The notes beneath the pieces were generated by a model. It was not told the DNA's origin, did not search any database, and was given only the letters and a program-made list of their open reading frames with translations. From assembly GCF_001909285.1 (NCBI RefSeq), contig NZ_MRSV01000001.1, positions 2,126,556 through 2,190,555 on the forward strand: a DNA stretch of 64,000 nucleotides, written 5' to 3'. This DNA is from Exiguobacterium profundum (GTDB taxonomy: Bacteria; Bacillota; Bacilli; Exiguobacteriales; Exiguobacteriaceae). Of this stretch, positions 1-64,000 are shown in pieces (the first letter of the stretch is position 1; each line of letters starts with the position of its first letter). The position numbers and the translations under genes were made by a program.

Positions 1-96
1 CTCACCTACTACGTCGTACCCGTTCTTTGTCAAAATGTCCTTAATCATCATACGCATGAACGCTGCGTCATCTACTACTAATACTTTTGCACTCAT
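1..96 (-). CDS. cheY: Chemotaxis response regulator CheY (partial, N-terminal 32 residues)
   Basis: The reverse strand from 96 encodes MSAKVLVVDDAAFMRMMIKD and continues past the window edge. This is the start of a CheY receiver domain: the acidic pair DD after the first beta strand (Mg2+ binding) and the AFMR turn into helix 1 are typical. CheY-P binds FliM/FliY at the motor switch and sets the direction of rotation. An AGGAGG ribosome site lies at 105-110. The gene directly follows fliY, as in the Bacillus fla/che operon. The phosphorylated Asp and the C-terminus lie outside the window. Confidence 0.9.
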   Translation of the reverse strand, partial: MSAKVLVVDDAAFMRMMIKDILTKNGYDVVGE

Positions 97-109
97 TCTA
101 AATTCCTCC

Positions 110-1240
110 TTAAACGATTCCGATCCGCTCATGCGGTTGAATAATTTCTGTTACACGTACCCCAAAGTTTTCTTCAATGACGACGACTTCTCCTCTAGCG
201 ATTCGCTGTTGGTTGACATAAATGTCTACCGGCTCACCTGCTAATTTGTCGAGTTCAATGATGGAGCCTTGTGATAACTCAAGTACTTCCCGAACGGATT
301 TTTTCTTTTTTTTTAACTCTACTGTCACGTTTAACGGGACATCATACAGCAACCCAAGATTCGCTGGGGCCGTTTCTTGTGACGCCGGTGATTGGAGTGG
401 CATGAATTCCGCCTGGCTCACAGCTACTTCCGGCATAGATTTTTGCTTGTTTGGTTGTGGGGCAACGGACTGTGCTGTTTGTTGTGCTTGTGGCTGTGGT
501 TTCGGTGCTTCCGCTCTCGGCTGCTCTTTTACCGGTTCTGATGCCGCTTGGACCTCTCCAGTCGCTTTCATCAACTCGTCGACTAACTGCTTTCCAAACT
601 GAATTGGTGCAATCTGGACAATCGTTGAATCAATCAACGTGCCTACTTTGAGATTGAACTCAATGAGTACCATCGTCTCCCATAGTTCAAGGCGATCGAT
701 GATTGTCTGATTCTTTGTTGCATCAAACACTTCGACAAGAGGTGGCGAGATGTCAATTTTCTTCGAAAATACCGTCGATAAAGACGTTGCTGCCGCACCC
801 ATCATTTGATTCATCGCTTCTTGAACAGCTGATAAACGAATCTCATCAAGGCTCTCCGGATCAACATTCTCTCCACTTCCACCTAACATGAGGTCAGAGA
901 TGATTGCCGCATCTTCGCGAGTCAATACGAGAACATTTTCCCCTTGGATTCCTTCTGTATAGCCAACTCGAAGTGCCACGTGAGGAGTGGGATAGCGTTC
1001 GCGTAACGCTTCAATTCTCACTTCACTGACAACCGGTGTCGTAATTTCCACTTTCTGTTGTAATAATGTTGACAAGGCTGTTGCCGAGTTCCCGAATGAA
1101 ATATTCCCAATTTCTCCGAGTGCGTCGCTCTCCATCGAATCTAAATGTTCTTCTTTTGCTTCGACTTCTGGCGTCGGCGTATTGTCGCTTGTCCCACGTA
1201 ATAACGCATCAATTTCATCTTGTGACAGCATCTCACTCAT
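110..1240 (-). CDS. fliY: Flagellar motor switch phosphatase FliY
   Basis: 376 residues, the usual length for Firmicute FliY. The N-terminus carries the SQDEIDALL motif shared with FliM, which in this family binds CheY-P. The middle (about residues 35-215) is a CheC-type phosphatase region with two conserved segments (DALGEIGNI and VQEAMNQMMG). A Pro/Gln/Ala-rich linker (about 230-290) leads to a C-terminal FliN/SpoA domain (about 295-376). It should sit in the C-ring and dephosphorylate CheY-P. The start overlaps the end of fliM by 4 bases, indicating translational coupling. The phosphatase role is family knowledge. Confidence 0.95.
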   Translation of the reverse strand: MSEMLSQDEIDALLRGTSDNTPTPEVEAKEEHLDSMESDALGEIGNISFGNSATALSTLLQQKVEITTPVVSEVRIEALRERYPTPHVALRVGYTEGIQGENVLVLTREDAAIISDLMLGGSGENVDPESLDEIRLSAVQEAMNQMMGAAATSLSTVFSKKIDISPPLVEVFDATKNQTIIDRLELWETMVLIEFNLKVGTLIDSTIVQIAPIQFGKQLVDELMKATGEVQAASEPVKEQPRAEAPKPQPQAQQTAQSVAPQPNKQKSMPEVAVSQAEFMPLQSPASQETAPANLGLLYDVPLNVTVELKKKKKSVREVLELSQGSIIELDKLAGEPVDIYVNQQRIARGEVVVIEENFGVRVTEIIQPHERIGIV

Positions 1241-2226
1241 TGCTCTTCCTCCTTCACACGGTGAAGCACTTGAACCGCCATTCGCTTCCCGCTCACACCG
1301 ACTTGCCCTTTAAATACTTTATTTTCCCCCACCATGACGGACAGAGGTTCTTTTGCTAATTGATCGAGTGCCAAACAATCTCCGACTTCTAGATGCAACA
1401 AATCTCCAAACGTGATTGTCGTCCCACCGAGTAAGGATACAACTTCGACTGTCGAGTTCATCAATTGAGCTTTAAGTGGCTCTTTACTCGATTGACTTGC
1501 ATTCCGTCGATTCGCTTCTTGCATCCAATAATGACTCGATAGTTTGGACAATACCGGTTCGATTGTCACGAATGGAAGACAAACGTTGATGGTTCCGCTC
1601 ACTTCACCAATCGTCACACCAATCGAAATCAAGACGACCGTTTCGTTTGGTGAAACGAGTTGCAGGAACTGCGGATTCACTTCAACAGCTGACATTTCTG
1701 CTTTAATCTCAGCAATCGATTCCCAAGCATCTCCATAAGTCGAAAAGGCTCGTTTGTACAATTGCGTCAAAATCCGCATCTCAATTTCGGTGAACGATTC
1801 GATTTTATCCATCTCGACACCAGGACCTCCGAGTAACCGGTCTAGCATCGCGTATGAGATGTTCGGATTGACTTCGATGATGAATCGTCCGTTTAACGGT
1901 GGCGCCTCAATCAAGTTGATCATCGTCATGCTCGGAATGGAATGAATGAATTCATCGTACGGTAATTGTTCGACCGAGTTGACCGAAAACTGAACATATG
2001 TGCGAAGTTGAGAAAAAAAAAATGTCGTGAGCATACGCGTGAAATGTTCGTGAATCCGAGTTAAGCTGCGAATTTGGTCTTTTGAAAATCGAACGGCTCG
2101 CTTGAAGTCGTATTGTCGAACTTTCTTCTCTTCCTCTTGCGCGAGAAAGGAGTCCGCTTCGACATCCCCACTGCTTAAAGCAGATAGTAAGGCATCAATT
2201 TCTTGTTGAGACAGTACTTCTCCCAT
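1237..2226 (-). CDS. fliM: Flagellar motor switch protein FliM
   Basis: 329 residues, normal for FliM. It starts MGEVLSQQEIDALLSAL, the CheY-P binding peptide, followed by the FliM middle domain (about 45-230) and a C-terminal SpoA/FliN-like domain (about 245-325, ending LHRVKEEEQ). It forms the C-ring between FliG and FliY and relays CheY-P binding to the rotor. It lies 9 bases after fliL and overlaps fliY by 4 bases. No unusual residues were seen. Confidence 0.96.
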   Translation of the reverse strand: MGEVLSQQEIDALLSALSSGDVEADSFLAQEEEKKVRQYDFKRAVRFSKDQIRSLTRIHEHFTRMLTTFFFSQLRTYVQFSVNSVEQLPYDEFIHSIPSMTMINLIEAPPLNGRFIIEVNPNISYAMLDRLLGGPGVEMDKIESFTEIEMRILTQLYKRAFSTYGDAWESIAEIKAEMSAVEVNPQFLQLVSPNETVVLISIGVTIGEVSGTINVCLPFVTIEPVLSKLSSHYWMQEANRRNASQSSKEPLKAQLMNSTVEVVSLLGGTTITFGDLLHLEVGDCLALDQLAKEPLSVMVGENKVFKGQVGVSGKRMAVQVLHRVKEEEQ

Positions 2227-2235
2227 GATGCCACC

Positions 2236-2688
2236 TCACTGAATAATTTTCTTCGTCATATAGACGCGTTGGACTTCACCTTCTTCAAGCAGTCCGTTAA
2301 GTTGTTCTCGTAATGTTTGTTCGAACTTTTGCATATCTTCTTTTGTTGCCAATTGGGCTTTCGTCATCCCGGATAAATCACCCAAAATGACGTTGTGAAC
2401 TTGGAACTTGCGTAGTTCTAAATTCTCTTTCGTTTCAGCCGAATCTGTGACAATCGTAAATTGAACGTTAATGAAACGCTCATCTTGAATGTTGGTCGTC
2501 ATGTCATCAGTCATGAAACTCCGTTCTGCCAACTCTTCAGCTGTGACAGGTTTCGTTTTAGCAGTGACGTTATCACCAAAGACATATTTGTAAGTCATGA
2601 ATCCGGCACCGCCCATGACGAGCAGGACGACAAGCAGGATGATTACGACTTTTAGGCCGCCACCTTTTTTCTTTTCTTCTTCACTCAT
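2236..2688 (-). CDS. fliL: Flagellar basal body-associated protein FliL
   Basis: 150 residues from the chosen ATG at 2688. A GTG three codons upstream (2697) is possible, but an AGAGGTGA ribosome site lies just before the ATG at 2688, so I prefer it. A short charged, Lys-rich N-terminus is followed by one membrane segment (VVIILLVVLLVMGGAGFMTY) and an extracytoplasmic FliL domain ending YMTKKIIQ. FliL surrounds the stators and supports torque. The start overlaps the end of swrD. Confidence 0.92.
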   Translation of the reverse strand: MSEEEKKKGGGLKVVIILLVVLLVMGGAGFMTYKYVFGDNVTAKTKPVTAEELAERSFMTDDMTTNIQDERFINVQFTIVTDSAETKENLELRKFQVHNVILGDLSGMTKAQLATKEDMQKFEQTLREQLNGLLEEGEVQRVYMTKKIIQ

Positions 2689-2899
2689 CTTCTTCACCTC
2701 TTGTGAACATCGTTCCGACTAAACCGATTGAGCGGTAAAAGGCTTCAGTTCGTTCAATGATTTGATCTTTCGTTTCTTTTACGAGATACGTTTTGCCATT
2801 AAACAATTGGATGATCGTGTCGGGCTCTGCCTTCACCGTTTCGATGAGCAAAGCGTTCAGCACGAACTCCTCACCGCGAAATGCCGTGACGCGAATCAT
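2681..2899 (-). CDS. swrD: FlbD/SwrD family flagellar protein
   Basis: 72 residues: MIRVTAFRGEEFVLNALLIE, then a VKAEPDTIIQLFNGKTYLVKE core and a charged tail. This matches the small FlbD (PF06289) family, which lies between flgE and fliL in Bacillales; the B. subtilis member SwrD is reported to raise motor torque for swarming. The start ATG shares one base with the flgE stop (TGATG), so translation is coupled. Confidence 0.88.
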   Translation of the reverse strand: MIRVTAFRGEEFVLNALLIETVKAEPDTIIQLFNGKTYLVKETKDQIIERTEAFYRSIGLVGTMFTRGEEDE

Positions 2900-3816
2900 C
2901 AGCGTTTCAAGTTGACGAGCTCTTGAAGGATCTCGTCCGATGTTGTGATAATGCGTGTGTTCGCCTGGAATCCACGCTGTGCCACGATCATTTCTGTGAA
3001 CTCTTCTGAAAGGTCAACGTTTGACATTTCGAGTGCGCCTGAGACAAGTTCACCACGACCGTCAGAACCTGGTACGCCAAACTGTGGAGCACCGGAGTTT
3101 TGCGATTGTACGAAGTTGTTGGCACCGACTTTTGATAAACCGGCGTTGTTCGAGAAGTTCGACGTCACGATATACCCAGCGATTTGTAATTCACCCGCAC
3201 CATCAACAAAACTAACTTGTCCGTCTTTACTGATTGAAAGTGAACGAGCATCTGTTGGGATTTTAATTCGTCCATACTCAGGTGCTTTTGCAGTAGTATC
3301 ATCCGCTGCATAGAATGCCAAATCTGCTCCTGGTCCAGTGAAGTCCCCTGCAACTGGAGTCGCAGCCACTCCTGGAGTTCCAGATGCTGGCAAAGTACTA
3401 GTCCGTGATCCAATGAGATACGTACCGTCGCCCGTCACCAAGTTTCCTTGATTGTCCGTATAGAAGTTCCCTGCTCGAGTGTATTGGATTTGACCATTGA
3501 CCATCGTCGCATAGAATCCTTCCCCTGAAATCCCGACATCAAGGGCACGTCCCGTGTTTTGCATTGCGCCTTGGTTATATACGTTATCGACCGTCGCCAT
3601 GGTGCCCCCGAGACCGACTTCCTTCGGGTTAATACCACCTGTTGTCGCATTCCCAGCCGACGCACTCCCGACTTGCTGGCTAACGAGATCTTTAAAGGTA
3701 ACGCGCCCTTTTTTATAACCAAACGTATTGACGTTGGCGATGTTGTTCCCGACGACGTCTAGCTTCGATTGGAAGTTCTTCAATCCACTGATTCCTGAGT
3801 ACATTGCTCTTAACAT
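2899..3816 (-). CDS. flgE: Flagellar hook protein FlgE (FlgG-like)
   Basis: 305 residues. The N-terminus (MLRAMYSGISGLKNFQSKLD, then VVGNNIANVNTFGYKK) and the C-terminus (GALEMSNVDLSEEFTEMIVAQRGFQANTRI, here split by eye) are the rod/hook family signatures that form the coiled-coil tube. The middle, about residues 75-245, is the variable hook domain and is longer than in the 264-residue B. subtilis protein once called FlgG. The position after flgD supports the hook role. A GGAGG ribosome site precedes the ATG. Confidence 0.93.
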   Translation of the reverse strand: MLRAMYSGISGLKNFQSKLDVVGNNIANVNTFGYKKGRVTFKDLVSQQVGSASAGNATTGGINPKEVGLGGTMATVDNVYNQGAMQNTGRALDVGISGEGFYATMVNGQIQYTRAGNFYTDNQGNLVTGDGTYLIGSRTSTLPASGTPGVAATPVAGDFTGPGADLAFYAADDTTAKAPEYGRIKIPTDARSLSISKDGQVSFVDGAGELQIAGYIVTSNFSNNAGLSKVGANNFVQSQNSGAPQFGVPGSDGRGELVSGALEMSNVDLSEEFTEMIVAQRGFQANTRIITTSDEILQELVNLKR

Positions 3817-3834
3817 AATGCATTCCTCCTATGC

Positions 3835-4263
3835 TTATTTGATCGATGTGATATCGTACACGCTGACGGATGTTCCGTCTTCAAGATCGGCCATATATCC
3901 GGTTAAGTCGTTACGAGAAATGGAAACGACACGACCTGTGCCTTTCGTCGTCTCTTCACTCGTTTCGGTTGTAAAGTTGATTGTTTTCCCAATCATGCTA
4001 CTGTATTCAGAAATCGAAGACATGTGACGGTCAACGAGAACAGAATCGAGTTGTTTCGAAATCGTTTGCATTTGTTCGAGCGATGAGAACTGTGCCATTT
4101 GTGCGATGAATTCTTTATCTTCCATCGGTGACATCGGGTCCTGGTTCGCGATTTGAGCGAGAAGCAACTTCATAAACATGTCTTTATCGTATTGATTTGT
4201 CGCTTTTGGGAGCGACTGATCTGGCAATGTATAATCATTCGTCTTCGGTTGGATGCTCGTCAT
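3835..4263 (-). CDS. flgD: Flagellar hook assembly protein FlgD
   Basis: 142 residues from ATG 4263, chosen because AAGGAGG lies just upstream; a longer reading from 4323 lies wholly inside fliK and is unlikely. The core [20 protein letters not shown] and [15 protein letters not shown] is the FlgD signature, followed by a short beta-rich tail. FlgD caps the growing hook and helps add FlgE subunits. The 5' end overlaps fliK by 29 bases. Confidence 0.93.
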
Positions 4264-5323
4264 CTTCAGACCCTCCTTTAGGCTGTTCTTGTGGTTGTTC
4301 TTGTTCCGGTTGCTCGGAACCATCTGACAAGGCTGATTTTGAATCGAGCGCTTGCTGTGTCAAGTTGACCTCGATCCGAACGTTTTGCGAATGGGGTGTC
4401 AACGTTTGTTGCAACTGTTGAACCTGTGACTGGATCAGTTGCTTCGCCTCTTGATTGCTGGCAAACATCTTGACGACAAGTTCTCCATTCTTCCGCTCTA
4501 GCTTGACGACGAGTTCCCCTAACTGCTCCGGATACAATCTTACAGTGAAGACTTTTGAACCATCCGCCCCACTTTTGAACGGTGCCTTTTGCAAAGCCGC
4601 TTCAATCCGAGCTTGTAAATTTTCAGGAAGGGATCCTTTCGAAGCATACATGACCGTGTCCACGTCAATCTGTGGTCTTGACCAGTTCATCCCTTTCGGC
4701 ATCCAGTCTACGTTATTTGGCTGTAGCGCTGGTTTTGCGATTTTTACGGTTTCAACATTTGGCAAGACGGGAACTTCTTTTAATGTACCTTCGATTGGTC
4801 CTTTATACTGTGTGATGATCCGTTGCATCGTTTGAACCTGTTTGGCAAGTTCTTGGTTTGGAACTTGTTGAGTCAGTGCAATGTTGGTCGTCTGAGCATT
4901 TCCCTCTATTTGCTTCGTAGTATGGACTTTCGGCGTAGTCGTTGTCTGTACAATCGCCGGTAAAACCGAAGACGGGATTTCAGTCTCAGGCGAAGGATTA
5001 GACAATTGACCGAGTAAACTTACATATGCATCCATAAACGTCCGATACGCATCTTGTGGCAGTGATTTTAGCCACTTCAATGTATCAGGCTTTTGAAACC
5101 ATGTTTCGAGTTCCTGTGCCACTTTTTCCAAATCGACTAATCCTTCAGGAAGCACACCTTCTTCAAGTTGAGGAAGTTCTGCCTGCTCCCCTGAGCCTTG
5201 CATTGGGGCAAGCATCGCAGAAAGGAGGCTTAAAAATCCACCTGCTCCCTGTGATTCTCCCTCCACTGCTCCAGTACGAGCCATCGATCCTTGAATGGCT
5301 TGCATCAATAAAGCGATATTCAA
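4235..5323 (-). CDS. fliK: Flagellar hook-length control protein FliK
   Basis: 362 residues. A long, low-complexity N-terminal and middle region (Gln/Thr/Pro rich) is followed by a C-terminal FliK domain, about residues 235-325, with [20 protein letters not shown] and a run of [11 protein letters not shown]. The tail is very Glu/Gln/Pro rich. FliK measures the hook and switches export specificity by touching the C-terminal domain of FlhB. It precedes flgD, as in Bacillus. Confidence 0.9.
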
Positions 5324-5345
5324 TGTTGGCCCTCCCTTCTTGTGT

Positions 5346-5912
5346 TCATTGGAGAAGCTGCGTCACAACCGCAGCCTGTTGCGCATTCATTCGTCCTAAG
5401 ATGTCTGCCTGTTGCTTAGGTGATAGCTCCTTCAACAGCTCAGCAACTTGAGGGCTTTCGAGTTCACCCATAATAGCTGCCGCCTGTTTGGCTGACATTT
5501 CTTCATAAACGCTGGCGACATCAGATGAGGTCTCCTCTTCTTTTGACGCTGCCTCTAGTTCCGAGACGAGTCGATCTCGTTCACGAATCAAATCGGTGAT
5601 TTCTTCTTGTCTAGCCTTTACTTCGTTCGTCAATTCAACATTTTCGTTGCGAAGTTTTTCAATCTCACTGTTCGCCGCTTTTAATCGGTTCGCTGCGTCC
5701 GAATCGATTCCCGTCACATTCACCTGCGTCTCCGTTTTTTTTGATTTTTCCGTTTTCTCGTCCTCGTTCATTTCTAATAAGGGAACGGATAAGAGCGGAC
5801 GGTCCATCGCATAGTTCATGACGACAATCCCACCGACTAAGATGAAGATTGCTGGAATGAGGACCAACGCCACAATCATTTGCTTGCCTCGTTTATTGTT
5901 CTCTTTTGCCAT
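5346..5912 (-). CDS. MotE-like protein (YlxF; MgtE intracellular N-domain)
   Basis: 188 residues from ATG 5912, which follows an AAAGGGAAG ribosome site and lies 1 base after the fliJ stop. One N-terminal membrane helix (MIVALVLIPAIFILVGGIVV) is followed by a Glu/Lys-rich coiled coil (about 60-125) and a C-terminal MgtE-N-type helical repeat (EEMSAKQAAAIMGELESPQV, then SPKQQADILGRMNAQQAA). This architecture is that of YlxF/MotE, thought to be a periplasmic-side chaperone or stabiliser for stator or basal-body assembly. The function in this lineage is inferred. Confidence 0.8.
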   Translation of the reverse strand: MAKENNKRGKQMIVALVLIPAIFILVGGIVVMNYAMDRPLLSVPLLEMNEDEKTEKSKKTETQVNVTGIDSDAANRLKAANSEIEKLRNENVELTNEVKARQEEITDLIRERDRLVSELEAASKEEETSSDVASVYEEMSAKQAAAIMGELESPQVAELLKELSPKQQADILGRMNAQQAAVVTQLLQ

Positions 5913-5913
5913 G

Positions 5914-6348
5914 CTACTTCCCTTTCCCATGATGAATCACAGCAAGTTCATCCATCATTTGTTGCTCTGTAAGTTTAGCTACCGTCATCTCTTGCATGCT
6001 GACCTTTTCATGGAGCGTCACGTATTTCTTTTCTTCCACCACTTTACCGAGCAATCGTTCTTGCGACGCATGATAGCGATTGCGGGCCTGTTGTACGACG
6101 AGCTGTTGCGTTTCGATTTGACGTTTCACTTGCTCTCGCGTCTTTTCTCGATACTGCGACATGAGAAGGTCGATGTTTCCAGATTGTTCGTCTTGGTGTT
6201 TGATGAGCGACTCATACATGAGAAGAAGGTCATATAGCTTCTCCATCTCTGTCTCAAGTCTTGCCTTAAATCCTCTGACTTCTATGGCGGCATCTTCTTT
6301 TTCATGTTCCGTTATCGGCATGATTCGTTCTAATATGAGTCTATTCAT
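5914..6348 (-). CDS. fliJ: Flagellar export chaperone FliJ
   Basis: 144 residues, almost entirely charged alpha-helical coiled coil (many Glu, Gln, Arg), as expected for FliJ, which inserts into the FliI hexamer like a gamma subunit and helps drive protein export. Sequence conservation in this family is low; the assignment rests on length, helical composition and position directly after fliI, with a 4-base overlap. Confidence 0.85.
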   Translation of the reverse strand: MNRLILERIMPITEHEKEDAAIEVRGFKARLETEMEKLYDLLLMYESLIKHQDEQSGNIDLLMSQYREKTREQVKRQIETQQLVVQQARNRYHASQERLLGKVVEEKKYVTLHEKVSMQEMTVAKLTEQQMMDELAVIHHGKGK

Positions 6349-7664
6349 GATTCACCTCGTGCAATATGTGACAAGTGGGTCATCGTCTGTTCGAAAGCAG
6401 CATCTTCTTCGATCGATTGTTTCAAAAACGTCAACAAGTATGGATATTTCTCCACAGCGGTATCAATTGAAGGATTGGTGCCTTTTTTATACGCTCCGAT
6501 ATTGATTAAATCTTCCGCGTCAATATAGGTCGCGAGCCAACTGCGGAACGTTTGAGCTGCATCTCTGTGTGAAGGGGAAGCGATTTGGTTCATGACCCGA
6601 CTGATGGATTTCAGTACATGGATTGCCGGGAATTGCCCACGGTTTGCGAGCGCCCGGTCCATCACAAAGTGTCCGTCTAAAATCCCCCGCACCGCGTCGG
6701 CAATCGGTTCATTCATATCATCCCCGTCGACGAGGACCGTATAGAACGCAGTGATTGAACCTGTCGCCGCTGTTCCACTTCGCTCTAATAGTTGAGGTAA
6801 CATGGCGAATACGGATGGGGTGTACCCTTTCGATGTTGGGGGTTCGCCCGTCGCAAGACCAATCTCACGCTGTGCCATCGCAAAACGTGTCACCGAGTCC
6901 ATCATCAAGACCACTTCTTTCCCTTGGTCCCGGAAGTACTCGGCAATCGCGGTCGCCGTGTAAGCTCCCTTCAACCGGACAAGCGGGGGTTGGTCGCTTG
7001 TCGCTACAATCACGACGGAACGAGCCATGCCTTCTGGTCCGAGTTCTTTTTCGATGAACTCTTTTACTTCCCGACCCCGTTCTCCAATCAAGGCGATGAC
7101 GTTAATATCTGCCGAAGATCGTTTGGCAATCATCCCGAGCAAGGTCGACTTCCCTACACCGGAACCAGCAAACAAACCGACCCGTTGTCCTTTTCCTACA
7201 GTCAACAGTCCATCAATCATGCGTACACCGGTCGACAGCGCATCTAAAATCCTTGGTCGATTCAAAGGATTCGGAGGTTTACGTTGAACGTCATAACGCT
7301 TACCGGTCACAAGACGCTCACCTGAAAGTGGACGTCCCAAACCATCGAGCACTTGACCGATCAACTCTTCCCCTACAGGAACTTGAAGCATTTTTCCCGT
7401 TCCCTTTACAAGACACCCTGGCGCAATTTGCGTAGTTTCACCGTATGGCATGAGCAGAACACGCTCTTCATTGAATCCGACAACCTCTGCTTCAACCGTT
7501 TCATTCGACGGAAGGACAATCAAACAGCGTTCTCCGACAAATGCACTCGGCCCATTCGACTCAATCATCAATCCGATGACACGGCAAACTCGACCAATTT
7601 TTCGTGTGAACTTGCCGTCCGAAGACTGCTTGATTGAGTCAAGAACCTGCTCAATAAGCACCAT
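6345..7664 (-). CDS. fliI: Flagellum-specific ATPase FliI
   Basis: 439 residues, same as B. subtilis. Walker A is GLFAGSGVGKSTLLGM (about 165-180), and the ATPase core includes LIGERGREVKEFIE and LMMDSVTRFAMAQREIGLA (Walker B region). FliI energises the type III export gate together with FliH and FliJ. It overlaps fliH upstream by 14 bases and fliJ downstream by 4. Nothing is missing. Confidence 0.97.
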   Translation of the reverse strand: MVLIEQVLDSIKQSSDGKFTRKIGRVCRVIGLMIESNGPSAFVGERCLIVLPSNETVEAEVVGFNEERVLLMPYGETTQIAPGCLVKGTGKMLQVPVGEELIGQVLDGLGRPLSGERLVTGKRYDVQRKPPNPLNRPRILDALSTGVRMIDGLLTVGKGQRVGLFAGSGVGKSTLLGMIAKRSSADINVIALIGERGREVKEFIEKELGPEGMARSVVIVATSDQPPLVRLKGAYTATAIAEYFRDQGKEVVLMMDSVTRFAMAQREIGLATGEPPTSKGYTPSVFAMLPQLLERSGTAATGSITAFYTVLVDGDDMNEPIADAVRGILDGHFVMDRALANRGQFPAIHVLKSISRVMNQIASPSHRDAAQTFRSWLATYIDAEDLINIGAYKKGTNPSIDTAVEKYPYLLTFLKQSIEEDAAFEQTMTHLSHIARGES

Positions 7665-8376
7665 CCGCTAAAACCTCCTCGATTTTAGCTTGAATCCGTT
7701 CGAAACTATACGTTAAATCGACTTCATTCCCACGATGTGGCGACTCGATTCGGACTGCCGTTTCATCCAATGATCCGTCCCCACGATATTTCAAAGGGGG
7801 TGTCTCTTCTGTCCGCCACATCGCTTCGAATTGCTGAATCGAGGCAAGACGTGTCGGATGAACAAAGATTGTGATTGCTTCGGCATCGATCCAATGTGAC
7901 ATTTGATCACGGATCATCGTCGCAAAGAGTTCTTCATCTTTCCGAACAAGTTCCGTTGTCACATGTGCACTGACCGAGATTGCCAGCTCAATGAGTTGTT
8001 CTTCCGCTTGTCTCCATTTTTCTTCAAATATGAGTTCAAGTTCGGTCGAAACGGAATTTAATCGTGTGGTGATGTCCTCGAACTCAGCCAATCCGTCCTG
8101 TCTACCTTGAAGGAGACCTTCCTGATACCCTTCTGAACGCGCCTCCTCGAACACCTGTTGTTTCAACCGCTCCAACTGTTCGACTTCGGTCAACTGAAAC
8201 TGTTGAAAAGCTTCTTCGTCCTGCTTCAACTTCTCATAGCGCGACTGAATGACATCGTGATGATTGATTCCGTCATTCGGTTCTATAATGGGTGTTTCTA
8301 AGCGCTTGGATTCAATCCGTTGCGGAATATTCGATGTTGCACGTTGGCGTTTGATCACATTAGACAACGATGTCAT
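7651..8376 (-). CDS. fliH: Flagellar assembly protein FliH
   Basis: 241 residues from ATG 8376; a GTG at 8385 is also open, but a GAGGTG ribosome site fits the ATG better. The first half is charged, helical and Gln/Glu rich, with a GYQEGLLQGRQDGLAEFED segment of the GxxxG type known in FliH. The C-terminal half (about 125-241) resembles the V-type/FliH peripheral stalk domain. FliH dimers regulate FliI. The 5' end overlaps fliG by 17 bases. Confidence 0.88.
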   Translation of the reverse strand: MTSLSNVIKRQRATSNIPQRIESKRLETPIIEPNDGINHHDVIQSRYEKLKQDEEAFQQFQLTEVEQLERLKQQVFEEARSEGYQEGLLQGRQDGLAEFEDITTRLNSVSTELELIFEEKWRQAEEQLIELAISVSAHVTTELVRKDEELFATMIRDQMSHWIDAEAITIFVHPTRLASIQQFEAMWRTEETPPLKYRGDGSLDETAVRIESPHRGNEVDLTYSFERIQAKIEEVLADGAY

Positions 8377-9376
8377 CTCCTCCACCTCGACTGATTACAA
8401 TCTCACCGACGTCCTCTAGGCGACGAATGATTCCGACGATTCGGCTCTGTGCCTCTTCGACGTCACGCAACCGTACCGGTCCCATGAATTCCATATCTTC
8501 TTTGAACGTTTCGACCATACGTTGTGACATGTTTTTGAAGATAATTTGTTTGACTTCCTCCGAAGAGACCTTGAGCGCAAGTAACAAGTCGTCGTTCGCC
8601 ACTTCGCGAATGATTCGTTGAATCGCACGAGAATCGAGCGTAACGATATCTTCGAAGACGAACATCCGCTTTTTGATTTCTTCTTCAAGCTCCGGGTCTT
8701 CGATTTCGAGCGCATCGAGAATGGTACGTTCGGTCGTCCGGTCTACACCGTTCAAGACTTCGACGACTGCTTCGATTCCACCAGATTGGGCATAATCTTG
8801 CATATCCGTCTGCGACAAGTTCTTCTCAAGGATTTGTTCCACTTCATGGATGACGTCTGGATTGAGTCGATCCATCGTCGCAATCCGTTTTGCGACTTCC
8901 GATTGAATCTCAGGTGGAAGTTCCGAGAGGATTTGCCCTGACTTGACGGGTTCTAAATGCGCTAAGATTAACGCAATCGTCTGTGGGTGCTCGTTTTGGA
9001 TAAAGTTCAATAACTGTTTCGGGTCTGCTTTTCGTGCAAACTCGAACGGTCTGACCTGTAAGGTGGAAGTCAGACGATGAATCAATGCCATCGCCTTGTC
9101 TTCACCAACTGCTTTTTCAAGGACAGTTTTCGCAAACCCGATTCCACCCTGAGTGATATAACTTTGTGCCATGGCGAGTTCATGGAACTCACCGAGAATA
9201 CTATCCTTTTCTTCCGGGGACACTTTTTTTAACGCTGAAATTTGAAGCGTCAGTTGTTCCATCTCTTCTTCTGAAAGATGTTTGTAGACGTTCGCTGCCA
9301 CTTCAGGTCCCAGGGAAATCATGAGCATCGCTGCTTTTTCGCGATTCGTTTGTTTTGCATAGTTCACGTTACTCAC
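8360..9376 (-). CDS. fliG: Flagellar motor switch protein FliG
   Basis: 338 residues, the standard length. The N domain (about 1-100) binds FliF; the middle holds EHPQTIALILAHLEP, and the C domain holds FVFEDIVTLDSRAIQRIIRE, which carries the charged torque ridge, followed by ALKVSSEEVKQIIFKNMSQR. FliG is the rotor protein that meets the stators. The start overlaps the fliF stop by 4 bases. Confidence 0.97.
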   Translation of the reverse strand: MSNVNYAKQTNREKAAMLMISLGPEVAANVYKHLSEEEMEQLTLQISALKKVSPEEKDSILGEFHELAMAQSYITQGGIGFAKTVLEKAVGEDKAMALIHRLTSTLQVRPFEFARKADPKQLLNFIQNEHPQTIALILAHLEPVKSGQILSELPPEIQSEVAKRIATMDRLNPDVIHEVEQILEKNLSQTDMQDYAQSGGIEAVVEVLNGVDRTTERTILDALEIEDPELEEEIKKRMFVFEDIVTLDSRAIQRIIREVANDDLLLALKVSSEEVKQIIFKNMSQRMVETFKEDMEFMGPVRLRDVEEAQSRIVGIIRRLEDVGEIVISRGGGDDIVV

Positions 9377-10944
9377 TCCTCAGACATCCAAGTACGAAGC
9401 AGTTTAGCAAACTCTTCTGGATTACTTTCAGCTAATTTTTCTAACTGTTTCTTCTTCACTGCACCTTCGCCTCGCTCTTCGAGGTCTAGGTCAGGTACTT
9501 CATCTTCATATGGAACTTCCCATTCGTTCGTCTCTTCCACAACCTCTTGCTTCCGTCTACGCATCGCGAAGAAGATCAAGGCAAGAATTACGATTGCACC
9601 CGCCGCTGCCGCATACATCCACCAAGGTGTCGGTTGCTCTGTTGCTGCAACCTCTTCCACTTCAGCGAACGGTCTCGACACGACGACAACTTTCTGTTCG
9701 AGTTCAGCATCCGTGATGGCTTCATCCGTCTTCGCTAACGACGTCCGAATAATGGAATACATCATCGTCTCGAGGTCGCCTTCTAACTGCGGATCGATAC
9801 TTGTTGCGCCATCTGGTGGTTCAACGATGAGTTGGACTCCGAGGTCACGAATCGTATATGGTGCGTTTTGAATCTGCTTCGTGATGCGGTTGACCTCGTA
9901 ATTGATGATTTCATGATTCTTTTCACTTTCTTCTGTGCCATCGCCAGTCGCTGCCGGGAAGTTGATTGTGTCGTTCTCACCAGTTCCCGTCGCTTCTGTC
10001 GCCGTACCTGTTCCGCCAGTGTATGCTTCAGCAATCCGCTCGGCAGACGTGACGATGCCTTCCATGTTTTCTTCATCGACCGGCGTGACAAGATTCTGTT
10101 CTTCAGCCGTTTGTGTCGTGTCGATGTCTGCTGTGACGGAAACGAGTACGCTCCGTTCGCCGAGTAGAACCGAGAGCATCTGTTGGATTTGTTGACGTAC
10201 GTCTTTTTCGACTTTTCTCTTCAACGCCAATGGATCTGACGAGGAACCTCCAGCAACAACAGTCTGGTCGAGATCATAATACGTGAAGTATTGGTCCATA
10301 ATTGAAATGTTTTCCGGTTTCAAGTTCGGGACACTCTTACTAATCAAATGATAGAGACCTTTTACTGTGTTTGGTTCTAAATTCGTCCCCGCTCCGATGT
10401 TCAAGACGATGGACGCGGTAGGCTCACCTTGATCTTCTGCCAAGAAGACAGACTTCTCAGGAAGTGAGATGATTACTTTCGCTTGATTGATTCCTTCAAT
10501 CTGTGTGATGAGTCGCTCTAGCTCCGTCTGCATCGCACTACGTTCGATGACAGCCATCTCACGGTCTGTCGTTCCGAACCCTGCGTTTTCGCTGAAGAAA
10601 CTATAATCAATCGAGCCGGACTTTGGAATTCCGGCAGCAGCCAAACTCACTTTCAACTGATCGACCATTTCAGTCGGCACATACACGCTCACACCGTTCG
10701 AAGTCGCCTTGATTTCCGACTGTACCCCGTCTGCTGTCAACTTCTCTGTCACTTCGCCCGCTTCTTGAGCAGACAAGTTTGTATAGAGAGGTGCCATGTT
10801 TGGCCTTGAAAGGAAGAATGTGAGTATGATGGCCGCGATTAGTATGACCGCGATCGAGATGCCCCATACGAGTTTACGTTTCGCTGGCATCGCCTTTAAT
10901 GCACCGGTCATGGATTTGAATCGTTCTTTTAATTGTTCATTCAT
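9373..10944 (-). CDS. fliF: Flagellar MS-ring protein FliF
   Basis: 523 residues (B. subtilis about 536). Two membrane helices flank the periplasmic part: the first near residues 25-46 (LVWGISIAVILIAAIILTFF), the second near 430-450 (WWMYAAAAGAIVILALIFFA). YscJ/FliF ring-building motifs lie between (SLAAAGIPKSGSIDYSFF, MQTELERLITQIEGINQAKV). The cytoplasmic tail LRTWMSEE is the FliG-binding end. The protein builds the MS ring that houses the export gate. Confidence 0.96.
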   Translation of the reverse strand: MNEQLKERFKSMTGALKAMPAKRKLVWGISIAVILIAAIILTFFLSRPNMAPLYTNLSAQEAGEVTEKLTADGVQSEIKATSNGVSVYVPTEMVDQLKVSLAAAGIPKSGSIDYSFFSENAGFGTTDREMAVIERSAMQTELERLITQIEGINQAKVIISLPEKSVFLAEDQGEPTASIVLNIGAGTNLEPNTVKGLYHLISKSVPNLKPENISIMDQYFTYYDLDQTVVAGGSSSDPLALKRKVEKDVRQQIQQMLSVLLGERSVLVSVTADIDTTQTAEEQNLVTPVDEENMEGIVTSAERIAEAYTGGTGTATEATGTGENDTINFPAATGDGTEESEKNHEIINYEVNRITKQIQNAPYTIRDLGVQLIVEPPDGATSIDPQLEGDLETMMYSIIRTSLAKTDEAITDAELEQKVVVVSRPFAEVEEVAATEQPTPWWMYAAAAGAIVILALIFFAMRRRKQEVVEETNEWEVPYEDEVPDLDLEERGEGAVKKKQLEKLAESNPEEFAKLLRTWMSEE

Positions 10945-10966
10945 CGCAACTTGTCATCCTCTACAA

Positions 10967-11248
10967 TTAAACTTGCATTCGCATCATTTCTTGATAGGCC
11001 TCAACAGCCTTGTTCCTCACCTCGATGGCAAGTTGCATCGCAATCGACGACTCTTCACTTTGAATCATCACCTGATGAAGGTCAGCTTTCCCGACCGCCA
11101 AATCTTTACGGGCTTGACTAGTCGCTTGTTGTGTCTCATTCAATGCGTTCATCGCTTCATTCAAGTATGACCCAAATTGAGATGGGTTCGTTTTATTCAG
11201 TGATGGCGTGAGTTCTGGGCTCATCAATTGAATTGGATTAATTTGCAT
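10967..11248 (-). CDS. fliE: Flagellar hook-basal body protein FliE
   Basis: 93 residues. The C-terminal half has the FliE signature: DLHQVMIQSEESSIAMQLAI followed by EVRNKAVEAYQEMMRMQV. FliE links the MS ring or export gate to the proximal rod. It lies between flgC and fliF as in other Bacillales. Confidence 0.94.
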   Translation of the reverse strand: MQINPIQLMSPELTPSLNKTNPSQFGSYLNEAMNALNETQQATSQARKDLAVGKADLHQVMIQSEESSIAMQLAIEVRNKAVEAYQEMMRMQV

Positions 11249-11261
11249 CCGTTAACACTCC

Positions 11262-11690
11262 TTATCCTTTACCAATCTCCATCGCTTTTACGAGCATCGC
11301 CTTCGAGGCGTTCATCGCTGCAATGTTTGCTTCGTACGAACGAGTCGCACCCATCAAATCGACCATTTCTTTCAAGAGATCGACGTTCGGCATTTGTACG
11401 TACCCTCGCTCATCCGCATCGGGATGATTCGGGTTATAAGCCAATTTATACGGTGCATCGTCTTCGATGATTTGAGATACCTGCACCCCTCCATTAACGG
11501 CATCCATTTGTTTCCGGAATGGCGCTTCTTGCAACACGGTCATCTTTCGTGTGTATGGTTGCCACTCTCCGTCCACGAGTCTCCCGCGAGTCGTCTGAGC
11601 GTTTGCGATGTTCGCCGACACGGTATCCATTCGTAGCCGTTGTGACGTCAACGCTGAAGCTGAAATATGAAAACTATCAAACATTCCCAT
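11262..11690 (-). CDS. flgC: Flagellar basal-body rod protein FlgC
   Basis: 142 residues. The N-terminal FHISASALTSQRLRMDTVSA and NIANAQTT segment and the C-terminal VDLLKEMVDLMGATRSYEAN are rod-protein heptad regions. FlgC is a proximal-rod subunit. It lies 3 bases after flgB, in the same operon. Confidence 0.95.
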   Translation of the reverse strand: MGMFDSFHISASALTSQRLRMDTVSANIANAQTTRGRLVDGEWQPYTRKMTVLQEAPFRKQMDAVNGGVQVSQIIEDDAPYKLAYNPNHPDADERGYVQMPNVDLLKEMVDLMGATRSYEANIAAMNASKAMLVKAMEIGKG

Positions 11691-11693
11691 TGA

Positions 11694-12071
11694 TTAACGA
11701 CCTCCCCGAATAACAGATTTTAATCCCCCGAGCCTACGATTCAATTGCTCCATCATCGCCTCATACTGGAGTTGGTTTCGTGCCAGCTCACTCATTTCAT
11801 AATCCAAGTCGACGTTGTTGCCATCACTCCTCATGGCGCCACCAGCTCGATCGATGACCTTCGACTGGGTCGAGTCACTCGGACGACCACCTTGCAGCTT
11901 GAGTCGCATCTCACTCTGAAGCGTCTGCTCAAACACAGCCTGTTTGGCTTTGAAATTCGGCGTATCAATGTTTGAAAGGTTATGACTGATGACCTTTTGG
12001 TTAAGGACTGAATGGTTGATGGCTTGCTTTAGTAATTGATAGTCACTACCAATCCAATTCACGGCGTTCAC
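11694..12071 (-). CDS. flgB: Flagellar basal-body rod protein FlgB
   Basis: 125 residues beginning with GTG at 12071. The core HNLSNIDTPNFKAKQAVFEQ is the FlgB/rod signature, and the C-terminus carries DLDYEMSELARNQLQYEAMM. It is the first gene of the flagellar operon; its ribosome site (AAAGTGAG) is weak. It forms the rod segment nearest FliE. Confidence 0.93.
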   Translation of the reverse strand: MNAVNWIGSDYQLLKQAINHSVLNQKVISHNLSNIDTPNFKAKQAVFEQTLQSEMRLKLQGGRPSDSTQSKVIDRAGGAMRSDGNNVDLDYEMSELARNQLQYEAMMEQLNRRLGGLKSVIRGGR

Positions 12072-12182
12072 TCACTTTCATATAATGACTACTAAATATA
12101 CCTCATTTGGAAAATCTACTATTTCATTGAAACAAATCTGTAACAGTTCTGAAAGATATTTTTTAAAACATAGTTAAATGGC

Positions 12183-12211
12183 TTAATATCTTTTTGTCGA
12201 AATCTCGTCAA
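12183..12211 (-). promoter_or_regulatory. Sigma-A-type promoter of the flagellar (fla/che) operon
   Basis: On the minus strand, TTGACG (12206-12211) and TATTAA (12183-12188) are separated by 17 bases and lie about 110 bases upstream of flgB, directly after the codY terminator. I looked for a sigma-D box (TAAA-N15-GCCGATAT) and did not find a convincing one. Confidence 0.6.
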
Positions 12212-12237
12212 AAGGTGAAAATAATTACTTTTGTACT

Positions 12238-12275
12238 AAAAAAAACCGCCTCCTTATCAAGGAAAGCGGTTTTTT
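12238..12275 (-). terminator. Rho-independent terminator after codY
   Basis: A near-perfect hairpin (AAAACCGC with GCGGTTTT, and an inner CCTT/AAGG arm) is flanked by A-runs on one side and T-runs on the other, so it could work in both directions. It separates codY from the flagellar operon. Confidence 0.85.
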
Positions 12276-12334
12276 AGGAATAAAGTCCCTTTTAAAAGTG
12301 TTTTCAATGGAAATTACACATCGAAAGTTGTATT

Positions 12335-13114
12335 TCAGTTTGATTTCAGTTTTTGCAATTCAAACAAGAAGTTGTCATTTAATATCTTGATATATGTTCC
12401 TTTCATTCCTAAAGAACGTGATTCAATGACCCCTGCACTTTCTAATTTCCGAAGTGCGTTGACGATGACCGAACGCGTGATTCCCACTCTGTCGGCAATT
12501 TTGGAAGCAACTAGTAATCCTTCGTTTCCACCAAGCTCTTCGAAGATATGTTCGATTGCCTCAAGCTCTGAATACGATAACGAGTTAATCGCCATCTGGA
12601 CGACCGCTTTCTTGCGTGCCGACGTTTCTGCTTCCGCAGCCTTCTCACGAAGGATCTCCATTCCAACTACAGTTGCAGAGTACTCCGCTAGAACGAGGTC
12701 ATCTTCTGTGAATTCATTCGCCAATCGACCGAGTACGAGCGTACCTAAACGTTCTCCTCCACCGATGATTGGAACAATCGTCGTCATGGAGTTGAGGAAT
12801 AGATCGTGGTTCTCGACTGGGAACGCTGTATATTCACTATCGATATCGATGTTCGCTGTCGTTTCTTTCACATTGAACAAGTTCGAAGCATATGGCTCCG
12901 GGAACTGTCGATCGACTAAGAATGCTTTCATCCGGTCATTCTCAATCTGTTGTTTGATTGCAAAACCGAGAAGTCGTCCCCGACGGCTCACGATAAACGT
13001 GTTGGACTCAAGAACTTCACGCATTTTGTCCGCCATTTCTTTAAAGTCAACGTGCGCACTTGCCTCTTGTTGAAGCATTGTGTTTAATTGGCGTGTTTTT
13101 TCTAGTAAGTTCAT
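12335..13114 (-). CDS. codY: GTP-sensing transcriptional pleiotropic repressor CodY
   Basis: 259 residues, the same length as B. subtilis CodY. An N-terminal GAF domain (about 1-155), which binds branched-chain amino acids in this family, is joined by a helix to a winged helix-turn-helix (about 200-250; [20 protein letters not shown], where [14 protein letters not shown] is the recognition region). CodY represses nutrient-uptake, degradation and often motility genes when GTP and branched-chain amino acids are abundant. It is 36 bases downstream of hslU, probably in the same transcript. Confidence 0.97.
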
Positions 13115-13150
13115 ATTCTCTATTTCCTCCCTGTATGTGCATACAGAATC

Positions 13151-14521
13151 TTATAATATATATTGGCTCAAATCACGATCGTCGGCGATGGAACCGACTT
13201 TTGCTTGTACGTAAGCGGGTGTGATTTCTACGGTTGTTTGTGGCATATCTGCCGCTTCAAATGATAAATCTTCTAAAACGCGCTCCATTATAGTATAGAG
13301 GCGACGTGCACCGATGTCATCGGTCTCACGATTGACATGTGTCGCAATTTTCGCAATTTCTTCAATGGCCTCATGCGTGAAACGGACCGTGATTTCTTCA
13401 GATTCTAACAAGGCCGTATATTGTTTAATGAGTGCCTGCGACGGTTCCGTCAAAATCTTGACGAAGTCTTCTTCCGTCAAGCTGCTCAATTCAACACGAA
13501 TTGGGAAGCGTCCTTGTAGCTCTGGAATCAGGTCAGACGGCTTAGCCATATGGAATGCACCGGCCGCGATGAAAAGAACATGATCCGTTTTAACCGGTCC
13601 ATACTTCGTGACGACCGTAGATCCTTCTACAATCGGAAGAATGTCACGCTGCACCCCTTCACGGGATACTCCGGCGTGATCTTGTGATTTTGTGGCGATC
13701 TTATCGATTTCATCCACGAAGATGATACCCATCTGTTCACTGCGCCGCACGGCTTCATCGTGGACTTCGTTCAAGTCCAGCAAGTTCTCTGCTTCTTCAG
13801 CAATGAGAAGCGGTCTTGCTTCACGAACCGTCAGCTTACGTTGTTTCCGTTTCTTTGGAACGATTTGACCGAGCATATCCTGAAGATTCGACAAACCTTC
13901 CATCCCTTGACCCTGAAACAAATCCATCGTCTGCTTTTCTTCTAATTCCACTTCAATCACGCGTTCTTCGAGTTCACCGAGTTCGAGCAAGCGTCGAAGT
14001 TGCGAACGGTCATTATTGGATGTGTCCGACGTGGTTTCTGGCTGTTGTGTCTGTCCGCCGAACAACGCTTCGAACGGATTCGATGCAGTAGGTGTCGCTT
14101 TTGCTTTTCCTTGTAGCGCATCTAAAAGGCGTTCCGTCGCCGCACGTTCCGCTGGCTCCTTCACATCTTCTTTTTTCTCTTCTTTTACAAGACGAACCGA
14201 TGCCTCAACGAGATCACGTACCATCGATTCAACGTCACGACCGACGTAACCAACTTCCGTAAATTTCGTTGCTTCTACCTTCACAAACGGTGCACCGACA
14301 AGCTTAGCTAACCGTCGAGCAATTTCGGTCTTTCCGACCCCGGTCGGTCCGATCATCAAAATATTTTTTGGTGTAACCTCATCGCGAAGGTCTGCACTTA
14401 ACTTTTGACGACGATAGCGATTTCGTAGAGCAATCGAAACTGCTCGCTTGGCATCCTTTTGTCCGATTACAAAACGGTCTAACTCCGTTACGATTTGTCT
14501 AGGTGTCAACTCTCGGTTCAT
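13151..14521 (-). CDS. hslU: ATP-dependent protease ATPase subunit HslU (ClpY)
   Basis: 456 residues. AAA+ unfoldase with Walker [19 protein letters not shown] (about 56), Walker [12 protein letters not shown], the intermediate I-domain (about 110-240, charged), and the sensor region [20 protein letters not shown]. The C-terminal SQYIL docks into HslV. It unfolds substrates for the HslV peptidase. The start overlaps the end of hslV by 4 bases. Confidence 0.97.
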
Positions 14522-15066
14522 TCAGCAGCGCCTCCAATCGTTTCTACAATGACTTGATCATTTGTATACACGCAAAGCTCACCAGCGATTTCAAGAGCGG
14601 CACGCGCGATTTCTTCAGCAGACTTTTCAGCAGAATGGCGTACGAGTGCGCGACCTGCCGCTAAGGCATAGTTCCCACCGGATCCGATTGCAAGAATTCC
14701 ATCGTCCGGCTCAATCACTTCTCCATTCCCAGAGACGAGCAAAAGATGATCGGCATCCATCACAATCAATAGTGCCTCGAGTTGACGCAACATCTTATCC
14801 CCACGCCATTCTTTCGCAAGTTCTACCGCTGCTCGCGGCAAGTTACCGTTATACATTTCAAGTTTCGATTCAAACTTTTCAAACAATGTGAAAGCATCGG
14901 CTACGCTACCTGCAAAACCGGCAACGACTTTCCCGCCATAAAGGCGTCTGACTTTCTTCGCCTTGTTTTTCATGATGACGGCATTCCCGAATGTGACTTG
15001 GCCATCTCCACTCATCGCACATTGGCCATTGTGTCGAACTACAAAAATCGTTGTTGCATGAAACAT
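14518..15066 (-). CDS. hslV: ATP-dependent protease peptidase subunit HslV (ClpQ)
   Basis: 182 residues. The N-terminus reads [15 protein letters not shown], followed by [17 protein letters not shown], the proteasome beta-type fold. [18 protein letters not shown] is the conserved C-terminal part. The AGGAGG site seven bases upstream fixes this ATG. The family nucleophile is the N-terminal Thr of TTI; B. subtilis ClpQ has a short extension with an N-terminal Ser. Here the extension is MFHA with no Ser, so the active nucleophile is unclear (Thr after removal of four residues is one possibility). Confidence 0.95.
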
Positions 15067-15077
15067 ATCGTAACCTC

Positions 15078-15959
15078 CTACTTTCTTGGATGTGTCGCTT
15101 GATAAATCGACCGAAGTCGTTCGGTCGATACATGGGTATACCGCCCGGTCGTCGACAAGGACTCATGCCCAAGCAACTCTTGGACGGCACGCAAGTCCGC
15201 TCCCCGTTCTAACAAGTCCGTCGCAAAGCTGTGTCGCAACGAGTGCGGGGTAAGTGGTTTATGTACCCCACTGTCTTTTCTCAAACGTTTCATGACATAG
15301 CGGATTTGGTCTGTTGTCATCCGATTCCCTTTTTGACTCAAAAATAATGCGGTTTCTGTCGGGAGCCCGACACCTTTGCGTAGTTCGATATAACGCTGCA
15401 AAGCATGTACGGCATATTGTCCGATTGGGACATATCGTTCTTTCTTCCCTTTTCCCATCACATGGACAAAGGATAAAACCTCATCGAACGAGGAAAGGTT
15501 CATCCCACACAGTTCTGCGACGCGGATTCCCGTCCCATAGAGCACTTCTACGATGGCGACGTCCCTCGCCTGTAAAAAAGGATCTTCCTGCCTCGAGGCA
15601 GTCTCCAACAGTTGCTCGACTTCCGTCGGGACGGCAAAGGTCGGCAAGGACTGTCTCTTTTTCGGTGAGTTTTGGTCGTGGAACAACGGTTCTCCACCTT
15701 GTTCTCTTGCCATAAACTTCCCGAATTGCTTGAAACAAGATACTTTTTGGGACACCGTAGACGCGGCCAATTGTTTCTCATAAAGGACATATAAATAACG
15801 CCGCGCCGTCTGAGCATCGTAGGGATCTTGATGCGTCGATTGGCAATATGCGGCGTACTGGTCGAGCGTTTGCTCGTAAGAGCGTTTCGTATGAGGAGAC
15901 AGTCGACGTTCAATTTGGCAGTAGCGTAAAAAGGATTGTCGATCCTCTAAAAATCCCAT
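15078..15959 (-). CDS. xerC: Tyrosine recombinase XerC (CodV)
   Basis: 293 residues from ATG 15959, set by GGAGG just upstream; an in-frame extension to 16094 covers the promoter and is unlikely. N-terminal SAM-like DNA-binding domain (about 1-85), then the catalytic domain with [12 protein letters not shown] (first Arg), [20 protein letters not shown] (His-x-x-Arg) and [11 protein letters not shown] (Tyr nucleophile). It resolves chromosome dimers at dif with XerD. It lies 11 bases before hslV, as codV does in B. subtilis. Confidence 0.95.
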
Positions 15960-16013
15960 TTTATCGCCTCCTCGATGACTCGTAAAAACGCATGTTCTCG
16001 TCAAATCGAAATT

Positions 16014-16042
16014 AGCATAGCATACAGAATGTAAGGTGACAA
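16014..16042 (-). promoter_or_regulatory. Sigma-A-type promoter before xerC-hslVU-codY
   Basis: Minus-strand TTGTCA (16037-16042) and TATGCT (16014-16019), spacing 17, lie about 55 bases upstream of xerC. This splits the 184-base gap between trmFO and xerC; nothing else is seen in that gap except an AGCCA/TGGTT mini-hairpin with a T-run just after trmFO, perhaps a weak terminator. Confidence 0.6.
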
Positions 16043-16143
16043 TAGATAGCCGTTCAATAATCTGAAAATTTTCAAAGTATGAAACAAAATACACAATTGA
16101 AATTTTACTTCAAAACAAAAAAACCAAAAAATGGCTCTCCTGT

Positions 16144-17454
16144 TCAAAGATCTTTATACTGTTGTATCGTTTCTAACGCACGGTTCGCGTAACGCTCGTA
16201 CCGTTCTTGTTTCTTCATCTTTTTCGGAGCGTCTTCTAGTGATGGTACCAATCCGAAGTTTGCATTCATCGGTTGGAAATGCTTCCCGTCGGCTGTCGTG
16301 ATATAATGCGCCATCGAACCAAGCATCGTCTCACGCGGGAGAACGACGAGTTCTTCACCTGCGATCATCTTCGCCGCATTGATTCCAGCTAGAAGCCCGG
16401 ACGCTGCCGACTCCACATATCCTTCTACCCCTGTCATCTGACCGGCGAAGAAGAGCGTGTCACGTGTACGCGCCTGATACGTCGGCTTGAGTAAGCTCGG
16501 TGAGTTGATGAACGTGTTACGGTGCATGACACCGTAACGGACGATGTCCGCATTCTCGAGTCCCGGGATGAGACGGATGATGCGCTTCTGTTCGCCCCAC
16601 TTCAAATGTGTTTGGAAGCCTACCAAGTTATACAGTGTGCCCGCCGAGTTGTCTTGACGAAGCTGAACGACGGCATATGGACGTTTTCCTGTCTTCGGGT
16701 CTTCTAATCCGACCGGCTTCATCGGTCCGAAAAGAAGCGTCTTTTTCCCACGCTCGGCCATGACTTCAAACGGCATGCATCCTTCAAAGTAAATCTCTTT
16801 TTCAAACTCTTTTAGCGGAACGACTTCTGCCTTGATCAGCTCTTCGTAAAAAACGTCAAACTCTTCTTCTGTCATCGGACAGTTCAAGTAAGCGGCTTCA
16901 CCTTTGTCGTAACGCGACTTCAAATAGACTTTATCCCGATCAATCGTATCACCATCTAGAATTGGTGCTGCCGCGTCATAGAAGTAGAGATAATCTTCTC
17001 CTGTGAATGCCTTGAGTGATGCAGAGAGGTCAGGGGAGGTCAAAGGGCCAGTCGCCACGATGACGATCCCTTCAGGAATCTCTTTGAGCTCTTCGTTGTG
17101 CACTGTGACATTCTCGTGGTTCTTTAGCTTCTCGGTGATGAATCCGGCAAACTCATGACGATCGACGGCAAGGGCACCCCCAGCAGGTACACTTGCCGTG
17201 TCCGCCGCCTTTAAGATGAGCGAGTCAAGCGTACGCATTTCTTCTTTCAAGACACCTACGGCATTTTGAAGACCGTTCGCACGTAGCGAGTTCGAACAGA
17301 CGAGTTCTGCAAATTGATCCGTGTGGTGCGCCGGTGTTTGACGAACCGGTCTCATTTCATACAAATCTACTTGAATACCGCGCTTAGCGAGTTGCCAAGC
17401 CGCTTCGGAGCCGGCCAATCCAGCTCCGATTACAGTTACACGTTGTTGCAACAT
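16144..17454 (-). CDS. trmFO: Methylenetetrahydrofolate--tRNA-(uracil-5-)-methyltransferase TrmFO
   Basis: 436 residues from ATG 17454, which follows GAGGAGG and forms a TAATG overlap with the stop of full-length topA. The FAD-binding motif [20 protein letters not shown] is at the N-terminus. TrmFO makes 5-methyluridine at position 54 of tRNA using methylene-THF and [23 protein letters not shown] is a typical C-terminal motif. It is the normal neighbour of topA and xerC. Confidence 0.96.
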
Positions 17455-19550
17455 TAATCCTCCTCTTGCTGATGTACCTCGGTGTGGGTACAGTTCGTAC
17501 ATTGATATTTCACGCCGTCTTTAATTTTTTTCTCGACCATCTAACTGTCGCATACTGGACACGGTTTCGCAACCGGTTTATCCCATGAGACGAATTCACA
17601 TTCCGGATAGTTCGAGCAACCATAGAATAGACGACCTTTTTTACTACGACGTTCTACGATTTGTCCATCCTTACAGTTCGGACACGGGACACCGATTTCG
17701 ACTTGTACCGGTTTCGTGTTCGTACAGTTCGGGAAGTTCGAGCACGCCATGAACTTGCCGTAGCGTCCCATCTTGATGACCATTGGTGACCCACAGACTT
17801 CACAATCAATTCCGGCAGGTTCATCTTTCACTTCGATTTTCTCGATTTCTTCTTCAGCACGCTTCAATCGTTTCTCGAAAGAACGATAAATCGGAGCGAC
17901 GACTTCCGTCCACTCGACTTCCTTATGCTCGATCGAATCAAGAAGGGTCTCCATGTCGGCCGTGAACTGGACCGTGATGAAGTCGTTGAAATACTCATCA
18001 ATCATCTCGATGACGAGTTCTCCAAGTTCAGTCGGTAAAAACTTTTTCTCTTCGAGAACGACATAACCGCGTCGTTGGATCGTGTCGAGTGTCGGCGCGT
18101 ACGTCGACGGACGACCAATCCCGAGTTCTTCCATCGCTCGAACGAGTCGCGCCTCTGTATAACGAGGTGGCGGTTGTGTGAAGTGTTGTTTCGGCTCAAT
18201 CGTTTCAAACGTCACGGTATCATCCACTTCGAGAGGTGGCAATAATCCTTCCTTCTCTTGGTTCGTGTCCTCAATGTCATCGTCTTTCGACTCGATATAC
18301 ACTTTCATGAAACCAGGGAATTTGACTGTCGACCCGTTCGCACGGAAAATCATCCCGTTCGACTCGACGTCGATTTTGACCGTATCAAGAACAGCTGGCG
18401 CCATTTGGCTCGCAATCAATCGTTCCCAAATCAACTTATACAGTCGCAACTGGTCACGTGACAGATATGGCTTCAAGGAAGCTGGGTCGCGCAATGCTGA
18501 AGTCGGACGAATCGCTTCGTGCGCGTCTTGGGCATTCGCTGATTTCTTTTCTTTTTGTTTCTGTGAGGCGACATACTCTTCACCGAATGTCGATTCGATA
18601 TATTCCTTCGCCTCCGTCTTCGCCAAATCAGAGATACGTGTCGAGTCGGTACGCATATACGTAATCAAACCGACTGTACCCTCTTTTTTACCGAGATCTT
18701 TTCCTTCATATAATTGCTGCGCGAGCATCATTGTCTTCTTCGCACGGAAATTCAATTTACGGGCAGCATCCTGCTGCAATGAACTTGTCGTGAACGGTAG
18801 CGAAGCGTTCCGCTTCCGTTCTTTCTTCGTTACATCAATGACTTTAAACGTATCATCGATGGTATCGAGGACAGATTGCGCGTCTTCTTCAGACTTCAAT
18901 TCCATCTTCTTCCCATCTTTTCCGTAAAATGAAGTCTCGAACGTTTCCCCATCATGATTTAAATCAAGTTTAATCGTCCAATACTCTTCCGGGTCGAACG
19001 CGTTAATTTCGCGCTCACGGTCGATAATCATCTTCACGGCTACCGATTGAACTCGCCCTGCAGACAATCCTTTTTTGTTTTTTTTTCATAATAATGGGCT
19101 CATCCCGTATCCGACAAGACGATCTAAAATACGTCGGGCTTGTTGTGCATCGACAAGATCGTGATTGATCTTACGTGGATGTTTAAACGATTCTTTAATC
19201 GCATCTTTCGTAATTTCGTTAAAGACGACACGACATTCTGTCGTTTCATCGACACCGAGTGCGCGTGCTAAATGCCAAGCAATCGCTTCCCCTTCTCTAT
19301 CGGGGTCGGCCGCGAGAAAGATTTTTGTCGCTTTTTTCGCTGCTGTCTTCAATTCTTTCAATACCGGTCCTTTACCACGGATGGTAATATACTTCGGTTC
19401 AAAGTCGTGTTCGACGTCTACACCGAGTTGACTTTTAGGCAAGTCAATCACGTGCCCCATCGAAGCTTTGACCATATAATTCGGACCTAAATAACGTTTA
19501 ATTGTTTTTGCTTTCGCAGGTGATTCGACGATCACCAGATATTTTGCCAT
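17454..19550 (-). pseudogene. topA: DNA topoisomerase I, interrupted by two in-frame stops (TGA codon 155, TAG codon 670)
   Basis: The whole frame is 698 codons (B. subtilis 691). It starts [20 protein letters not shown] with the TOPRIM motif ([20 protein letters not shown]). A TGA at 19086-19088 breaks [12 protein letters not shown] from [19 protein letters not shown]; the family has Trp there. The catalytic Tyr is in the [12 protein letters not shown] region (about 300). Three C-terminal zinc fingers follow; the third (CPVC...CTNC) is cut by a TAG at 17541-17543 and then continues [17 protein letters not shown] to a TAA at 17454 that overlaps the trmFO start. Both stops are in frame with no indel. 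The gene is essential in relatives, so sequence error or read-through should be excluded before calling it dead. Visible open pieces: 19086-19550 and 17541-19067. Confidence 0.93.
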
Positions 19551-19615
19551 ACATCTGCTCCCCTTTTAGAGGTCATTTAAATCCCTACCATAATATTCAT
19601 GTTCTCACTGGTTTG

Positions 19616-20410
19616 TCAACGTACAATCTTGAGATCTCGAATAATTTGATCGGAATTCGTCAATGGAATCGCACCTTCTTCAATCAACCGGTTCGGTCCC
19701 TCCGCGAGTGGATCAAGGGGTGAACCTGGCACCGCAAATACCGTTTTCCCTTGCTCTAGAGCATGTCCGACCGTATTCATCGTCCCACTCTTTCGTCTCG
19801 CCTGTATAACGACCAACGCATCGCCAAGACCACTGACCAAACGATTTCTTTCCAAAAATTGAAATTTTTGAATCGGCGTGTTTGGTACATATTCACTAAG
19901 TAAGACTCCCTCTTGTGGAATCTGTAAAAGCATGTCCCGGTTCGCCTCCGGATAGAGCCGGTTCAGTCCAGCTCCCAGTACCGCCACGGTCGGTCGACGA
20001 GCGCGAAGGGCATGGGCGTGGACGAGCCCGTCGATTCCGAGGGCGCCACCTGAAACAGATACAGTTTCTTCTATTAAAGAGTGATAGTGATTCACGAGCG
20101 ATTGACTGATACGATTCAACTCACGACTTCCGACCATCGCAGTCGTTCTTTCTTGTAGTACCTCTAAATCTCCATGATAAAACAAGCAATATGGTGGGTT
20201 GGGGATGTCGAGTAACCGTTTCGGAAACAAGTCGTCTTCCCATGTGACGAAATGTTTATACGACTCCGATGCGTGCCAGGCTCGTTCAGCCCGTCTCCAG
20301 ACATGTTCAGAAAATTGTGTGCGATGTGCTCCGAGTGTCCCGTTTAAATAATGATGCACAAACTCAACTGGCATTCGTGCTGCAGCAAACCGAGCTATTG
20401 TTTGATTCAT
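19616..20410 (-). CDS. dprA: DNA-processing protein DprA (Smf)
   Basis: 264 residues from ATG 20410, set by AAAGGAG upstream. A Rossmann-like fold begins near TTAMVGSRELNRIS, with VSGGALGIDGLVHAHALRAR, GAGLNRLYPEANRDML and FAVPGSPLDPLAEGPNRLIE, all standard DprA motifs. No C-terminal winged-helix domain is present. DprA loads RecA on incoming single-stranded DNA during transformation. It lies between sucD and topA as in B. subtilis. Confidence 0.94.
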   Translation of the reverse strand: MNQTIARFAAARMPVEFVHHYLNGTLGAHRTQFSEHVWRRAERAWHASESYKHFVTWEDDLFPKRLLDIPNPPYCLFYHGDLEVLQERTTAMVGSRELNRISQSLVNHYHSLIEETVSVSGGALGIDGLVHAHALRARRPTVAVLGAGLNRLYPEANRDMLLQIPQEGVLLSEYVPNTPIQKFQFLERNRLVSGLGDALVVIQARRKSGTMNTVGHALEQGKTVFAVPGSPLDPLAEGPNRLIEEGAIPLTNSDQIIRDLKIVR

Positions 20411-20425
20411 CACAAACTCTCCTTT

Positions 20426-20454
20426 AAAAAAATGAGGGATGCAAGCATCCCTCA
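20426..20454 (-). terminator. Rho-independent terminator after sucD
   Basis: TGAGGGATGC and GCATCCCTCA form a 10-bp stem with a 2-base centre, followed on the minus strand by seven T residues. It lies between the sucD stop and the dprA ribosome site. Confidence 0.9.
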
Positions 20455-20460
20455 AGATTC

Positions 20461-21378
20461 TCATGTCGTCGGTTGACCCGTGACACATGCTTCGTATAAT
20501 CCTTGCTGTTTCAAGACACGAATCAACGTTTCACCGATAACCGCTGGTGTTTCAGCGACTTCGATTCCATTCGCGTTCAATGTCTTGATCTTCTCAGCAG
20601 CCGTCCCTTTACCACCTGAGATGATTGCGCCCGCATGTCCCATGCGCTTGCCTTCAGGAGCCGTCTGGCCGCCGATGAAACCGATGACTGGTTTCGTCAT
20701 GTTGGCTTTTACCCATTCAGCTGCCTCTTCTTCAGCCGTTCCACCGATTTCCCCGATCATGATGACCGCTTTCGTGTCCTCATCTTCGTTGAACGCTTTA
20801 AGCGTATCGATGAAGTTCGTTCCGTTGACCGGGTCTCCCCCGATTCCAACAGCTGTCGATTGTCCGATACCTGCTGTCGTCAACTGATGAACCGCCTCAT
20901 ACGTGAGCGTCCCAGAACGTGATACGATTCCGACGTGCCCTTTCGTATGAATGTAGCCAGGCATGATGCCAAGTTTCGCTTCTCCAGGTGTGATGATACC
21001 AGGACAGTTCGGTCCGATTAAACGAGCCGGTTTGTCCTCGAGATAGCGCTTCACTTGAATCATGTCCACAACTGGGATTCCTTCTGTGATACAGATGATG
21101 AGCTCGATGCCGCTGTCTGCCGCTTCCATGATTGAATCCGCTGCGAAAGCAGGTGGAACATAGATGATCGATGCATTGGCACCAGTTGCTTCGACCGCTT
21201 CAGAGACGGTGTTGAAGACTGGAACGTTGTCGAGGACCGTCGTGCCACCTTTACCAGGTGTGACACCACCGACTAATTTCGTGTTATATGCGAGCATCTG
21301 TTCACCGTGGAACAGACCTTGCTTCCCTGTAATCCCTTGAATGATTACTTTCGTATCTTTATCCGCCCAAATACTCAT
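20461..21378 (-). CDS. sucD: Succinate--CoA ligase alpha subunit SucD
   Basis: 305 residues. CoA-binding N-terminal domain ([20 protein letters not shown]), then ligase domain with [20 protein letters not shown] and the phosphohistidine site [18 protein letters not shown] (His near residue 248). With SucC it makes succinate from succinyl-CoA with substrate-level phosphorylation in the TCA cycle. It lies 12 bases after sucC in one operon. Confidence 0.97.
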
Positions 21379-21390
21379 GTCGTTTCCCCC

Positions 21391-22551
21391 TTATCGAACA
21401 AGTGCTGCGATTTTTTCTGCTTCGTCAGCCATCGAGCTGGCCGTCGTGATCGCAAGTCCAGATTCATCGAGAATGCGCTTCCCGGCATCAACGTTCGTTC
21501 CTTCTAAGCGAACGACGAGTGGTAAGTCGAGTCCGATTTCTTTCGTCGCAGCGACAATCCCCTCTGCGATGATGTCACATTTCATGATCCCACCGAAAAT
21601 GTTAACGAAGATCCCTTTGACCTGGTCATCAGACAAAATCAACTTGAATGCTTCTGTTACTTTTTCTTTCGTCTTACCGCCACCTACGTCGAGGAAATTA
21701 GCGGGTTCAGCGCCGTAATGTTTGATGATATCCATCGTTGCCATCGCAAGACCGGCACCGTTGACGAGACAACCGATGTTTCCGTCGAGTGCGATGTAGC
21801 TGAGGTCGTGTTTTGACGCTTCTACTTCACGTGGGTCTTCTTCCGTCGTATCACGAAGAGCAAGGACGTCCGAGTGACGATAGAGCGCGTTGCTATCGAA
21901 GTTCAACTTCGCATCGAGCGCAATGACGTTACCGTCTTTCGTCGTGACGAGCGGGTTGATTTCCGCGATTGTGCAATCTGTCTCGACGTACACTTTATAC
22001 AGCTTCATGACCATGTCACTGAACTTATTGACAAGTTTCGTCGGGACTTCCATTTTGAATGCGAGACGACGCGCCTGGAATGGACGTAAGCCAACGACCG
22101 GGTCGACGATCTCTTTATGAATCTTCTCTGGTGTATGTTCAGCGACTTCTTCGATGTCCATTCCACCTTCAGATGAACCCATGATGACAATTCGGCCGAT
22201 CGAACGGTCAAGCACGAGTCCTAAGTAAAATTCTTGGTCAATCGCAGAACCTTCTTCGATATAGAGACGCTGGACAACTTTTCCTTCCGGACCTGTTTGG
22301 TGTGTCACGAGCGTTTTCCCGAGAATCTCTGAAGCATATTGCTTCACTTCTTCATCTGTCTTCGCAAGTTTAACACCACCCGCTTTACCGCGGCCACCTG
22401 CGTGGATTTGAGCTTTTACTACCTTCACTTCACCTTCAAGCTTCGCAGCAGCTGCAACAGCTTCTTCAACAGTAAAGGCCGGATAACCCGTCGGAACGGC
22501 TACCCCAAACTCTCTTAACAATTCTTTCGCCTGATACTCATGGATATTCAT
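21391..22551 (-). CDS. sucC: Succinate--CoA ligase beta subunit SucC
   Basis: 386 residues. N-terminal ATP-grasp domain ([20 protein letters not shown], then [20 protein letters not shown]) and C-terminal ligase domain with [20 protein letters not shown] and [18 protein letters not shown]. Full length. It is first in the sucCD operon, whose promoter carries a cre-like site. Confidence 0.97.
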
Positions 22552-22590
22552 ATGTTTTCCCCCTTAGTCCCCTTTAATATCGGCACGTCT

Positions 22591-22620
22591 ATTGTAACGA
22601 AAAACTGAAAGCGCTGTCTA
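22591..22620 (-). promoter_or_regulatory. Sigma-A-type promoter of sucCD
   Basis: Minus-strand TAGACA (22615-22620), 18 bases, TACAAT (22591-22596), about 40 bases upstream of the sucC start. The cre-like sequence at 22606-22619 overlaps the spacer and -35 box. Confidence 0.6.
22606..22619. promoter_or_regulatory. CcpA cre-like operator in the sucCD promoter
   Basis: TGAAAGCGCTGTCT fits the cre consensus (TGNAANCGNWNNCA) except for the last base. It overlaps the -35/-10 spacer, a position where bound CcpA would block RNA polymerase. Carbon catabolite repression of a TCA-cycle operon is expected in Bacillales, but binding is inferred. Confidence 0.5.
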
Positions 22621-22671
22621 TCGTTCTTGCTTTAAGTTTTCATCTTTTTTTCACATATATCCCTAGACAAA

Positions 22672-22932
22672 TCAAATTTTATCCTGTTCCATCTGATAAA
22701 GAAACACAAAAAGTTCGGCAATGACTTGATAGACGTCCTCTGGAATCTGCTCTTCAATGTTCAAGGCCGACAGTAACGAGAGGAGCGCTGGGTCTTCATG
22801 GATAGGAATGCCGTTCGCTAAAGCAACTTCAAGCATCCGCTCGGCCACGATACCCGTTCCTTTTGCTACGACATGGGGCGCATCCATCGACTGCTCATAG
22901 GAGAGCGCCATCGCTTTCTTCTGGTCTTTCAT
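22672..22932 (-). CDS. FlhB C-terminal-domain-like protein (YlqH family)
   Basis: 86 residues, related to the cytoplasmic C-terminal domain of the flagellar export protein FlhB (PHVVAKGTGIVAERMLEVAL, then NGIPIHEDPALLSLLSAL, then IPEDVYQVIAELFVFLYQM). It has no membrane segments and no NPTH autocleavage site, so it is a soluble FlhB-C homolog (FlhX type). The start overlaps the end of the upstream FliK-like gene by 4 bases (ATGA), so the two are translated together. Its role is not established here. Confidence 0.82.
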   Translation of the reverse strand: MKDQKKAMALSYEQSMDAPHVVAKGTGIVAERMLEVALANGIPIHEDPALLSLLSALNIEEQIPEDVYQVIAELFVFLYQMEQDKI

Positions 22933-23792
22933 ATTTGGAGGTCCACCTTTCCGAGCGGTGCAAACGTTGCCGGAACGTGTTCACGCTTCGCTTCATACGA
23001 AAATGAAGACAGTTCGAATGACACCTTTTTTAAACCTTCTTTCAAAAGTGGTTCGTATGTACGGACGTATGGAGCCAAATCGTGTTGCTCATTGAATACA
23101 CGTACGGACACGTAACGCTTTTGAATCAACACATCAATCCCGGTCTCACCATATCGCGGCGTTTCAAGAAACAAGACGATCCGCGCATGATCCGGGTCCA
23201 TCGTCTCTCGTTTCGGGGCCTCTAGACGAAGTTGAACGTTTTCAAACGGACCCAATTGCGGTATGTGAAATGCTTGAGCGACGAACGGCGGGCTTTGGCT
23301 CGCGTTGAACGCTTCCTGCGCACGCACGAACTGCTCGAACTTCGGCTCACCTTTCGCTTTGAATAGCTCCCCGACGAGCGCTTTTACATCCTGACCTGCG
23401 CCGCTTTCTAACGCGGTTTTGCCGGCCGCCTTCACGGAGTCCGGCGTCAGCATCGGTTCTCGCATCAGGCGTCCGAGCTGTTCTCCTAACGCCTGCAGAG
23501 GCGACTTGGCTGCCATGAGCGATTCTGTCGCTTGCGTGACGACCTTCAAGACGAGCTTCGGTTCAACGTCCGTGACGACCAGCTTATACGTGACGTTCTC
23601 TTTCACGTTCGCATTGACACCGACCCGGAAAATCCCTTGGGGTAGTTGCATAACCGCCTCGTTGCCAGGTAAGAGCTGCAACACCTTTCCAACGACTGTG
23701 TTCCCTAGTAATAGCGGGCGTGACGTCTGTTCCGTCACTTTGAACGGCATCACCCCTTGATGATCGATCCGCAACGCGACCACTCCTTTCAC
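22929..23792 (-). CDS. FliK-like protein of unknown role (YlqG position)
   Basis: 287 residues from ATG 23792; an AAAGGAG inside the first codons makes a TTG at 23774 an alternative start. The N-terminal part is beta-rich ([20 protein letters not shown]). The C-terminal part (about 185-260: [20 protein letters not shown], then [11 protein letters not shown]) resembles the C-terminal domain of FliK hook-length proteins. The ATG overlaps the stop of full-length rnhB (ATGA). It is coupled to the FlhB-C-like gene. I infer a FliK/FlhB-C-style interaction; the function is unknown. Confidence 0.7.
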
Positions 23793-24541
23793 ATATGCTT
23801 GATGGGGGCAAACGTACGGCGATGAATCGGAGTCACCCCAAGGCGTCTTAACCCTTCTAAATGAGCCTCTGTTCCATATCCTGCGTTTTTCGCAAATCTT
23901 TATCCAGGATACGTCAAATCATATTCTTCCATCATCCGGTCCCTTACCACCTTAGCGACGACACTTGCCGCGGCTATCGACACACTGAGCGTGTCCCCTT
24001 TAATCAATGACTGTTGAGGGATGTCGAGCTCGAGTTTCATGGCGTCAATCAATAGGGCGTCTACTTCTCCGACTTGATGAATCGCCTCTGTCATCGCTAG
24101 TTTCGTCGATTCGTATATATTGATGACATCAATCGTCTTCGGCTCGACGATGCCGACACCGACCTCCGCGACCTCGATGATGTGTGCGTATGCTGCATCC
24201 CTCGCCGTTTTGGACATTTTTTTCGAATCATTCAATCCCGCGAGATAGAACCCATCCGGTAACAAGACTGCCGCAGCCACGACCGGTCCCGCGAGCGGTC
24301 CCCGTCCGACCTCATCGACTCCGACAATTCGAGTGAAGCCTCGCGCCTTCCATTCATGTTCATACGTCATGCGACGTTCGAAATCGACCTGTAACGCCCG
24401 TTCTCGCTCGAATTGACGCTGTTTTTGCCGAAGCAACGTTTGCACGCCCGCTCGAGGGTCTCGTGACAAGGTCGGGAAGATTTGTACCCATTCTTCATAT
24501 CGGATGTCCTCTAGTTGTTGTTTAATCTGTTGAATCGTCAC
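23789..24541 (-). pseudogene. rnhB: Ribonuclease HII, interrupted by in-frame TAA at codon 214
   Basis: 250 codons from GTG 24541, chosen because AGGAGG lies 6 bases before it. RNase HII motifs: VGVDEVGRGPLAGPVVAAAV (catalytic Asp and Glu), SKKMSKTARDAAYA, VDALLIDAMKLELD and KGDTLSVSIAAASVVAKV. After EEYDLTYPG a TAA at 23900-23902 occurs where relatives have Tyr, and the frame goes on [20 protein letters not shown] to [11 protein letters not shown] and a TGA at 23789 that overlaps the next start. As read, the protein would end 36 residues early, losing the conserved GYGT segment. It removes RNA from RNA/DNA hybrids and misplaced ribonucleotides. Confidence 0.92.
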
Positions 24542-24557
24542 GGTCTTCCTCCTATTC

Positions 24558-24584
24558 AAAAAAGCCCTGTGTGCACAGGGCTTT
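24558..24584 (-). terminator. Hairpin terminator after rbgA
   Basis: AAAGCCCTGTG and CACAGGGCTTT pair with a small loop and are followed on the minus strand by a run of T. It overlaps the natural TAA of full-length rbgA (24583-24585), which supports that more distal stop as the original end, and it precedes the rnhB start. Confidence 0.85.
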
Positions 24585-25443
24585 ACGCCATTTCGTGATC
24601 AGCCGGTGTTTCAAGCGAGATCCGTCCGATTTTTTCATGTCGTAGTTCATTCAAAAGTAGTTCGCTCGCTTTTTCGAAATCGTCTTAACCGCCACTGATG
24701 AGACCACGCTTTTTCCCGATCAACTCAAGGAGCTCAACGCTGTCCTCGGGTAACGTTTCAAGTTTGAATCGTTCCTTTAATTGTTCAGGATAACGAGCAT
24801 GCAACTCGCGAACCGTATACAAGGCGATATCATCCAAGTTGAGAATCTCGTCTTTGATAGCGCCGGTCGCGGCTAGACGATATCCGACAAGTTGGTCCTC
24901 AAATTTCGGCCAGAGAATCCCCGGCGTGTCCAACAGCTCCATCTCGCCGCCTTTCATCTTGATCCACTGTTGACGCTTCGTCACACCAGGACGGTCGCCC
25001 GTGATGGCGATGTTTCGTCCGGCGAGACGGTTGATGAGCGTCGACTTCCCGACGTTCGGGATTCCGATGATGAGCGCACGGATCGGTCCGGGGTTCCGCC
25101 CCTTCTCACGCATCCGGTCATGCTTTTCTTTCATCAACTTCTGAGCACCCGTGATGAGCTGTTTCAAGCCTTTGCTATGTTTCGCGTCGACAGCGACAAC
25201 CTCGACTTCTTCGCGTTTCAAGGCACGTAACCACGCCTCCGTCACGACGGGGTCGGCCATGTCTGCTTTGTTCAAGACGATGAGACGGGGTTTTCCCGCT
25301 GTAATCTCATCGACCATCGGGTTGCGACTCGACTGAGGCACTCGTGCATCTACGAGTTCGATGACGACATCGATTAGCTTTAATTTTTCAGTTACTTGTC
25401 TTCTTGCTTTGGCCATGTGGCCAGGAAACCATTGAATTGCCAA
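24583..25443 (-). pseudogene. rbgA: Ribosome biogenesis GTPase RbgA (YlqF), interrupted by in-frame TAA at codon 253
   Basis: 286 codons; B. subtilis RbgA is 282. Circularly permuted GTPase: [21 protein letters not shown]4 LNKADMAD, G1 [18 protein letters not shown], and G3 [14 protein letters not shown]. The TAA at 24685-24687 falls after RGLISGG; the frame continues DDFEKASELLLNELRHEKIG to ISLETPADHEMA and a TAA at 24583. Without the tail the last C-terminal helix, which contacts the 50S particle in relatives, would be lost. The gene is essential in B. subtilis for late 50S assembly, so error or read-through should be tested. Confidence 0.9.
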
Positions 25444-25455
25444 AAAAGCACCACC

Positions 25456-26004
25456 TTAATCTTCTACCGTGCCAACATCATCGAGTGGCCAGAAGATGAA
25501 GTTCGTCTTGCCGACAATCTCCTCTTTCGACACAAATCCGATCTCACGGCTGTCTTTCGAGTTTTGACGATTGTCTCCCATGACGAAGTATGATTCCTCT
25601 GGAACGACCGACTCACCCGTCACTTGTTCGAGTGTGAAGTTCTCCGTCAACGGGAACCCGTTCATCTGGGCACGAAACTCGTCTAAATACGGCTCTTCTA
25701 CCGCTTCACCATTAATATAAAGCACATCATCTCGATATTCGAGCGTGTCGCCTGGGATGGCGATGACACGTTTAATATAGTCTTTTGATTCAGTCGCATG
25801 GAATACGACGATATCACCTCGGTCTAGCTCCCCAACATAGTTCGAAATTTTACTGACGATCATCCGATCCGCATTGTGGAGTGTCGGCATCATCGACTCT
25901 CCTTCAACGATGACAGGAACGAAGATGAACGTCCGGATGACGAACGCGATGACAAGAGCGACCACGATGGCTTTTAGCCAACTAAACACTTCTTTCAACT
26001 TCAC
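25456..26004 (-). CDS. lepB: Signal peptidase I
   Basis: 182 residues. One N-terminal membrane helix (AIVVALVIAFVIRTFIFVPV), then box B VEGESMMPTLHNADRMIVSK with the catalytic Ser, the Lys in RGDIVVFHATESKDYIKRVI (catalytic base region), and MGDNRQNSKDSREIGFVSKE near the end. It removes signal peptides outside the membrane. It lies 12 bases before rbgA and after the rplS terminator; a TACAAT -10-like box lies just past the terminator. Confidence 0.96.
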   Translation of the reverse strand: MKLKEVFSWLKAIVVALVIAFVIRTFIFVPVIVEGESMMPTLHNADRMIVSKISNYVGELDRGDIVVFHATESKDYIKRVIAIPGDTLEYRDDVLYINGEAVEEPYLDEFRAQMNGFPLTENFTLEQVTGESVVPEESYFVMGDNRQNSKDSREIGFVSKEEIVGKTNFIFWPLDDVGTVED

Positions 26005-26036
26005 TCACTCCTCTATCCATTTGAACTTATTGTACT

Positions 26037-26070
26037 AGAAAAAAAGAAGCTTGTCGCAAGCGACAAGCTT
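26037..26070 (-). terminator. Rho-independent terminator after rplS
   Basis: AAGCTTGTCG and CGACAAGCTT form a perfect 10-bp stem with a 4-base loop, followed on the minus strand by C and eight T's interrupted once. It ends the rpsP-rimM-trmD-rplS group and lies 11 bases past the rplS stop. Confidence 0.9.
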
Positions 26071-26080
26071 AATTCCCATC

Positions 26081-26434
26081 TTAACGACGGATTTCTTTAA
26101 TACGTGCTGCTTTACCGCGAAGGTTACGGAGGTAGTAAAGTTTCGCACGGCGAACTTTACCGTAGCGTACGACTTCGATTTGTGCAACGCGTGGTGAGTG
26201 AAGCGGGAATGCACGCTCAACACCTACGCCGTAAGAAATCTTACGGACTGTGAATGTTTCGCTGATGCCGCCACCTTTACGCTTGATTACAACACCTTCG
26301 AAGATCTGGATACGCTCACGCGTTCCCTCTACAACTTTAACGTGGACACGTACTGTGTCACCAGGACGGAAAGCAGGTACGTCCGATTTGAATTGTTCTT
26401 CTGTGATTTCACGGAACAGTTTTTGTGTGTTCAT
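26081..26434 (-). CDS. rplS: 50S ribosomal protein L19
   Basis: 117 residues, standard length. [60 protein letters not shown] and [15 protein letters not shown] are family motifs. L19 sits at the 30S-50S interface. The AAGGAGATATG ribosome site precedes ATG 26434. A structured leader lies upstream. Confidence 0.98.
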
Positions 26435-26548
26435 GAATCATATCTCCTTTTTCTTCAATGTTCATATCTTCATATGCCCAAGCATCCAATAGCGGAACAT
26501 CGGTAATCGATGGGTTTAACCCACATGCTCAAACATAGCATATATTTC
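26435..26548 (-). promoter_or_regulatory. Probable L19 (rplS) leader RNA
   Basis: The 114 bases between trmD and rplS contain, on the minus strand, several short hairpins: GTGGGTT with AACCCAT, ATCGAT/ACCGAT, and a GGGCATATG segment before the ribosome site. Firmicutes often carry a structured L19 leader here that senses the ribosomal protein. A covariance search with the L19_leader model would settle this. Confidence 0.5.
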
Positions 26549-27271
26549 TCAATCGCGCAACGATTGCAGAAACTTTTTATCGACATCCGTCAACTCGACA
26601 TGTTCGAGCAAATCCGGACGTCGTCGATACGTGCGTTCGAGCGATTGCTCTCGGCGCCATGCCTCGATCCGGGCGTGATTTCCCGACAAGAGCACTTCCG
26701 GCACGGTCAATCCACGAAAATCAGCCGGTCGTGTATAGTGAGGGTATTCCAAGAGACCAGTCGAGAACGAGTCATCTTCATGGCTCGCCTGATCGCCAAG
26801 TACATCCGGAATGAGCCTTACGGTCGCATCAATCATGACCATCGTCGCGAGCTCTCCACCTGTCAAAACGAAATCACCGATCGACACCTCGTCGGTCGCC
26901 AGTTCATCATGGATCCGTTGGTCGAACCCTTCATAATGTCCACACAGAAAGACCAGATGTTCCTCCTTGGCCCATTCTTCGGCCATTCGTTGATTGAACG
27001 GTTTTCCGGTAGGCGTCGTGAGAATGACCCTTGGGCTCTTCGCCTCAAGGGAATGAAATGCATCAAAGATCGGCTGCGGCGTGAGCAACATGCCCGCTCC
27101 ACCGCCGTACGGATAATCATCGACTTTATGATGCTTGTTCGTTGAAAAGTCCCGAAAGTTGAGGAACGACATCTCCACCTGTCCGAGCGCCTTCGCTCGA
27201 CCGACGATGGAGTGATCGAGCGCATGAAACATCTCCGGGAACAACGTCAATACATCAATCTTCATCGTCAA
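26549..27271 (-). CDS. trmD: tRNA (guanine-N1-)-methyltransferase TrmD
   Basis: 240 residues. Starts [20 protein letters not shown] (ATG at 27265 or the ATG two codons earlier), with the trefoil-knot SAM site [20 protein letters not shown] and the loop [20 protein letters not shown]. It makes m1G37 in tRNAs and prevents +1 frameshifting. The start overlaps the end of rimM by 17 bases. Confidence 0.97.
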
Positions 27272-27773
27272 TCATTCCAGGGATCGGCGTGATGACGACA
27301 CGCTTCGAATCGACATCAATCTCTTGAACGACCGATTCGATATAAGGGATGAGCGCGTCCGACTTTCCTGGTCGTTTGATGACCCATACGTCGTTCGCTC
27401 CATTCGTTTCAAAGATGTCGTCGACGACACCAATAACTTCCCCATCCACAACAGCCTCACAGCCGATGATTTCATGATAATAAAATTCGTGTTCGTCCAA
27501 GTCGTGGACGTGTTCGGCGTGGACATATAGTTTCAGCCCTTTATATTTTTCAATGAGATTGATATTGTCAAACCCTTTGAATGTGACGAGGTGAAACTGC
27601 TTATGAGGACGATACGTCGTGATCGTCATTTCCTGTTTCGTTCCGTCGACATCAAGAAACAACGTGTTTCCTTTTTTAAATCTTTTTTCTGGAAAGTCTG
27701 TCGCCGCCAAAATCTTCACTTCCCCTTTCAGGCCGTGCGTATTGGCGATTTTCCCTACATATAACCAGTCCAT
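27255..27773 (-). CDS. rimM: Ribosome maturation factor RimM
   Basis: 172 residues: N-terminal RimM barrel ([40 protein letters not shown]) and C-terminal PRC-barrel ([35 protein letters not shown]). It helps mature the 30S head. It lies between rpsP and trmD; the khpA (ylqC) and ylqD genes that B. subtilis carries in this gap are absent. Confidence 0.96.
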
Positions 27774-27796
27774 CTTTTTCCCTCCTCAACAAAATA

Positions 27797-27820
27797 GGCC
27801 GACCTCAGAAAAGGTCGGCC
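27797..27820 (-). terminator. Hairpin after rpsP
   Basis: GGCCGACCT and AGGTCGGCC form a 9-bp stem. On the minus strand it is followed by ATTTTG, a weak T-tract, so it may act as a partial terminator or RNA-processing or stabilising element between rpsP and rimM. Confidence 0.6.
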
Positions 27821-27826
27821 ACATCA

Positions 27827-28102
27827 TTACTTCGCGTTTTTCGCGTTGTGGTATTTCTCCATGATCCCTGCTTTAGAGAACAAGTTGCGTACTGTGTCAG
27901 ATGGCTTCGCGCCGTCTGCCAACCATTTGAGAGCGAGTTCTTCGTTGATGCGAACTTCTGCTTCTGGTTTTGCAACCGGGTTGTAGTGACCAACTTGCTC
28001 GATGAAGCGACCGTCACGTGGTGAACGTGAGTCTGCTACAACGATACGGTAGAAAGGTGATTTTTTTGCGCCTATGCGCTTAAGACGAATTTTAACTGCC
28101 AT
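27827..28102 (-). CDS. rpsP: 30S ribosomal protein S16
   Basis: 91 residues, usual length. [40 protein letters not shown] and [20 protein letters not shown] are family motifs. S16 helps fold the 16S 5' domain. A GGAGG ribosome site and a promoter are seen upstream. Confidence 0.98.
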
Positions 28103-28146
28103 GGTAATATACCTCCATCATGTGTTTAAGAATTGACAACTTTTAT

Positions 28147-28175
28147 AGTATACAGCTTTTTCGTTCTATTTACAA
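28147..28175 (-). promoter_or_regulatory. Sigma-A-type promoter of rpsP
   Basis: Minus-strand TTGTAA (28170-28175), 17 bases, TATACT (28147-28152). It lies about 45 bases before the rpsP start, in the 82-base gap after ffh. Confidence 0.65.
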
Positions 28176-28184
28176 AAGATTTTG

Positions 28185-29525
28185 TTAGAAGAATGGAAGG
28201 CCGAGACCTTTTTTCTTTTCTTTCATTTGTCCTGACATTTGTTTCATCATCTTCTTCATGTCATCGAACTGTTTGATGAGACGGTTCACTTCTTGAATCG
28301 AGCGACCGCTCCCTTTTGAGATCCGCTTACGACGACTCGCGTTGAGCACTTCCGGATTGGCGCGCTCATGTTTCGTCATCGAGCGAATGATCGCTTCGAC
28401 GTGATCGAGTTGTTTCTCGTCGATTTGGACGTTCTTCAACCCTTTCATCTTACCTGCACCAGGTAACATCGAAAGTAATTCATCAATTGGTCCCATGTTT
28501 TTCACTTGGGCCAACTGTTCAATGAAATCATCGAACGTGAATGACGCGTCACGAATTTTGCTTTCAAGCTCCTTCGCTGCGTCTTGGTCCATCTGTGTCT
28601 CGGCTTTTTCAATGAGCGAGAGCACGTCCCCCATTCCGAGGATCCGTGACGCCATGCGTTCCGGGTGGAATGGTTCGAGGGCATCCAACTTTTCTCCGAG
28701 ACCGACGAATTTAATCGGCGCTCCCGTGACTGCCTTAATCGAAAGGGCTGCCCCACCTCGTGTATCTCCGTCGAGCTTTGTGAGCACGACCCCGGTGATT
28801 CCGAGTTTCTCATTGAAACTGTCGGCCACATTGACCGCATCTTGACCCGTCATCGAATCGACGACGAGGAAGATCTCATTTGGTTTGGCAATCGTCTTCA
28901 CATTTTCGAGCTCGCCCATAAGCGTCTCATCGATATGAAGGCGACCGGCCGTATCGATCAACACGAAATCGTGATGATTTGTTTTTGCGTACTCGAGTGC
29001 CTTCGTCACAATCTCTTCCGGCTTCACTTGATCACCAAGTGAGAAGACTGGTAAATCGAGTTGTTTTCCGAGTGTCTCGAGCTGCTTGATTGCCGCAGGA
29101 CGGTAGATGTCCGCCGCGACGAGAAGTGGACTTCGGTTATGCTTTTTGCGAATCAAGTTCGCTAGCTTCCCGGTCGTTGTCGTTTTCCCTGCCCCTTGCA
29201 GACCGACCATCATGACGACTGTCGGTGGTTTCTGACTGAATGAGATTGGGACGACATCGCTTCCCATCAAGTTCGACAACTCTTCGTGAACGATTTTGAC
29301 GACTTGTTGACCTGGCGTCAATGATTTCATGACATCCTGACCAACCGCGCGTTCCTTCACGTCATTGACGAATTGCTTGACGACTTTAAAGTTGACGTCG
29401 GCTTCGAGGAGGGCGAGGCGAACCTCACGCATCATCTCTTTGACATCGGCCTCCGAGATTTTCCCTTTACCGCGCATTTTTGAAAGTGTCGTTTGCAATC
29501 GTTCTGATAATCCTTCAAATGCCAT
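28185..29525 (-). CDS. ffh: Signal recognition particle protein Ffh
   Basis: 446 residues, same as B. subtilis. N domain, then GTPase G domain with GLQGAGKTTTTGKLANLIRK (P-loop), DTAGRLHIDETLM and TKLDGDTRGGAALS, then a Met-rich M domain (about 300-446: GMGDVLSLIEKAETQMDQDA, IIRSMTKHERANPEVLNASR, ending in a KKMMKQMSGQMKEKKKGLG tail). It binds 4.5S/scRNA and signal peptides. It lies 11 bases after ylxM. Confidence 0.98.
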   Translation of the reverse strand: MAFEGLSERLQTTLSKMRGKGKISEADVKEMMREVRLALLEADVNFKVVKQFVNDVKERAVGQDVMKSLTPGQQVVKIVHEELSNLMGSDVVPISFSQKPPTVVMMVGLQGAGKTTTTGKLANLIRKKHNRSPLLVAADIYRPAAIKQLETLGKQLDLPVFSLGDQVKPEEIVTKALEYAKTNHHDFVLIDTAGRLHIDETLMGELENVKTIAKPNEIFLVVDSMTGQDAVNVADSFNEKLGITGVVLTKLDGDTRGGAALSIKAVTGAPIKFVGLGEKLDALEPFHPERMASRILGMGDVLSLIEKAETQMDQDAAKELESKIRDASFTFDDFIEQLAQVKNMGPIDELLSMLPGAGKMKGLKNVQIDEKQLDHVEAIIRSMTKHERANPEVLNASRRKRISKGSGRSIQEVNRLIKQFDDMKKMMKQMSGQMKEKKKGLGLPFF

Positions 29526-29536
29526 GCTTCAGCCCC

Positions 29537-29860
29537 CTACTCTAAATTCTCAAGCGCAGAAATCGTGGCGCTCACGTCATCGGTGAGCTCGACTTGACGT
29601 TTGAGGGTCTGAAGAAGTTGCTGGCGCTGTTCGAACTTTTCGAATAGGGCTAGCTTTTCCTCGTACTGTTCAAGCATCGTTTCTGTGCGCTTTATGTTAT
29701 CGTAGACCGCTTGACGGCTGACTTCAAACTCTTCCGCAATCTCTCCGAGCGAGTAGTCATCTAGGTAATAAAGAGACATATAGTTGCGCTGTTTCGGTGT
29801 GAGGAGCGCTTGATAGAAATCGATGAGATAGTTCATGCGATTCGTTTTTTCGAGCGTCAT
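29537..29860 (-). CDS. ylxM: YlxM family SRP-associated helix-turn-helix protein
   Basis: 107 residues from ATG 29860, set by GGAGGTG seven bases upstream. A sigma-like HTH is visible ([40 protein letters not shown]), followed by a helical tail. YlxM is encoded next to ffh in Gram-positives and stimulates SRP GTPase activity in some; the role here is inferred from context. Confidence 0.9.
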
Positions 29861-29905
29861 ACCTTTCACCTCCACATGTTAAGTGAAATCCCTTTACAAC
29901 TACCT

Positions 29906-29934
29906 ATAGTACAGCCGTGCCTACTACTTGTCAA
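29906..29934 (-). promoter_or_regulatory. Sigma-A-type promoter of ylxM-ffh
   Basis: Minus-strand TTGACA (29929-29934), 17 bases, TACTAT (29906-29911). The -35 matches the consensus fully. It lies in the gap between ftsY and ylxM, about 45 bases before ylxM. Confidence 0.7.
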
Positions 29935-29956
29935 GTTTTTTTCTTAACATTAAAAC

Positions 29957-30982
29957 TTAGGCGAGGTCCTCGTTTGTGTCCTCTTTTTCCATCGAGGCAT
30001 CCTGTGTCTTGTCCTCAAAAACATCGCCGAACAGTCCAAGGACGAACTGTTCTGGATCAAACTCCTGTAAATCGTCAATCTTCTCTCCAAGTCCGACATA
30101 CTTGACCGGGATATCGAGTTCGTTCCGAATCGCTAGGACGATTCCGCCTTTGGCCGTCCCATCGAGCTTCGTTAAGACGATTCCGCTCACGTTCGTCGCT
30201 TCTTTGAACGCTTTCGCTTGAACCATGGCGTTTTGACCCGTCGTCGCGTCTAATGCGAGTAACACTTCGTGCGGTCCGTTCGGAACTTCCCGCTCAATGA
30301 CTCGTTTTACTTTTTCAAGTTCTTTCATTAGATTGACCTTATTTTGGAGACGTCCCGCCGTATCACAAATCAAGACGTCCATGTGACGAGACTTGGCGGC
30401 TTGAACGGCGTCAAAGACGACGGCAGCCGGGTCAGACCCTTCCGTTTGACGAATGACGGGAACCCCGACACGTTCTCCCCATACTTGAAGTTGCTCGATG
30501 GCGCCGGCACGGAACGTATCCCCTGCCGCGAGCATGACGGAACGCCCTTCAGATTTCAACTGGTGCGCCAGCTTGCCGATGGTCGTCGTCTTTCCGACAC
30601 CATTGACGCCGACAAACAAGATGACCGTAAGTCCGTCTTGCATATTCAGTTCACGGTCCGATTCATCCTCTTGGAGGCGGTTCGCCACGACTTCGACGAG
30701 TGCGTCACGCACCGCGACCGGGTCCTTCAGATTACGTCGCTTCACTTCTTCTTTCAAATCTTCGACGAGATCCATCGTCGTCGTGACGCCGACATCCGCT
30801 TGAATGAGTAAATCTTCGAGTTCATCGAAGAAATCTTCATCCACTTCGCGGAAGCGATAGACGAGGTCGTTGACGGCACTTGCAAAGCCGTCACGCGTCT
30901 TCGTCAACCCCTCTGTAAACTTTTGTGACACCTCTTGGGTAGATGTCGTCAACTTCTCTTTTAATTTCTTGAAAAAGCTCAA
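29957..30982 (-). CDS. ftsY: Signal recognition particle receptor FtsY
   Basis: 341 residues. N domain (about 1-105), G domain with VGVNGVGKTTTIGKLAHQLK, LICDTAGRLQNKVNLMKELE and LTKLDGTAKGGIVLAIRNEL. No long acidic A domain, as usual for Bacillales, but a short acidic C-terminal tail. It receives the SRP-ribosome complex at the membrane. The start overlaps the smc stop by 4 bases. Confidence 0.97.
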   Translation of the reverse strand: MSFFKKLKEKLTTSTQEVSQKFTEGLTKTRDGFASAVNDLVYRFREVDEDFFDELEDLLIQADVGVTTTMDLVEDLKEEVKRRNLKDPVAVRDALVEVVANRLQEDESDRELNMQDGLTVILFVGVNGVGKTTTIGKLAHQLKSEGRSVMLAAGDTFRAGAIEQLQVWGERVGVPVIRQTEGSDPAAVVFDAVQAAKSRHMDVLICDTAGRLQNKVNLMKELEKVKRVIEREVPNGPHEVLLALDATTGQNAMVQAKAFKEATNVSGIVLTKLDGTAKGGIVLAIRNELDIPVKYVGLGEKIDDLQEFDPEQFVLGLFGDVFEDKTQDASMEKEDTNEDLA

Positions 30983-33900
30983 CGTGATTCCTCCATCTCT
31001 TCATCCATTTCAACGACACGTTTTGCTTCAGACAGTTCGACCGATAATACCTCGGATACCCCGTTCTGTTGCATCGTGACGCCATATAGTGTATCCGCCG
31101 CTTCCATCGTCCCTTTACGGTGCGTGATGATGACGAACTGCGTATCGATTGACAACGTCCGAATGTATTCTCCGAAACGATGCACGTTCGCCTCGTCAAG
31201 GGCCGCCTCGACCTCATCGAGAACACAAAACGGTACCGGACGCGTCTTCAAAATCGCAAACAATAAAGCGATGGCCGTCAGCGCACGCTCTCCACCAGAT
31301 AACAGACTGAGTGTCTGTAACTTTTTACCCGGTGGTTTGGCGACGATTTCGATTCCTGTGTTCAACAAATCCGATTCGTCTACCAATTTCAAATCCGCTT
31401 CCCCGCCACCAAAAAGCTCGGTGAACGTCTGTTTGAAATGCGCCCGGACGCTCGTATACGTCTCTTTGAAGAGGCGTGTCACTTCGCGGTCCATCTCGGC
31501 GATGATCTCATATAAATCTTCTTTTGCACTGACGAGGTCATCCCGCTGTTCAGACAGGAACGTGAACCGTTCGTGGACACTATCAAACTCTTCGATCGCA
31601 TTTAGATTGACCGGTCCGATTTCTTCGATTTGACGAACGAGCAACTTAAACTCCTCTTTCGCCTCTTCTAACGGGATTTCGAGTGCCGGCAATAGTTCTG
31701 CGACGAGTCCGTTCTCTTCTAACACATCGAGCTTCCATTGTCGTTTCAGCTCGAACTCTTGTTTCGCCGTTTCAAGTTTTCGAACGACAGCTTCAGCTTG
31801 ACGTCTTGCCTCCGTTGCCTGATCGACCCGTTGACGTATGATCCGATACGCCTCTTCGTTCGTCTTGAGTGTTGTTGACGCTCCTTGAAGCCGCTCTTGA
31901 ATTTCTTTGAAATCCAGTTTGGCAGTAGCAAGCGTCGCCTCGAGTTCTGCAGATGACACGACTTCTCCACTCTCGAGCCGCGTCAATTCACGCTCCATCT
32001 GATCGCTACGTTCCTGCAAACGACTTTGGTCGGTCATCAGACGGTCCAATTCATATTGGACCCGCTCTTCTTCGAGCGTGTGCCGCTGAAGATCGAGCTC
32101 GTTTTGACGCAGCAACGATTCCAGTTGACCCGTGCTCTCAGCACTTTTCGCCTGCTCTGCCCGAAGCGATTCGAGGCGTGAACGAATGTCAGCTTGGGCG
32201 CGGTCCGTGTCGGCCAATTCAATCGTCAATCGCTCTAATTCAGCAGTCGAGGTCTCGATCGTCCGCTCATAGCGCATCATTTCATGATCGAACAGTTCCA
32301 GTTGTGACTTGGCATCGAGGGAGGCACGTTCCGCAGTACGGTAGGCCGATTCGACTTCACGGAGGCTCGTTTCAACGGAACGTTTCTCATCCCGAAGTTC
32401 AGACAACTGCTGCGTAATGTCCTCCAACTGTTCTGTGTACTCTTGAAGACGTGTTTTTTGCTCATGCAACATGGCGAGGCCTTGAGTGAGACCATGTTTC
32501 AAATCATCTAATTCGCGCGACTGAGTGAACAGGGCCACGCCTTGCTTGCGACTACCACCCGTCATGGATCCGCCAACGTTGACGATATCCCCTTCTAACG
32601 TGACGACACGGAAACGATATCCCGTCGATTGGGCGATACGGTTCGCGACTTCAAGTGTCTCCGCCACAAGCACGGAACCGAGCAACGACTTTTTCAACGT
32701 CTCGTATGATGCATCTGTTTCGACGAGTTCCGACGCCACACCGACAAATCCGTTCATCGAGTCGAGTCGATCTAACACCTCACTCGGCACGAATCTCGGT
32801 TTGATCGTCGTCAACGGCAAGAATGTCGCTCGTCCTGCGTTGGCTTTTCGTAATTTGTCAATTTCACGGCGTCCCACCGTCTCATCTTGTACGACCACAT
32901 GCTGCTGTGTCTGCCCAAGTGCCGTTTCGATGGCCGCTTCATACGAAGGACGGACACGGATCAGTTCCGCGACAGCACCAAGGACACCTGATGAACGGTC
33001 TTTTAAGACGAATTTGACCGCATGGAAATAGCCTTCATACGATTGCTTCATCCGTTCGAGCATCTCGATTCGGTCTTCCGTCTTCTGACGGCGGCGTTCG
33101 AGGTCGTAGAAAGACGATTCGGCTCGTGTACGTTTTTCACGAATTGCCGTCTCTTCGTCCCGAAGTTGCGTCTCTTTTTGACTCAGTTTTTCAAAGCGAC
33201 TTTGTACCGCTTCATACTGCTCTCGAGTCGCCAAAAGTGTCGCTTCCTGTGAGGAACGATCATCGAGACGATGTTTGTTCTCGCGTAGAAGGCGTTCTTT
33301 CGACTCGACGGCGACATCGATATCCCGTTGTTCCCGCTTTTGTTGGTTACCGATTGTCGCTTTCGTTGTCGCGAGTTCGAACGCCTCACTTTGTAACGCT
33401 TCGATTTCAGCATTGAAATCACGAGAGGCGGCTTTCAACTGTTGTTGAAGTGACTCTCTCGTCGCAGTCGTTTGTTTCAACGTGTTTCCTTTTTGGTCAA
33501 TTTTTTCATGAACGACCTTCAATCGCGCTTCAAGCTCGGTCATCTCTGCACGTACTTCTTCACGTTGTCGGATGAGTCGTTCTTTCATCTCGGCACCGTG
33601 TTCTTCTTGTGCTTTTGCGAGCTTGATGTCACCCGTCAAACGCTCGACATAGGTCGAATGCTCCCGTTCTTTTTGGTTCAGCTCTGTCAATTCTTCGCGT
33701 AACTCGGCGAGCTTCACTTCGAGCCCGCTACGTTCCTCCGTGAGGTCACGTAACGAACGGTCACAGTCAGATAACTGTTGAACAGATTCCACGTGACGTG
33801 CGGACACTTGCTCAATCTCCTGTTGGAGCAACTGAATTTCTGCGCCCATGATTCCTGTTTCGAGTTCATCATGTCTCGCTTTGGCGACTTTGTACTCCCG

Positions 33901-34536
33901 AGCGAGCGCCGCTTGTTCACGGAGCGGTTCGACTCGGTCCGCCAACTCGAATAAAATGTCATCGACCCGGGACAAGTTTAATTCGGTGTCCTGTAACTTG
34001 CGTTCAGCCTGTTTTTTCCGCTGACGTTATTTCAATACACCGGCTGCCTCTTCGATGACGGCACGTCGATCTTCCGGTTTCCCAGAAATGACTTGTTCGA
34101 CCCGCCCTTGACCGATGATGGCGAATGCATCTCGTGAAAGACCTGTATCCATAAATAAATCAATCACATCTTTTAACCGACATGGTTTTTTATTCATAAT
34201 ATAGTCGCTGTCCCCACTTCGGGTCACGCGACGGGTCACACTCACTTCTTCATATGGGAGACGCAACTGTTCGTCTCGATTATCGAGAACGAGGGTGACC
34301 TCGGCGACATTTCGGTGATTCTCTCCTTCACTTCCGGCAAAGATGACATCTTCCATCTTGGCACCACGAAGTGATTTGGCCGACTGTTCTCCGAGTACCC
34401 AGCGAACAGCGTCCGATATATTGGATTTCCCGCTCCCGTTCGGCCCTACTACAGCCGTGACGCCGGGACGGAAATCTAATTCAATTCGCTTGGCAAATGA
34501 TTTAAAGCCAGCGAGTTCGATTCGTTTTAAGTGCAT
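30979..34536 (-). pseudogene. smc: Chromosome partition protein SMC, interrupted by in-frame TAA at codon 170
   Basis: 1185 residues if read through (B. subtilis 1186), from ATG 34536 (MHLKRIELAGFKSFAKRIEL). Walker A VVGPNGSGKSNISDAVRWVL; long coiled coils; hinge with GRATFLPLTTIKPRF and GGSMTGGSRKQG; signature LSLLSGGERALTAIALLFAI; Walker B PFCVLDEVEAALDEANVHRF. TAA at 34027-34029 lies in EEAAGVLK*RQRKKQAERKL, where the family has Tyr; the frame is unchanged and homology resumes at once. As read, only the N-terminal ATPase half would be made (178 residues), while 30979-33975 is an open remainder. SMC condenses and separates chromosomes with ScpA/ScpB. Confidence 0.93.
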
Positions 34537-34650
34537 CGTGACCATCCTATCCGCAGTAAGCATTCATCTGTATATTTTACCACAGTTAACAGTTCGTCAA
34601 AATGCCCGAATCATGCTATTCTAAAAAGAACTGTAGAAAGGGGAATACAG

Positions 34651-34845
34651 ATGACGAATGAACAGATGATTGAAGCCATTTTGGATAAAATGAACATTAT
34701 TAACCGCGGTGCGATCAAAGCGGAAGAATATAATGCGGCTGATCCGTCAGCGGTGAAAGAGATTTACGAGTACGTGATGACACGCTCTTCGCTCTCTTTG
34801 TCGGAAGTCGATGGTATCGTCGAAGAACTCGGTCAATTGACATGA
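34651..34845 (+). CDS. DUF1128 family protein
   Basis: 64 residues on the plus strand: MTNEQMIEAILDKMNIINRG, then AIKAEEYNAADPSAVKEIYE and SLSEVDGIVEELGQL. The spacing of NIINRGAIKAE and SLSEVDGIVEEL matches the small DUF1128 family of Bacillales, of unknown function. ATG 34651 follows AAAGGGGAATACAG. It is transcribed divergently from smc and sits between smc and rnc, which are adjacent in B. subtilis. Expression is probably independent. Confidence 0.85.
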   Translation: MTNEQMIEAILDKMNIINRGAIKAEEYNAADPSAVKEIYEYVMTRSSLSLSEVDGIVEELGQLT

Positions 34846-34878
34846 AAAGGAGTGGACCCCCAAGCGGTCCACTCCTTT
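34846..34878 (+). terminator. Bidirectional terminator between the DUF1128 gene and rnc
   Basis: AAAGGAGTGGACC and GGTCCACTCCTTT form a 13-bp stem between the plus-strand DUF1128 gene and the minus-strand rnc stop at 34882. It serves convergent transcripts. Confidence 0.8.
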
Positions 34879-34881
34879 CGT

Positions 34882-35661
34882 TTATAAATCTGCGTAGCGC
34901 CGATTAAAGGCAATAAGCGCTTCTTTTGCAGCCAATTGCTCGGCTTCTTTTTTCGAACGTCCTACCCCTTCACCGACGATGTCGTCGCTGAGGCGTGCAT
35001 GTGCGACGAATTCCCGGCTATGCGCCGGCCCACGTTCCTCAATGATCTCATACGATACAGGTCCGAGCCCTTCCCGTTGGACGCTCTCCTGTAACTGGCT
35101 TTTGAAATCGGTCTGTTCTTCGAATACTCCCGCTAAGACTTTCGGAAAAACCGCTTCGGCGAGGAATCGTTCGACGGCCTCAATTCCTTGGTCCAAATAA
35201 AGAGCACCGATATAGGATTCGAACACATCGGCAAGCAGTGCCGGACGTTTTCGTCCACCGGTTAACTCTTCACCTTTCCCAAGCAAGATGAAGTCAGAGA
35301 AAGCATAAGCTTCCGCAAAATTCACGAGTGACGGTTCGCATACGATCGCCGCTCGTAATTTCGTCAATTCCCCCTCGGAGCGCTCCGGATAAGTCTCATA
35401 AAGGAAGCGAGATACGGTCAGTTCTAAAACAGCATCCCCTAAAAATTCTAAACGTTCATTGTCTTTTCGTAACCCGCGTTGCTCATTCACATAAGATGAG
35501 TGTGTGAACGCCTGCATCAACAAGTCGTGATTCGAAAATTGAACGTTCAACCGTTCTTCCAATGATTTAAATAGTTCCAAGATGCGTGCTCGTTCCATCT
35601 CCTGACGCCGACGCCGTTGCGCCGACCCTTGACGGTCAAACCGTCGTTTGTCTTTTGTCAT
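34882..35661 (-). CDS. rnc: Ribonuclease III
   Basis: 259 residues from ATG 35661, set by GGAGGGAACT. Endonuclease domain with [20 protein letters not shown] (signature, acidic catalytic residues) and [21 protein letters not shown]-terminal double-stranded RNA-binding domain from [20 protein letters not shown] to [17 protein letters not shown]. The N-terminus is longer and very Arg-rich ([17 protein letters not shown]). It processes rRNA precursors and structured RNA. In B. subtilis it is followed directly by smc; here a plus-strand gene separates them. Confidence 0.96.
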
Positions 35662-35686
35662 AGTTCCCTCCATGAATAAGCACAAG

Positions 35687-35712
35687 CCCACCGCCCGGAA
35701 CCGAGCGGTGGG
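35687..35712 (-). terminator. Hairpin after acpP, before rnc
   Basis: CCCACCGC and GCGGTGGG form an 8-bp GC-rich stem between acpP and rnc. No T-run follows on the minus strand, so it may stabilise or process the acpP mRNA rather than stop transcription fully. Confidence 0.5.
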
Positions 35713-35721
35713 ATGGCTTGA

Positions 35722-35961
35722 TTACAATTTTGTTTCGATGTAAGCCACTACGTCGCCAACAGTCGCAAGCTTCTCAGCGTCTTCGTCTTCGATCGTGATG
35801 TCGAATTTGTCTTCGAGGTCCATCACCATTTCCATTACTTCAAGTGAATCCGCACCAAGGTCATCCTTGAACGATTTGTCTGCTGTGATCTCAGATACGT
35901 CTTTCCCGAGTTTCTCAGCAACTGCTTCTTGTACGTCTACTAAAATTTGTTCTTTTGTCAT
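35722..35961 (-). CDS. acpP: Acyl carrier protein
   Basis: 79 residues, highly acidic. The phosphopantetheine site is in DLGADSLEVMEMVMDLEDKF (Ser of DSL). It carries growing acyl chains for fatty-acid synthesis. A GGAGGGATTTTATC ribosome site precedes ATG 35961. It follows fabG by 58 bases and is separated from rnc by a hairpin. Confidence 0.98.
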   Translation of the reverse strand: MTKEQILVDVQEAVAEKLGKDVSEITADKSFKDDLGADSLEVMEMVMDLEDKFDITIEDEDAEKLATVGDVVAYIETKL

Positions 35962-36019
35962 GATAAAATCCCTCCAAAGGTAAGTATATTAAATGTCAGT
36001 CTGTTGGTAAAGTTCTCTT

Positions 36020-36760
36020 TTACGCCATCGTCATGCCGCCATCGACGGCAATCGTCTGTCCGGTCACATAAGCGGCTTGTTCCGAAGCGAGGAAGGAGAC
36101 AAGGTTCGCCACATCCTCCACCTGTCCGAAACGGTTGAACGGAATCTGCTCGAGTGTAGCCTCTCGTTGCGCATCTGTCAAGGCATCGGTCATATCCGTT
36201 TGAATGAACCCTGGACAGACGGCATTGACAGTCACGTGACGTCCCGCGAGTTCGCGCGCCACTGATTTTGTCAATCCGATCAACCCTGCTTTTGCAGCCG
36301 CATAGTTCGCTTGTCCTGCATTGCCGGTAATCCCGACAACCGAGGCGATGTTGATAATTCGACCTGCTTTCGACTTGAGCAAAGGTCTCGTGACGGCTTG
36401 CGATGTCAGAAAGGCGCCTTTCAAGTTCGTCGACAGCACATCTTCGAAATCGGCTTCTTTCATTCGCATGAGTAACCCGTCACGCGTGATCCCTGCATTG
36501 TTGACGAGACAATCGACGCGTCCGAACGTATCGACTGTCGTCTTGACGAGCGCTTTGACATCGTCAGCATTGGATACATCTGCTTTCACGGCGATGGCTT
36601 CGCCGCCTGCATCCGTGATCATGGCCACGACATCATTCGCCTTTTGTTCACTACCCGAGTAGTTCACGACGACCCGAAAGCCGTCTTCCCCTAAACGTTT
36701 CGCGATGGCCGCCCCGATTCCCCGGGACGCCCCTGTCACGATCGCCACTTGATCATGCAC
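36020..36760 (-). CDS. fabG: 3-oxoacyl-[acyl-carrier-protein] reductase FabG
   Basis: 246 residues, short-chain dehydrogenase fold: NADPH motif [24 protein letters not shown] in [20 protein letters not shown], and the Ser-Tyr-Lys set in [22 protein letters not shown]. It reduces 3-oxoacyl-ACP in chain elongation. The start overlaps the end of fabD by 8 bases. Confidence 0.97.
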
Positions 36761-37673
36761 GTACTTCTCCTCCTAACGAGGCGACTTCTTCCAACGTGGT
36801 CGCCTTTTGAATCGAAACGTTCGAGTCGATTCGTTTAATCAATCCTGAAAGCGGTGAAGATGGGCCGAACTCGATGAACGTGTCTACGCCGTCTGCAATC
36901 GCCTTGCGCACACATTCTTCAAAACGGACAGACGAATACAGTTGTTTCGTCAATAACGCCTTCAACTGTTCAGGGTCACGATGTACCGCCGCGTCCACGT
37001 TCGAAATCAAGTCGATGGAAGCCGATTTAAATGGCGACGAGGCAAGAACGTCTTGGAAACGTGTTGCTGCCGGCATCATGTAGGAACTATGGAACGCTCC
37101 AGATACGTTTAACGGCAATACCCGCTTCGCACCGGCAGCCTTCAATTCCACGCTTGCTTGTTCGACCGCGTCGACATGCCCTGAAATCACGAATTGACCA
37201 GGACAATTCAAGTTGGCGATTTGAACTAAATTCCCACTCGCACTGATTTTTTCAGTGATTTTAAGCGCTTCTTGAAGATCGGTCATCCCGACGACTGCTG
37301 CCATCGTTCCATCCTTCACTTCAGACATCAACTGTCCACGCGCCCGGACGAGAACGGTCGCTTCTTCAATATCGATGACACCCGCACTGACGAGCGCCGC
37401 ATATTCACCGACACTATGCCCGATGACGACATCTGGTGCCGCACCGCTCTTCGCATAGGCTTGCGCGAGGAGCGAAGCGTGCGCCACGATGGCCGGCTGT
37501 GCAATTTCCGTTTCTTGTAGGTCTTCCTTCGACCCGGATGACATGACTTCAAGAAGGTCAAATCCGAGTCGACGTCCGATTGCTTGAAGCGTTTCAGGAT
37601 GATCTAAAAAGGTTTGTCCCATCCCAACGGCTTGGGAACCTTGCCCTGGAAACACCCATGCTACTTTCCCCAT
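36753..37673 (-). CDS. fabD: Malonyl CoA-acyl carrier protein transacylase FabD
   Basis: 306 residues. [20 protein letters not shown] at the N-terminus, catalytic Ser in [20 protein letters not shown], and the His in [20 protein letters not shown]. It moves malonyl groups from CoA to ACP. It lies 18 bases after plsX. Confidence 0.97.
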
Positions 37674-37691
37674 ATCTTCACCTGCTTTCGC

Positions 37692-38681
37692 TTAGTCTAT
37701 CGCTTTGGCACGCTTGATTTTTTCAACGACATCGTGATCTACCATGATTTTCGCCTGTTTCAACGCACTCATGATGGCGAGTGCATCGCTCGACCCATGC
37801 GCCTTGATGACCGGTGCATTGATCCCGAATAATCCGGCTCCCCCGTGTTCGCGATAATCCAACGTTTCTTTTAATCGTCTCAATTTCGGTTTTAAGATGA
37901 GAGCGGCGAGTTTGGATACAAGGTCACTCGTGAATTGTTCTTTCATCATCTTCATGAGCATCGAAGAGGAGCCCTCCACACCCTTTAACAAGATGTTTCC
38001 GGCAAATCCTTCGGTCACGATGACATCCACATCACCTGACATCGCTTCACGCGCCTCGACATTCCCAACAAAATGGACAGGTGCCTGTTCAAGGAGGGGG
38101 AACGCTTCTTTTGTCAGCGCATTTCCTTTACCGGCTTCCGTCCCGATATTGAGAAGAGCGACACGCGGTGTCTTGATGCCACGGACATGTTCCGCATACA
38201 GCGAACCCATAATCGCATAATCCACGAGGTGTTCAGCTTTTGCATCCGGATTCGCTCCGACATCCAGTACGACGACACCACTACCAGTATATGTAGGGAA
38301 CGTCGGAGATAATGCCGGACGCTCGATTCCTGGGATTCGCCCGATGATGAAAAGAGACGCCGCCATCAATGCGCCGGTATTCCCGGCAGACACGAGAGCA
38401 TCCGCTTTTCCTTCTTTGACAAGCTGAGCTGCCACGACGAGCGAGCTATCCTTTTTACGGCGCACCGCCCGTACCGGTTCGTCTTCACCTGTGATGATTT
38501 CACTGGCTGGGACAACCGTCACACGAGGATCATCAAGACCGTATGAGGCAATTTTCACCTCATCACCAACTAAAAAGAGTTCCATCGGTTCATTCGGATA
38601 TTGCGCGATGAACCGTTTCACACCTTCTACAATCGCCTTCGGTGCGTGATCGCCACCCATTGCATCAATCGCTAACTTCAT
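37692..38681 (-). CDS. plsX: Phosphate acyltransferase PlsX
   Basis: 329 residues. [20 protein letters not shown] is the family start; [20 protein letters not shown] and [20 protein letters not shown] are typical. It makes acyl-phosphate from acyl-ACP for PlsY. Its start overlaps the fapR stop by 4 bases. Confidence 0.97.
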
Positions 38682-39247
38682 GCTTGCTCCTCCTCACCAC
38701 GTCGGTAAATCGTGAAGTCGCCATCAAAGACGCACTCCTCACCGACATAACTTTCAACTGTGACGTCCGTTCTCCCGTCCCCTCTTAGTTTCATCACACG
38801 AGCCTTGGCAACGACTCGCTCTCCAAGATGGACTTGGCGACTGAAGCGAATATCCGCTTTAGTGGTCAACGCCAATTCATCATTGATGAGCGCCACCGCT
38901 AACGAGTTGGCTTGCGCGAACAAGACATGTCCACGGGCAATCTCGTTGCGGCTAAAGACGTGTTCTTTTTCTATATCGAGGACTGAGATCGCCGAGTCAT
39001 CTAGCTTCAAGTCAATCATATCACCGATGACCTCGCTCATTGAAAGCGATTTGACTTCATCGAGATGTTCGGAAGCCACATGTTTGATCCGTTCCCTCAC
39101 TTCCGGAATTTTTAATTCCATCCGGTCGAGTCGAATCGTCTGGATGCTGACAGAAAACTGTTTTGACAGTTCTTCGTCTTTGATGAACGGGTTATGCTCA
39201 ATCGTTTCTTGTAACAAGCGTTGCCGCTCTTTCTTAGGTACCCGCAT
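38678..39247 (-). CDS. fapR: Fatty acid and phospholipid biosynthesis regulator FapR
   Basis: 189 residues. N-terminal helix-turn-helix ([20 protein letters not shown]) and C-terminal hot-dog fold that binds malonyl-CoA ([20 protein letters not shown], then [20 protein letters not shown]). FapR represses lipid synthesis genes until malonyl-CoA rises. A FapR operator overlaps its own promoter, showing autoregulation of fapR-plsX-fabD-fabG and perhaps acpP. Confidence 0.97.
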
Positions 39248-39279
39248 TCAGTTCCCTCCTAAACTAATCGCTAAAGAAC

Positions 39280-39296
39280 TTAATACCTGGTACTAA
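39280..39296. promoter_or_regulatory. FapR operator
   Basis: TTAATACCTGGTACTAA is a 17-base imperfect palindrome that closely matches the known FapR box (TTAGTACCTRRTACTAA type). It starts 4 bases downstream of the fapR -10 box, so bound FapR would block initiation or early elongation. Confidence 0.85.
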
Positions 39297-39300
39297 TAGC

Positions 39301-39329
39301 AGTATATATTCTTTAGTCGTCATTTTCAA
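39301..39329 (-). promoter_or_regulatory. Sigma-A-type promoter of fapR-plsX-fabDG
   Basis: Minus-strand TTGAAA (39324-39329), 17 bases, TATACT (39301-39306). The FapR operator follows directly downstream and the fapR start is about 55 bases away. Confidence 0.75.
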
Positions 39330-39332
39330 GTA

Positions 39333-41363
39333 CTATTCTAACCTTTCCCCAACGAGAAGGTCGAGTTGTTTCAAATAGCCACGTAATCCTTCATATTGGG
39401 CGTCATGCCAAAAGGCGTCGCTTCCAAGAAGTTTCACGGCATCTTGCATGGCCACTTCCATCACTTTCAAATCGAGAACAGGATCGGCGACTCGGAAACT
39501 TGGGAGACCACTTTGTGCGGTCCCGAAGAAATCACCAGCCCCACGTAACTCTAAATCTTTCTCCGCCAATACGAACCCATCGTTCGTCTCCGTCATCGTT
39601 TTCAGTCGAACTTTCCCGACATCTGACTTTGGGTCCCCGACGAGGATACAGAACGATTGATGCGCACCACGACCGACACGCCCTCTCAACTGGTGTAATT
39701 GCGCGAGACCGAAACGTTCGGCATCATGAATGATGATTAGAGAGGCGTTCGGGACGTTCACCCCTACCTCGACGACTGTTGTGGAGACGAGAATCTGTGT
39801 CGCATTATCTGCGAATGATTTCATAATCTCGTCTTTTTCTGTACTCGTTAGCTTTCCATGCATCAGGCCAACGCCATAGTTCGAGAAGCGTTCTTTCAAT
39901 AGCTCATACAGTGCCGTCGCACTCTCCACTTCTAATGTATCCGACTCCTCGATGAGAGGTGCAATCACATACGCTTGACGGCCGAGTGCGAGTTCCCGAT
40001 CGACCATTGCATGCACACGATCGATTTGATCATGTTTCGCCCAATACGTTTCAATCGGCTTTCGTCCTTTTGGCATCTCATCAATCGTGGAGACATCCAT
40101 CTCTCCGAACGCACTGATGGCAAGCGTCCTCGGAATCGGCGTCGCGGTCATATATAATACGTCGGCGAATTCGGCCTTGTCTCGTAGCTTCTTCCGCTGT
40201 TCGACACCAAACCGGTGCTGTTCGTCCGTGATCGCCAAATGTAGATTCGAAAATTCGACCGGTCCTTGGATGAGCGCGTGCGTCCCGACGATGATGTCGA
40301 CGTTACCCGATCGAATTGCCGTCAGAAGCGCTTCGCGCGCCTTCCCTTTCACTGAGCTCGTCAGGAGGGCAATCGTGATGCCAAACGGTTCAAATAATTC
40401 CTGTAACGATGTCGCATGTTGTTCGGCAAGGATTTCTGTTGGCACCATCAAGGCCCCTTGATACCCTGCCGTTACAGTCGCATACAAGGCAATCGCGGCA
40501 ACGACGGTCTTCCCGCTCCCGACATCCCCTTGTAACAATCGGTTCATCCGTTCTGGTTTTTCAAGGTCAGATACGATTTCACGGATGACCCGTGTCTGGG
40601 CTCCTGTTAACGGGAATGCGAGCCGTTTGACGAATTCATTCAATTGATGCTTATCGAGGTGAAGGGCCCGACCGTTTCCTGACCGCTCCATTTTACGAAA
40701 CGCCTGTAATTTTAACTGATACATGAGACACTCTTCATAGACATAGCTTCGTCTCGCCAGTTTATAGGTCTCAACCGTATCCGGGAAATGCATCCCACGA
40801 AGCATCGTCATCCGGTCAACTAATCGATATCGGTCGCGAATAGTATGCGGGACCTGTTCGGGCAGATCGTTCACCTGCTCAAAAGCGAGTTTAACGATTC
40901 GACTGAAATTCTTTTGTGTCAGTCCGGCACGCAATGAATAAATCGGTTGCAGTCCGCCTGACGGGGCACCAAATTCAAGGTCGGTCGCGCTGATCGTCAT
41001 CCGGTTCATGTCCCATTTCCCTTTGACCGTCACCGTCTCCCCAATCACCAATTTTTCTTTATAGAAGGCACGGTTGAACATCGTCACTTGGACGGCGTAT
41101 CGGTCTTCGAGTAACAACCGGAACTGGAGACGATTTTTCCCTTTACTATAGTAACGAACGAGCGGTTCGCCTTGGACTGTCCCGCTCCATTTGACGAGGT
41201 CGCCGTGCACAGCCGTCGTCACCGTCCCACTATTATAATTCTCATAACGAAACGGGACGTGCTCAAGCACGTCCTCGATTCGAACAAGTCCCATCACTTC
41301 TAACTTTTTGGCCATCTCTGGCCCGACCCCTTTCAGCGTCGTCAGTTGATCATTGTTTTGCAT
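39333..41363 (-). CDS. recG: ATP-dependent DNA helicase RecG
   Basis: 676 residues from ATG 41363. Wedge/OB domain (LVKWSGTVQGEPLVRYYSKG), then DEAD-like helicase with LLQGDVGSGKTVVAAIALYA (motif I), the DEQH box in ITDEQHRFGVEQRKKL, YMTATPIPRTLAISAFGEMD, and TTVVEVGVNVPNASLIIIHD with QLRGRVGRGAHQSFCILVGD. It remodels stalled forks and branched DNA. The start overlaps the sdaAA end by 14 bases. Confidence 0.97.
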   Translation of the reverse strand: MQNNDQLTTLKGVGPEMAKKLEVMGLVRIEDVLEHVPFRYENYNSGTVTTAVHGDLVKWSGTVQGEPLVRYYSKGKNRLQFRLLLEDRYAVQVTMFNRAFYKEKLVIGETVTVKGKWDMNRMTISATDLEFGAPSGGLQPIYSLRAGLTQKNFSRIVKLAFEQVNDLPEQVPHTIRDRYRLVDRMTMLRGMHFPDTVETYKLARRSYVYEECLMYQLKLQAFRKMERSGNGRALHLDKHQLNEFVKRLAFPLTGAQTRVIREIVSDLEKPERMNRLLQGDVGSGKTVVAAIALYATVTAGYQGALMVPTEILAEQHATSLQELFEPFGITIALLTSSVKGKAREALLTAIRSGNVDIIVGTHALIQGPVEFSNLHLAITDEQHRFGVEQRKKLRDKAEFADVLYMTATPIPRTLAISAFGEMDVSTIDEMPKGRKPIETYWAKHDQIDRVHAMVDRELALGRQAYVIAPLIEESDTLEVESATALYELLKERFSNYGVGLMHGKLTSTEKDEIMKSFADNATQILVSTTVVEVGVNVPNASLIIIHDAERFGLAQLHQLRGRVGRGAHQSFCILVGDPKSDVGKVRLKTMTETNDGFVLAEKDLELRGAGDFFGTAQSGLPSFRVADPVLDLKVMEVAMQDAVKLLGSDAFWHDAQYEGLRGYLKQLDLLVGERLE

Positions 41364-42237
41364 CTTCTTTCGCTCCAAATATATTTCGTTCGAGGCGACG
41401 AGCCGTCGGTGTATTGGCAAGTCCACCTTTAGCGGTTTCTTTTAAGGCCGTCGGCATCATTTGGCCCACTTCATGCATCGCCGAGATGACCTCGTCACAA
41501 GGAATACGTGAGGTAATCCCCGCGAGCGCCATATCTGCTGCGACAATAGCGTTGGCACCGCCCATGGCGTTTCGCTTGACGCATGGAACTTCCACCAGCC
41601 CCGCCACAGGATCACAGACGAGACCGAGCATATTTTTTAGGGCTATCGCAAATGCCGTAGCCGACTGGTCCGGTGTCCCGCCAGCTGCTTCAACGATGGC
41701 CGCGGCTGCCATGCCCGTCGCCGACCCGACCTCGGCCTGACATCCACCAGCCGCCCCTGAAATCGAGGCGTTGTTCGCCACAACGAATCCGAACGCACCT
41801 GACGTGAACAAGTAACGGATCATCGCGTCGCGGTCCATTTCAAGGCGATCTTTTACCGCAAACAATGTTCCCGGTACGACGCCCGCGCTCCCCGCTGTCG
41901 GTGTCGCACAGATTCGTCCCATCGCCGCGTTCACTTCGTTCGTCCCGATCGCTTTCGACACCGCATCTAAAATGAGATCCCCAGCGAGCGACTTGCCCGA
42001 ACGAATATACTCTTGCATGAGTACGGCATCATTACCCGTCAATCCCGTAACCGACGTGACACCTTGGAGTGCACGTTCGACCGCTTCTTCCATCACCTCA
42101 AGATTTCGGTCCATCATCCCGATGATGTCCTCGCGACTGGCGCGTCTGACGTGCATCTCTTGCTCAATCATCACTTCAGAAATCGGGATATTCCGTTCTG
42201 TTGCAATCGTCACTAATTCCTCTACTGATTTAAACAT
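41350..42237 (-). CDS. sdaAA: L-serine dehydratase, iron-sulfur-dependent, alpha subunit
   Basis: 295 residues from ATG 42237 (GTG at 42240 also possible). Cys-containing motifs for the Fe-S cluster: GRICATPTAGSAGVVPGTLF, GGCQAEVGSATGMAAAAIVE, GLVCDPVAGLVEVPCVKRNA. With SdaAB it converts serine to pyruvate and ammonia. It lies 12 bases after sdaAB. Confidence 0.96.
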   Translation of the reverse strand: MFKSVEELVTIATERNIPISEVMIEQEMHVRRASREDIIGMMDRNLEVMEEAVERALQGVTSVTGLTGNDAVLMQEYIRSGKSLAGDLILDAVSKAIGTNEVNAAMGRICATPTAGSAGVVPGTLFAVKDRLEMDRDAMIRYLFTSGAFGFVVANNASISGAAGGCQAEVGSATGMAAAAIVEAAGGTPDQSATAFAIALKNMLGLVCDPVAGLVEVPCVKRNAMGGANAIVAADMALAGITSRIPCDEVISAMHEVGQMMPTALKETAKGGLANTPTARRLERNIFGAKEDAKQ

Positions 42238-42249
42238 CACACATTCTCC

Positions 42250-42912
42250 TCATTCCCCAAAAATAGCTATCCGTTCGATTTGCGGTAACCGTTCCAGCTC
42301 TGCTAACACTTCCGCAGGAATGGTCTCATCAATCTCAATCGCCATCAACGCCTGCATCCCTTTTTCATGGCGGCTCACTTCCATATGACCAATGTTTAAT
42401 TGGTGATTCGCCAACACACCGGTCACAGCCGCGATGGCTCCGAATCGATCATGGTGCAAGACGACGAGTGCAGGCCCCCCACCTGTCAGTTTCAACGGGA
42501 ATCCGTTCAGTTCGGTAATTTCAATCGTTCCCCCGCCGATTGAGATCCCGACAATCTCAAATGTGCCCAATTCATCTTCGAGTAAGACCCGGGCCGTATT
42601 CGGGTGATCCGTCAACAGATCACTCGTCTCAAAAATGACCTCGATCCCTTTTTCACGGGCGATTTCTAACGCTTGTGGGATTCTCAGATCGAATGTATCG
42701 AATCCCATGATTCCACCGACGATGGCCACATCCGTACCGTGTCCCCGATACGTGTCAGCAAACGACCCATAAAATGTGATGTGCGCGGTACGCGGCGTTC
42801 TCCCGAACAACTTACCAGCCATCAAGCCGATGCGGGCAGCACCTGCTGTATGCGAACTCGACGGTCCGACCATGACCGGGCCAATAATGTCAAACACACT
42901 ACGATATTTCAT
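42250..42912 (-). CDS. sdaAB: L-serine dehydratase, iron-sulfur-dependent, beta subunit
   Basis: 220 residues from ATG 42912. VFDIIGPVMVGPSSSHTAGA is the family signature; the C-terminus is an ACT domain (from about 148: LVVLHHDRFGAIAAVTGVLA). It pairs with SdaAA. A TATAAT sequence lies inside the loop of the terminator just upstream (minus strand), a possible -10 box with no good -35. Confidence 0.96.
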   Translation of the reverse strand: MKYRSVFDIIGPVMVGPSSSHTAGAARIGLMAGKLFGRTPRTAHITFYGSFADTYRGHGTDVAIVGGIMGFDTFDLRIPQALEIAREKGIEVIFETSDLLTDHPNTARVLLEDELGTFEIVGISIGGGTIEITELNGFPLKLTGGGPALVVLHHDRFGAIAAVTGVLANHQLNIGHMEVSRHEKGMQALMAIEIDETIPAEVLAELERLPQIERIAIFGE

Positions 42913-42930
42913 CAATTTTTCCCCCTTTCA

Positions 42931-42966
42931 AAAATCCCTACCTTCATTATACAGAAGGTAGGGATT
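42931..42966 (-). terminator. Rho-independent terminator after fakA
   Basis: AATCCCTACCTTC and GAAGGTAGGGATT form a 13-bp stem with a 7-base loop, followed on the minus strand by TTTTTG. It separates fakA from sdaAB. Confidence 0.9.
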
Positions 42967-42975
42967 CGAAACAGC

Positions 42976-44655
42976 TTATTCCACACTAAAAATATAAGAG
43001 TAAAGCGGTTGTTTACCGTCGTGAACTTCAATTTCAATCTCGTCGTTCACCGATTCGATATATGACGTCAACGCTTCTACGTCCGATGCAGAAGAGCCTT
43101 CTCCTGTTAAGATCGTGACGATTTCGTCGTCTGCGTCGATGAGCGCATCGACTAATCGTTTAGCCGCTTCTAAGCTCGATGGAGACGAAGAAACGATTTT
43201 CTTCTCAGCAATCGCCATGTGCTCATCTTTTTTGATTTCTATTCCATCGATGCTCGTATCACGAACAGCGTACGTTACTTGACCGGACTTCACTGTCGCC
43301 GCTGCCGCTTTCATCGCTTGTTCATTCATCTCGACATCCGCTTCAGGATTGAATGCGATGGCTGCCGCAAGACCTTGTGGGACGGTCTTCGTCGGAATGA
43401 CCGACACGCCGCACGGTGCGACAGACGCCGCTTGTTCAGCCGCCATGATGATGTTGGAGTTGTTCGGGAAGATGAAGACGTGTTCCGCATGTGCCGATTC
43501 AATCGCCTTGACGATATCTTCCGTCGACGGGTTCATCGTCTGACCACCTTCGATGACGTGGGCCGCCCCGAGTGAACGGAACAGTTCGCTGACGCCTTCA
43601 CCCATTGCGACCGTTACGATGGCAAATGGTGCTTTCGGCTTCTCCGCTTGTTGAACACCGTGTTGGTTGGCACCGTGTTCTTCTTCAAGAATCGTCGAGT
43701 GTTGTTGACGCATGTTCTCAATTTTGACTGCGACAAGTTCACCGAAGCGCTGACCTTTCGTGATGACCTCACCTGGCGTCTCGACGTGAACGTGGACTTT
43801 CAAGAGCTCCTCGTCCGCGACGACAAGAAGAGAGTCCCCGAGTTCAGACAACTCGTTTCGGAATGCATCTTCGTTGAACGGTGCATCTTTCAACTTGTCC
43901 TCTTGGAAACGGACCATGATTTCCGTACAGTAACCGAATTCGATATCTTCTGTTGACATGAATCCTTGCGCCGCATGCGCATGGTGTTCTGCTTCAATCA
44001 ATGCATCCATCACCGGAGTATGTGGTTTTTCGAGTTCTTTTCCTTCAAGACTCGCAAGGAATCCTTCGTAAATGACGAGAAGTCCTTGACCACCTGAGTC
44101 GACGACCCCGACTTCTTTTAACACCGGTAACAAGTCCGGTGTACGGTCTAACGAAGCTTTTGCTTCGACGATGACACGTTTCATGAACTCTGTGAAATCA
44201 CTTGTCGACTCAGACGCAAGGAGCGCTTCATCAGCCGCTTCACGAGCAACCGTTAAAATCGTTCCTTCAACCGGTTTCATAACCGCCTTGTATGCCGTGT
44301 CGACACCGCGTTTGAGCGCTTCTGCAAAATCAACTGTCGTGAGTTCCGTCTTACCTTCAACGGCTTTCCCGAAGCCGCGGAACAATTGGCTTAAAATAAC
44401 GCCTGAGTTTCCACGTGCTCCCATCAGGAGTCCACGAGCGAACTTTGATGATACCTCTGCGATATCAGATGAGTTCATGGCTGCTACTTCTTTCGCACCT
44501 GACGTCATCGTCAAGTTCATGTTCGTTCCCGTGTCTCCGTCTGGAACCGGGAAGACGTTAAGCGAATCTACATAATCTGCGTTTTGGCTCAAGTTGGCCG
44601 CTCCGTTTGCGATCATGTTTGAGAGCGCCACGCCATCTAAACGATTTAAACCCAC
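42976..44655 (-). CDS. fakA: Fatty acid kinase subunit FakA (YloV; DAK1/DegV partner)
   Basis: 559 residues from GTG 44655, chosen because GGAGGAGG lies 7 bases before it; an ATG at 44685 is weaker. DhaL-type ATP-binding domain at the N-terminus (NVFPVPDGDTGTNMNLTMTS, GARGNSGVILSQLFRGF), then a FakA middle and C-terminal domain (EFGYCTEIMVRFQEDKLKDA, GVSVIPTKTVPQGLAAAIAF). With a DegV-like FakB it phosphorylates fatty acids for PlsY. It lies after the Asp23-family gene, as in B. subtilis. Confidence 0.94.
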   Translation of the reverse strand: MGLNRLDGVALSNMIANGAANLSQNADYVDSLNVFPVPDGDTGTNMNLTMTSGAKEVAAMNSSDIAEVSSKFARGLLMGARGNSGVILSQLFRGFGKAVEGKTELTTVDFAEALKRGVDTAYKAVMKPVEGTILTVAREAADEALLASESTSDFTEFMKRVIVEAKASLDRTPDLLPVLKEVGVVDSGGQGLLVIYEGFLASLEGKELEKPHTPVMDALIEAEHHAHAAQGFMSTEDIEFGYCTEIMVRFQEDKLKDAPFNEDAFRNELSELGDSLLVVADEELLKVHVHVETPGEVITKGQRFGELVAVKIENMRQQHSTILEEEHGANQHGVQQAEKPKAPFAIVTVAMGEGVSELFRSLGAAHVIEGGQTMNPSTEDIVKAIESAHAEHVFIFPNNSNIIMAAEQAASVAPCGVSVIPTKTVPQGLAAAIAFNPEADVEMNEQAMKAAAATVKSGQVTYAVRDTSIDGIEIKKDEHMAIAEKKIVSSSPSSLEAAKRLVDALIDADDEIVTILTGEGSSASDVEALTSYIESVNDEIEIEVHDGKQPLYSYIFSVE

Positions 44656-44677
44656 ACCAAATCCTCCTCCGTTTTCG

Positions 44678-45040
44678 TCAGTCATTCGTCAGACGAACGC
44701 CTTGAACGAATATATTTACCGACGAAACGTTTAATCCTAAAGTTTCTCCGAGCGTATATTTCACTCGGCTTTGCACGTTGTATGCGACTTCAGATACTTT
44801 CGTCCCGTAGCTTACAATGATGTGCATGTCGATATGTACGTCCTCATCCTCTTGACGTACGACGACACCACGCGCGTAATTTTCACGTTTTAACAATTCA
44901 GCAATGCCGTCTTTCAATTGTGCCTGTGAAGCCATGCCGACCACACCGAAGCATTCCATCGCCGCACCACCTGCGAGTGTCGCGATGACGTCACTTGTGA
45001 TGTCAATATTGCCATATGTTGTCTTCATTTCAATTGCCAT
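44678..45040 (-). CDS. yloU: Asp23/Gls24 family envelope stress protein (YloU)
   Basis: 120 residues, closely like B. subtilis YloU: MAIEMKTTYGNIDITSDVIA, AMECFGVVGMASQAQLKDGI, GVVVRQEDEDVHIDMHIIVS, SSVNIFVQGVRLTND. The exact role is unknown; the family is linked to cell-envelope stress. AAAGGAGG lies upstream of ATG 45040. It is cotranscribed with fakA. Confidence 0.93.
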   Translation of the reverse strand: MAIEMKTTYGNIDITSDVIATLAGGAAMECFGVVGMASQAQLKDGIAELLKRENYARGVVVRQEDEDVHIDMHIIVSYGTKVSEVAYNVQSRVKYTLGETLGLNVSSVNIFVQGVRLTND

Positions 45041-45154
45041 ATGGAGTAGCCTCCTTTATTCGGAATGATTCCTAATGTACATTCTACAATAAGTACCTAG
45101 TTATTAAAAGAACCTGCTCCAGAATCTCGGTCAATTAACGCGATAACCTCATTC

Positions 45155-45183
45155 ATTATTCAAATCCTTGAGAGTAATGTCAA
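45155..45183 (-). promoter_or_regulatory. Sigma-A-type promoter of yloU-fakA
   Basis: Minus-strand TTGACA (45178-45183), 17 bases, AATAAT (45155-45160), about 115 bases before yloU. It faces the rpmB promoter on the plus strand, so the 250-base gap 45041-45292 holds two divergent promoters. Confidence 0.55.
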
Positions 45184-45214
45184 GTTTTTTTCTTGTCATT
45201 GTATGATTTTCTAG

Positions 45215-45243
45215 TTGCATCGGGAAAAAAGCCGTGCTAATAT
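45215..45243 (+). promoter_or_regulatory. Sigma-A-type promoter of rpmB
   Basis: Plus-strand TTGCAT (45215-45220), 17 bases, TAATAT (45238-45243), followed by a leader of about 45 bases and AAGGAGGGG before the ATG. Confidence 0.6.
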
Positions 45244-45292
45244 AAACGAGTGTCTATTAGGACGAACCCACATAAAAAAGGAGGGGAAACGC

Positions 45293-45481
45293 ATGGCACG
45301 TAAATGCTACGTAACAGGTAAATCACCTAAATCAGGTAACAACCGTTCGCACGCACTCAACAAGACAAAACGTACTTGGGGTGTAAACGTACAAAAAGTT
45401 CGTATTCTCGTTGACGGTAAACCGAAACGCGTTTGGGTTTCAGCTCGCGCACTTAAATCAGGTCTCGTTGAACGCGTATAA
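45293..45481 (+). CDS. rpmB: 50S ribosomal protein L28
   Basis: 62 residues from ATG 45293, with AAAGGAGGGGAAACGC upstream. [20 protein letters not shown] and RIRTFCTF-free C-part ([20 protein letters not shown]) match L28; only one Cys, so the zinc-free form. It is transcribed divergently from yloU. In B. subtilis spoVM is next door; no such gene is seen here. Confidence 0.97.
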
Positions 45482-45500
45482 TACTTATACACGAACGAAT

Positions 45501-45536
45501 AAATCCCAGCGGCATTCGCCGATGGGATTTTTTTTT
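45501..45536 (+). terminator. Rho-independent terminator after rpmB
   Basis: AAATCCCA plus CGGC pair with GCCG plus TGGGATTT and are followed by nine T residues. It also separates the convergent thiN end. Confidence 0.92.
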
Positions 45537-45538
45537 GT

Positions 45539-46126
45539 TTATTTTTTGACGAGCATAACGAGGGCCATTCCTTCATGAACCGTCAACAAGGCAAGCTCTT
45601 CGCTCCATTCATTTGAAATGGTCAACGCTTGCGCGCTATGGACCGGATGACGCTCGAGTGGATATTTGACCCCATCAATTGAAATCGTAGCGGTTTTCCA
45701 AGGCATGAAAGACAAGTAATGTTCATCTAGTTTTTTAATCTCATAACTTCCTGGCCGAGCGAAAAAAATCGTTTGACCCGTCCCATGAAGAACCATCCCC
45801 GGATACGATTCGAGTAGACCGACGTTCGCGAACGTCATATCAACTCGACCACCGAGTGCCCCGTACACGTCCATCTGGGTCGCCCCTTGATCGATTGCCA
45901 ACTGAAGCGCAATCTCGAGGTCGGTCACATCCTTTTCAGATGGATAACGTAGCGCTTCCTCAGGAGGTGTTCCGACAAACGAATCAAAGTCCCCGACCAC
46001 GACGTCGACATCAATCCCTTCATCTAATAATCTCTGATATCCGCCATCGACACCGATGACAAAATCGGCATCACGCGGTAAGTCCGGAATAGGTTCCGGA
46101 CTCGCCGCGACGATCAAGATGTTCAT
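45539..46126 (-). CDS. thiN: Thiamine pyrophosphokinase
   Basis: 195 residues. FVIGVDGGYQRLLDEGIDVD and VVGDFDSF at the N-terminus bind ATP/Mg, YPSEKDVTDLEIALQLAIDQ and YGALGGRVDMTFANVGLLES form the catalytic face, and a C-terminal thiamine-binding beta domain follows. It makes TPP from thiamine. It overlaps thiT by 4 bases, under the same TPP riboswitch. Confidence 0.96.
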   Translation of the reverse strand: MNILIVAASPEPIPDLPRDADFVIGVDGGYQRLLDEGIDVDVVVGDFDSFVGTPPEEALRYPSEKDVTDLEIALQLAIDQGATQMDVYGALGGRVDMTFANVGLLESYPGMVLHGTGQTIFFARPGSYEIKKLDEHYLSFMPWKTATISIDGVKYPLERHPVHSAQALTISNEWSEELALLTVHEGMALVMLVKK

Positions 46127-46698
46127 TGACGAATGTCCCGTGTCGCGACACGCGTGAATCGCGGAGCTGTCGTGAAGAGTAAGACTAATACGATGGCTGA
46201 GATGACAAACGACGGAACCATATAAGTTGCGTTATAGCCAAGTGAATAAGCCACGACCGGACCCTCCGCATACTCAGCGAAAAAGACAATCCCTGAGATG
46301 ACGTGAGCCGCATAACGCAACGCCGACCCGATCAATGCGCCGAGCACCAAATAGGTAGCGAGCGTCTTCGTCGCGCCTTGACCAGCGGTCTGTTTCACAC
46401 GTCCGGCAAAGACACCGGCCACGCCGACAAGTCCGTACGCAACCGTATAATCGAGCAAGAACTGAACTGGCGTAAAGATATAGGCTCCGAACAAGAGTTG
46501 AAGCGTCCCGACGAGCGCACCAGTCGCAAGTCCCCCTTTCAATCCGTGACGAAACGCCATCACAAAGATCGGGAGCATCGCCAGACTGATTGATCCCCCT
46601 TGTGGCAAACGATATGGGATGAGTAAATCAAAAACTAGCCCAAGCGCTGCGAACAATGAAATTTCGATGAGTGCTTGTAATTTAAAACGTGATTTCAT
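46123..46698 (-). CDS. thiT: Thiamine ECF transporter S component ThiT
   Basis: 191 residues from ATG 46698, set by AAAGGAGGAAG. Six hydrophobic helices; MLPIFVMAFRHGLKGGLATG and FLLDYTVAYGLVGVAGVFAG and AAHVISGIVFFAEYAEG are close to the ThiT (YuaJ) thiamine-binding protein. It takes up thiamine with the shared EcfA/A'/T module. It is placed under a TPP riboswitch with thiN. Confidence 0.95.
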   Translation of the reverse strand: MKSRFKLQALIEISLFAALGLVFDLLIPYRLPQGGSISLAMLPIFVMAFRHGLKGGLATGALVGTLQLLFGAYIFTPVQFLLDYTVAYGLVGVAGVFAGRVKQTAGQGATKTLATYLVLGALIGSALRYAAHVISGIVFFAEYAEGPVVAYSLGYNATYMVPSFVISAIVLVLLFTTAPRFTRVATRDIRQ

Positions 46699-46724
46699 CT
46701 TTCTTCCTCCTTTATTGTGTGAAC

Positions 46725-46760
46725 GACAAAAAGCAGCATGACGTAAACGCCATGCTGCTT
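46725..46760 (-). terminator. Riboswitch expression-platform terminator
   Basis: AAGCAGCATG(G) and CATGCTGCTT form a long stem, followed on the minus strand by TTTTTGT. It lies between the TPP aptamer and the thiT ribosome site, so TPP binding would favour termination. Confidence 0.88.
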
Positions 46761-46779
46761 GGATTCGCAACGTGCATTT

Positions 46780-46866
46780 TCGCCACATCCCTACGTCCGT
46801 GTGAACGGAACAGGTTCAAAGGGTTAGCGTATGCCTCTCAGCCACATCATGTGACACCCCTTGCGA
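46780..46866 (-). ncRNA. TPP riboswitch (THI element)
   Basis: On the minus strand the aptamer reads GGGGTG, then GGCTGAGA, ACCCTTTGAACCTG and GTAGGGA, the invariant TPP motifs, closed by TCGC/GCGA. It controls thiT-thiN. Confidence 0.95.
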
Positions 46867-46890
46867 CTCTATCTTGTTGTTCTACCGTCG

Positions 46891-46896
46891 ATTATA
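46891..46896 (-). promoter_or_regulatory. -10 box of the thiT-thiN transcript
   Basis: Minus-strand TATAAT preceded directly by TG, with no clear -35. It overlaps the end of rpe and lies about 25 bases before the riboswitch. Confidence 0.55.
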
Positions 46897-47548
46897 CACG
46901 AGATGCGCCACGAATGCTATCGATGGCTGCTTTATAATCCGGTTGATTGTAAATGGCCGAACCGGCAACTAGGACATCTGCCCCTGCATCAATGCAACGT
47001 TTCGCCGTCTCTTCGTTGACACCACCATCAATCTCAATTTCAAAATCGAGCTGACGGTCTTTGCGAAGCTGACTGAGCGCCGAGATTTTCGGTACGACGG
47101 ATTCAATGAACGCTTGTCCACCAAACCCTGGATTGACGGTCATGAGCAATACCATATCGACATCTTGAAGGATATGTTCAATCGTAGAGAGCGGTGTGTG
47201 CGGGTTCAAGACGACCCCACATTTCGCCCCTGCCGCTTTGATTTGCTGCAAGACTCGATGTAAATGGTTCGTTGCTTCCACGTGAACAGTCACAATGTCT
47301 GCCCCCGCCTTGACGAAATCTTCGACATAGCGTTCCGGTTGATCAATCATCAAATGCACATCGAGAACCATGTCTGATTTTTTGCGCAATTTTGCGAGGA
47401 CTGGTAGTCCAATCGAGATGTTCGGCACGAACTGCCCATCCATCACGTCAAAATGGATATAATCCGCCCCCGCATCTTGAACGGCTTTCACTTCAGCCTC
47501 CAAATTGGCAAAGTCGGCTGCTAAAATTGATGGTGCGATTTTAATCAT
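46892..47548 (-). CDS. rpe: Ribulose-phosphate 3-epimerase
   Basis: 218 residues, TIM barrel. KIAPSILAADFANLEAEVKA, DYIHFDVMDGQFVPNISIGL, VLLMTVNPGFGGQAFIESVV and FEIEIDGGVNEETAKRCIDA are signatures with the metal ligands. It interconverts ribulose-5-P and xylulose-5-P. It lies 3 bases after rsgA. Confidence 0.97.
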   Translation of the reverse strand: MIKIAPSILAADFANLEAEVKAVQDAGADYIHFDVMDGQFVPNISIGLPVLAKLRKKSDMVLDVHLMIDQPERYVEDFVKAGADIVTVHVEATNHLHRVLQQIKAAGAKCGVVLNPHTPLSTIEHILQDVDMVLLMTVNPGFGGQAFIESVVPKISALSQLRKDRQLDFEIEIDGGVNEETAKRCIDAGADVLVAGSAIYNQPDYKAAIDSIRGASRV

Positions 47549-47551
47549 CTG

Positions 47552-48436
47552 TCAATACCTCCGTTTACGATCGTTTAACTCCTCCATAAAGGTAACATAA
47601 TTCTCATAACGAGTTGAAGCAATTTTGCCATCTTCTAAGGCTTGTTTAATGGCACAGCCCGGTTCATTGATATGGACGCATCCCCGGAACTTGCAATCGT
47701 CGTGACGTTCCACAAATTCTGGGAAGCACCATCTTAGTTCATCCGCCTCGAGTTCTTGAGGAAACTCGAGACTAGAAAATCCTGGCGTATCCGCCACAAG
47801 CCCGTCGGCCAATTGAATGAGCGTGACGTGACGCGTCGTATGTTTCCCACGACCGAGTGATTTGGAAATTTTCCCTGTGGCCAATTCGAGTTCAGGCGCG
47901 ACTGCGTTTAAAAGCGAACTCTTCCCGACACCTGTTTGACCGGCAAACACGCTCGTCTTCTCTTTGAAGAGTCCCCGTACTTGATCGACCCCATCCGAAA
48001 GCTCCGTCGACGTTTCAATCACGTCATATCCGATGGCACGATAGCGGGCGACCGCTTCTTGAATCGGTCCGGTCTCTTCTTCACTGAGTAGGTCCATCTT
48101 CGTTAACACGATGATTGGATGAATCTGTTTGGATTCGATCAATACGAGGAATCGGTCAAGCAAATGATAAGAAAACGCCGGTTCTTTCACAGAAAAAAGT
48201 AGAAATGCCTGATCGATGTTGGCGATTGGTGGGCGGACGAGATGGTTTTGACGTTCCTCCACCTCTAAAATATAGCCTGTCCCATCTTCTTGATCTTGAA
48301 TGACAACGTCATCGCCGACGACAGGTGAGATGTTTCGTTTCCGAAAATTCCCTCTCGCCCGACACCGAATCTCTTGATTCGACTCGGTCATCACATCATA
48401 AAACCCGCCTTGTAAACGAATAATCGTTCCTTTCAA
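47552..48436 (-). CDS. rsgA: Ribosome small-subunit GTPase RsgA (YloQ/CpgA)
   Basis: 294 residues. N-terminal OB fold, circularly permuted GTPase with TKMD (G4), GQTGVGKSSLLNAVAPELEL (G1) and DTPGFSSLEFPQELEADELR (G3), and a C-terminal zinc site (CKFRGCVHINEPGCAIKQAL). It releases factors from immature 30S. It lies after prkC behind a terminator. Confidence 0.97.
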   Translation of the reverse strand: MKGTIIRLQGGFYDVMTESNQEIRCRARGNFRKRNISPVVGDDVVIQDQEDGTGYILEVEERQNHLVRPPIANIDQAFLLFSVKEPAFSYHLLDRFLVLIESKQIHPIIVLTKMDLLSEEETGPIQEAVARYRAIGYDVIETSTELSDGVDQVRGLFKEKTSVFAGQTGVGKSSLLNAVAPELELATGKISKSLGRGKHTTRHVTLIQLADGLVADTPGFSSLEFPQELEADELRWCFPEFVERHDDCKFRGCVHINEPGCAIKQALEDGKIASTRYENYVTFMEELNDRKRRY

Positions 48437-48451
48437 TATGACTACCTCCCT

Positions 48452-48482
48452 TAAAAAAGAGGTGACGACACCGTCACCTCTT
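48452..48482 (-). terminator. Rho-independent terminator after prkC
   Basis: AAAGAGGTGACG and CGTCACCTCTTT form a 12-bp stem with a 4-base loop, followed on the minus strand by TTTTAAGG. It overlaps the prkC stop codon. Confidence 0.88.
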
Positions 48483-50440
48483 TATTGTGCCTCTTTGGCC
48501 TGTGCATATGTGACTGAATCCGTTCGGACGATCTCACCATCGACTTCAATCGTTGCGGTCCCGACTTCGTCCGGAGCAATGACGAGCGTATACGAGTATG
48601 TTGTCGTCTCTGTGATTTTATCCCGTAACACTTCAATTTCACCACGCGCATCGACCGTACGAATCACGACCTCCACGGCTTTCGGTTTCTTGTCTTTTTC
48701 CGGTTGCTCGACTTCGACGCTCACTTCACGTTCGATGGAGACGTCCGTCGGTTCAACCCCTTCCGATACGATGACCGTAAGTTCCGTTCCCGGATCGACT
48801 GCCGTACCCGCCGTTGGAAGTTGACGGATGATTTGACCTTTAGGAACACTTGTCGAAAACTCATCCCGTCTCACGATTTTTAACTTGTTTTGATCGGCAT
48901 AAGTCGATGCCTCGTCAAACGTATATCCCGCGAGATTCGACAGTTCGACTTTGTTGCTTCCTGTCGACACGACGAGCGTCACCGTCACTTCTGAAGGAAC
49001 GACCTCCTCGCCTGGGTCGAGCGATTGCGAAATCACATCTCCGCTAGCGACTGTTTCCGAAGCTTCTGTTTTGATTTCAAGGTCACTGAACGCCAAATCT
49101 TTTAACATGCGTTCAGCTGCTGTTTGGGACAATCCTTCCACATTTGGCATTTCGACGGTTTCTTTCCCGGCCGAAACGACGATGGTCACCGTCGTGCCTC
49201 GTTTTGGTTTACGCCCTTCTTGTGGGTTTTGCGAAATGACCTCGCCTTCTTCGACGTCATCGCTCGCCCGCTCCGTCACTTCGACGACGAAATCGGCATT
49301 CTCAAGTTCAGACGTGGCATCTCCGATACTCATTCCAACGACATCCGGAACGACGGCTCGTGACATTTCATCGGCGACCACGTATGCCGCAATGCTCCCC
49401 CCAATCAGGAGCAACACGAGTAAAATCCAAATCCACCATTTGCGTTTCTTCTTTTTGACCGGAGTCACCGCTTCAGGTTCTTGCTCGCTAGACGCTGTGA
49501 CCGGGGTCTGAACCGGTGTCTCTGGTTTTTCTTCAGGCATGACCGGAGCCATGACGAGCGTTTGATCGAACTCATCCTGACTGGCCGGAACACGTCTCGG
49601 CTCATTGGCGCGTTCACGGCTTAATGCCGTCATGCAGTCTTTCTTAAAGGCTGCGACCGAAACATGACGGGCACCTGGTGACTTCGACAATGCTTGCATG
49701 ACGCAGTTTTCGAGTGCCTGTGGAATATTCGGATTCAAGTCCATCGGTCGAATCGGGTCATCTTGCAAATGTTGAAGCGCAACGGCGACCGGTGTCTCGC
49801 CAATGAACGGGACACGACCTGTCAACAATTCGTACAGTACGGCACCGAGCGAATAAATATCTGACTTTTCATCAGCAAATTTACCGCGTGCTTGCTCAGG
49901 TGAGAAATAATGGACCGAGCCCAGCACAGACATCGTATGCGTCAACGTCGCATTCGACATCGCCACGGCAATCCCAAAATCAGTCACCTTCACGTTACCG
50001 TGCTGATCAATCATCATGTTCTGCGGCTTGATATCACGGTGAATGATTCGATTCGCATGGGCATGGTCAATCGCATCACAAATCTGTCCCATGATGCGTA
50101 GCGCTTCATCGACAGATATGTATTCCTCTTGCAAGTATTGTTTTAACGTCACCCCATCGACGTGTTCCATGACGATATAGTACAAATCTTCTTCATCGCC
50201 GACGTCATAGATCGCCACGATGTTTGGATGGTTCAGACTCGTAGCCGCATGGGCTTCTCGCTCGAACCGACGTATAAATTGTTCGTTATGTGAGAATTCA
50301 GATCGCAACACCTTGATGGCGACGGTTCGGTTTAAGATCTCGTCATGAGCCCGGTAGACATTTGCCATGCCTCCGCTGCCGATTTGTTGTTCGATCCGAT
50401 AACGATCGTTGATTCGTTCTCCGCTTCGCATCGGATTCAT
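48482..50440 (-). CDS. prkC: Serine/threonine protein kinase PrkC with PASTA domains
   Basis: 652 residues. Kinase domain (about 10-270: IGSGGMANVYRAHDEILNRT, AIKVL with the ATP Lys, IHRDIKPQNMMIDQHGNVKV, DFGIAVAM). A membrane helix (WWIWILLVLLLIGGSIAAYV, about 336-356) leads to three external PASTA repeats (starting at about 365, 431 and 499: VPDVVGM, MPNVEGL, LSNLAGY), then a beta-rich tail unlike PASTA. It senses peptidoglycan fragments and phosphorylates growth and germination targets. It overlaps prpC by 4 bases. Confidence 0.96.
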   Translation of the reverse strand: MNPMRSGERINDRYRIEQQIGSGGMANVYRAHDEILNRTVAIKVLRSEFSHNEQFIRRFEREAHAATSLNHPNIVAIYDVGDEEDLYYIVMEHVDGVTLKQYLQEEYISVDEALRIMGQICDAIDHAHANRIIHRDIKPQNMMIDQHGNVKVTDFGIAVAMSNATLTHTMSVLGSVHYFSPEQARGKFADEKSDIYSLGAVLYELLTGRVPFIGETPVAVALQHLQDDPIRPMDLNPNIPQALENCVMQALSKSPGARHVSVAAFKKDCMTALSRERANEPRRVPASQDEFDQTLVMAPVMPEEKPETPVQTPVTASSEQEPEAVTPVKKKKRKWWIWILLVLLLIGGSIAAYVVADEMSRAVVPDVVGMSIGDATSELENADFVVEVTERASDDVEEGEVISQNPQEGRKPKRGTTVTIVVSAGKETVEMPNVEGLSQTAAERMLKDLAFSDLEIKTEASETVASGDVISQSLDPGEEVVPSEVTVTLVVSTGSNKVELSNLAGYTFDEASTYADQNKLKIVRRDEFSTSVPKGQIIRQLPTAGTAVDPGTELTVIVSEGVEPTDVSIEREVSVEVEQPEKDKKPKAVEVVIRTVDARGEIEVLRDKITETTTYSYTLVIAPDEVGTATIEVDGEIVRTDSVTYAQAKEAQ

Positions 50441-51171
50441 CCTCTCTTTCTATCTGTGAATTGAACGAGGGCGACCGTGATATTGTCGCTCCCTCCCAAT
50501 TGATTGGCTTCTGCAATGAGTTGCTCCGCTTTTTGTTCGGCGGATGCCGTTTGTTGTAATACGTGTTGAATCGCCACATCGGTCATGTGTGTCGTCAATC
50601 CATCCGTACAAATTAAAATCACATCAAACTCAGGGTCAGCGAGCACTTGCACGTCAGGTTCGACTTGTTCGCTTGAACCGATTGCCCGGGTGATGACATT
50701 TCGTTTCGGATGAACCCGCATCTCTTCTTCCGTCAATTCACCGAGTTGTTTGAGCACATTGACGTAAGAATGGTCCTCCGTAAGACGTCTTAACTCATTC
50801 GCCTGGAGCGCATAGACGCGACTATCTCCGATATGGACGATGACCACCGTCTCTTCATTCCAACAAACAGCTGCCACAGTCGTTCCCATCATGACAAGAT
50901 TGGACTGCTTCGCAAATTGCAACACTTGATCGTTCGCCAAATCGATGTGGTGGCGGAACCATCGTTCGATTTCGACAGGGGTTGTCGGGAGAGACGGGAA
51001 CGCCCGTCTAAATTCTTCAATCACGATTTGACTCGCAACCTCTCCCGCTGCATGCCCACCCATTCCGTCTGCAACCAGGGCAATCCCGGTTATGGCATCA
51101 CCTAAGATTAAAACTGCATCTTCATTTTGTGTGCGTACTTGTCCACGATCTGTTCGAAATGCTAATTCCAT
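50437..51171 (-). CDS. prpC: PP2C-type protein phosphatase PrpC
   Basis: 244 residues from ATG 51171. PP2C motifs: RTQNEDAVLILGDAITGIAL, VADGMGGHAAGEVASQIVIE, HIGDSRVYALQANELRRLTE, ILICTDGLTTHMTDVAIQHV and GGSDNITVALVQFTDRKRG. It removes phosphates added by PrkC and uses two metal ions. Its ribosome site (GAGGTAATC) is weak. Confidence 0.95.
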   Translation of the reverse strand: MELAFRTDRGQVRTQNEDAVLILGDAITGIALVADGMGGHAAGEVASQIVIEEFRRAFPSLPTTPVEIERWFRHHIDLANDQVLQFAKQSNLVMMGTTVAAVCWNEETVVIVHIGDSRVYALQANELRRLTEDHSYVNVLKQLGELTEEEMRVHPKRNVITRAIGSSEQVEPDVQVLADPEFDVILICTDGLTTHMTDVAIQHVLQQTASAEQKAEQLIAEANQLGGSDNITVALVQFTDRKRG

Positions 51172-51179
51172 CTTTCTGA

Positions 51180-52265
51180 TTACCTCGTTTCTTGTTCGCG
51201 CTCCTTCGCTCGAAGCTGTCCACAAGCGGCATCGATGTCCGACCCTTGCTCGCGACGGATTGTCACATTCACATTGCGGTCTTTGAGCACTTTTTCGAAG
51301 GCAAATATTTGAGCTCGCGGTGTCCGTACATAGTCACGTTCGAGTACATGGTTGACGGGAATCAAGTTGACGTGACATTTGATTCCTTTTAACAGGTCTG
51401 CCAAGAGATGGGCATATTCTTCCGTATCGTTGACACCACCAAAGAGTCCATATTCAAACGTGATGCGACGTCCGCTCTTCTCTGTGTAATAACGGACCGC
51501 ATCCATCAACTTGTCCAAGTCAAAGGCACGGTTGATCGGCATGAGCTTGGTACGCAATTCCGTCGTCGGTGCGTGAAGTGAAATGGCGAAGTTGATTCGC
51601 ATACCTTCATCGGCAAACTTGTAAATCTTCGGAACAATCCCACTCGTCGATACCGTGATGTGTCGTGCTCCGATGTTGAGTCCATTGTCATGGTTGACAG
51701 TACGTAAGAAACGCATTAACTCATCGTAGTTATCGAACGGTTCGCCGATTCCCATGACGACGATAGAGTCGACGCGCTCTCCTGTCGCGTCTAATGCACG
51801 TTGTACGTCGAGCACTTGAGCTGTGATTTCCCCGGCTTCTAAGTTTCGTTTCAAGCCGCCGAGTGTCGAGGCACAGAACGTACATCCGATCCGGCAACCG
51901 ACTTGTGTCGTGACACAAATCGAGTTTCCGTATTCGTGACGCATGAGTACCGTTTCAATTGAGTACCCGTCCTGAAGTTCAAACAAGAACTTGATTGTGC
52001 CGTCTTGGGATTCCTGCTTGACCAATTCTTTTAACGTCGTCAATTGGAACGATGCCTCTAATTTGTCGCGAAGCGCTTTCGGAACGTTGGTCATATCATC
52101 AAAAGTCGTGACCCGTTTGACATACATCCAATCATATAATTGTTTCGCACGGAATGCCTTTTCTCCTGCCTCGATCACCCATGCCTCAAGTTCTGGAAAC
52201 GTCAACGAATAGAGTGACGGTTTTGCGCCTACGAGTGGATTCTTTTCTACTGCTTTTGGATTCAT
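51180..52265 (-). CDS. rlmN: 23S rRNA/tRNA adenine C2-methyltransferase RlmN
   Basis: 361 residues. Radical SAM with the CxxxCxxC cluster site in [40 protein letters not shown] and the second Cys near the end ([14 protein letters not shown]). It methylates A2503 and tRNA A37. It lies in the rsmB-rlmN-prpC-prkC group. Confidence 0.96.
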
Positions 52266-52268
52266 GTT

Positions 52269-53600
52269 TTATACCTCTTTCTTAAATGCGGCGATATAGA
52301 AGCCGTCGGTCCCGAATGTCGTCGGTAATAATTTTAGTTCAGCACGGTCCGATTCCATCATCGGACGAACAGATTGTGGGAGACGACCTTTGAGCGTTTC
52401 GTCCCACATCAACCCTTTCAACAGAATATAGTCAGCCTGCGTCTCATTTTCAGACGGGTCGATTGTACATGTCGAGTAAACTAGCGTACCACCTGGTTTG
52501 AGCAGTGGCAATACGGCATCAATGATTTGTCTTTGTATCTTTGGTAAGTTTTCGAGTTGAGCTTTGTCCTTCGTCCATTTAATATCCGGCTTTCGACGAA
52601 TGACGCCAAGGCCCGAACAAGGGACATCTAAAAGAATCCGGTCAAAACTTTCTTCTTCAAACCGTTCACCTGCTAAACGAGCATCAAGGGCAAGTGCGGT
52701 CACTCCATTGATGTGTAGACGTTTGGCTTGTTGATCAATCAATTTTGCTTTATGTGGATGAAGGTCAAGCGCGGTGAGCGATCCACCTTGCATTCGCTCT
52801 GCCGTATGCATCGCCTTGCCGCCTGGCGCGGCACATGCGTCTAGGATGACATCGTCTTTCGACACGTTGAGTGCATCCGCGACAATCATGGAGCTCTCAT
52901 CTTGAATCGATAGAAGACCTTCCTCGATAAACGGGGTCGCATGAACATTGCCAGACTCTACGACAAGTCCATCAGCAGATAGTTCAGAACGTGACGTCAT
53001 GACGCCAGCGTCAGCCAACCGGTTCATCATCTCATCCACTGAAATACGCTTTCGGTTGACCCGAATCGTAACAGGAGCAGGTTCATTGTTTAATCGGCAA
53101 ATCGCTTCTGCCGTTTCCACACCATATAACTCAATCCAATCTGATACGAGCCATTCCGGATGACTGTGCTCGATGGCGATTCGTTCTGCATCGGTCAAGC
53201 CACTAAAGTCCGGAAACCCTTCCCGAAGCACATTTCGTAACACCCCGTTTACGAATTTGCTCGTTCCGAGGTGATGACCTCGTTTTTTCTTGATTTCTAC
53301 CGCCTCGTGTAGGACGGCCCGGTCGGGTACTTTATCAAGATAGAAGAGTTGATAAACGCTCATCCGAAGAAGCGGGAGGACAAACTTGTCTAGCTTCTTC
53401 GGCGAACGGATGCGGTCTTTCAAAATATAATCGAGCGTCCCTTTGCGACTGAGCGTCCCATATACGAGTTCGGTATAGAGACCGACATCTTTTGGGGCAA
53501 CTTTTTTTTGTTTCAATGTATCATTGACGGCAATCGTCGAATACGCGCCGCCTTGTTCAATTTTCATCAGCGTATCAAGCGCTGCTTCACGTACGTTCAT
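52269..53600 (-). CDS. rsmB: 16S rRNA (cytosine-C5-)-methyltransferase RsmB (Sun)
   Basis: 443 residues. N-terminal NusB-like RNA-binding domain (about 1-140), C-terminal SAM domain with [20 protein letters not shown] and the catalytic pair of Cys in [18 protein letters not shown] and [14 protein letters not shown]. It makes m5C967 in 16S. The start overlaps the end of the def-fmt fusion by 14 bases. Confidence 0.96.
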
Positions 53601-54987
53601 GAGTTCCTCCTAATCGGTCGCCAATCCGTAGCTTTTGTCCGGCGCCACGCATGAAGGTTGCACCATCCATCCGTTTCTTACCTGCGGGTTGCAAATCGGT
53701 CACTTTGATTGCTACGTCGTTCCCTGTCGCCACGACAAATCCGTCTTCTTCCAGACGAATGACTTCTCCCGACTGTCCCGTTCCTGTCGTTTTTTCTCCC
53801 ATTTTCAATTTCACTCGTTCGCCTTCAAGCGTTGAATAGGCCGTCGGGAATGGATTCATTCCTCGAATATGGTTGTAGATGGACTCGCCATGCTTCGTCC
53901 AATCAATCTGTTCACGCTCACGGCTGATGTTCGGAGCAAACGTCACGTCTCGCTCGTCTTGAGGCACCGCCTCAATCCACCCTTCCAAGAAGGCCGGAAG
54001 CGTACGGATGAGAAGATCGCTTCCTGCTACAGCCAGTTTATCAAATAAAGACCCGACTGTATCCGTCTCTTCAATAGGTACGATGGTATTGGCAATCATG
54101 TCCCCTGCATCTAACTTGTCGACCATGTACATGATCGTCACACCTGTCTCCGACTCCCCATCAAGAATGGCTTGATGGATCGGGGCACCTCCGCGATATT
54201 TCGGAAGGAGGGAGGCATGTACGTTGATGGCTCCGTGAGGCGGGGCTTCTAGTAAGGCGGTCGGCACGATTTGTCCGTACGCCGCCGTCACAATCAAATC
54301 AGGCTTCAGCTCTAAAATTTCTGCATAGTCTGTGCGCACTTTTTCAGGCTGCAACACGGGAATACCGTGACGAAGCGCACACTCTTTTACTGGAGTCGGC
54401 TTAAGTTCACGTTTTCGCCCGACCGGTTTATCCGGTTGCGATACGACACCTACGACATTGTATCCTTCTTCAAGCAGTCGCTCAAGTACCGATACGGCGA
54501 ACGTCGGCGTCCCCATGAAGACGATGCGTTTGTCTTTTCCAGGGTTCGGGACGGCGAGCTTGTCTGTGAACAAGACGCCATCCAAATGATCCATCTCATG
54601 TTGAATCGCACGAGCGAAAAAGCCGCTCGCTTGAATCGTATGTGTCCGCCCTTTCAAATCTTGATTCTTGACGACGATCGACTCGTGTCGTTCCACGAAT
54701 CCGAATTCGCCTGGGATGCTCAAACATCCCTCTAGTCCAACTTCTCGACCGGATGTTTCAATGATTTCCGGGTTGATCAAGACGAGCGGTCCCGTCTCAT
54801 CATCGGTATGGACGACCGCGAGCCGCTGGTTCAAATTGACTTGCGGTGCCGCGACACCAACTCCGTCATACTCATACATCGTATCAAACAATCGGTCGAC
54901 AGTCTGACGCAATTTTTTATCAAACTTTTTCACCGGTTCGCACGTTACGCGCAAAATGTCATTAGGTACTTCTACTACTTTATACAT
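53587..54987 (-). CDS. Fused peptide deformylase / methionyl-tRNA formyltransferase
   Basis: 466 residues in one frame from ATG 54987 (AGGTGGAG upstream). Residues 1-about 142 are peptide deformylase: GVGVAAPQ (42-49), EGCLS (86-90) and HEMDH (130-134). A short linker ([13 protein letters not shown]) leads directly into Fmt: [53 protein letters not shown] and a C-terminal beta-barrel. In B. subtilis defA and fmt are adjacent separate genes; here no stop, start or ribosome site lies between them. One polypeptide would both add and remove the formyl group of initiator Met. Confidence 0.9.
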
Positions 54988-54998
54988 GTCTCTCCACC

Positions 54999-57323
54999 TC
55001 ACATGAATACGTATGGGTTCACATCGATACTCATTTGATATTCTTTCTTGCTGATTGCTTTGGCTCTCGCTTGCTGTAATCGTGCCAGCTCCACATAGAG
55101 TGCTTCGGGTTGTTTTGTTTTAATGAATACTTGATAACGATAGGCGTTCTTCAACTTCGATAACGGCGCGGGCATCGGTCCATTCAGGCGGCTGTTCTCC
55201 ACGTGCGCTTGTAAAAAGTCTGATGCGAACAATTCTGCCTCTGCCTTGGCGACAAGGGGATTTTCCGCCGAAAACGTGACGAGCGTCAAAAACCAGTAAG
55301 GCGGATGGTTCCCGACTTGTCTGAGTCCCATCTCTTTGAAAAAAAATGTCTCATAATCATGTTCACTCGCAGTCTCGATCACATAATGGTCCGGGTTATA
55401 CGTTTGAACGAACGCCTCACCCGGAAGTTTTCCGCGCCCGGCTCTTCCTGCCACTTGGGTGACGAGTTGGAAGGTGCGTTCGGTCGCCCGAAAATCAGGC
55501 ATCCCGAGTGTCGCATCCGCCGCGAGTACCCCGACGAGTGTGACGTTTGGGAAATCGAGCCCCTTGGCAATCATCTGCGTGCCAAGTAAGATGTCGGCCT
55601 CCCCTTCTTCGAAACGACGCAACAACTGCTCATGTGAACCTTTTCGAGACGTCGTATCCTGGTCCATTCGGATGATGCGCGCTTCTGGAATCCTGTTCAA
55701 CAGTTCCGTCTCGATTTTTTGTGTGCCCGACCCGAACTGTTTGATTTTCTTACTATTGCAGGATGGACACGTCGACGGCATACTGACCTCATAACCGCAG
55801 TAGTGACACTTCAACCGATCTCCATATTGATGATATGTCAAATTGACGGCACAATGCGGACATGTCATGCCTTCCCCGCAGTCCCGGCACATGACGAACG
55901 TCGTGAATCCACGACGGTTCAATAAAATGACGCACTGCTCTTTTTTCTCGATCCGGTCGAGAATCCCTTGGAACAATTCTTCCGAGAACATCGTCGTATT
56001 GCCTTTCGCCAATTCACGTCGCATATCGATAATGTGGACCGGTGGCATCTCTCCACCATACCGTTCTTTCAAATGCAAATAGTGATAGACGCCTTTTTGT
56101 GCCCGAGTTTACGATTCAAGTGAAGGGGTCGCACTGCCCAACACGACGGGACACCCATGATAGCGGGACCGCCAGATGGCAACATCGCGCGCATGATAAC
56201 GAGGATTTTCCTCTTGCTTGTACGTCGTCTCGTGCTCTTCATCTAAGATGATGAGACCGAGTCGGTCGAGCGGGGCAAAGATTGCAGAACGGGCACCAAC
56301 GACGACGTCGACTTCATTTCGTTTAATCTTACGCCACTCGTCGTACTTCTCACCTTTAGACAGAGCGCTATGCAACACGGCGACCCGATCGCCGAAACGA
56401 CGTTTGAAGCGTTTGACCATCATCGGAGTCAAACTGATTTCGGGAACGAGTAAGATGGCTTGTTTCCCTTCATCGATGACTTGTCCGATTGATTCTAAAT
56501 AGACTTCGGTCTTCCCGCTTCCCGTCACACCGTGGACGAGTAACGTCTCACCCGCGTCAGCCTCATGAATGGCCCGAACCGCGTTGGCTTGACTGTCGTT
56601 CAATTGAACCGATTCCTCGACTTGCTCGATTGTCGCGTACGGGTCACGATTCAACTCGACCTCGGTCAATCGAACCGCTCCGAGTTCCGCAAGTTTCTGC
56701 AGTTGTGGGCGAGTCAGCCCAATTTGGCGAAGTGCCGACCAATACATGCGTGGGGTCTCCTCAAGTTGGCGGACCGCTTCTAGTTGTTTTTTCGCACGTT
56801 TCGAGACGACTGTCGCATCGAGGAGTTCGACGACGACGTCTGTCTTAACGGTCTTCTTTTCTTTTAAGACGGGTGCTAAGGTCAGCTCCCCTTTTTTAGC
56901 GAGTCCTAGAATGACTGACTGAACTTCTTTCGGATACTCCGATAAATGCGTTCCGAGACGGACCCCATCAGGGACTTGTCCTTCTTTGATTTCTTTGTCA
57001 TAACTGACCTTGAGCGCGGCCGGAAGCATCGCAAGCAAGGCGGATGAACGAAAGCAAAGTGTCGTCTCTTTCACATGGATGGATAAAGCGAGCAGTTCGT
57101 CAGTGAGTGAAGATTCCTCATCTAACAGCGCTTCTAACGGTTTCAATCCTTCCCTCGTCCCATCTGACGTACCAACAACGATTCCGAGGAGACGTCGTGA
57201 GCCGAATGGGACGGAGACGCGCATGCCCGGTTCAATCAATGCTTCAAATTGTTCAGGTACTTCATAATCAAACGGACGGTCAATCGTGATCACCGGTGCA
57301 TCGACATGTACATGTGCAATCAT
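54999..57323 (-). pseudogene. priA: Primosomal protein N' (PriA helicase), interrupted by in-frame TAA at codon 405
   Basis: 774 residues if read through. The 3'-DNA-binding N domain ends near about 110; helicase motif I HGVTGSGKTEVYLESIGQVI; DEEH box in ILDEEHETTYKQEENPRYHA; then GSATPSLES followed by the TAA at 56109-56111, where relatives have Tyr. The frame continues TRAQKGVYHYLHLKERYGGE, Zn ligands CRDCGEGMTCPHCAVNL and CHYCGYEVSMPSTCPSC, and GTQMIAKGLDFPNVTLVGVL with GRAGRGKLPGEAFVQT. As read it would be a truncated 404-residue helicase without zinc ribbons. PriA restarts collapsed replication forks. Confidence 0.93.
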
Positions 57324-58510
57324 TGGACCGCTTCCTTAAAATGTGTGAGCAACTCGAACGCCAACGCTTTCTTCGATTGTTTCGGAAGTCTAAGTGACGT
57401 CCCGTCAGCTTGGAACAAGACGACTTCATTGTCGTCCGCCCCGAATCCGACGTCACTGCCAGACACATCGTTCGCCACAAGGTAATCGACGTTTTTTCGC
57501 TTCATTTTAGCTGCCGCGTGCTCCTCGAGTCGTTCCGTCTCAGCAGCAAATCCGACCAACACTTGATGGGTCTTCTTTTCACCGAGTGATTTTAAAATGT
57601 CTGTCGTTTCTTCAAGTTCAATCGTAAGTGGACCGTGGACTTTTTTATTTTTTTTCGAATGAATCGTTTTTGGACGATAATCCGCAACTGCCGCTGATTT
57701 CACGACGAGGTCTGAATCCTCAAAACGGCTTGTCACTTCGCGCAGCATCTCCTCACTTGACTTGACGGGAACCGCTGTCACGCCTTCCGGGACAGGAACT
57801 TGGAGCGGCCCGTGGACGAGCGTGACACGGGCACCCATGTCCCGAGCCACCTCAGCGAGTGCGACGCCCATTTTCCCTGACGAATCATTGGATAAGTAAC
57901 GGACGGGGTCGATGCGTTCGACAGTCGGGCCAGCCGTGATCAAGACATCTTTTCCAAGATATAGTTTCGGAACGAATTGGCTTTCGATGATGCGAACTAA
58001 GTCTTCCGGTTCAGGCAGACGTCCCCCGCCAATCCATCCGCAAGCCAAGTTGCCGACACCGGGTTCAATCAACTGATAGCCGTATGATTTTAACGTCTCG
58101 ATGTTCCGCTGAGTGGCAGGATGTTCGAGCATGTTCACATTCATCGCCGGTGAGATGATGACCGGGCATTTCGCAGCCAAAACGGACGTCGTAATGAAGT
58201 CATCCGCAATCCCGTTCGCCAATTTTGCGATCGTATTTGCCGTCGCCGGAGCCACGACAATCAAATCGCTCGAGTCGACGACATCGATATGAGCAATCTT
58301 TGTCGGGTCATGCTCTTCGAAAACGTCCGTATAGACCGGGTTGCGACTGAGCGCCTGGAAGGTCGTCTGACCTACGAATTGTTCCGCCGATTTCGTCATC
58401 GCGACGCGAACATTCGCTCCGGCTTGAACCAATTTCGATGTGAGCGCACACGCCTTGTAGGCGGCGATGCCACCACTCACACATAATAAAATAGTACGAT
58501 CCTTCACCAT
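57320..58510 (-). CDS. coaBC: Bifunctional phosphopantothenoylcysteine decarboxylase/ligase CoaBC
   Basis: 396 residues from ATG 58510. N-terminal flavin decarboxylase (LLCVSGGIAAYKACALTSKL, PATANTIAKLANGIADDFIT, PAMNVNMLEHPATQRNIETL) and C-terminal ligase (ITAGPTVERIDPVRYLSNDS, SSGKMGVALAEVARDMGARV, KMKRKNVDYLVANDVSGSDV). It makes 4'-phosphopantetheine for coenzyme A. It overlaps priA by 4 bases and follows rpoZ behind a hairpin. Confidence 0.96.
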   Translation of the reverse strand: MVKDRTILLCVSGGIAAYKACALTSKLVQAGANVRVAMTKSAEQFVGQTTFQALSRNPVYTDVFEEHDPTKIAHIDVVDSSDLIVVAPATANTIAKLANGIADDFITTSVLAAKCPVIISPAMNVNMLEHPATQRNIETLKSYGYQLIEPGVGNLACGWIGGGRLPEPEDLVRIIESQFVPKLYLGKDVLITAGPTVERIDPVRYLSNDSSGKMGVALAEVARDMGARVTLVHGPLQVPVPEGVTAVPVKSSEEMLREVTSRFEDSDLVVKSAAVADYRPKTIHSKKNKKVHGPLTIELEETTDILKSLGEKKTHQVLVGFAAETERLEEHAAAKMKRKNVDYLVANDVSGSDVGFGADDNEVVLFQADGTSLRLPKQSKKALAFELLTHFKEAVQ

Positions 58511-58537
58511 TCCCAAACTCCCCCTTATAGACAATGA

Positions 58538-58563
58538 GACCCAAGTCGCAAACGACTTGGGTC
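58538..58563 (-). terminator. Hairpin between rpoZ and coaBC
   Basis: GACCCAAGTCG and CGACTTGGGTC form an 11-bp stem with a 4-base loop. No T-tract follows on the minus strand, so it may be partial or a processing site rather than a strong stop. Confidence 0.55.
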
Positions 58564-58568
58564 ACACT

Positions 58569-58778
58569 TCATCCGTTGTTTTTTTCGTTCACGATGATTG
58601 TCGTATCACCCGAAAATAGTTCTTCTAACGCTTGACCGACCGGCTTATATGATTTTGGCTCGGCGACTTTCGGTGCTTTTCCATCTTGAATCTGACGCGC
58701 CCGTTTTGCAGCGACCGTAACGATCGTGTATTTTGACGGGATAGTACGTTGTAAGGCATCAATCGAAGGGTATAACAT
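58569..58778 (-). CDS. rpoZ: DNA-directed RNA polymerase omega subunit
   Basis: 69 residues. [20 protein letters not shown] and [20 protein letters not shown] are the omega signature. It supports beta' folding. ATG 58778 shares one base with the gmk stop. Confidence 0.95.
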
Positions 58779-59401
58779 TAAATGACCTCCATCATGGCTT
58801 TTTTATAGAGTGTTTCAACACGTTCACGTTTACAATGCTCGGCTGTCACGATCGCTTTAATTCGATCGATGGCTTTGTCGACCTCGTCGTTCGTGACGAC
58901 ATAATCGTAGGCGTCCATCAACTCGATTTCTTCACGCGCGACGAGCAGGCGTTGCTTAATGACTTCTTCTGACTCCGTGCCTCGTCCGATGAGACGATTG
59001 CGAAGTTCTTGAAGACTTGGTGGTGCCAAGAATAAAAAGACGGCTTCTGGGAGAAGTTCCTTCACTTGGAACGCCCCTTGCACCTCAATTTCAAGAATGA
59101 CATCTTGGCCGCTTTCGAGCGTTTCACGCACCCACTCTACAGGCGTCCCGTAATAGTTACCGACAAATTCGGCATGTTCAAGCAGTTCTTTTTGTTCGAT
59201 CATCCGTTCGAACTCTTCTCTCGATTTGAAGAAGTAATGCACTCCTTCAACTTCCCCTTCACGTGGTTTTCGGGTCGTCGCCGACACCGAATATTGAAGG
59301 TTGTTGTCCTCTTCCTCGCGAAGAGCACGGCAAACGGTCCCTTTTCCGACACCGCTCGGTCCAGACAAAACGATTAATAATCCTCGTTCTTTAAAATTCA
59401 C
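58778..59401 (-). CDS. gmk: Guanylate kinase
   Basis: 207 residues from GTG 59401, chosen because GGAGGG lies 6 bases before it; the longer reading from 59428 starts before this site. P-loop [23 protein letters not shown] site [38 protein letters not shown]. It makes GDP from GMP. remA and yloC, which sit upstream in B. subtilis, are absent. A TATAAT at 59434-59439 (minus strand) may be its -10. Confidence 0.96.
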
Positions 59402-59556
59402 TGCAAGCCCTCCATCTTCTAACATCACATTTAATTATAATAGCAGTCAATCAATTGTCCCGGCAAGAAGAAGTTCGGATTTCCTACTCCATCGTACCAT
59501 ATTTTCTGTTTTTCTGATAACGTAGAGACAGAAAATGAACAAAGGTGATGAGATCA

Positions 59557-61248
59557 TTGGCTTATGATGGATTAATGACATATCGTGTCGTACAAGAATT
59601 ACAATCGCTCGTCGGAGGGCGAATCAACAAGGTACATCAACCGTATTCGCTCGATTTGATGCTTCAAATTCGCTCGAATCGTAAGAACGCGCAACTCTTG
59701 ATATCAGCAAACGCGATGTATGCCCGTCTTCAGTTGACGGATACACCGATTAAAAACCCACAAGAACCGCCGATGTTTTGCATGATGCTCCGCAAACATG
59801 TGGAAGGTGGATTCATCACGGCGGTCGAACAAATCGGAAGGGACCGTGTCATCGTCATATCGGTCCGCTCTCGTAACGAGCTCGGCGATGAAGAATCGAA
59901 GAAAGTATACATCGAATTGATGGGGCGCCACTCGAACGTCGTCTTGACGACGGAAGAAGGCAAAATATTAGATGCAATCAAGCATCTACCTCCTTCTCAA
60001 AACACGTATCGGACCATCATGCCGGGTAGTGACTATCTCCTTCCTCCGGAACAACATAAGTTCGATCCATTGACCGAGATGACAGAAGGATTGAAACGAA
60101 TCGATTGGAATGCCGGCAAGCTCGATAAACAGATAGTCTCCACGTTCGCCGGTGTCAGTCCGCAAATCGCACAGGAAGTGGTTCATCTCGCAAAAACGCC
60201 GAATCGAGATTCCTTACAGCAAGCATTTGAGAACGTCCTTCGTCAACTCGATGGTCCCTACGTTTTCCAACAACTTGCGAATGGTAAAGAACGATTCGCT
60301 CCGATTGCATTGACAGCCGGGGACATCGAAACCGAGGAAACGTATGAATCGAGTAAAGAAGTGCTCGACCGTTTCTACTATGAAAAAGCGAACCGTGACC
60401 GTGTGAGACAACAAGCGCACGATGTCGAACGTCTCCTTAAATCAGAACTCGAAAAGAATCAATTAAAACGGCGTCGTCTCTTAGACGACATGAAGGCGAC
60501 GGAGCGGGCGGATGAGTTACAAAAATACGGCGAGCTGTTGACGACGTATCTATTCCAACTCGAAAAAGGGATGCGCGTCGCCGAAGTCGTCGATTATTAT
60601 GACGAGAACGGTGCAATCCTCTCCATTCCGCTCGACCCACTCAAAACACCGAATGAGAATGCGCAGCAATACTATAAGAAATACAACAAACTAAAAGTAG
60701 CCAAAGTCGAAGTGAAGAAACAGATGGAGTTGAACGATGCAGAAATCGAATATTTAGAGACGCTCATCGCCCAACTCGACGTCGCTTCCCCGTCAGACCT
60801 TCTTGAGATTCGCGAGGAACTTGCAGAAGAAGGCTACATCCGTCAAAAACGTCAAAAGAAAAAAGTGAATCCGAAAATTTCGCTTGAAGCGTACACGTCC
60901 TCGACCGGAACAGAATTCTTTGTCGGGAAGAACAATACGCAAAACGACCATCTGACGTTCAAGTTCGCACGACGTGATGAGATTTGGCTTCATGTCAAAG
61001 ATATTCCTGGGTCTCACGTGATTATCCGCTCGACGGAACCAGACGAGACGACATTACTAGAAGCCGCATCAGTCGCCGCCTACTTCTCGAAGGCACGTGC
61101 ATCAAGTGGCGTACCTGTCGATTACACACGCGCCCGTTTCGTGAAAAAACCGAGCGGTGCGAAACCGGGATTTGTCATCTATACAGATCAACAGACCGTC
61201 TACGTGACTCCGAATGAGCAATTGATGAAGTCATTGAAACAATCGTAA
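59557..61248 (+). CDS. rqcH: Ribosome quality-control protein RqcH (YloA/FbpA, NFACT family)
   Basis: 563 residues from TTG 59557 (MAYDGLMTYRVVQELQSLVG), chosen because AGGTGAT lies 7 bases before it and the start then aligns with B. subtilis YloA; ATG 59548 is too close to a ribosome site. NFACT-N domain (FCMMLRKHVEGGFITAVEQI, IELMGRHSNVVLTTEEGK), coiled coil (about 270-440), and NFACT-R with FVGKNNTQNDHLTFKFARRD, EIWLHVKDIPGSHVIIRSTE. It binds stalled 50S-peptidyl-tRNA and adds alanine tails. Plus strand, divergent from gmk. Confidence 0.94.
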   Translation: MAYDGLMTYRVVQELQSLVGGRINKVHQPYSLDLMLQIRSNRKNAQLLISANAMYARLQLTDTPIKNPQEPPMFCMMLRKHVEGGFITAVEQIGRDRVIVISVRSRNELGDEESKKVYIELMGRHSNVVLTTEEGKILDAIKHLPPSQNTYRTIMPGSDYLLPPEQHKFDPLTEMTEGLKRIDWNAGKLDKQIVSTFAGVSPQIAQEVVHLAKTPNRDSLQQAFENVLRQLDGPYVFQQLANGKERFAPIALTAGDIETEETYESSKEVLDRFYYEKANRDRVRQQAHDVERLLKSELEKNQLKRRRLLDDMKATERADELQKYGELLTTYLFQLEKGMRVAEVVDYYDENGAILSIPLDPLKTPNENAQQYYKKYNKLKVAKVEVKKQMELNDAEIEYLETLIAQLDVASPSDLLEIREELAEEGYIRQKRQKKKVNPKISLEAYTSSTGTEFFVGKNNTQNDHLTFKFARRDEIWLHVKDIPGSHVIIRSTEPDETTLLEAASVAAYFSKARASSGVPVDYTRARFVKKPSGAKPGFVIYTDQQTVYVTPNEQLMKSLKQS

Positions 61249-61252
61249 ACAT

Positions 61253-61282
61253 GAAGACCCGTCATGATCATGGCGGGTCTTC
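61253..61282 (+). terminator. Hairpin between rqcH and the ArAE-like gene
   Basis: GAAGACCCG and CGGGTCTTC with an inner CATG/CATG arm form a strong stem, without a T-run on either strand. It lies between two convergent genes and probably ends both. Confidence 0.6.
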
Positions 61283-61294
61283 TACGTATAGAGT

Positions 61295-62233
61295 TCAGAT
61301 TTTCGGATCATGCTTAAACGCCTCGAGCTGTTCATGATAGTCGAGCAAATGCCCGTGTAAAATTTCTGAAACGGATAAATCTTCATGTGGAAGTTTGAAG
61401 AGCGAATAGGGCTTGTCACATGTATAGAGAATGTCGTGATGATGCGCTAGTAAATATAAAAATTCTGACTCAAATGCCTGACGCTCTTCCTCGCTCATCA
61501 ACAGGAAAGCTTCTCGATGCTCGGCGAGGCTCTCTAGCAACAAGACCAGCTTGTCTTCAAGGTGAATCAACAAACGGTATTGTTTGATCGTCATATATTT
61601 CAATTTGACGTTCGTCACTTTCATGTCCTCTTGGAGCATCATATGAAGCTCCTGATGGCCAAGGATGCGGGCTCGCGTTTCTAGCAGCTCTGCCGGGGAA
61701 CCGACGAGTTCTCGCCAGTGATGGAACAAGTAAGAAGAAGTCTTACGTACCTCGTTCAATAACCGGTCCTCATAACGAGGAGGCATGAACGCGTAATTGA
61801 CACCGAGTGAAACAAATACACCAACCGCCGTTAATAGAGAACGGGTCCACGCATAATGGAAGAAGTCCGATGTAGGACTTTCGAGCATCATGACGATGGC
61901 AAATGCCGCATACGTCGACATGTGGGTTTTATCGAACGTCGTGTTAAGCGTGAGCGAAACGATGACGGCTAATCCAATCGAGAGCGGATTGACACCGAAC
62001 AAATAGACGATGAAGAGCCCGCACATAAGACCGACGACCGTTCCGAATATGCGACTGAATACGATTTTAGACGATCGCTTGACGGTCGGTTGCATCGCCA
62101 CAACTGCTGCGATGGCTCCCATCCCTGAATAAATCCCGAAGATATACCACGAGATGGCAACGGTGATGGCGACGGCAATTCCAGTTTTTAACGTACGTAA
62201 CCCGATTTTCGGGATGTATCGTTGTCCATTCAT
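61295..62233 (-). CDS. Aromatic acid exporter family membrane protein (YqjA/ArAE_1 type)
   Basis: 312 residues. Four or more N-terminal membrane segments (TGIAVAITVAISWYIFGIYS, AAVVAMQPTVKRS, FGTVVGLMCGLFIVYLFGVN, AVGVFVSLGVNYAFMPPRYE) then a large cytoplasmic helical domain (about 150-312). This is the ArAE/FUSC layout with a single N-terminal membrane bundle. The substrate is unknown. It overlaps the downstream-frame DUF4097-like gene by 4 bases, so the two act as a unit. Confidence 0.85.
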   Translation of the reverse strand: MNGQRYIPKIGLRTLKTGIAVAITVAISWYIFGIYSGMGAIAAVVAMQPTVKRSSKIVFSRIFGTVVGLMCGLFIVYLFGVNPLSIGLAVIVSLTLNTTFDKTHMSTYAAFAIVMMLESPTSDFFHYAWTRSLLTAVGVFVSLGVNYAFMPPRYEDRLLNEVRKTSSYLFHHWRELVGSPAELLETRARILGHQELHMMLQEDMKVTNVKLKYMTIKQYRLLIHLEDKLVLLLESLAEHREAFLLMSEEERQAFESEFLYLLAHHHDILYTCDKPYSLFKLPHEDLSVSEILHGHLLDYHEQLEAFKHDPKI

Positions 62234-63060
62234 TTGAGTTCGACCTTTCCTGTCTCAGAAATCAGTTCCACCACCGGTCGATTCGATGTCGACAATTGAT
62301 ACACACCCGGTTCGACTTCTTCGTAACGGTCGCTACTCGAGACTTTTCCGGTCGTCGTCACGTTCACTTGTCCTGTCGCATGTTTCGGCGCGTAACTAAG
62401 CGTCCCAGCTTCCGTTTGGATGGTCATCGCTTGATTGACGACAACATCGCTGACGGTCGCATGACGATAAGAGCGAATGTCACCGTTCACAAGTCGTGCC
62501 GATTCGATAGTCGTATCGCTTTTCGATTCAATCCGTAGACGATCACTATCAATCTGTTTCAAATTGACGGCATTCACATCCATAACAATCGTCTTCGCAT
62601 TCAATCCTTGTCCTGTCACCTGCTCCGCTCCCAGATGAACCGATGTCATCGAGCTCGGCAAAGCGACTTTAATTTTGTAGCGCGACGGTTCATCGCTCGC
62701 TCGACTTCCGAAATAGCTGAACCATCCATATCGCTCGACGACGTAGATGGTATCCCCGACTGACTTGACTTTGATGCGGCGTTCTTTCGAATTAGTCTGC
62801 ATCACTTCAATCTGTACCTTTTCATTTGGACTACGAACGAATTCCACATTCCCATGGTCTGTTTCGAGTCGCAATTTCTTCATTTGATATCGGTCTTCAT
62901 ACTGGTCTCCTAGCGCTAATAAATGGCTGAACACAAATAAATTCACTAAAAAGAGCGCTGGGATGATTATCAAGACGAGACCGAAGGCGACTTTACGATG
63001 TTTTGGAATTGCACGAAATCGTGCGTTCCATGTCTTCTCTTTGCTTCTTGAATACGCCAT
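62230..63060 (-). CDS. Membrane-anchored DUF4097-like protein
   Basis: 276 residues. One N-terminal membrane segment (VAFGLVLIIIPALFLVNLFV), then an external beta-rich part with repeated short strands (LETDHGNVEFVRS, IKVALPSSMTSVHLGAE, LRIESKSDTTIESARLVNGD, VNVTTTGKVSSSDRYEE), like DUF4097/LiaG-type beta-solenoid proteins. The function is unknown. It is read first in a two-gene unit with the ArAE-like gene, with GGAGAGGC upstream. Confidence 0.75.
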   Translation of the reverse strand: MAYSRSKEKTWNARFRAIPKHRKVAFGLVLIIIPALFLVNLFVFSHLLALGDQYEDRYQMKKLRLETDHGNVEFVRSPNEKVQIEVMQTNSKERRIKVKSVGDTIYVVERYGWFSYFGSRASDEPSRYKIKVALPSSMTSVHLGAEQVTGQGLNAKTIVMDVNAVNLKQIDSDRLRIESKSDTTIESARLVNGDIRSYRHATVSDVVVNQAMTIQTEAGTLSYAPKHATGQVNVTTTGKVSSSDRYEEVEPGVYQLSTSNRPVVELISETGKVELK

Positions 63061-63122
63061 ATGCCTCTCCTTTTCGAATCACTTCCGTTATTTTACCATG
63101 AAGTATGACATATGCCGAATCG

Positions 63123-63153
63123 AAAAAGAATCCGCCCGAAGGTGGATTCTTAA
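63123..63153 (-). terminator. Rho-independent terminator after pyrE
   Basis: AAGAATCC-CC and GG-GGATTCTT pair around a UUCG-type loop and are followed on the minus strand by TTTTTCG. It overlaps the pyrE stop codon and ends the pyr operon. Confidence 0.9.
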
Positions 63154-63776
63154 GAGGTGACGAGGTCGCTCCAGGCACGAGGATCTTCTTGCCAGTCGCG
63201 AAGCGAATCGAGCTCCGAACGGTTTAGAACGCCCGTACTCTCTGCCACTTCAATCAATTCTGAGAACGTTGTCAACGATGTTGCCGTCAGATCTGCATCG
63301 CTTAGATTCTTCTGAAGAACCGGTAATCCGTACGAGAAGATGGCTTGAATCCCAATGACGTCACCACCCGCCTGACGAATCGCCTTCGCCGCATCGATAC
63401 TCGACATCCCGGTCGACAATAAATCCTCGATGACGAGTACTCGAGCGCCTGCCTCGAGTCTTCCTTCAATTTGATTGCCTTTCCCATGCCCTTTTGCATT
63501 CGAACGGACATAAATGAATGGAAGCCCGAGTCGGTCAGCGAGCAATGCCCCGTGAGGGATACCTGCCGTGGCCGTCCCTGCGATCACATCGACATCGGTC
63601 GGATTCACTGACTTCACCAATCCATCGACGATGACTTGACGCACTTTCGGATAACTGAGTGTGAGTCGATTGTCGCAGTAGATCGGACTCTTCAATCCGC
63701 TCGACCATGTATACGGCTCAGTCGGTGATAGTGTGACGGCTTCAATCTGTAAAAGTGCCTCAGCGATTTGTTTCAT
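63150..63776 (-). CDS. pyrE: Orotate phosphoribosyltransferase
   Basis: 208 residues. LLSTGMSSIDAAKAI with the preceding VLVIED is the PRPP motif, and TATAGIPHGALLADRLGLPF and YVRSNAKGHGKGNQIEGRLE are family features. It makes OMP from orotate. Its start overlaps pyrF by 17 bases; it is the last gene of the pyrimidine operon. Confidence 0.97.
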   Translation of the reverse strand: MKQIAEALLQIEAVTLSPTEPYTWSSGLKSPIYCDNRLTLSYPKVRQVIVDGLVKSVNPTDVDVIAGTATAGIPHGALLADRLGLPFIYVRSNAKGHGKGNQIEGRLEAGARVLVIEDLLSTGMSSIDAAKAIRQAGGDVIGIQAIFSYGLPVLQKNLSDADLTATSLTTFSELIEVAESTGVLNRSELDSLRDWQEDPRAWSDLVTS

Positions 63777-64000
63777 TCATTTGTCCCCATTCCTTCATAA
63801 ATTGGTCGTACATGGCCATCGGATCAGTCGCACGTGTAATCGGTCGGCCGACGACAATTGAGTGAACGCCCGCCAATCTCGCTTCCTGTGGCGTCGCGAT
63901 ACGGACTTGATCATCCTCGGTTGCACCGAGTCGGATGCCAGGTGTGACCGTCATGAACGTGTTCCCTAGTTTTTGATGAATCGTTTTCGCTTCTTGAACG
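63760..64000 (-). CDS. pyrF: Orotidine 5'-phosphate decarboxylase (partial, C-terminal part)
   Basis: About 79 residues are visible and the frame runs off the window at 64000. VTPGIRLGATEDDQVRIATP, then AGVHSIVVGRPITRATDPMA is the conserved C-terminal phosphate-binding part of PyrF. The N-terminus with the catalytic Lys lies outside. It makes UMP from OMP. Confidence 0.95.
   Translation of the reverse strand, partial: VQEAKTIHQKLGNTFMTVTPGIRLGATEDDQVRIATPQEARLAGVHSIVVGRPITRATDPMAMYDQFMKEWGQMNETNR

Follow-up and report, generated by a model that had tools for sequence, protein, structure and literature searches.

The window, as we call the whole 64-kb stretch of DNA that was analysed (G000:C1:2126556-2190555), lies on contig 1 (2,832,066 bases) of an Exiguobacterium profundum genome of 2,917,168 bases in 21 contigs. 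Its minus strand carries topA, rnhB, rbgA, smc and priA, which were identified by NCBIfam model matches and are interrupted by six in-frame stop codons, two of them in topA (Table 1). A sequence-only reading had claimed these six stops without a frame shift; all six were located, and the reading frame was identical on either side of each. Alignment with the five nearest congeners (G013, G001, G010, G002 and G016; 82-89% identity by aligned piece) revealed no insertion or deletion in the window relative to all five. The relatives in the named collection are Exiguobacterium sp. s48, sp. s124, E. aestuarii, E. qingdaonense and E. algae, together with one Texcoconibacillus.

Table 1. Interrupted genes, their in-frame stops and a rewritten stretch in the window (T-runs are on the plus strand; distances are counted past the run)
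Feature	Position	Strand	Model match or congener residue	Changed base	T-run and distance
topA, DNA topoisomerase I	17454..19550	-	TIGR01051 either side of first stop; frame from G016		
topA second stop TAG	17541..17543	-	Leu or Met	17542	T7, 17525-17531; 11 nt
topA first stop TGA	19086..19088	-	Trp	19086	T6, 19071-19076; 10 nt
rnhB, ribonuclease HII	23789..24586	-	NF000594 before stop, 239.7 bits (cut-off 243)		
rnhB stop TAA	23900..23902	-	Tyr	23900; 23899 altered too	T5, 23886-23890; 10 nt
rbgA/ylqF, ribosome biogenesis GTPase	24583..25443	-	TIGR03596 before stop		
rbgA (ylqF) stop TAA	24685..24687	-	Tyr (one His)	24685; 24683 altered too	T5, 24670-24674; 11 nt
smc, chromosome segregation protein	30979..34563	-	TIGR02168 either side of stop		
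smc stop TAA	34027..34029	-	Tyr (five congeners)	34027	T6, 34012-34017; 10 nt
priA, primosomal protein N'	54999..57323	-	NF004066 and TIGR00595 either side of stop		
priA stop TAA	56109..56111	-	Tyr (five congeners)	56109; 56108 altered too	T5, 56094-56098; 11 nt
8 nt rewritten as TTTTTTTT	306..313	+	Length as in congeners		Follows T6 run

Each of the six sites holds a sense codon in all five closest congeners: Leu at the topA TAG, Trp at the topA TGA, and Tyr in rnhB, rbgA, smc and priA. The residues previously proposed from relatives, Trp at the topA TGA and Tyr in smc, priA and rnhB, were thereby confirmed in five of five congeners, and the two sites that had been left uncertain are Leu (topA TAG) and Tyr (rbgA). 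The comparison of smc and priA covered these five genomes; topA, rnhB and rbgA were compared with 18 congeners and were open in every one. All 18 encode Trp at the topA TGA and Tyr at the rnhB stop, the topA TAG site is Leu in 7 and Met in 11, and the rbgA site is Tyr in 17 and His in one. Over the 67 genes and 20,276 codons of the window, this genome has 6 in-frame stops, a number above chance expectation, compared with 1 in G013, 2 in G001, 2 in G010 and 1 in G002, which were taken as counts and not stop by stop; G016 has none by construction, as its frames defined the genes here and in the 464-kb counts described below. A plus-strand open reading frame at 42850 was left out of the window counts of stops and of strictly conserved columns as spurious.

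Stop read-through, or suppressor tRNAs that decode TAA, TAG and TGA at the six sites, would be compatible with the absence of a frame shift and with family homology on either side, and the accessible part of one study (PMC7918605) proposes that read-through is frequent in prokaryotes. However, three stop types here replace three different residues, and read-through leaves unexplained the missense and silent changes that carry the same signature as the stops. Conservation of the stops, looked for as a sign of read-through, was absent: none of the five congeners shares any of the six, and none of the 18 shares those in topA, rnhB and rbgA. The anticodons CUA, UUA and UCA were not found among 27 tRNA-like places, an incomplete set that makes this a weak point. 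We consider the probability of read-through negligible. Reassignment of the code was rejected as well. TGA at Trp, TAG at Leu and TAA at Tyr do not amount to one stop with one meaning, and the missense and silent changes bear the same mark; the earlier statement that a simple code change cannot explain the stops stands.

Changes to T downstream of T-runs

All six stop-making bases are changes to T on the plus strand, located 10 or 11 nt past a T-run; positions 10-11 nt past a run of T5 to T7 account for 0.43% of all window positions. Private missense changes also occur in codons neighbouring four of the six sites. The base responsible for the topA TAG is nt 18 counted from the start of its run, slightly beyond the 16-nt limit described below, and that run has itself been extended by one private C-to-T change. 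At the topA TGA, 19078-19079 also became T, and the script placed the stop 1 nt past the T8 run 19078-19085, which these further changes created. Such changes are not confined to stops. Private radical missense changes in the window mostly introduce an A on the coding strand, here the minus strand, so that Lys replaces residues such as Thr, Arg, Gly, Ala, Phe, His, Ser or Ile, and in the plus direction a T-run lies immediately upstream of most clusters of changes to T. The clearest example of the error away from stops is the rewritten stretch listed last in Table 1. Private changes within runs of at least eight equal bases number 15 in this genome and 0 in each of the five congeners.

Two other clusters in the window were recorded. 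At 2013-2017 the congener sequence CCGAG reads AAAAA with its length kept, upstream of an A-run; this is the mirror-image error, following a T-run on the minus strand, and one of the rare minus-strand cases. A group of seven mixed private substitutions within 16 nt (12674-12689) has no T-run in the 8 bases upstream and differs from the T-run errors.

The rule was quantified over 464 kb of the genome, comprising block A (900-1020 kb), block B (1927-2127 kb), the window (block W) and block C (2191-2271 kb), by comparison with G016, G002 and G001; alignment of block A was partial, covering 58-102 of its 120 kb. Private transversions to T were preceded by TTTTT within 12 nt in 164 cases and followed by it in 23, out of 2238; the corresponding upstream and downstream counts were 22 and 17 of 2100 in G016, 24 and 14 of 1246 in G002, and 21 and 21 of 1492 in G001. 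Longer runs were more often followed by a private change to T within 12 nt (T5 106/483, T6 81/196, T7 or longer 23/47), compared with 41/487, 23/187 and 3/49 in G016 and 24/471, 13/186 and 3/50 in G001. A scan of upstream 5-mers ranked TTTTT first, with 426 observed against 141 expected, followed by overlaps such as TTTTC; the same scan of G016 gave no comparable enrichment. Enrichment of T at single offsets gave a weak picture only.

The changes have a defined reach, mostly within 16 nt of the run start with a peak at nt 15-16. For conversion of A or G to T at nt 15, 16 and 17, the counts were 23/288, 45/323 and 6/329 after T5 runs and 19/123, 28/121 and 6/130 after T6 runs; G016 at nt 15 and 16 gave 4/285 and 4/300 (T5) and 2/127 and 3/103 (T6). 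The effect was absent after T4 runs (A or G to T), and after T7 runs it extended to nt 18 with a less sharp edge. All of A, C and G were converted (67/1175, 62/929 and 51/908, respectively, over 26 nt after T6 runs). No effect was seen after C- or G-runs, of which long ones are few. In an 8-kb region compared across 18 congeners, the pooled congeners showed 15/1711, with the highest value in G003 (3/87), and this genome showed 6/79 on the contig plus strand and 0/40 on the other. The signature is thus tied to an upstream TTTTT and is absent from the related genomes compared, as expected of a technical context.

In-frame stops were also counted over the 113,109 codons of the 464-kb set, excluding genes with a stop in both G002 and G001 or with fewer than 40 comparable codons. 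This count yielded 39 stops here, 16 in G002 and 9 in G001; smc is absent from the window part of the list, so that five window stops appear there instead of six. The signature, here a change to T at most 11 nt from a run of at least five T, was present in 22 of the 39 (16 on the plus strand and 6 on the minus strand) and missing from the other 17, which were taken in bulk. The excess over G002 and G001 is what ordinary pseudogenes, the decay of genes no longer needed, would also produce. Against such decay, the window contains no private insertion or deletion and hence none of the frame shifts that decay would bring, topA, rnhB and rbgA are intact throughout the 18 congeners, and the stops keep a nearly fixed distance from T-runs; we judge pseudogene formation exceedingly improbable. 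Outside the window, polC, encoding the replicative DNA polymerase (L094 14388-18680, corresponding to G000:C1:2100943-2105235), has an in-frame TAA in place of a Tyr codon at two sites, L094 17565 and L094 18231, and each shows the T-run signature.

Selection, contig strand and replication direction

Rates of change to T were compared by coding effect at near-run positions, defined as those at most 16 nt from the start of a run of at least five T, using only T-runs common to all three congeners and excluding runs lengthened here. Near-run changes in this genome were silent at 66/676 sites (9.8%), missense at 160/2813 (5.7%) and nonsense at 15/299 (5.0%); elsewhere the rates were 7.5%, 0.45% and 0.09%. 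The near-run figures for G016 were 36/647, 13/2597 and 0/271, and nonsense changes were likewise lacking near runs in G002 (0/270) and G001 (0/262). Subtraction of the G016 rates left an excess of about 4% silent, about 5% missense and about 5% nonsense changes. As these values are nearly equal, selection has not acted on the changes, and purifying selection has left no mark on the changed bases. In a living population such changes would not go unselected.

A stricter count was made in the window at columns after T-runs where the five congeners agree. T was found only in this genome at 59 of 795 eligible plus-strand positions (42 missense, 9 silent, 2 nonsense and 6 non-coding) and at 5 of 394 on the minus strand, and the congeners each showed 6-11 of 722-800 on the plus strand. 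Only two of the six stops score as nonsense in this count, as the other four sites either vary among the congeners or need a second change to become a stop. Wrong bases at such columns therefore number about 50 in the 64 kb of the window. The sequence-only reading had predicted silent and missense errors alongside the stops if these were base-call errors; they are present in numbers, but at about 50 in the strict columns against a guess of about 100. It had also been struck by how many essential genes were hit within 40 kb. That number is what an error blind to selection would produce in a region so dense in genes.

An effect of the coding strand or of transcription, first suspected from the radical changes to A on the coding strand, was ruled out: the rate on the contig plus strand was similar whether the T-run lay on the coding strand (21/272) or on the template (179/2555), and on the minus strand it was low for both (14/1171 and 8/405). 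Likewise, in blocks B, W and C taken together, runs on the contig plus strand gave 19/204 in plus-strand genes and 177/2477 in minus-strand genes, and T-runs on the minus strand gave 5/291 and 13/1120, near background. An effect of the replication strand was also rejected. Measured against G016, the plus strand exceeded the minus strand where GC skew is negative (B, 197/2196 versus 46/1380; W, 63/666 versus 2/368; C, 95/864 versus 14/453) and where it is positive (640-700 kb, 54/517 versus 16/464; 1300-1380 kb, 51/637 versus 13/641), and since the plus-strand effect persists under either skew, the direction of replication is not its cause.

Independence from gene and replication direction had two exceptions. 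Both strands behaved alike in block A (900001-1020000, L100-L105; plus 47/647, minus 42/740), where the sub-contig perhaps had a different history, and the effect was weak at 2400001-2440000 (L181 and L182; 6/281 on the plus and 2/196 on the minus strand). Of the six stretches tested besides the window, the rule was clear and bound to the plus strand in four, two-stranded in one and weak in one. With G016 as the query, block B also showed a small plus-strand excess beyond 16 nt (68/2039 versus 34/2309), a point against the reading as an error of this genome's sequence.

Real mutation, that is, a T-run-directed mutational process in the strain that yields true nonsense alleles, would account for changes that are non-random and linked to a sequence feature. 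It does not fit nonsense and missense changes being as frequent as silent ones at near-run positions, in polC, topA, smc and priA, genes whose importance is well established. Nor does it fit an effect that tracks the strand of the contig as deposited, irrespective of gene direction or GC skew, as the cell cannot know that strand. An effect tied to the orientation of the deposited contig cannot originate in the cell, and we regard real mutation as very improbable. Neither real nonsense alleles nor stop read-through, both of which had been offered as options, gained support from these data. The remaining option, base-call error, is supported if it is widened to errors in the deposited sequence.

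Origin of the changes and comparison with known systems

The pattern argues that the six stops are almost certainly errors in the deposited consensus and not mutation or recoding in the cell. After a plus-strand run of at least five T, a following A, C or G is sometimes written as T. In the window this leaves the length unaltered; it happens mostly within 16 nt of the run start and most commonly at nt 15-16. Read on the opposite, coding strand, such an overwrite turns a Tyr, Trp or Leu codon into TAA, TGA or TAG. Sequencing reads derive from both strands. Given a bias bound to the contig strand, a consensus computation or polishing step run in one direction would be the likeliest point of entry.

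A fault in the reads themselves, whether from the chemistry or from base calling downstream of T-runs, is the main alternative to a consensus error. It is unlikely, yet it carries appreciable weight. The downstream direction and the dependence on run length resemble a read fault, and the two-stranded block A fits it better. Illumina sequence-specific errors were reportedly described by Nakamura et al. in 2011. Strand-specific and run-making Illumina errors are also described in the accessible parts of two papers (PMC4719071, PMC2943903). However, reads from two strands predict errors on both contig strands, which is at odds with the plus-to-minus disparity of the strict columns in the window. 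Our search of this genome gave no 16S rRNA gene, which might have pointed to a short-read draft; this was dropped, since the same search misses the gene in 5 of the 14 named controls. The missing gene, like the low number of tRNA-like places, may reflect a limit of the search or of the sequence data.

The consensus reading removes an apparently dramatic finding and leaves in its place a deposited-sequence artefact with an unusually sharp signature. It also provides a simple test for similar cases, in which the distance of the stop-making base from a T-run is measured on the deposited strand and the rates of nonsense, missense and silent change near T-runs are then compared. In a genome with such an error, spurious pseudogenes would be expected, along with spurious positive selection and spurious recoding of stop codons, and the sharp rule could serve as a screen of other public genomes. 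Whether the TTTTT-triggered overwrite is an undocumented consensus artefact of some assembly or polishing program, and is present in other public genomes too, is a tentative suggestion that we find quite plausible but on balance slightly doubtful; if the artefact is widespread, false pseudogenes and false recoding candidates are to be expected in those genomes as well. Among open-licence PMC papers, seen mainly as listings, we found no published account of this T-run rule or of a source platform or program, which is not proof of absence.

Known systems offer partial parallels. Strand-specific, homopolymer-linked errors are reported for several platforms in the accessible parts of three papers (PMC4719071, PMC2943903, PMC11140927), the first of which reviews sequence-specific and strand-specific platform errors and notes that homopolymers raise error rates. 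The errors seen here are similarly dependent on context and strand. Unlike the homopolymer errors in the available text of that review, which are mainly insertions and deletions, they are substitutions to T only, follow at least five T, have their edge near 16 nt and keep to one contig strand. PMC2943903, in its accessible part, describes Illumina errors at read ends, involving all four bases, by which near-homopolymers become true homopolymers. Substitutions likewise extend a run into the mixed sequence beside it at window 306-313, but here only T is written, the errors stand in a finished consensus, and they fall mostly at nt 15-16 with the intervening bases intact. Finally, the read-through study (PMC7918605), as far as its accessible part goes, kept as candidates only stops common to two or more genomes. 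Its cases resemble ours, each being one in-frame stop in a gene that is otherwise intact, but none of the congeners compared shares the six stops described here, which obey the T-run rule.
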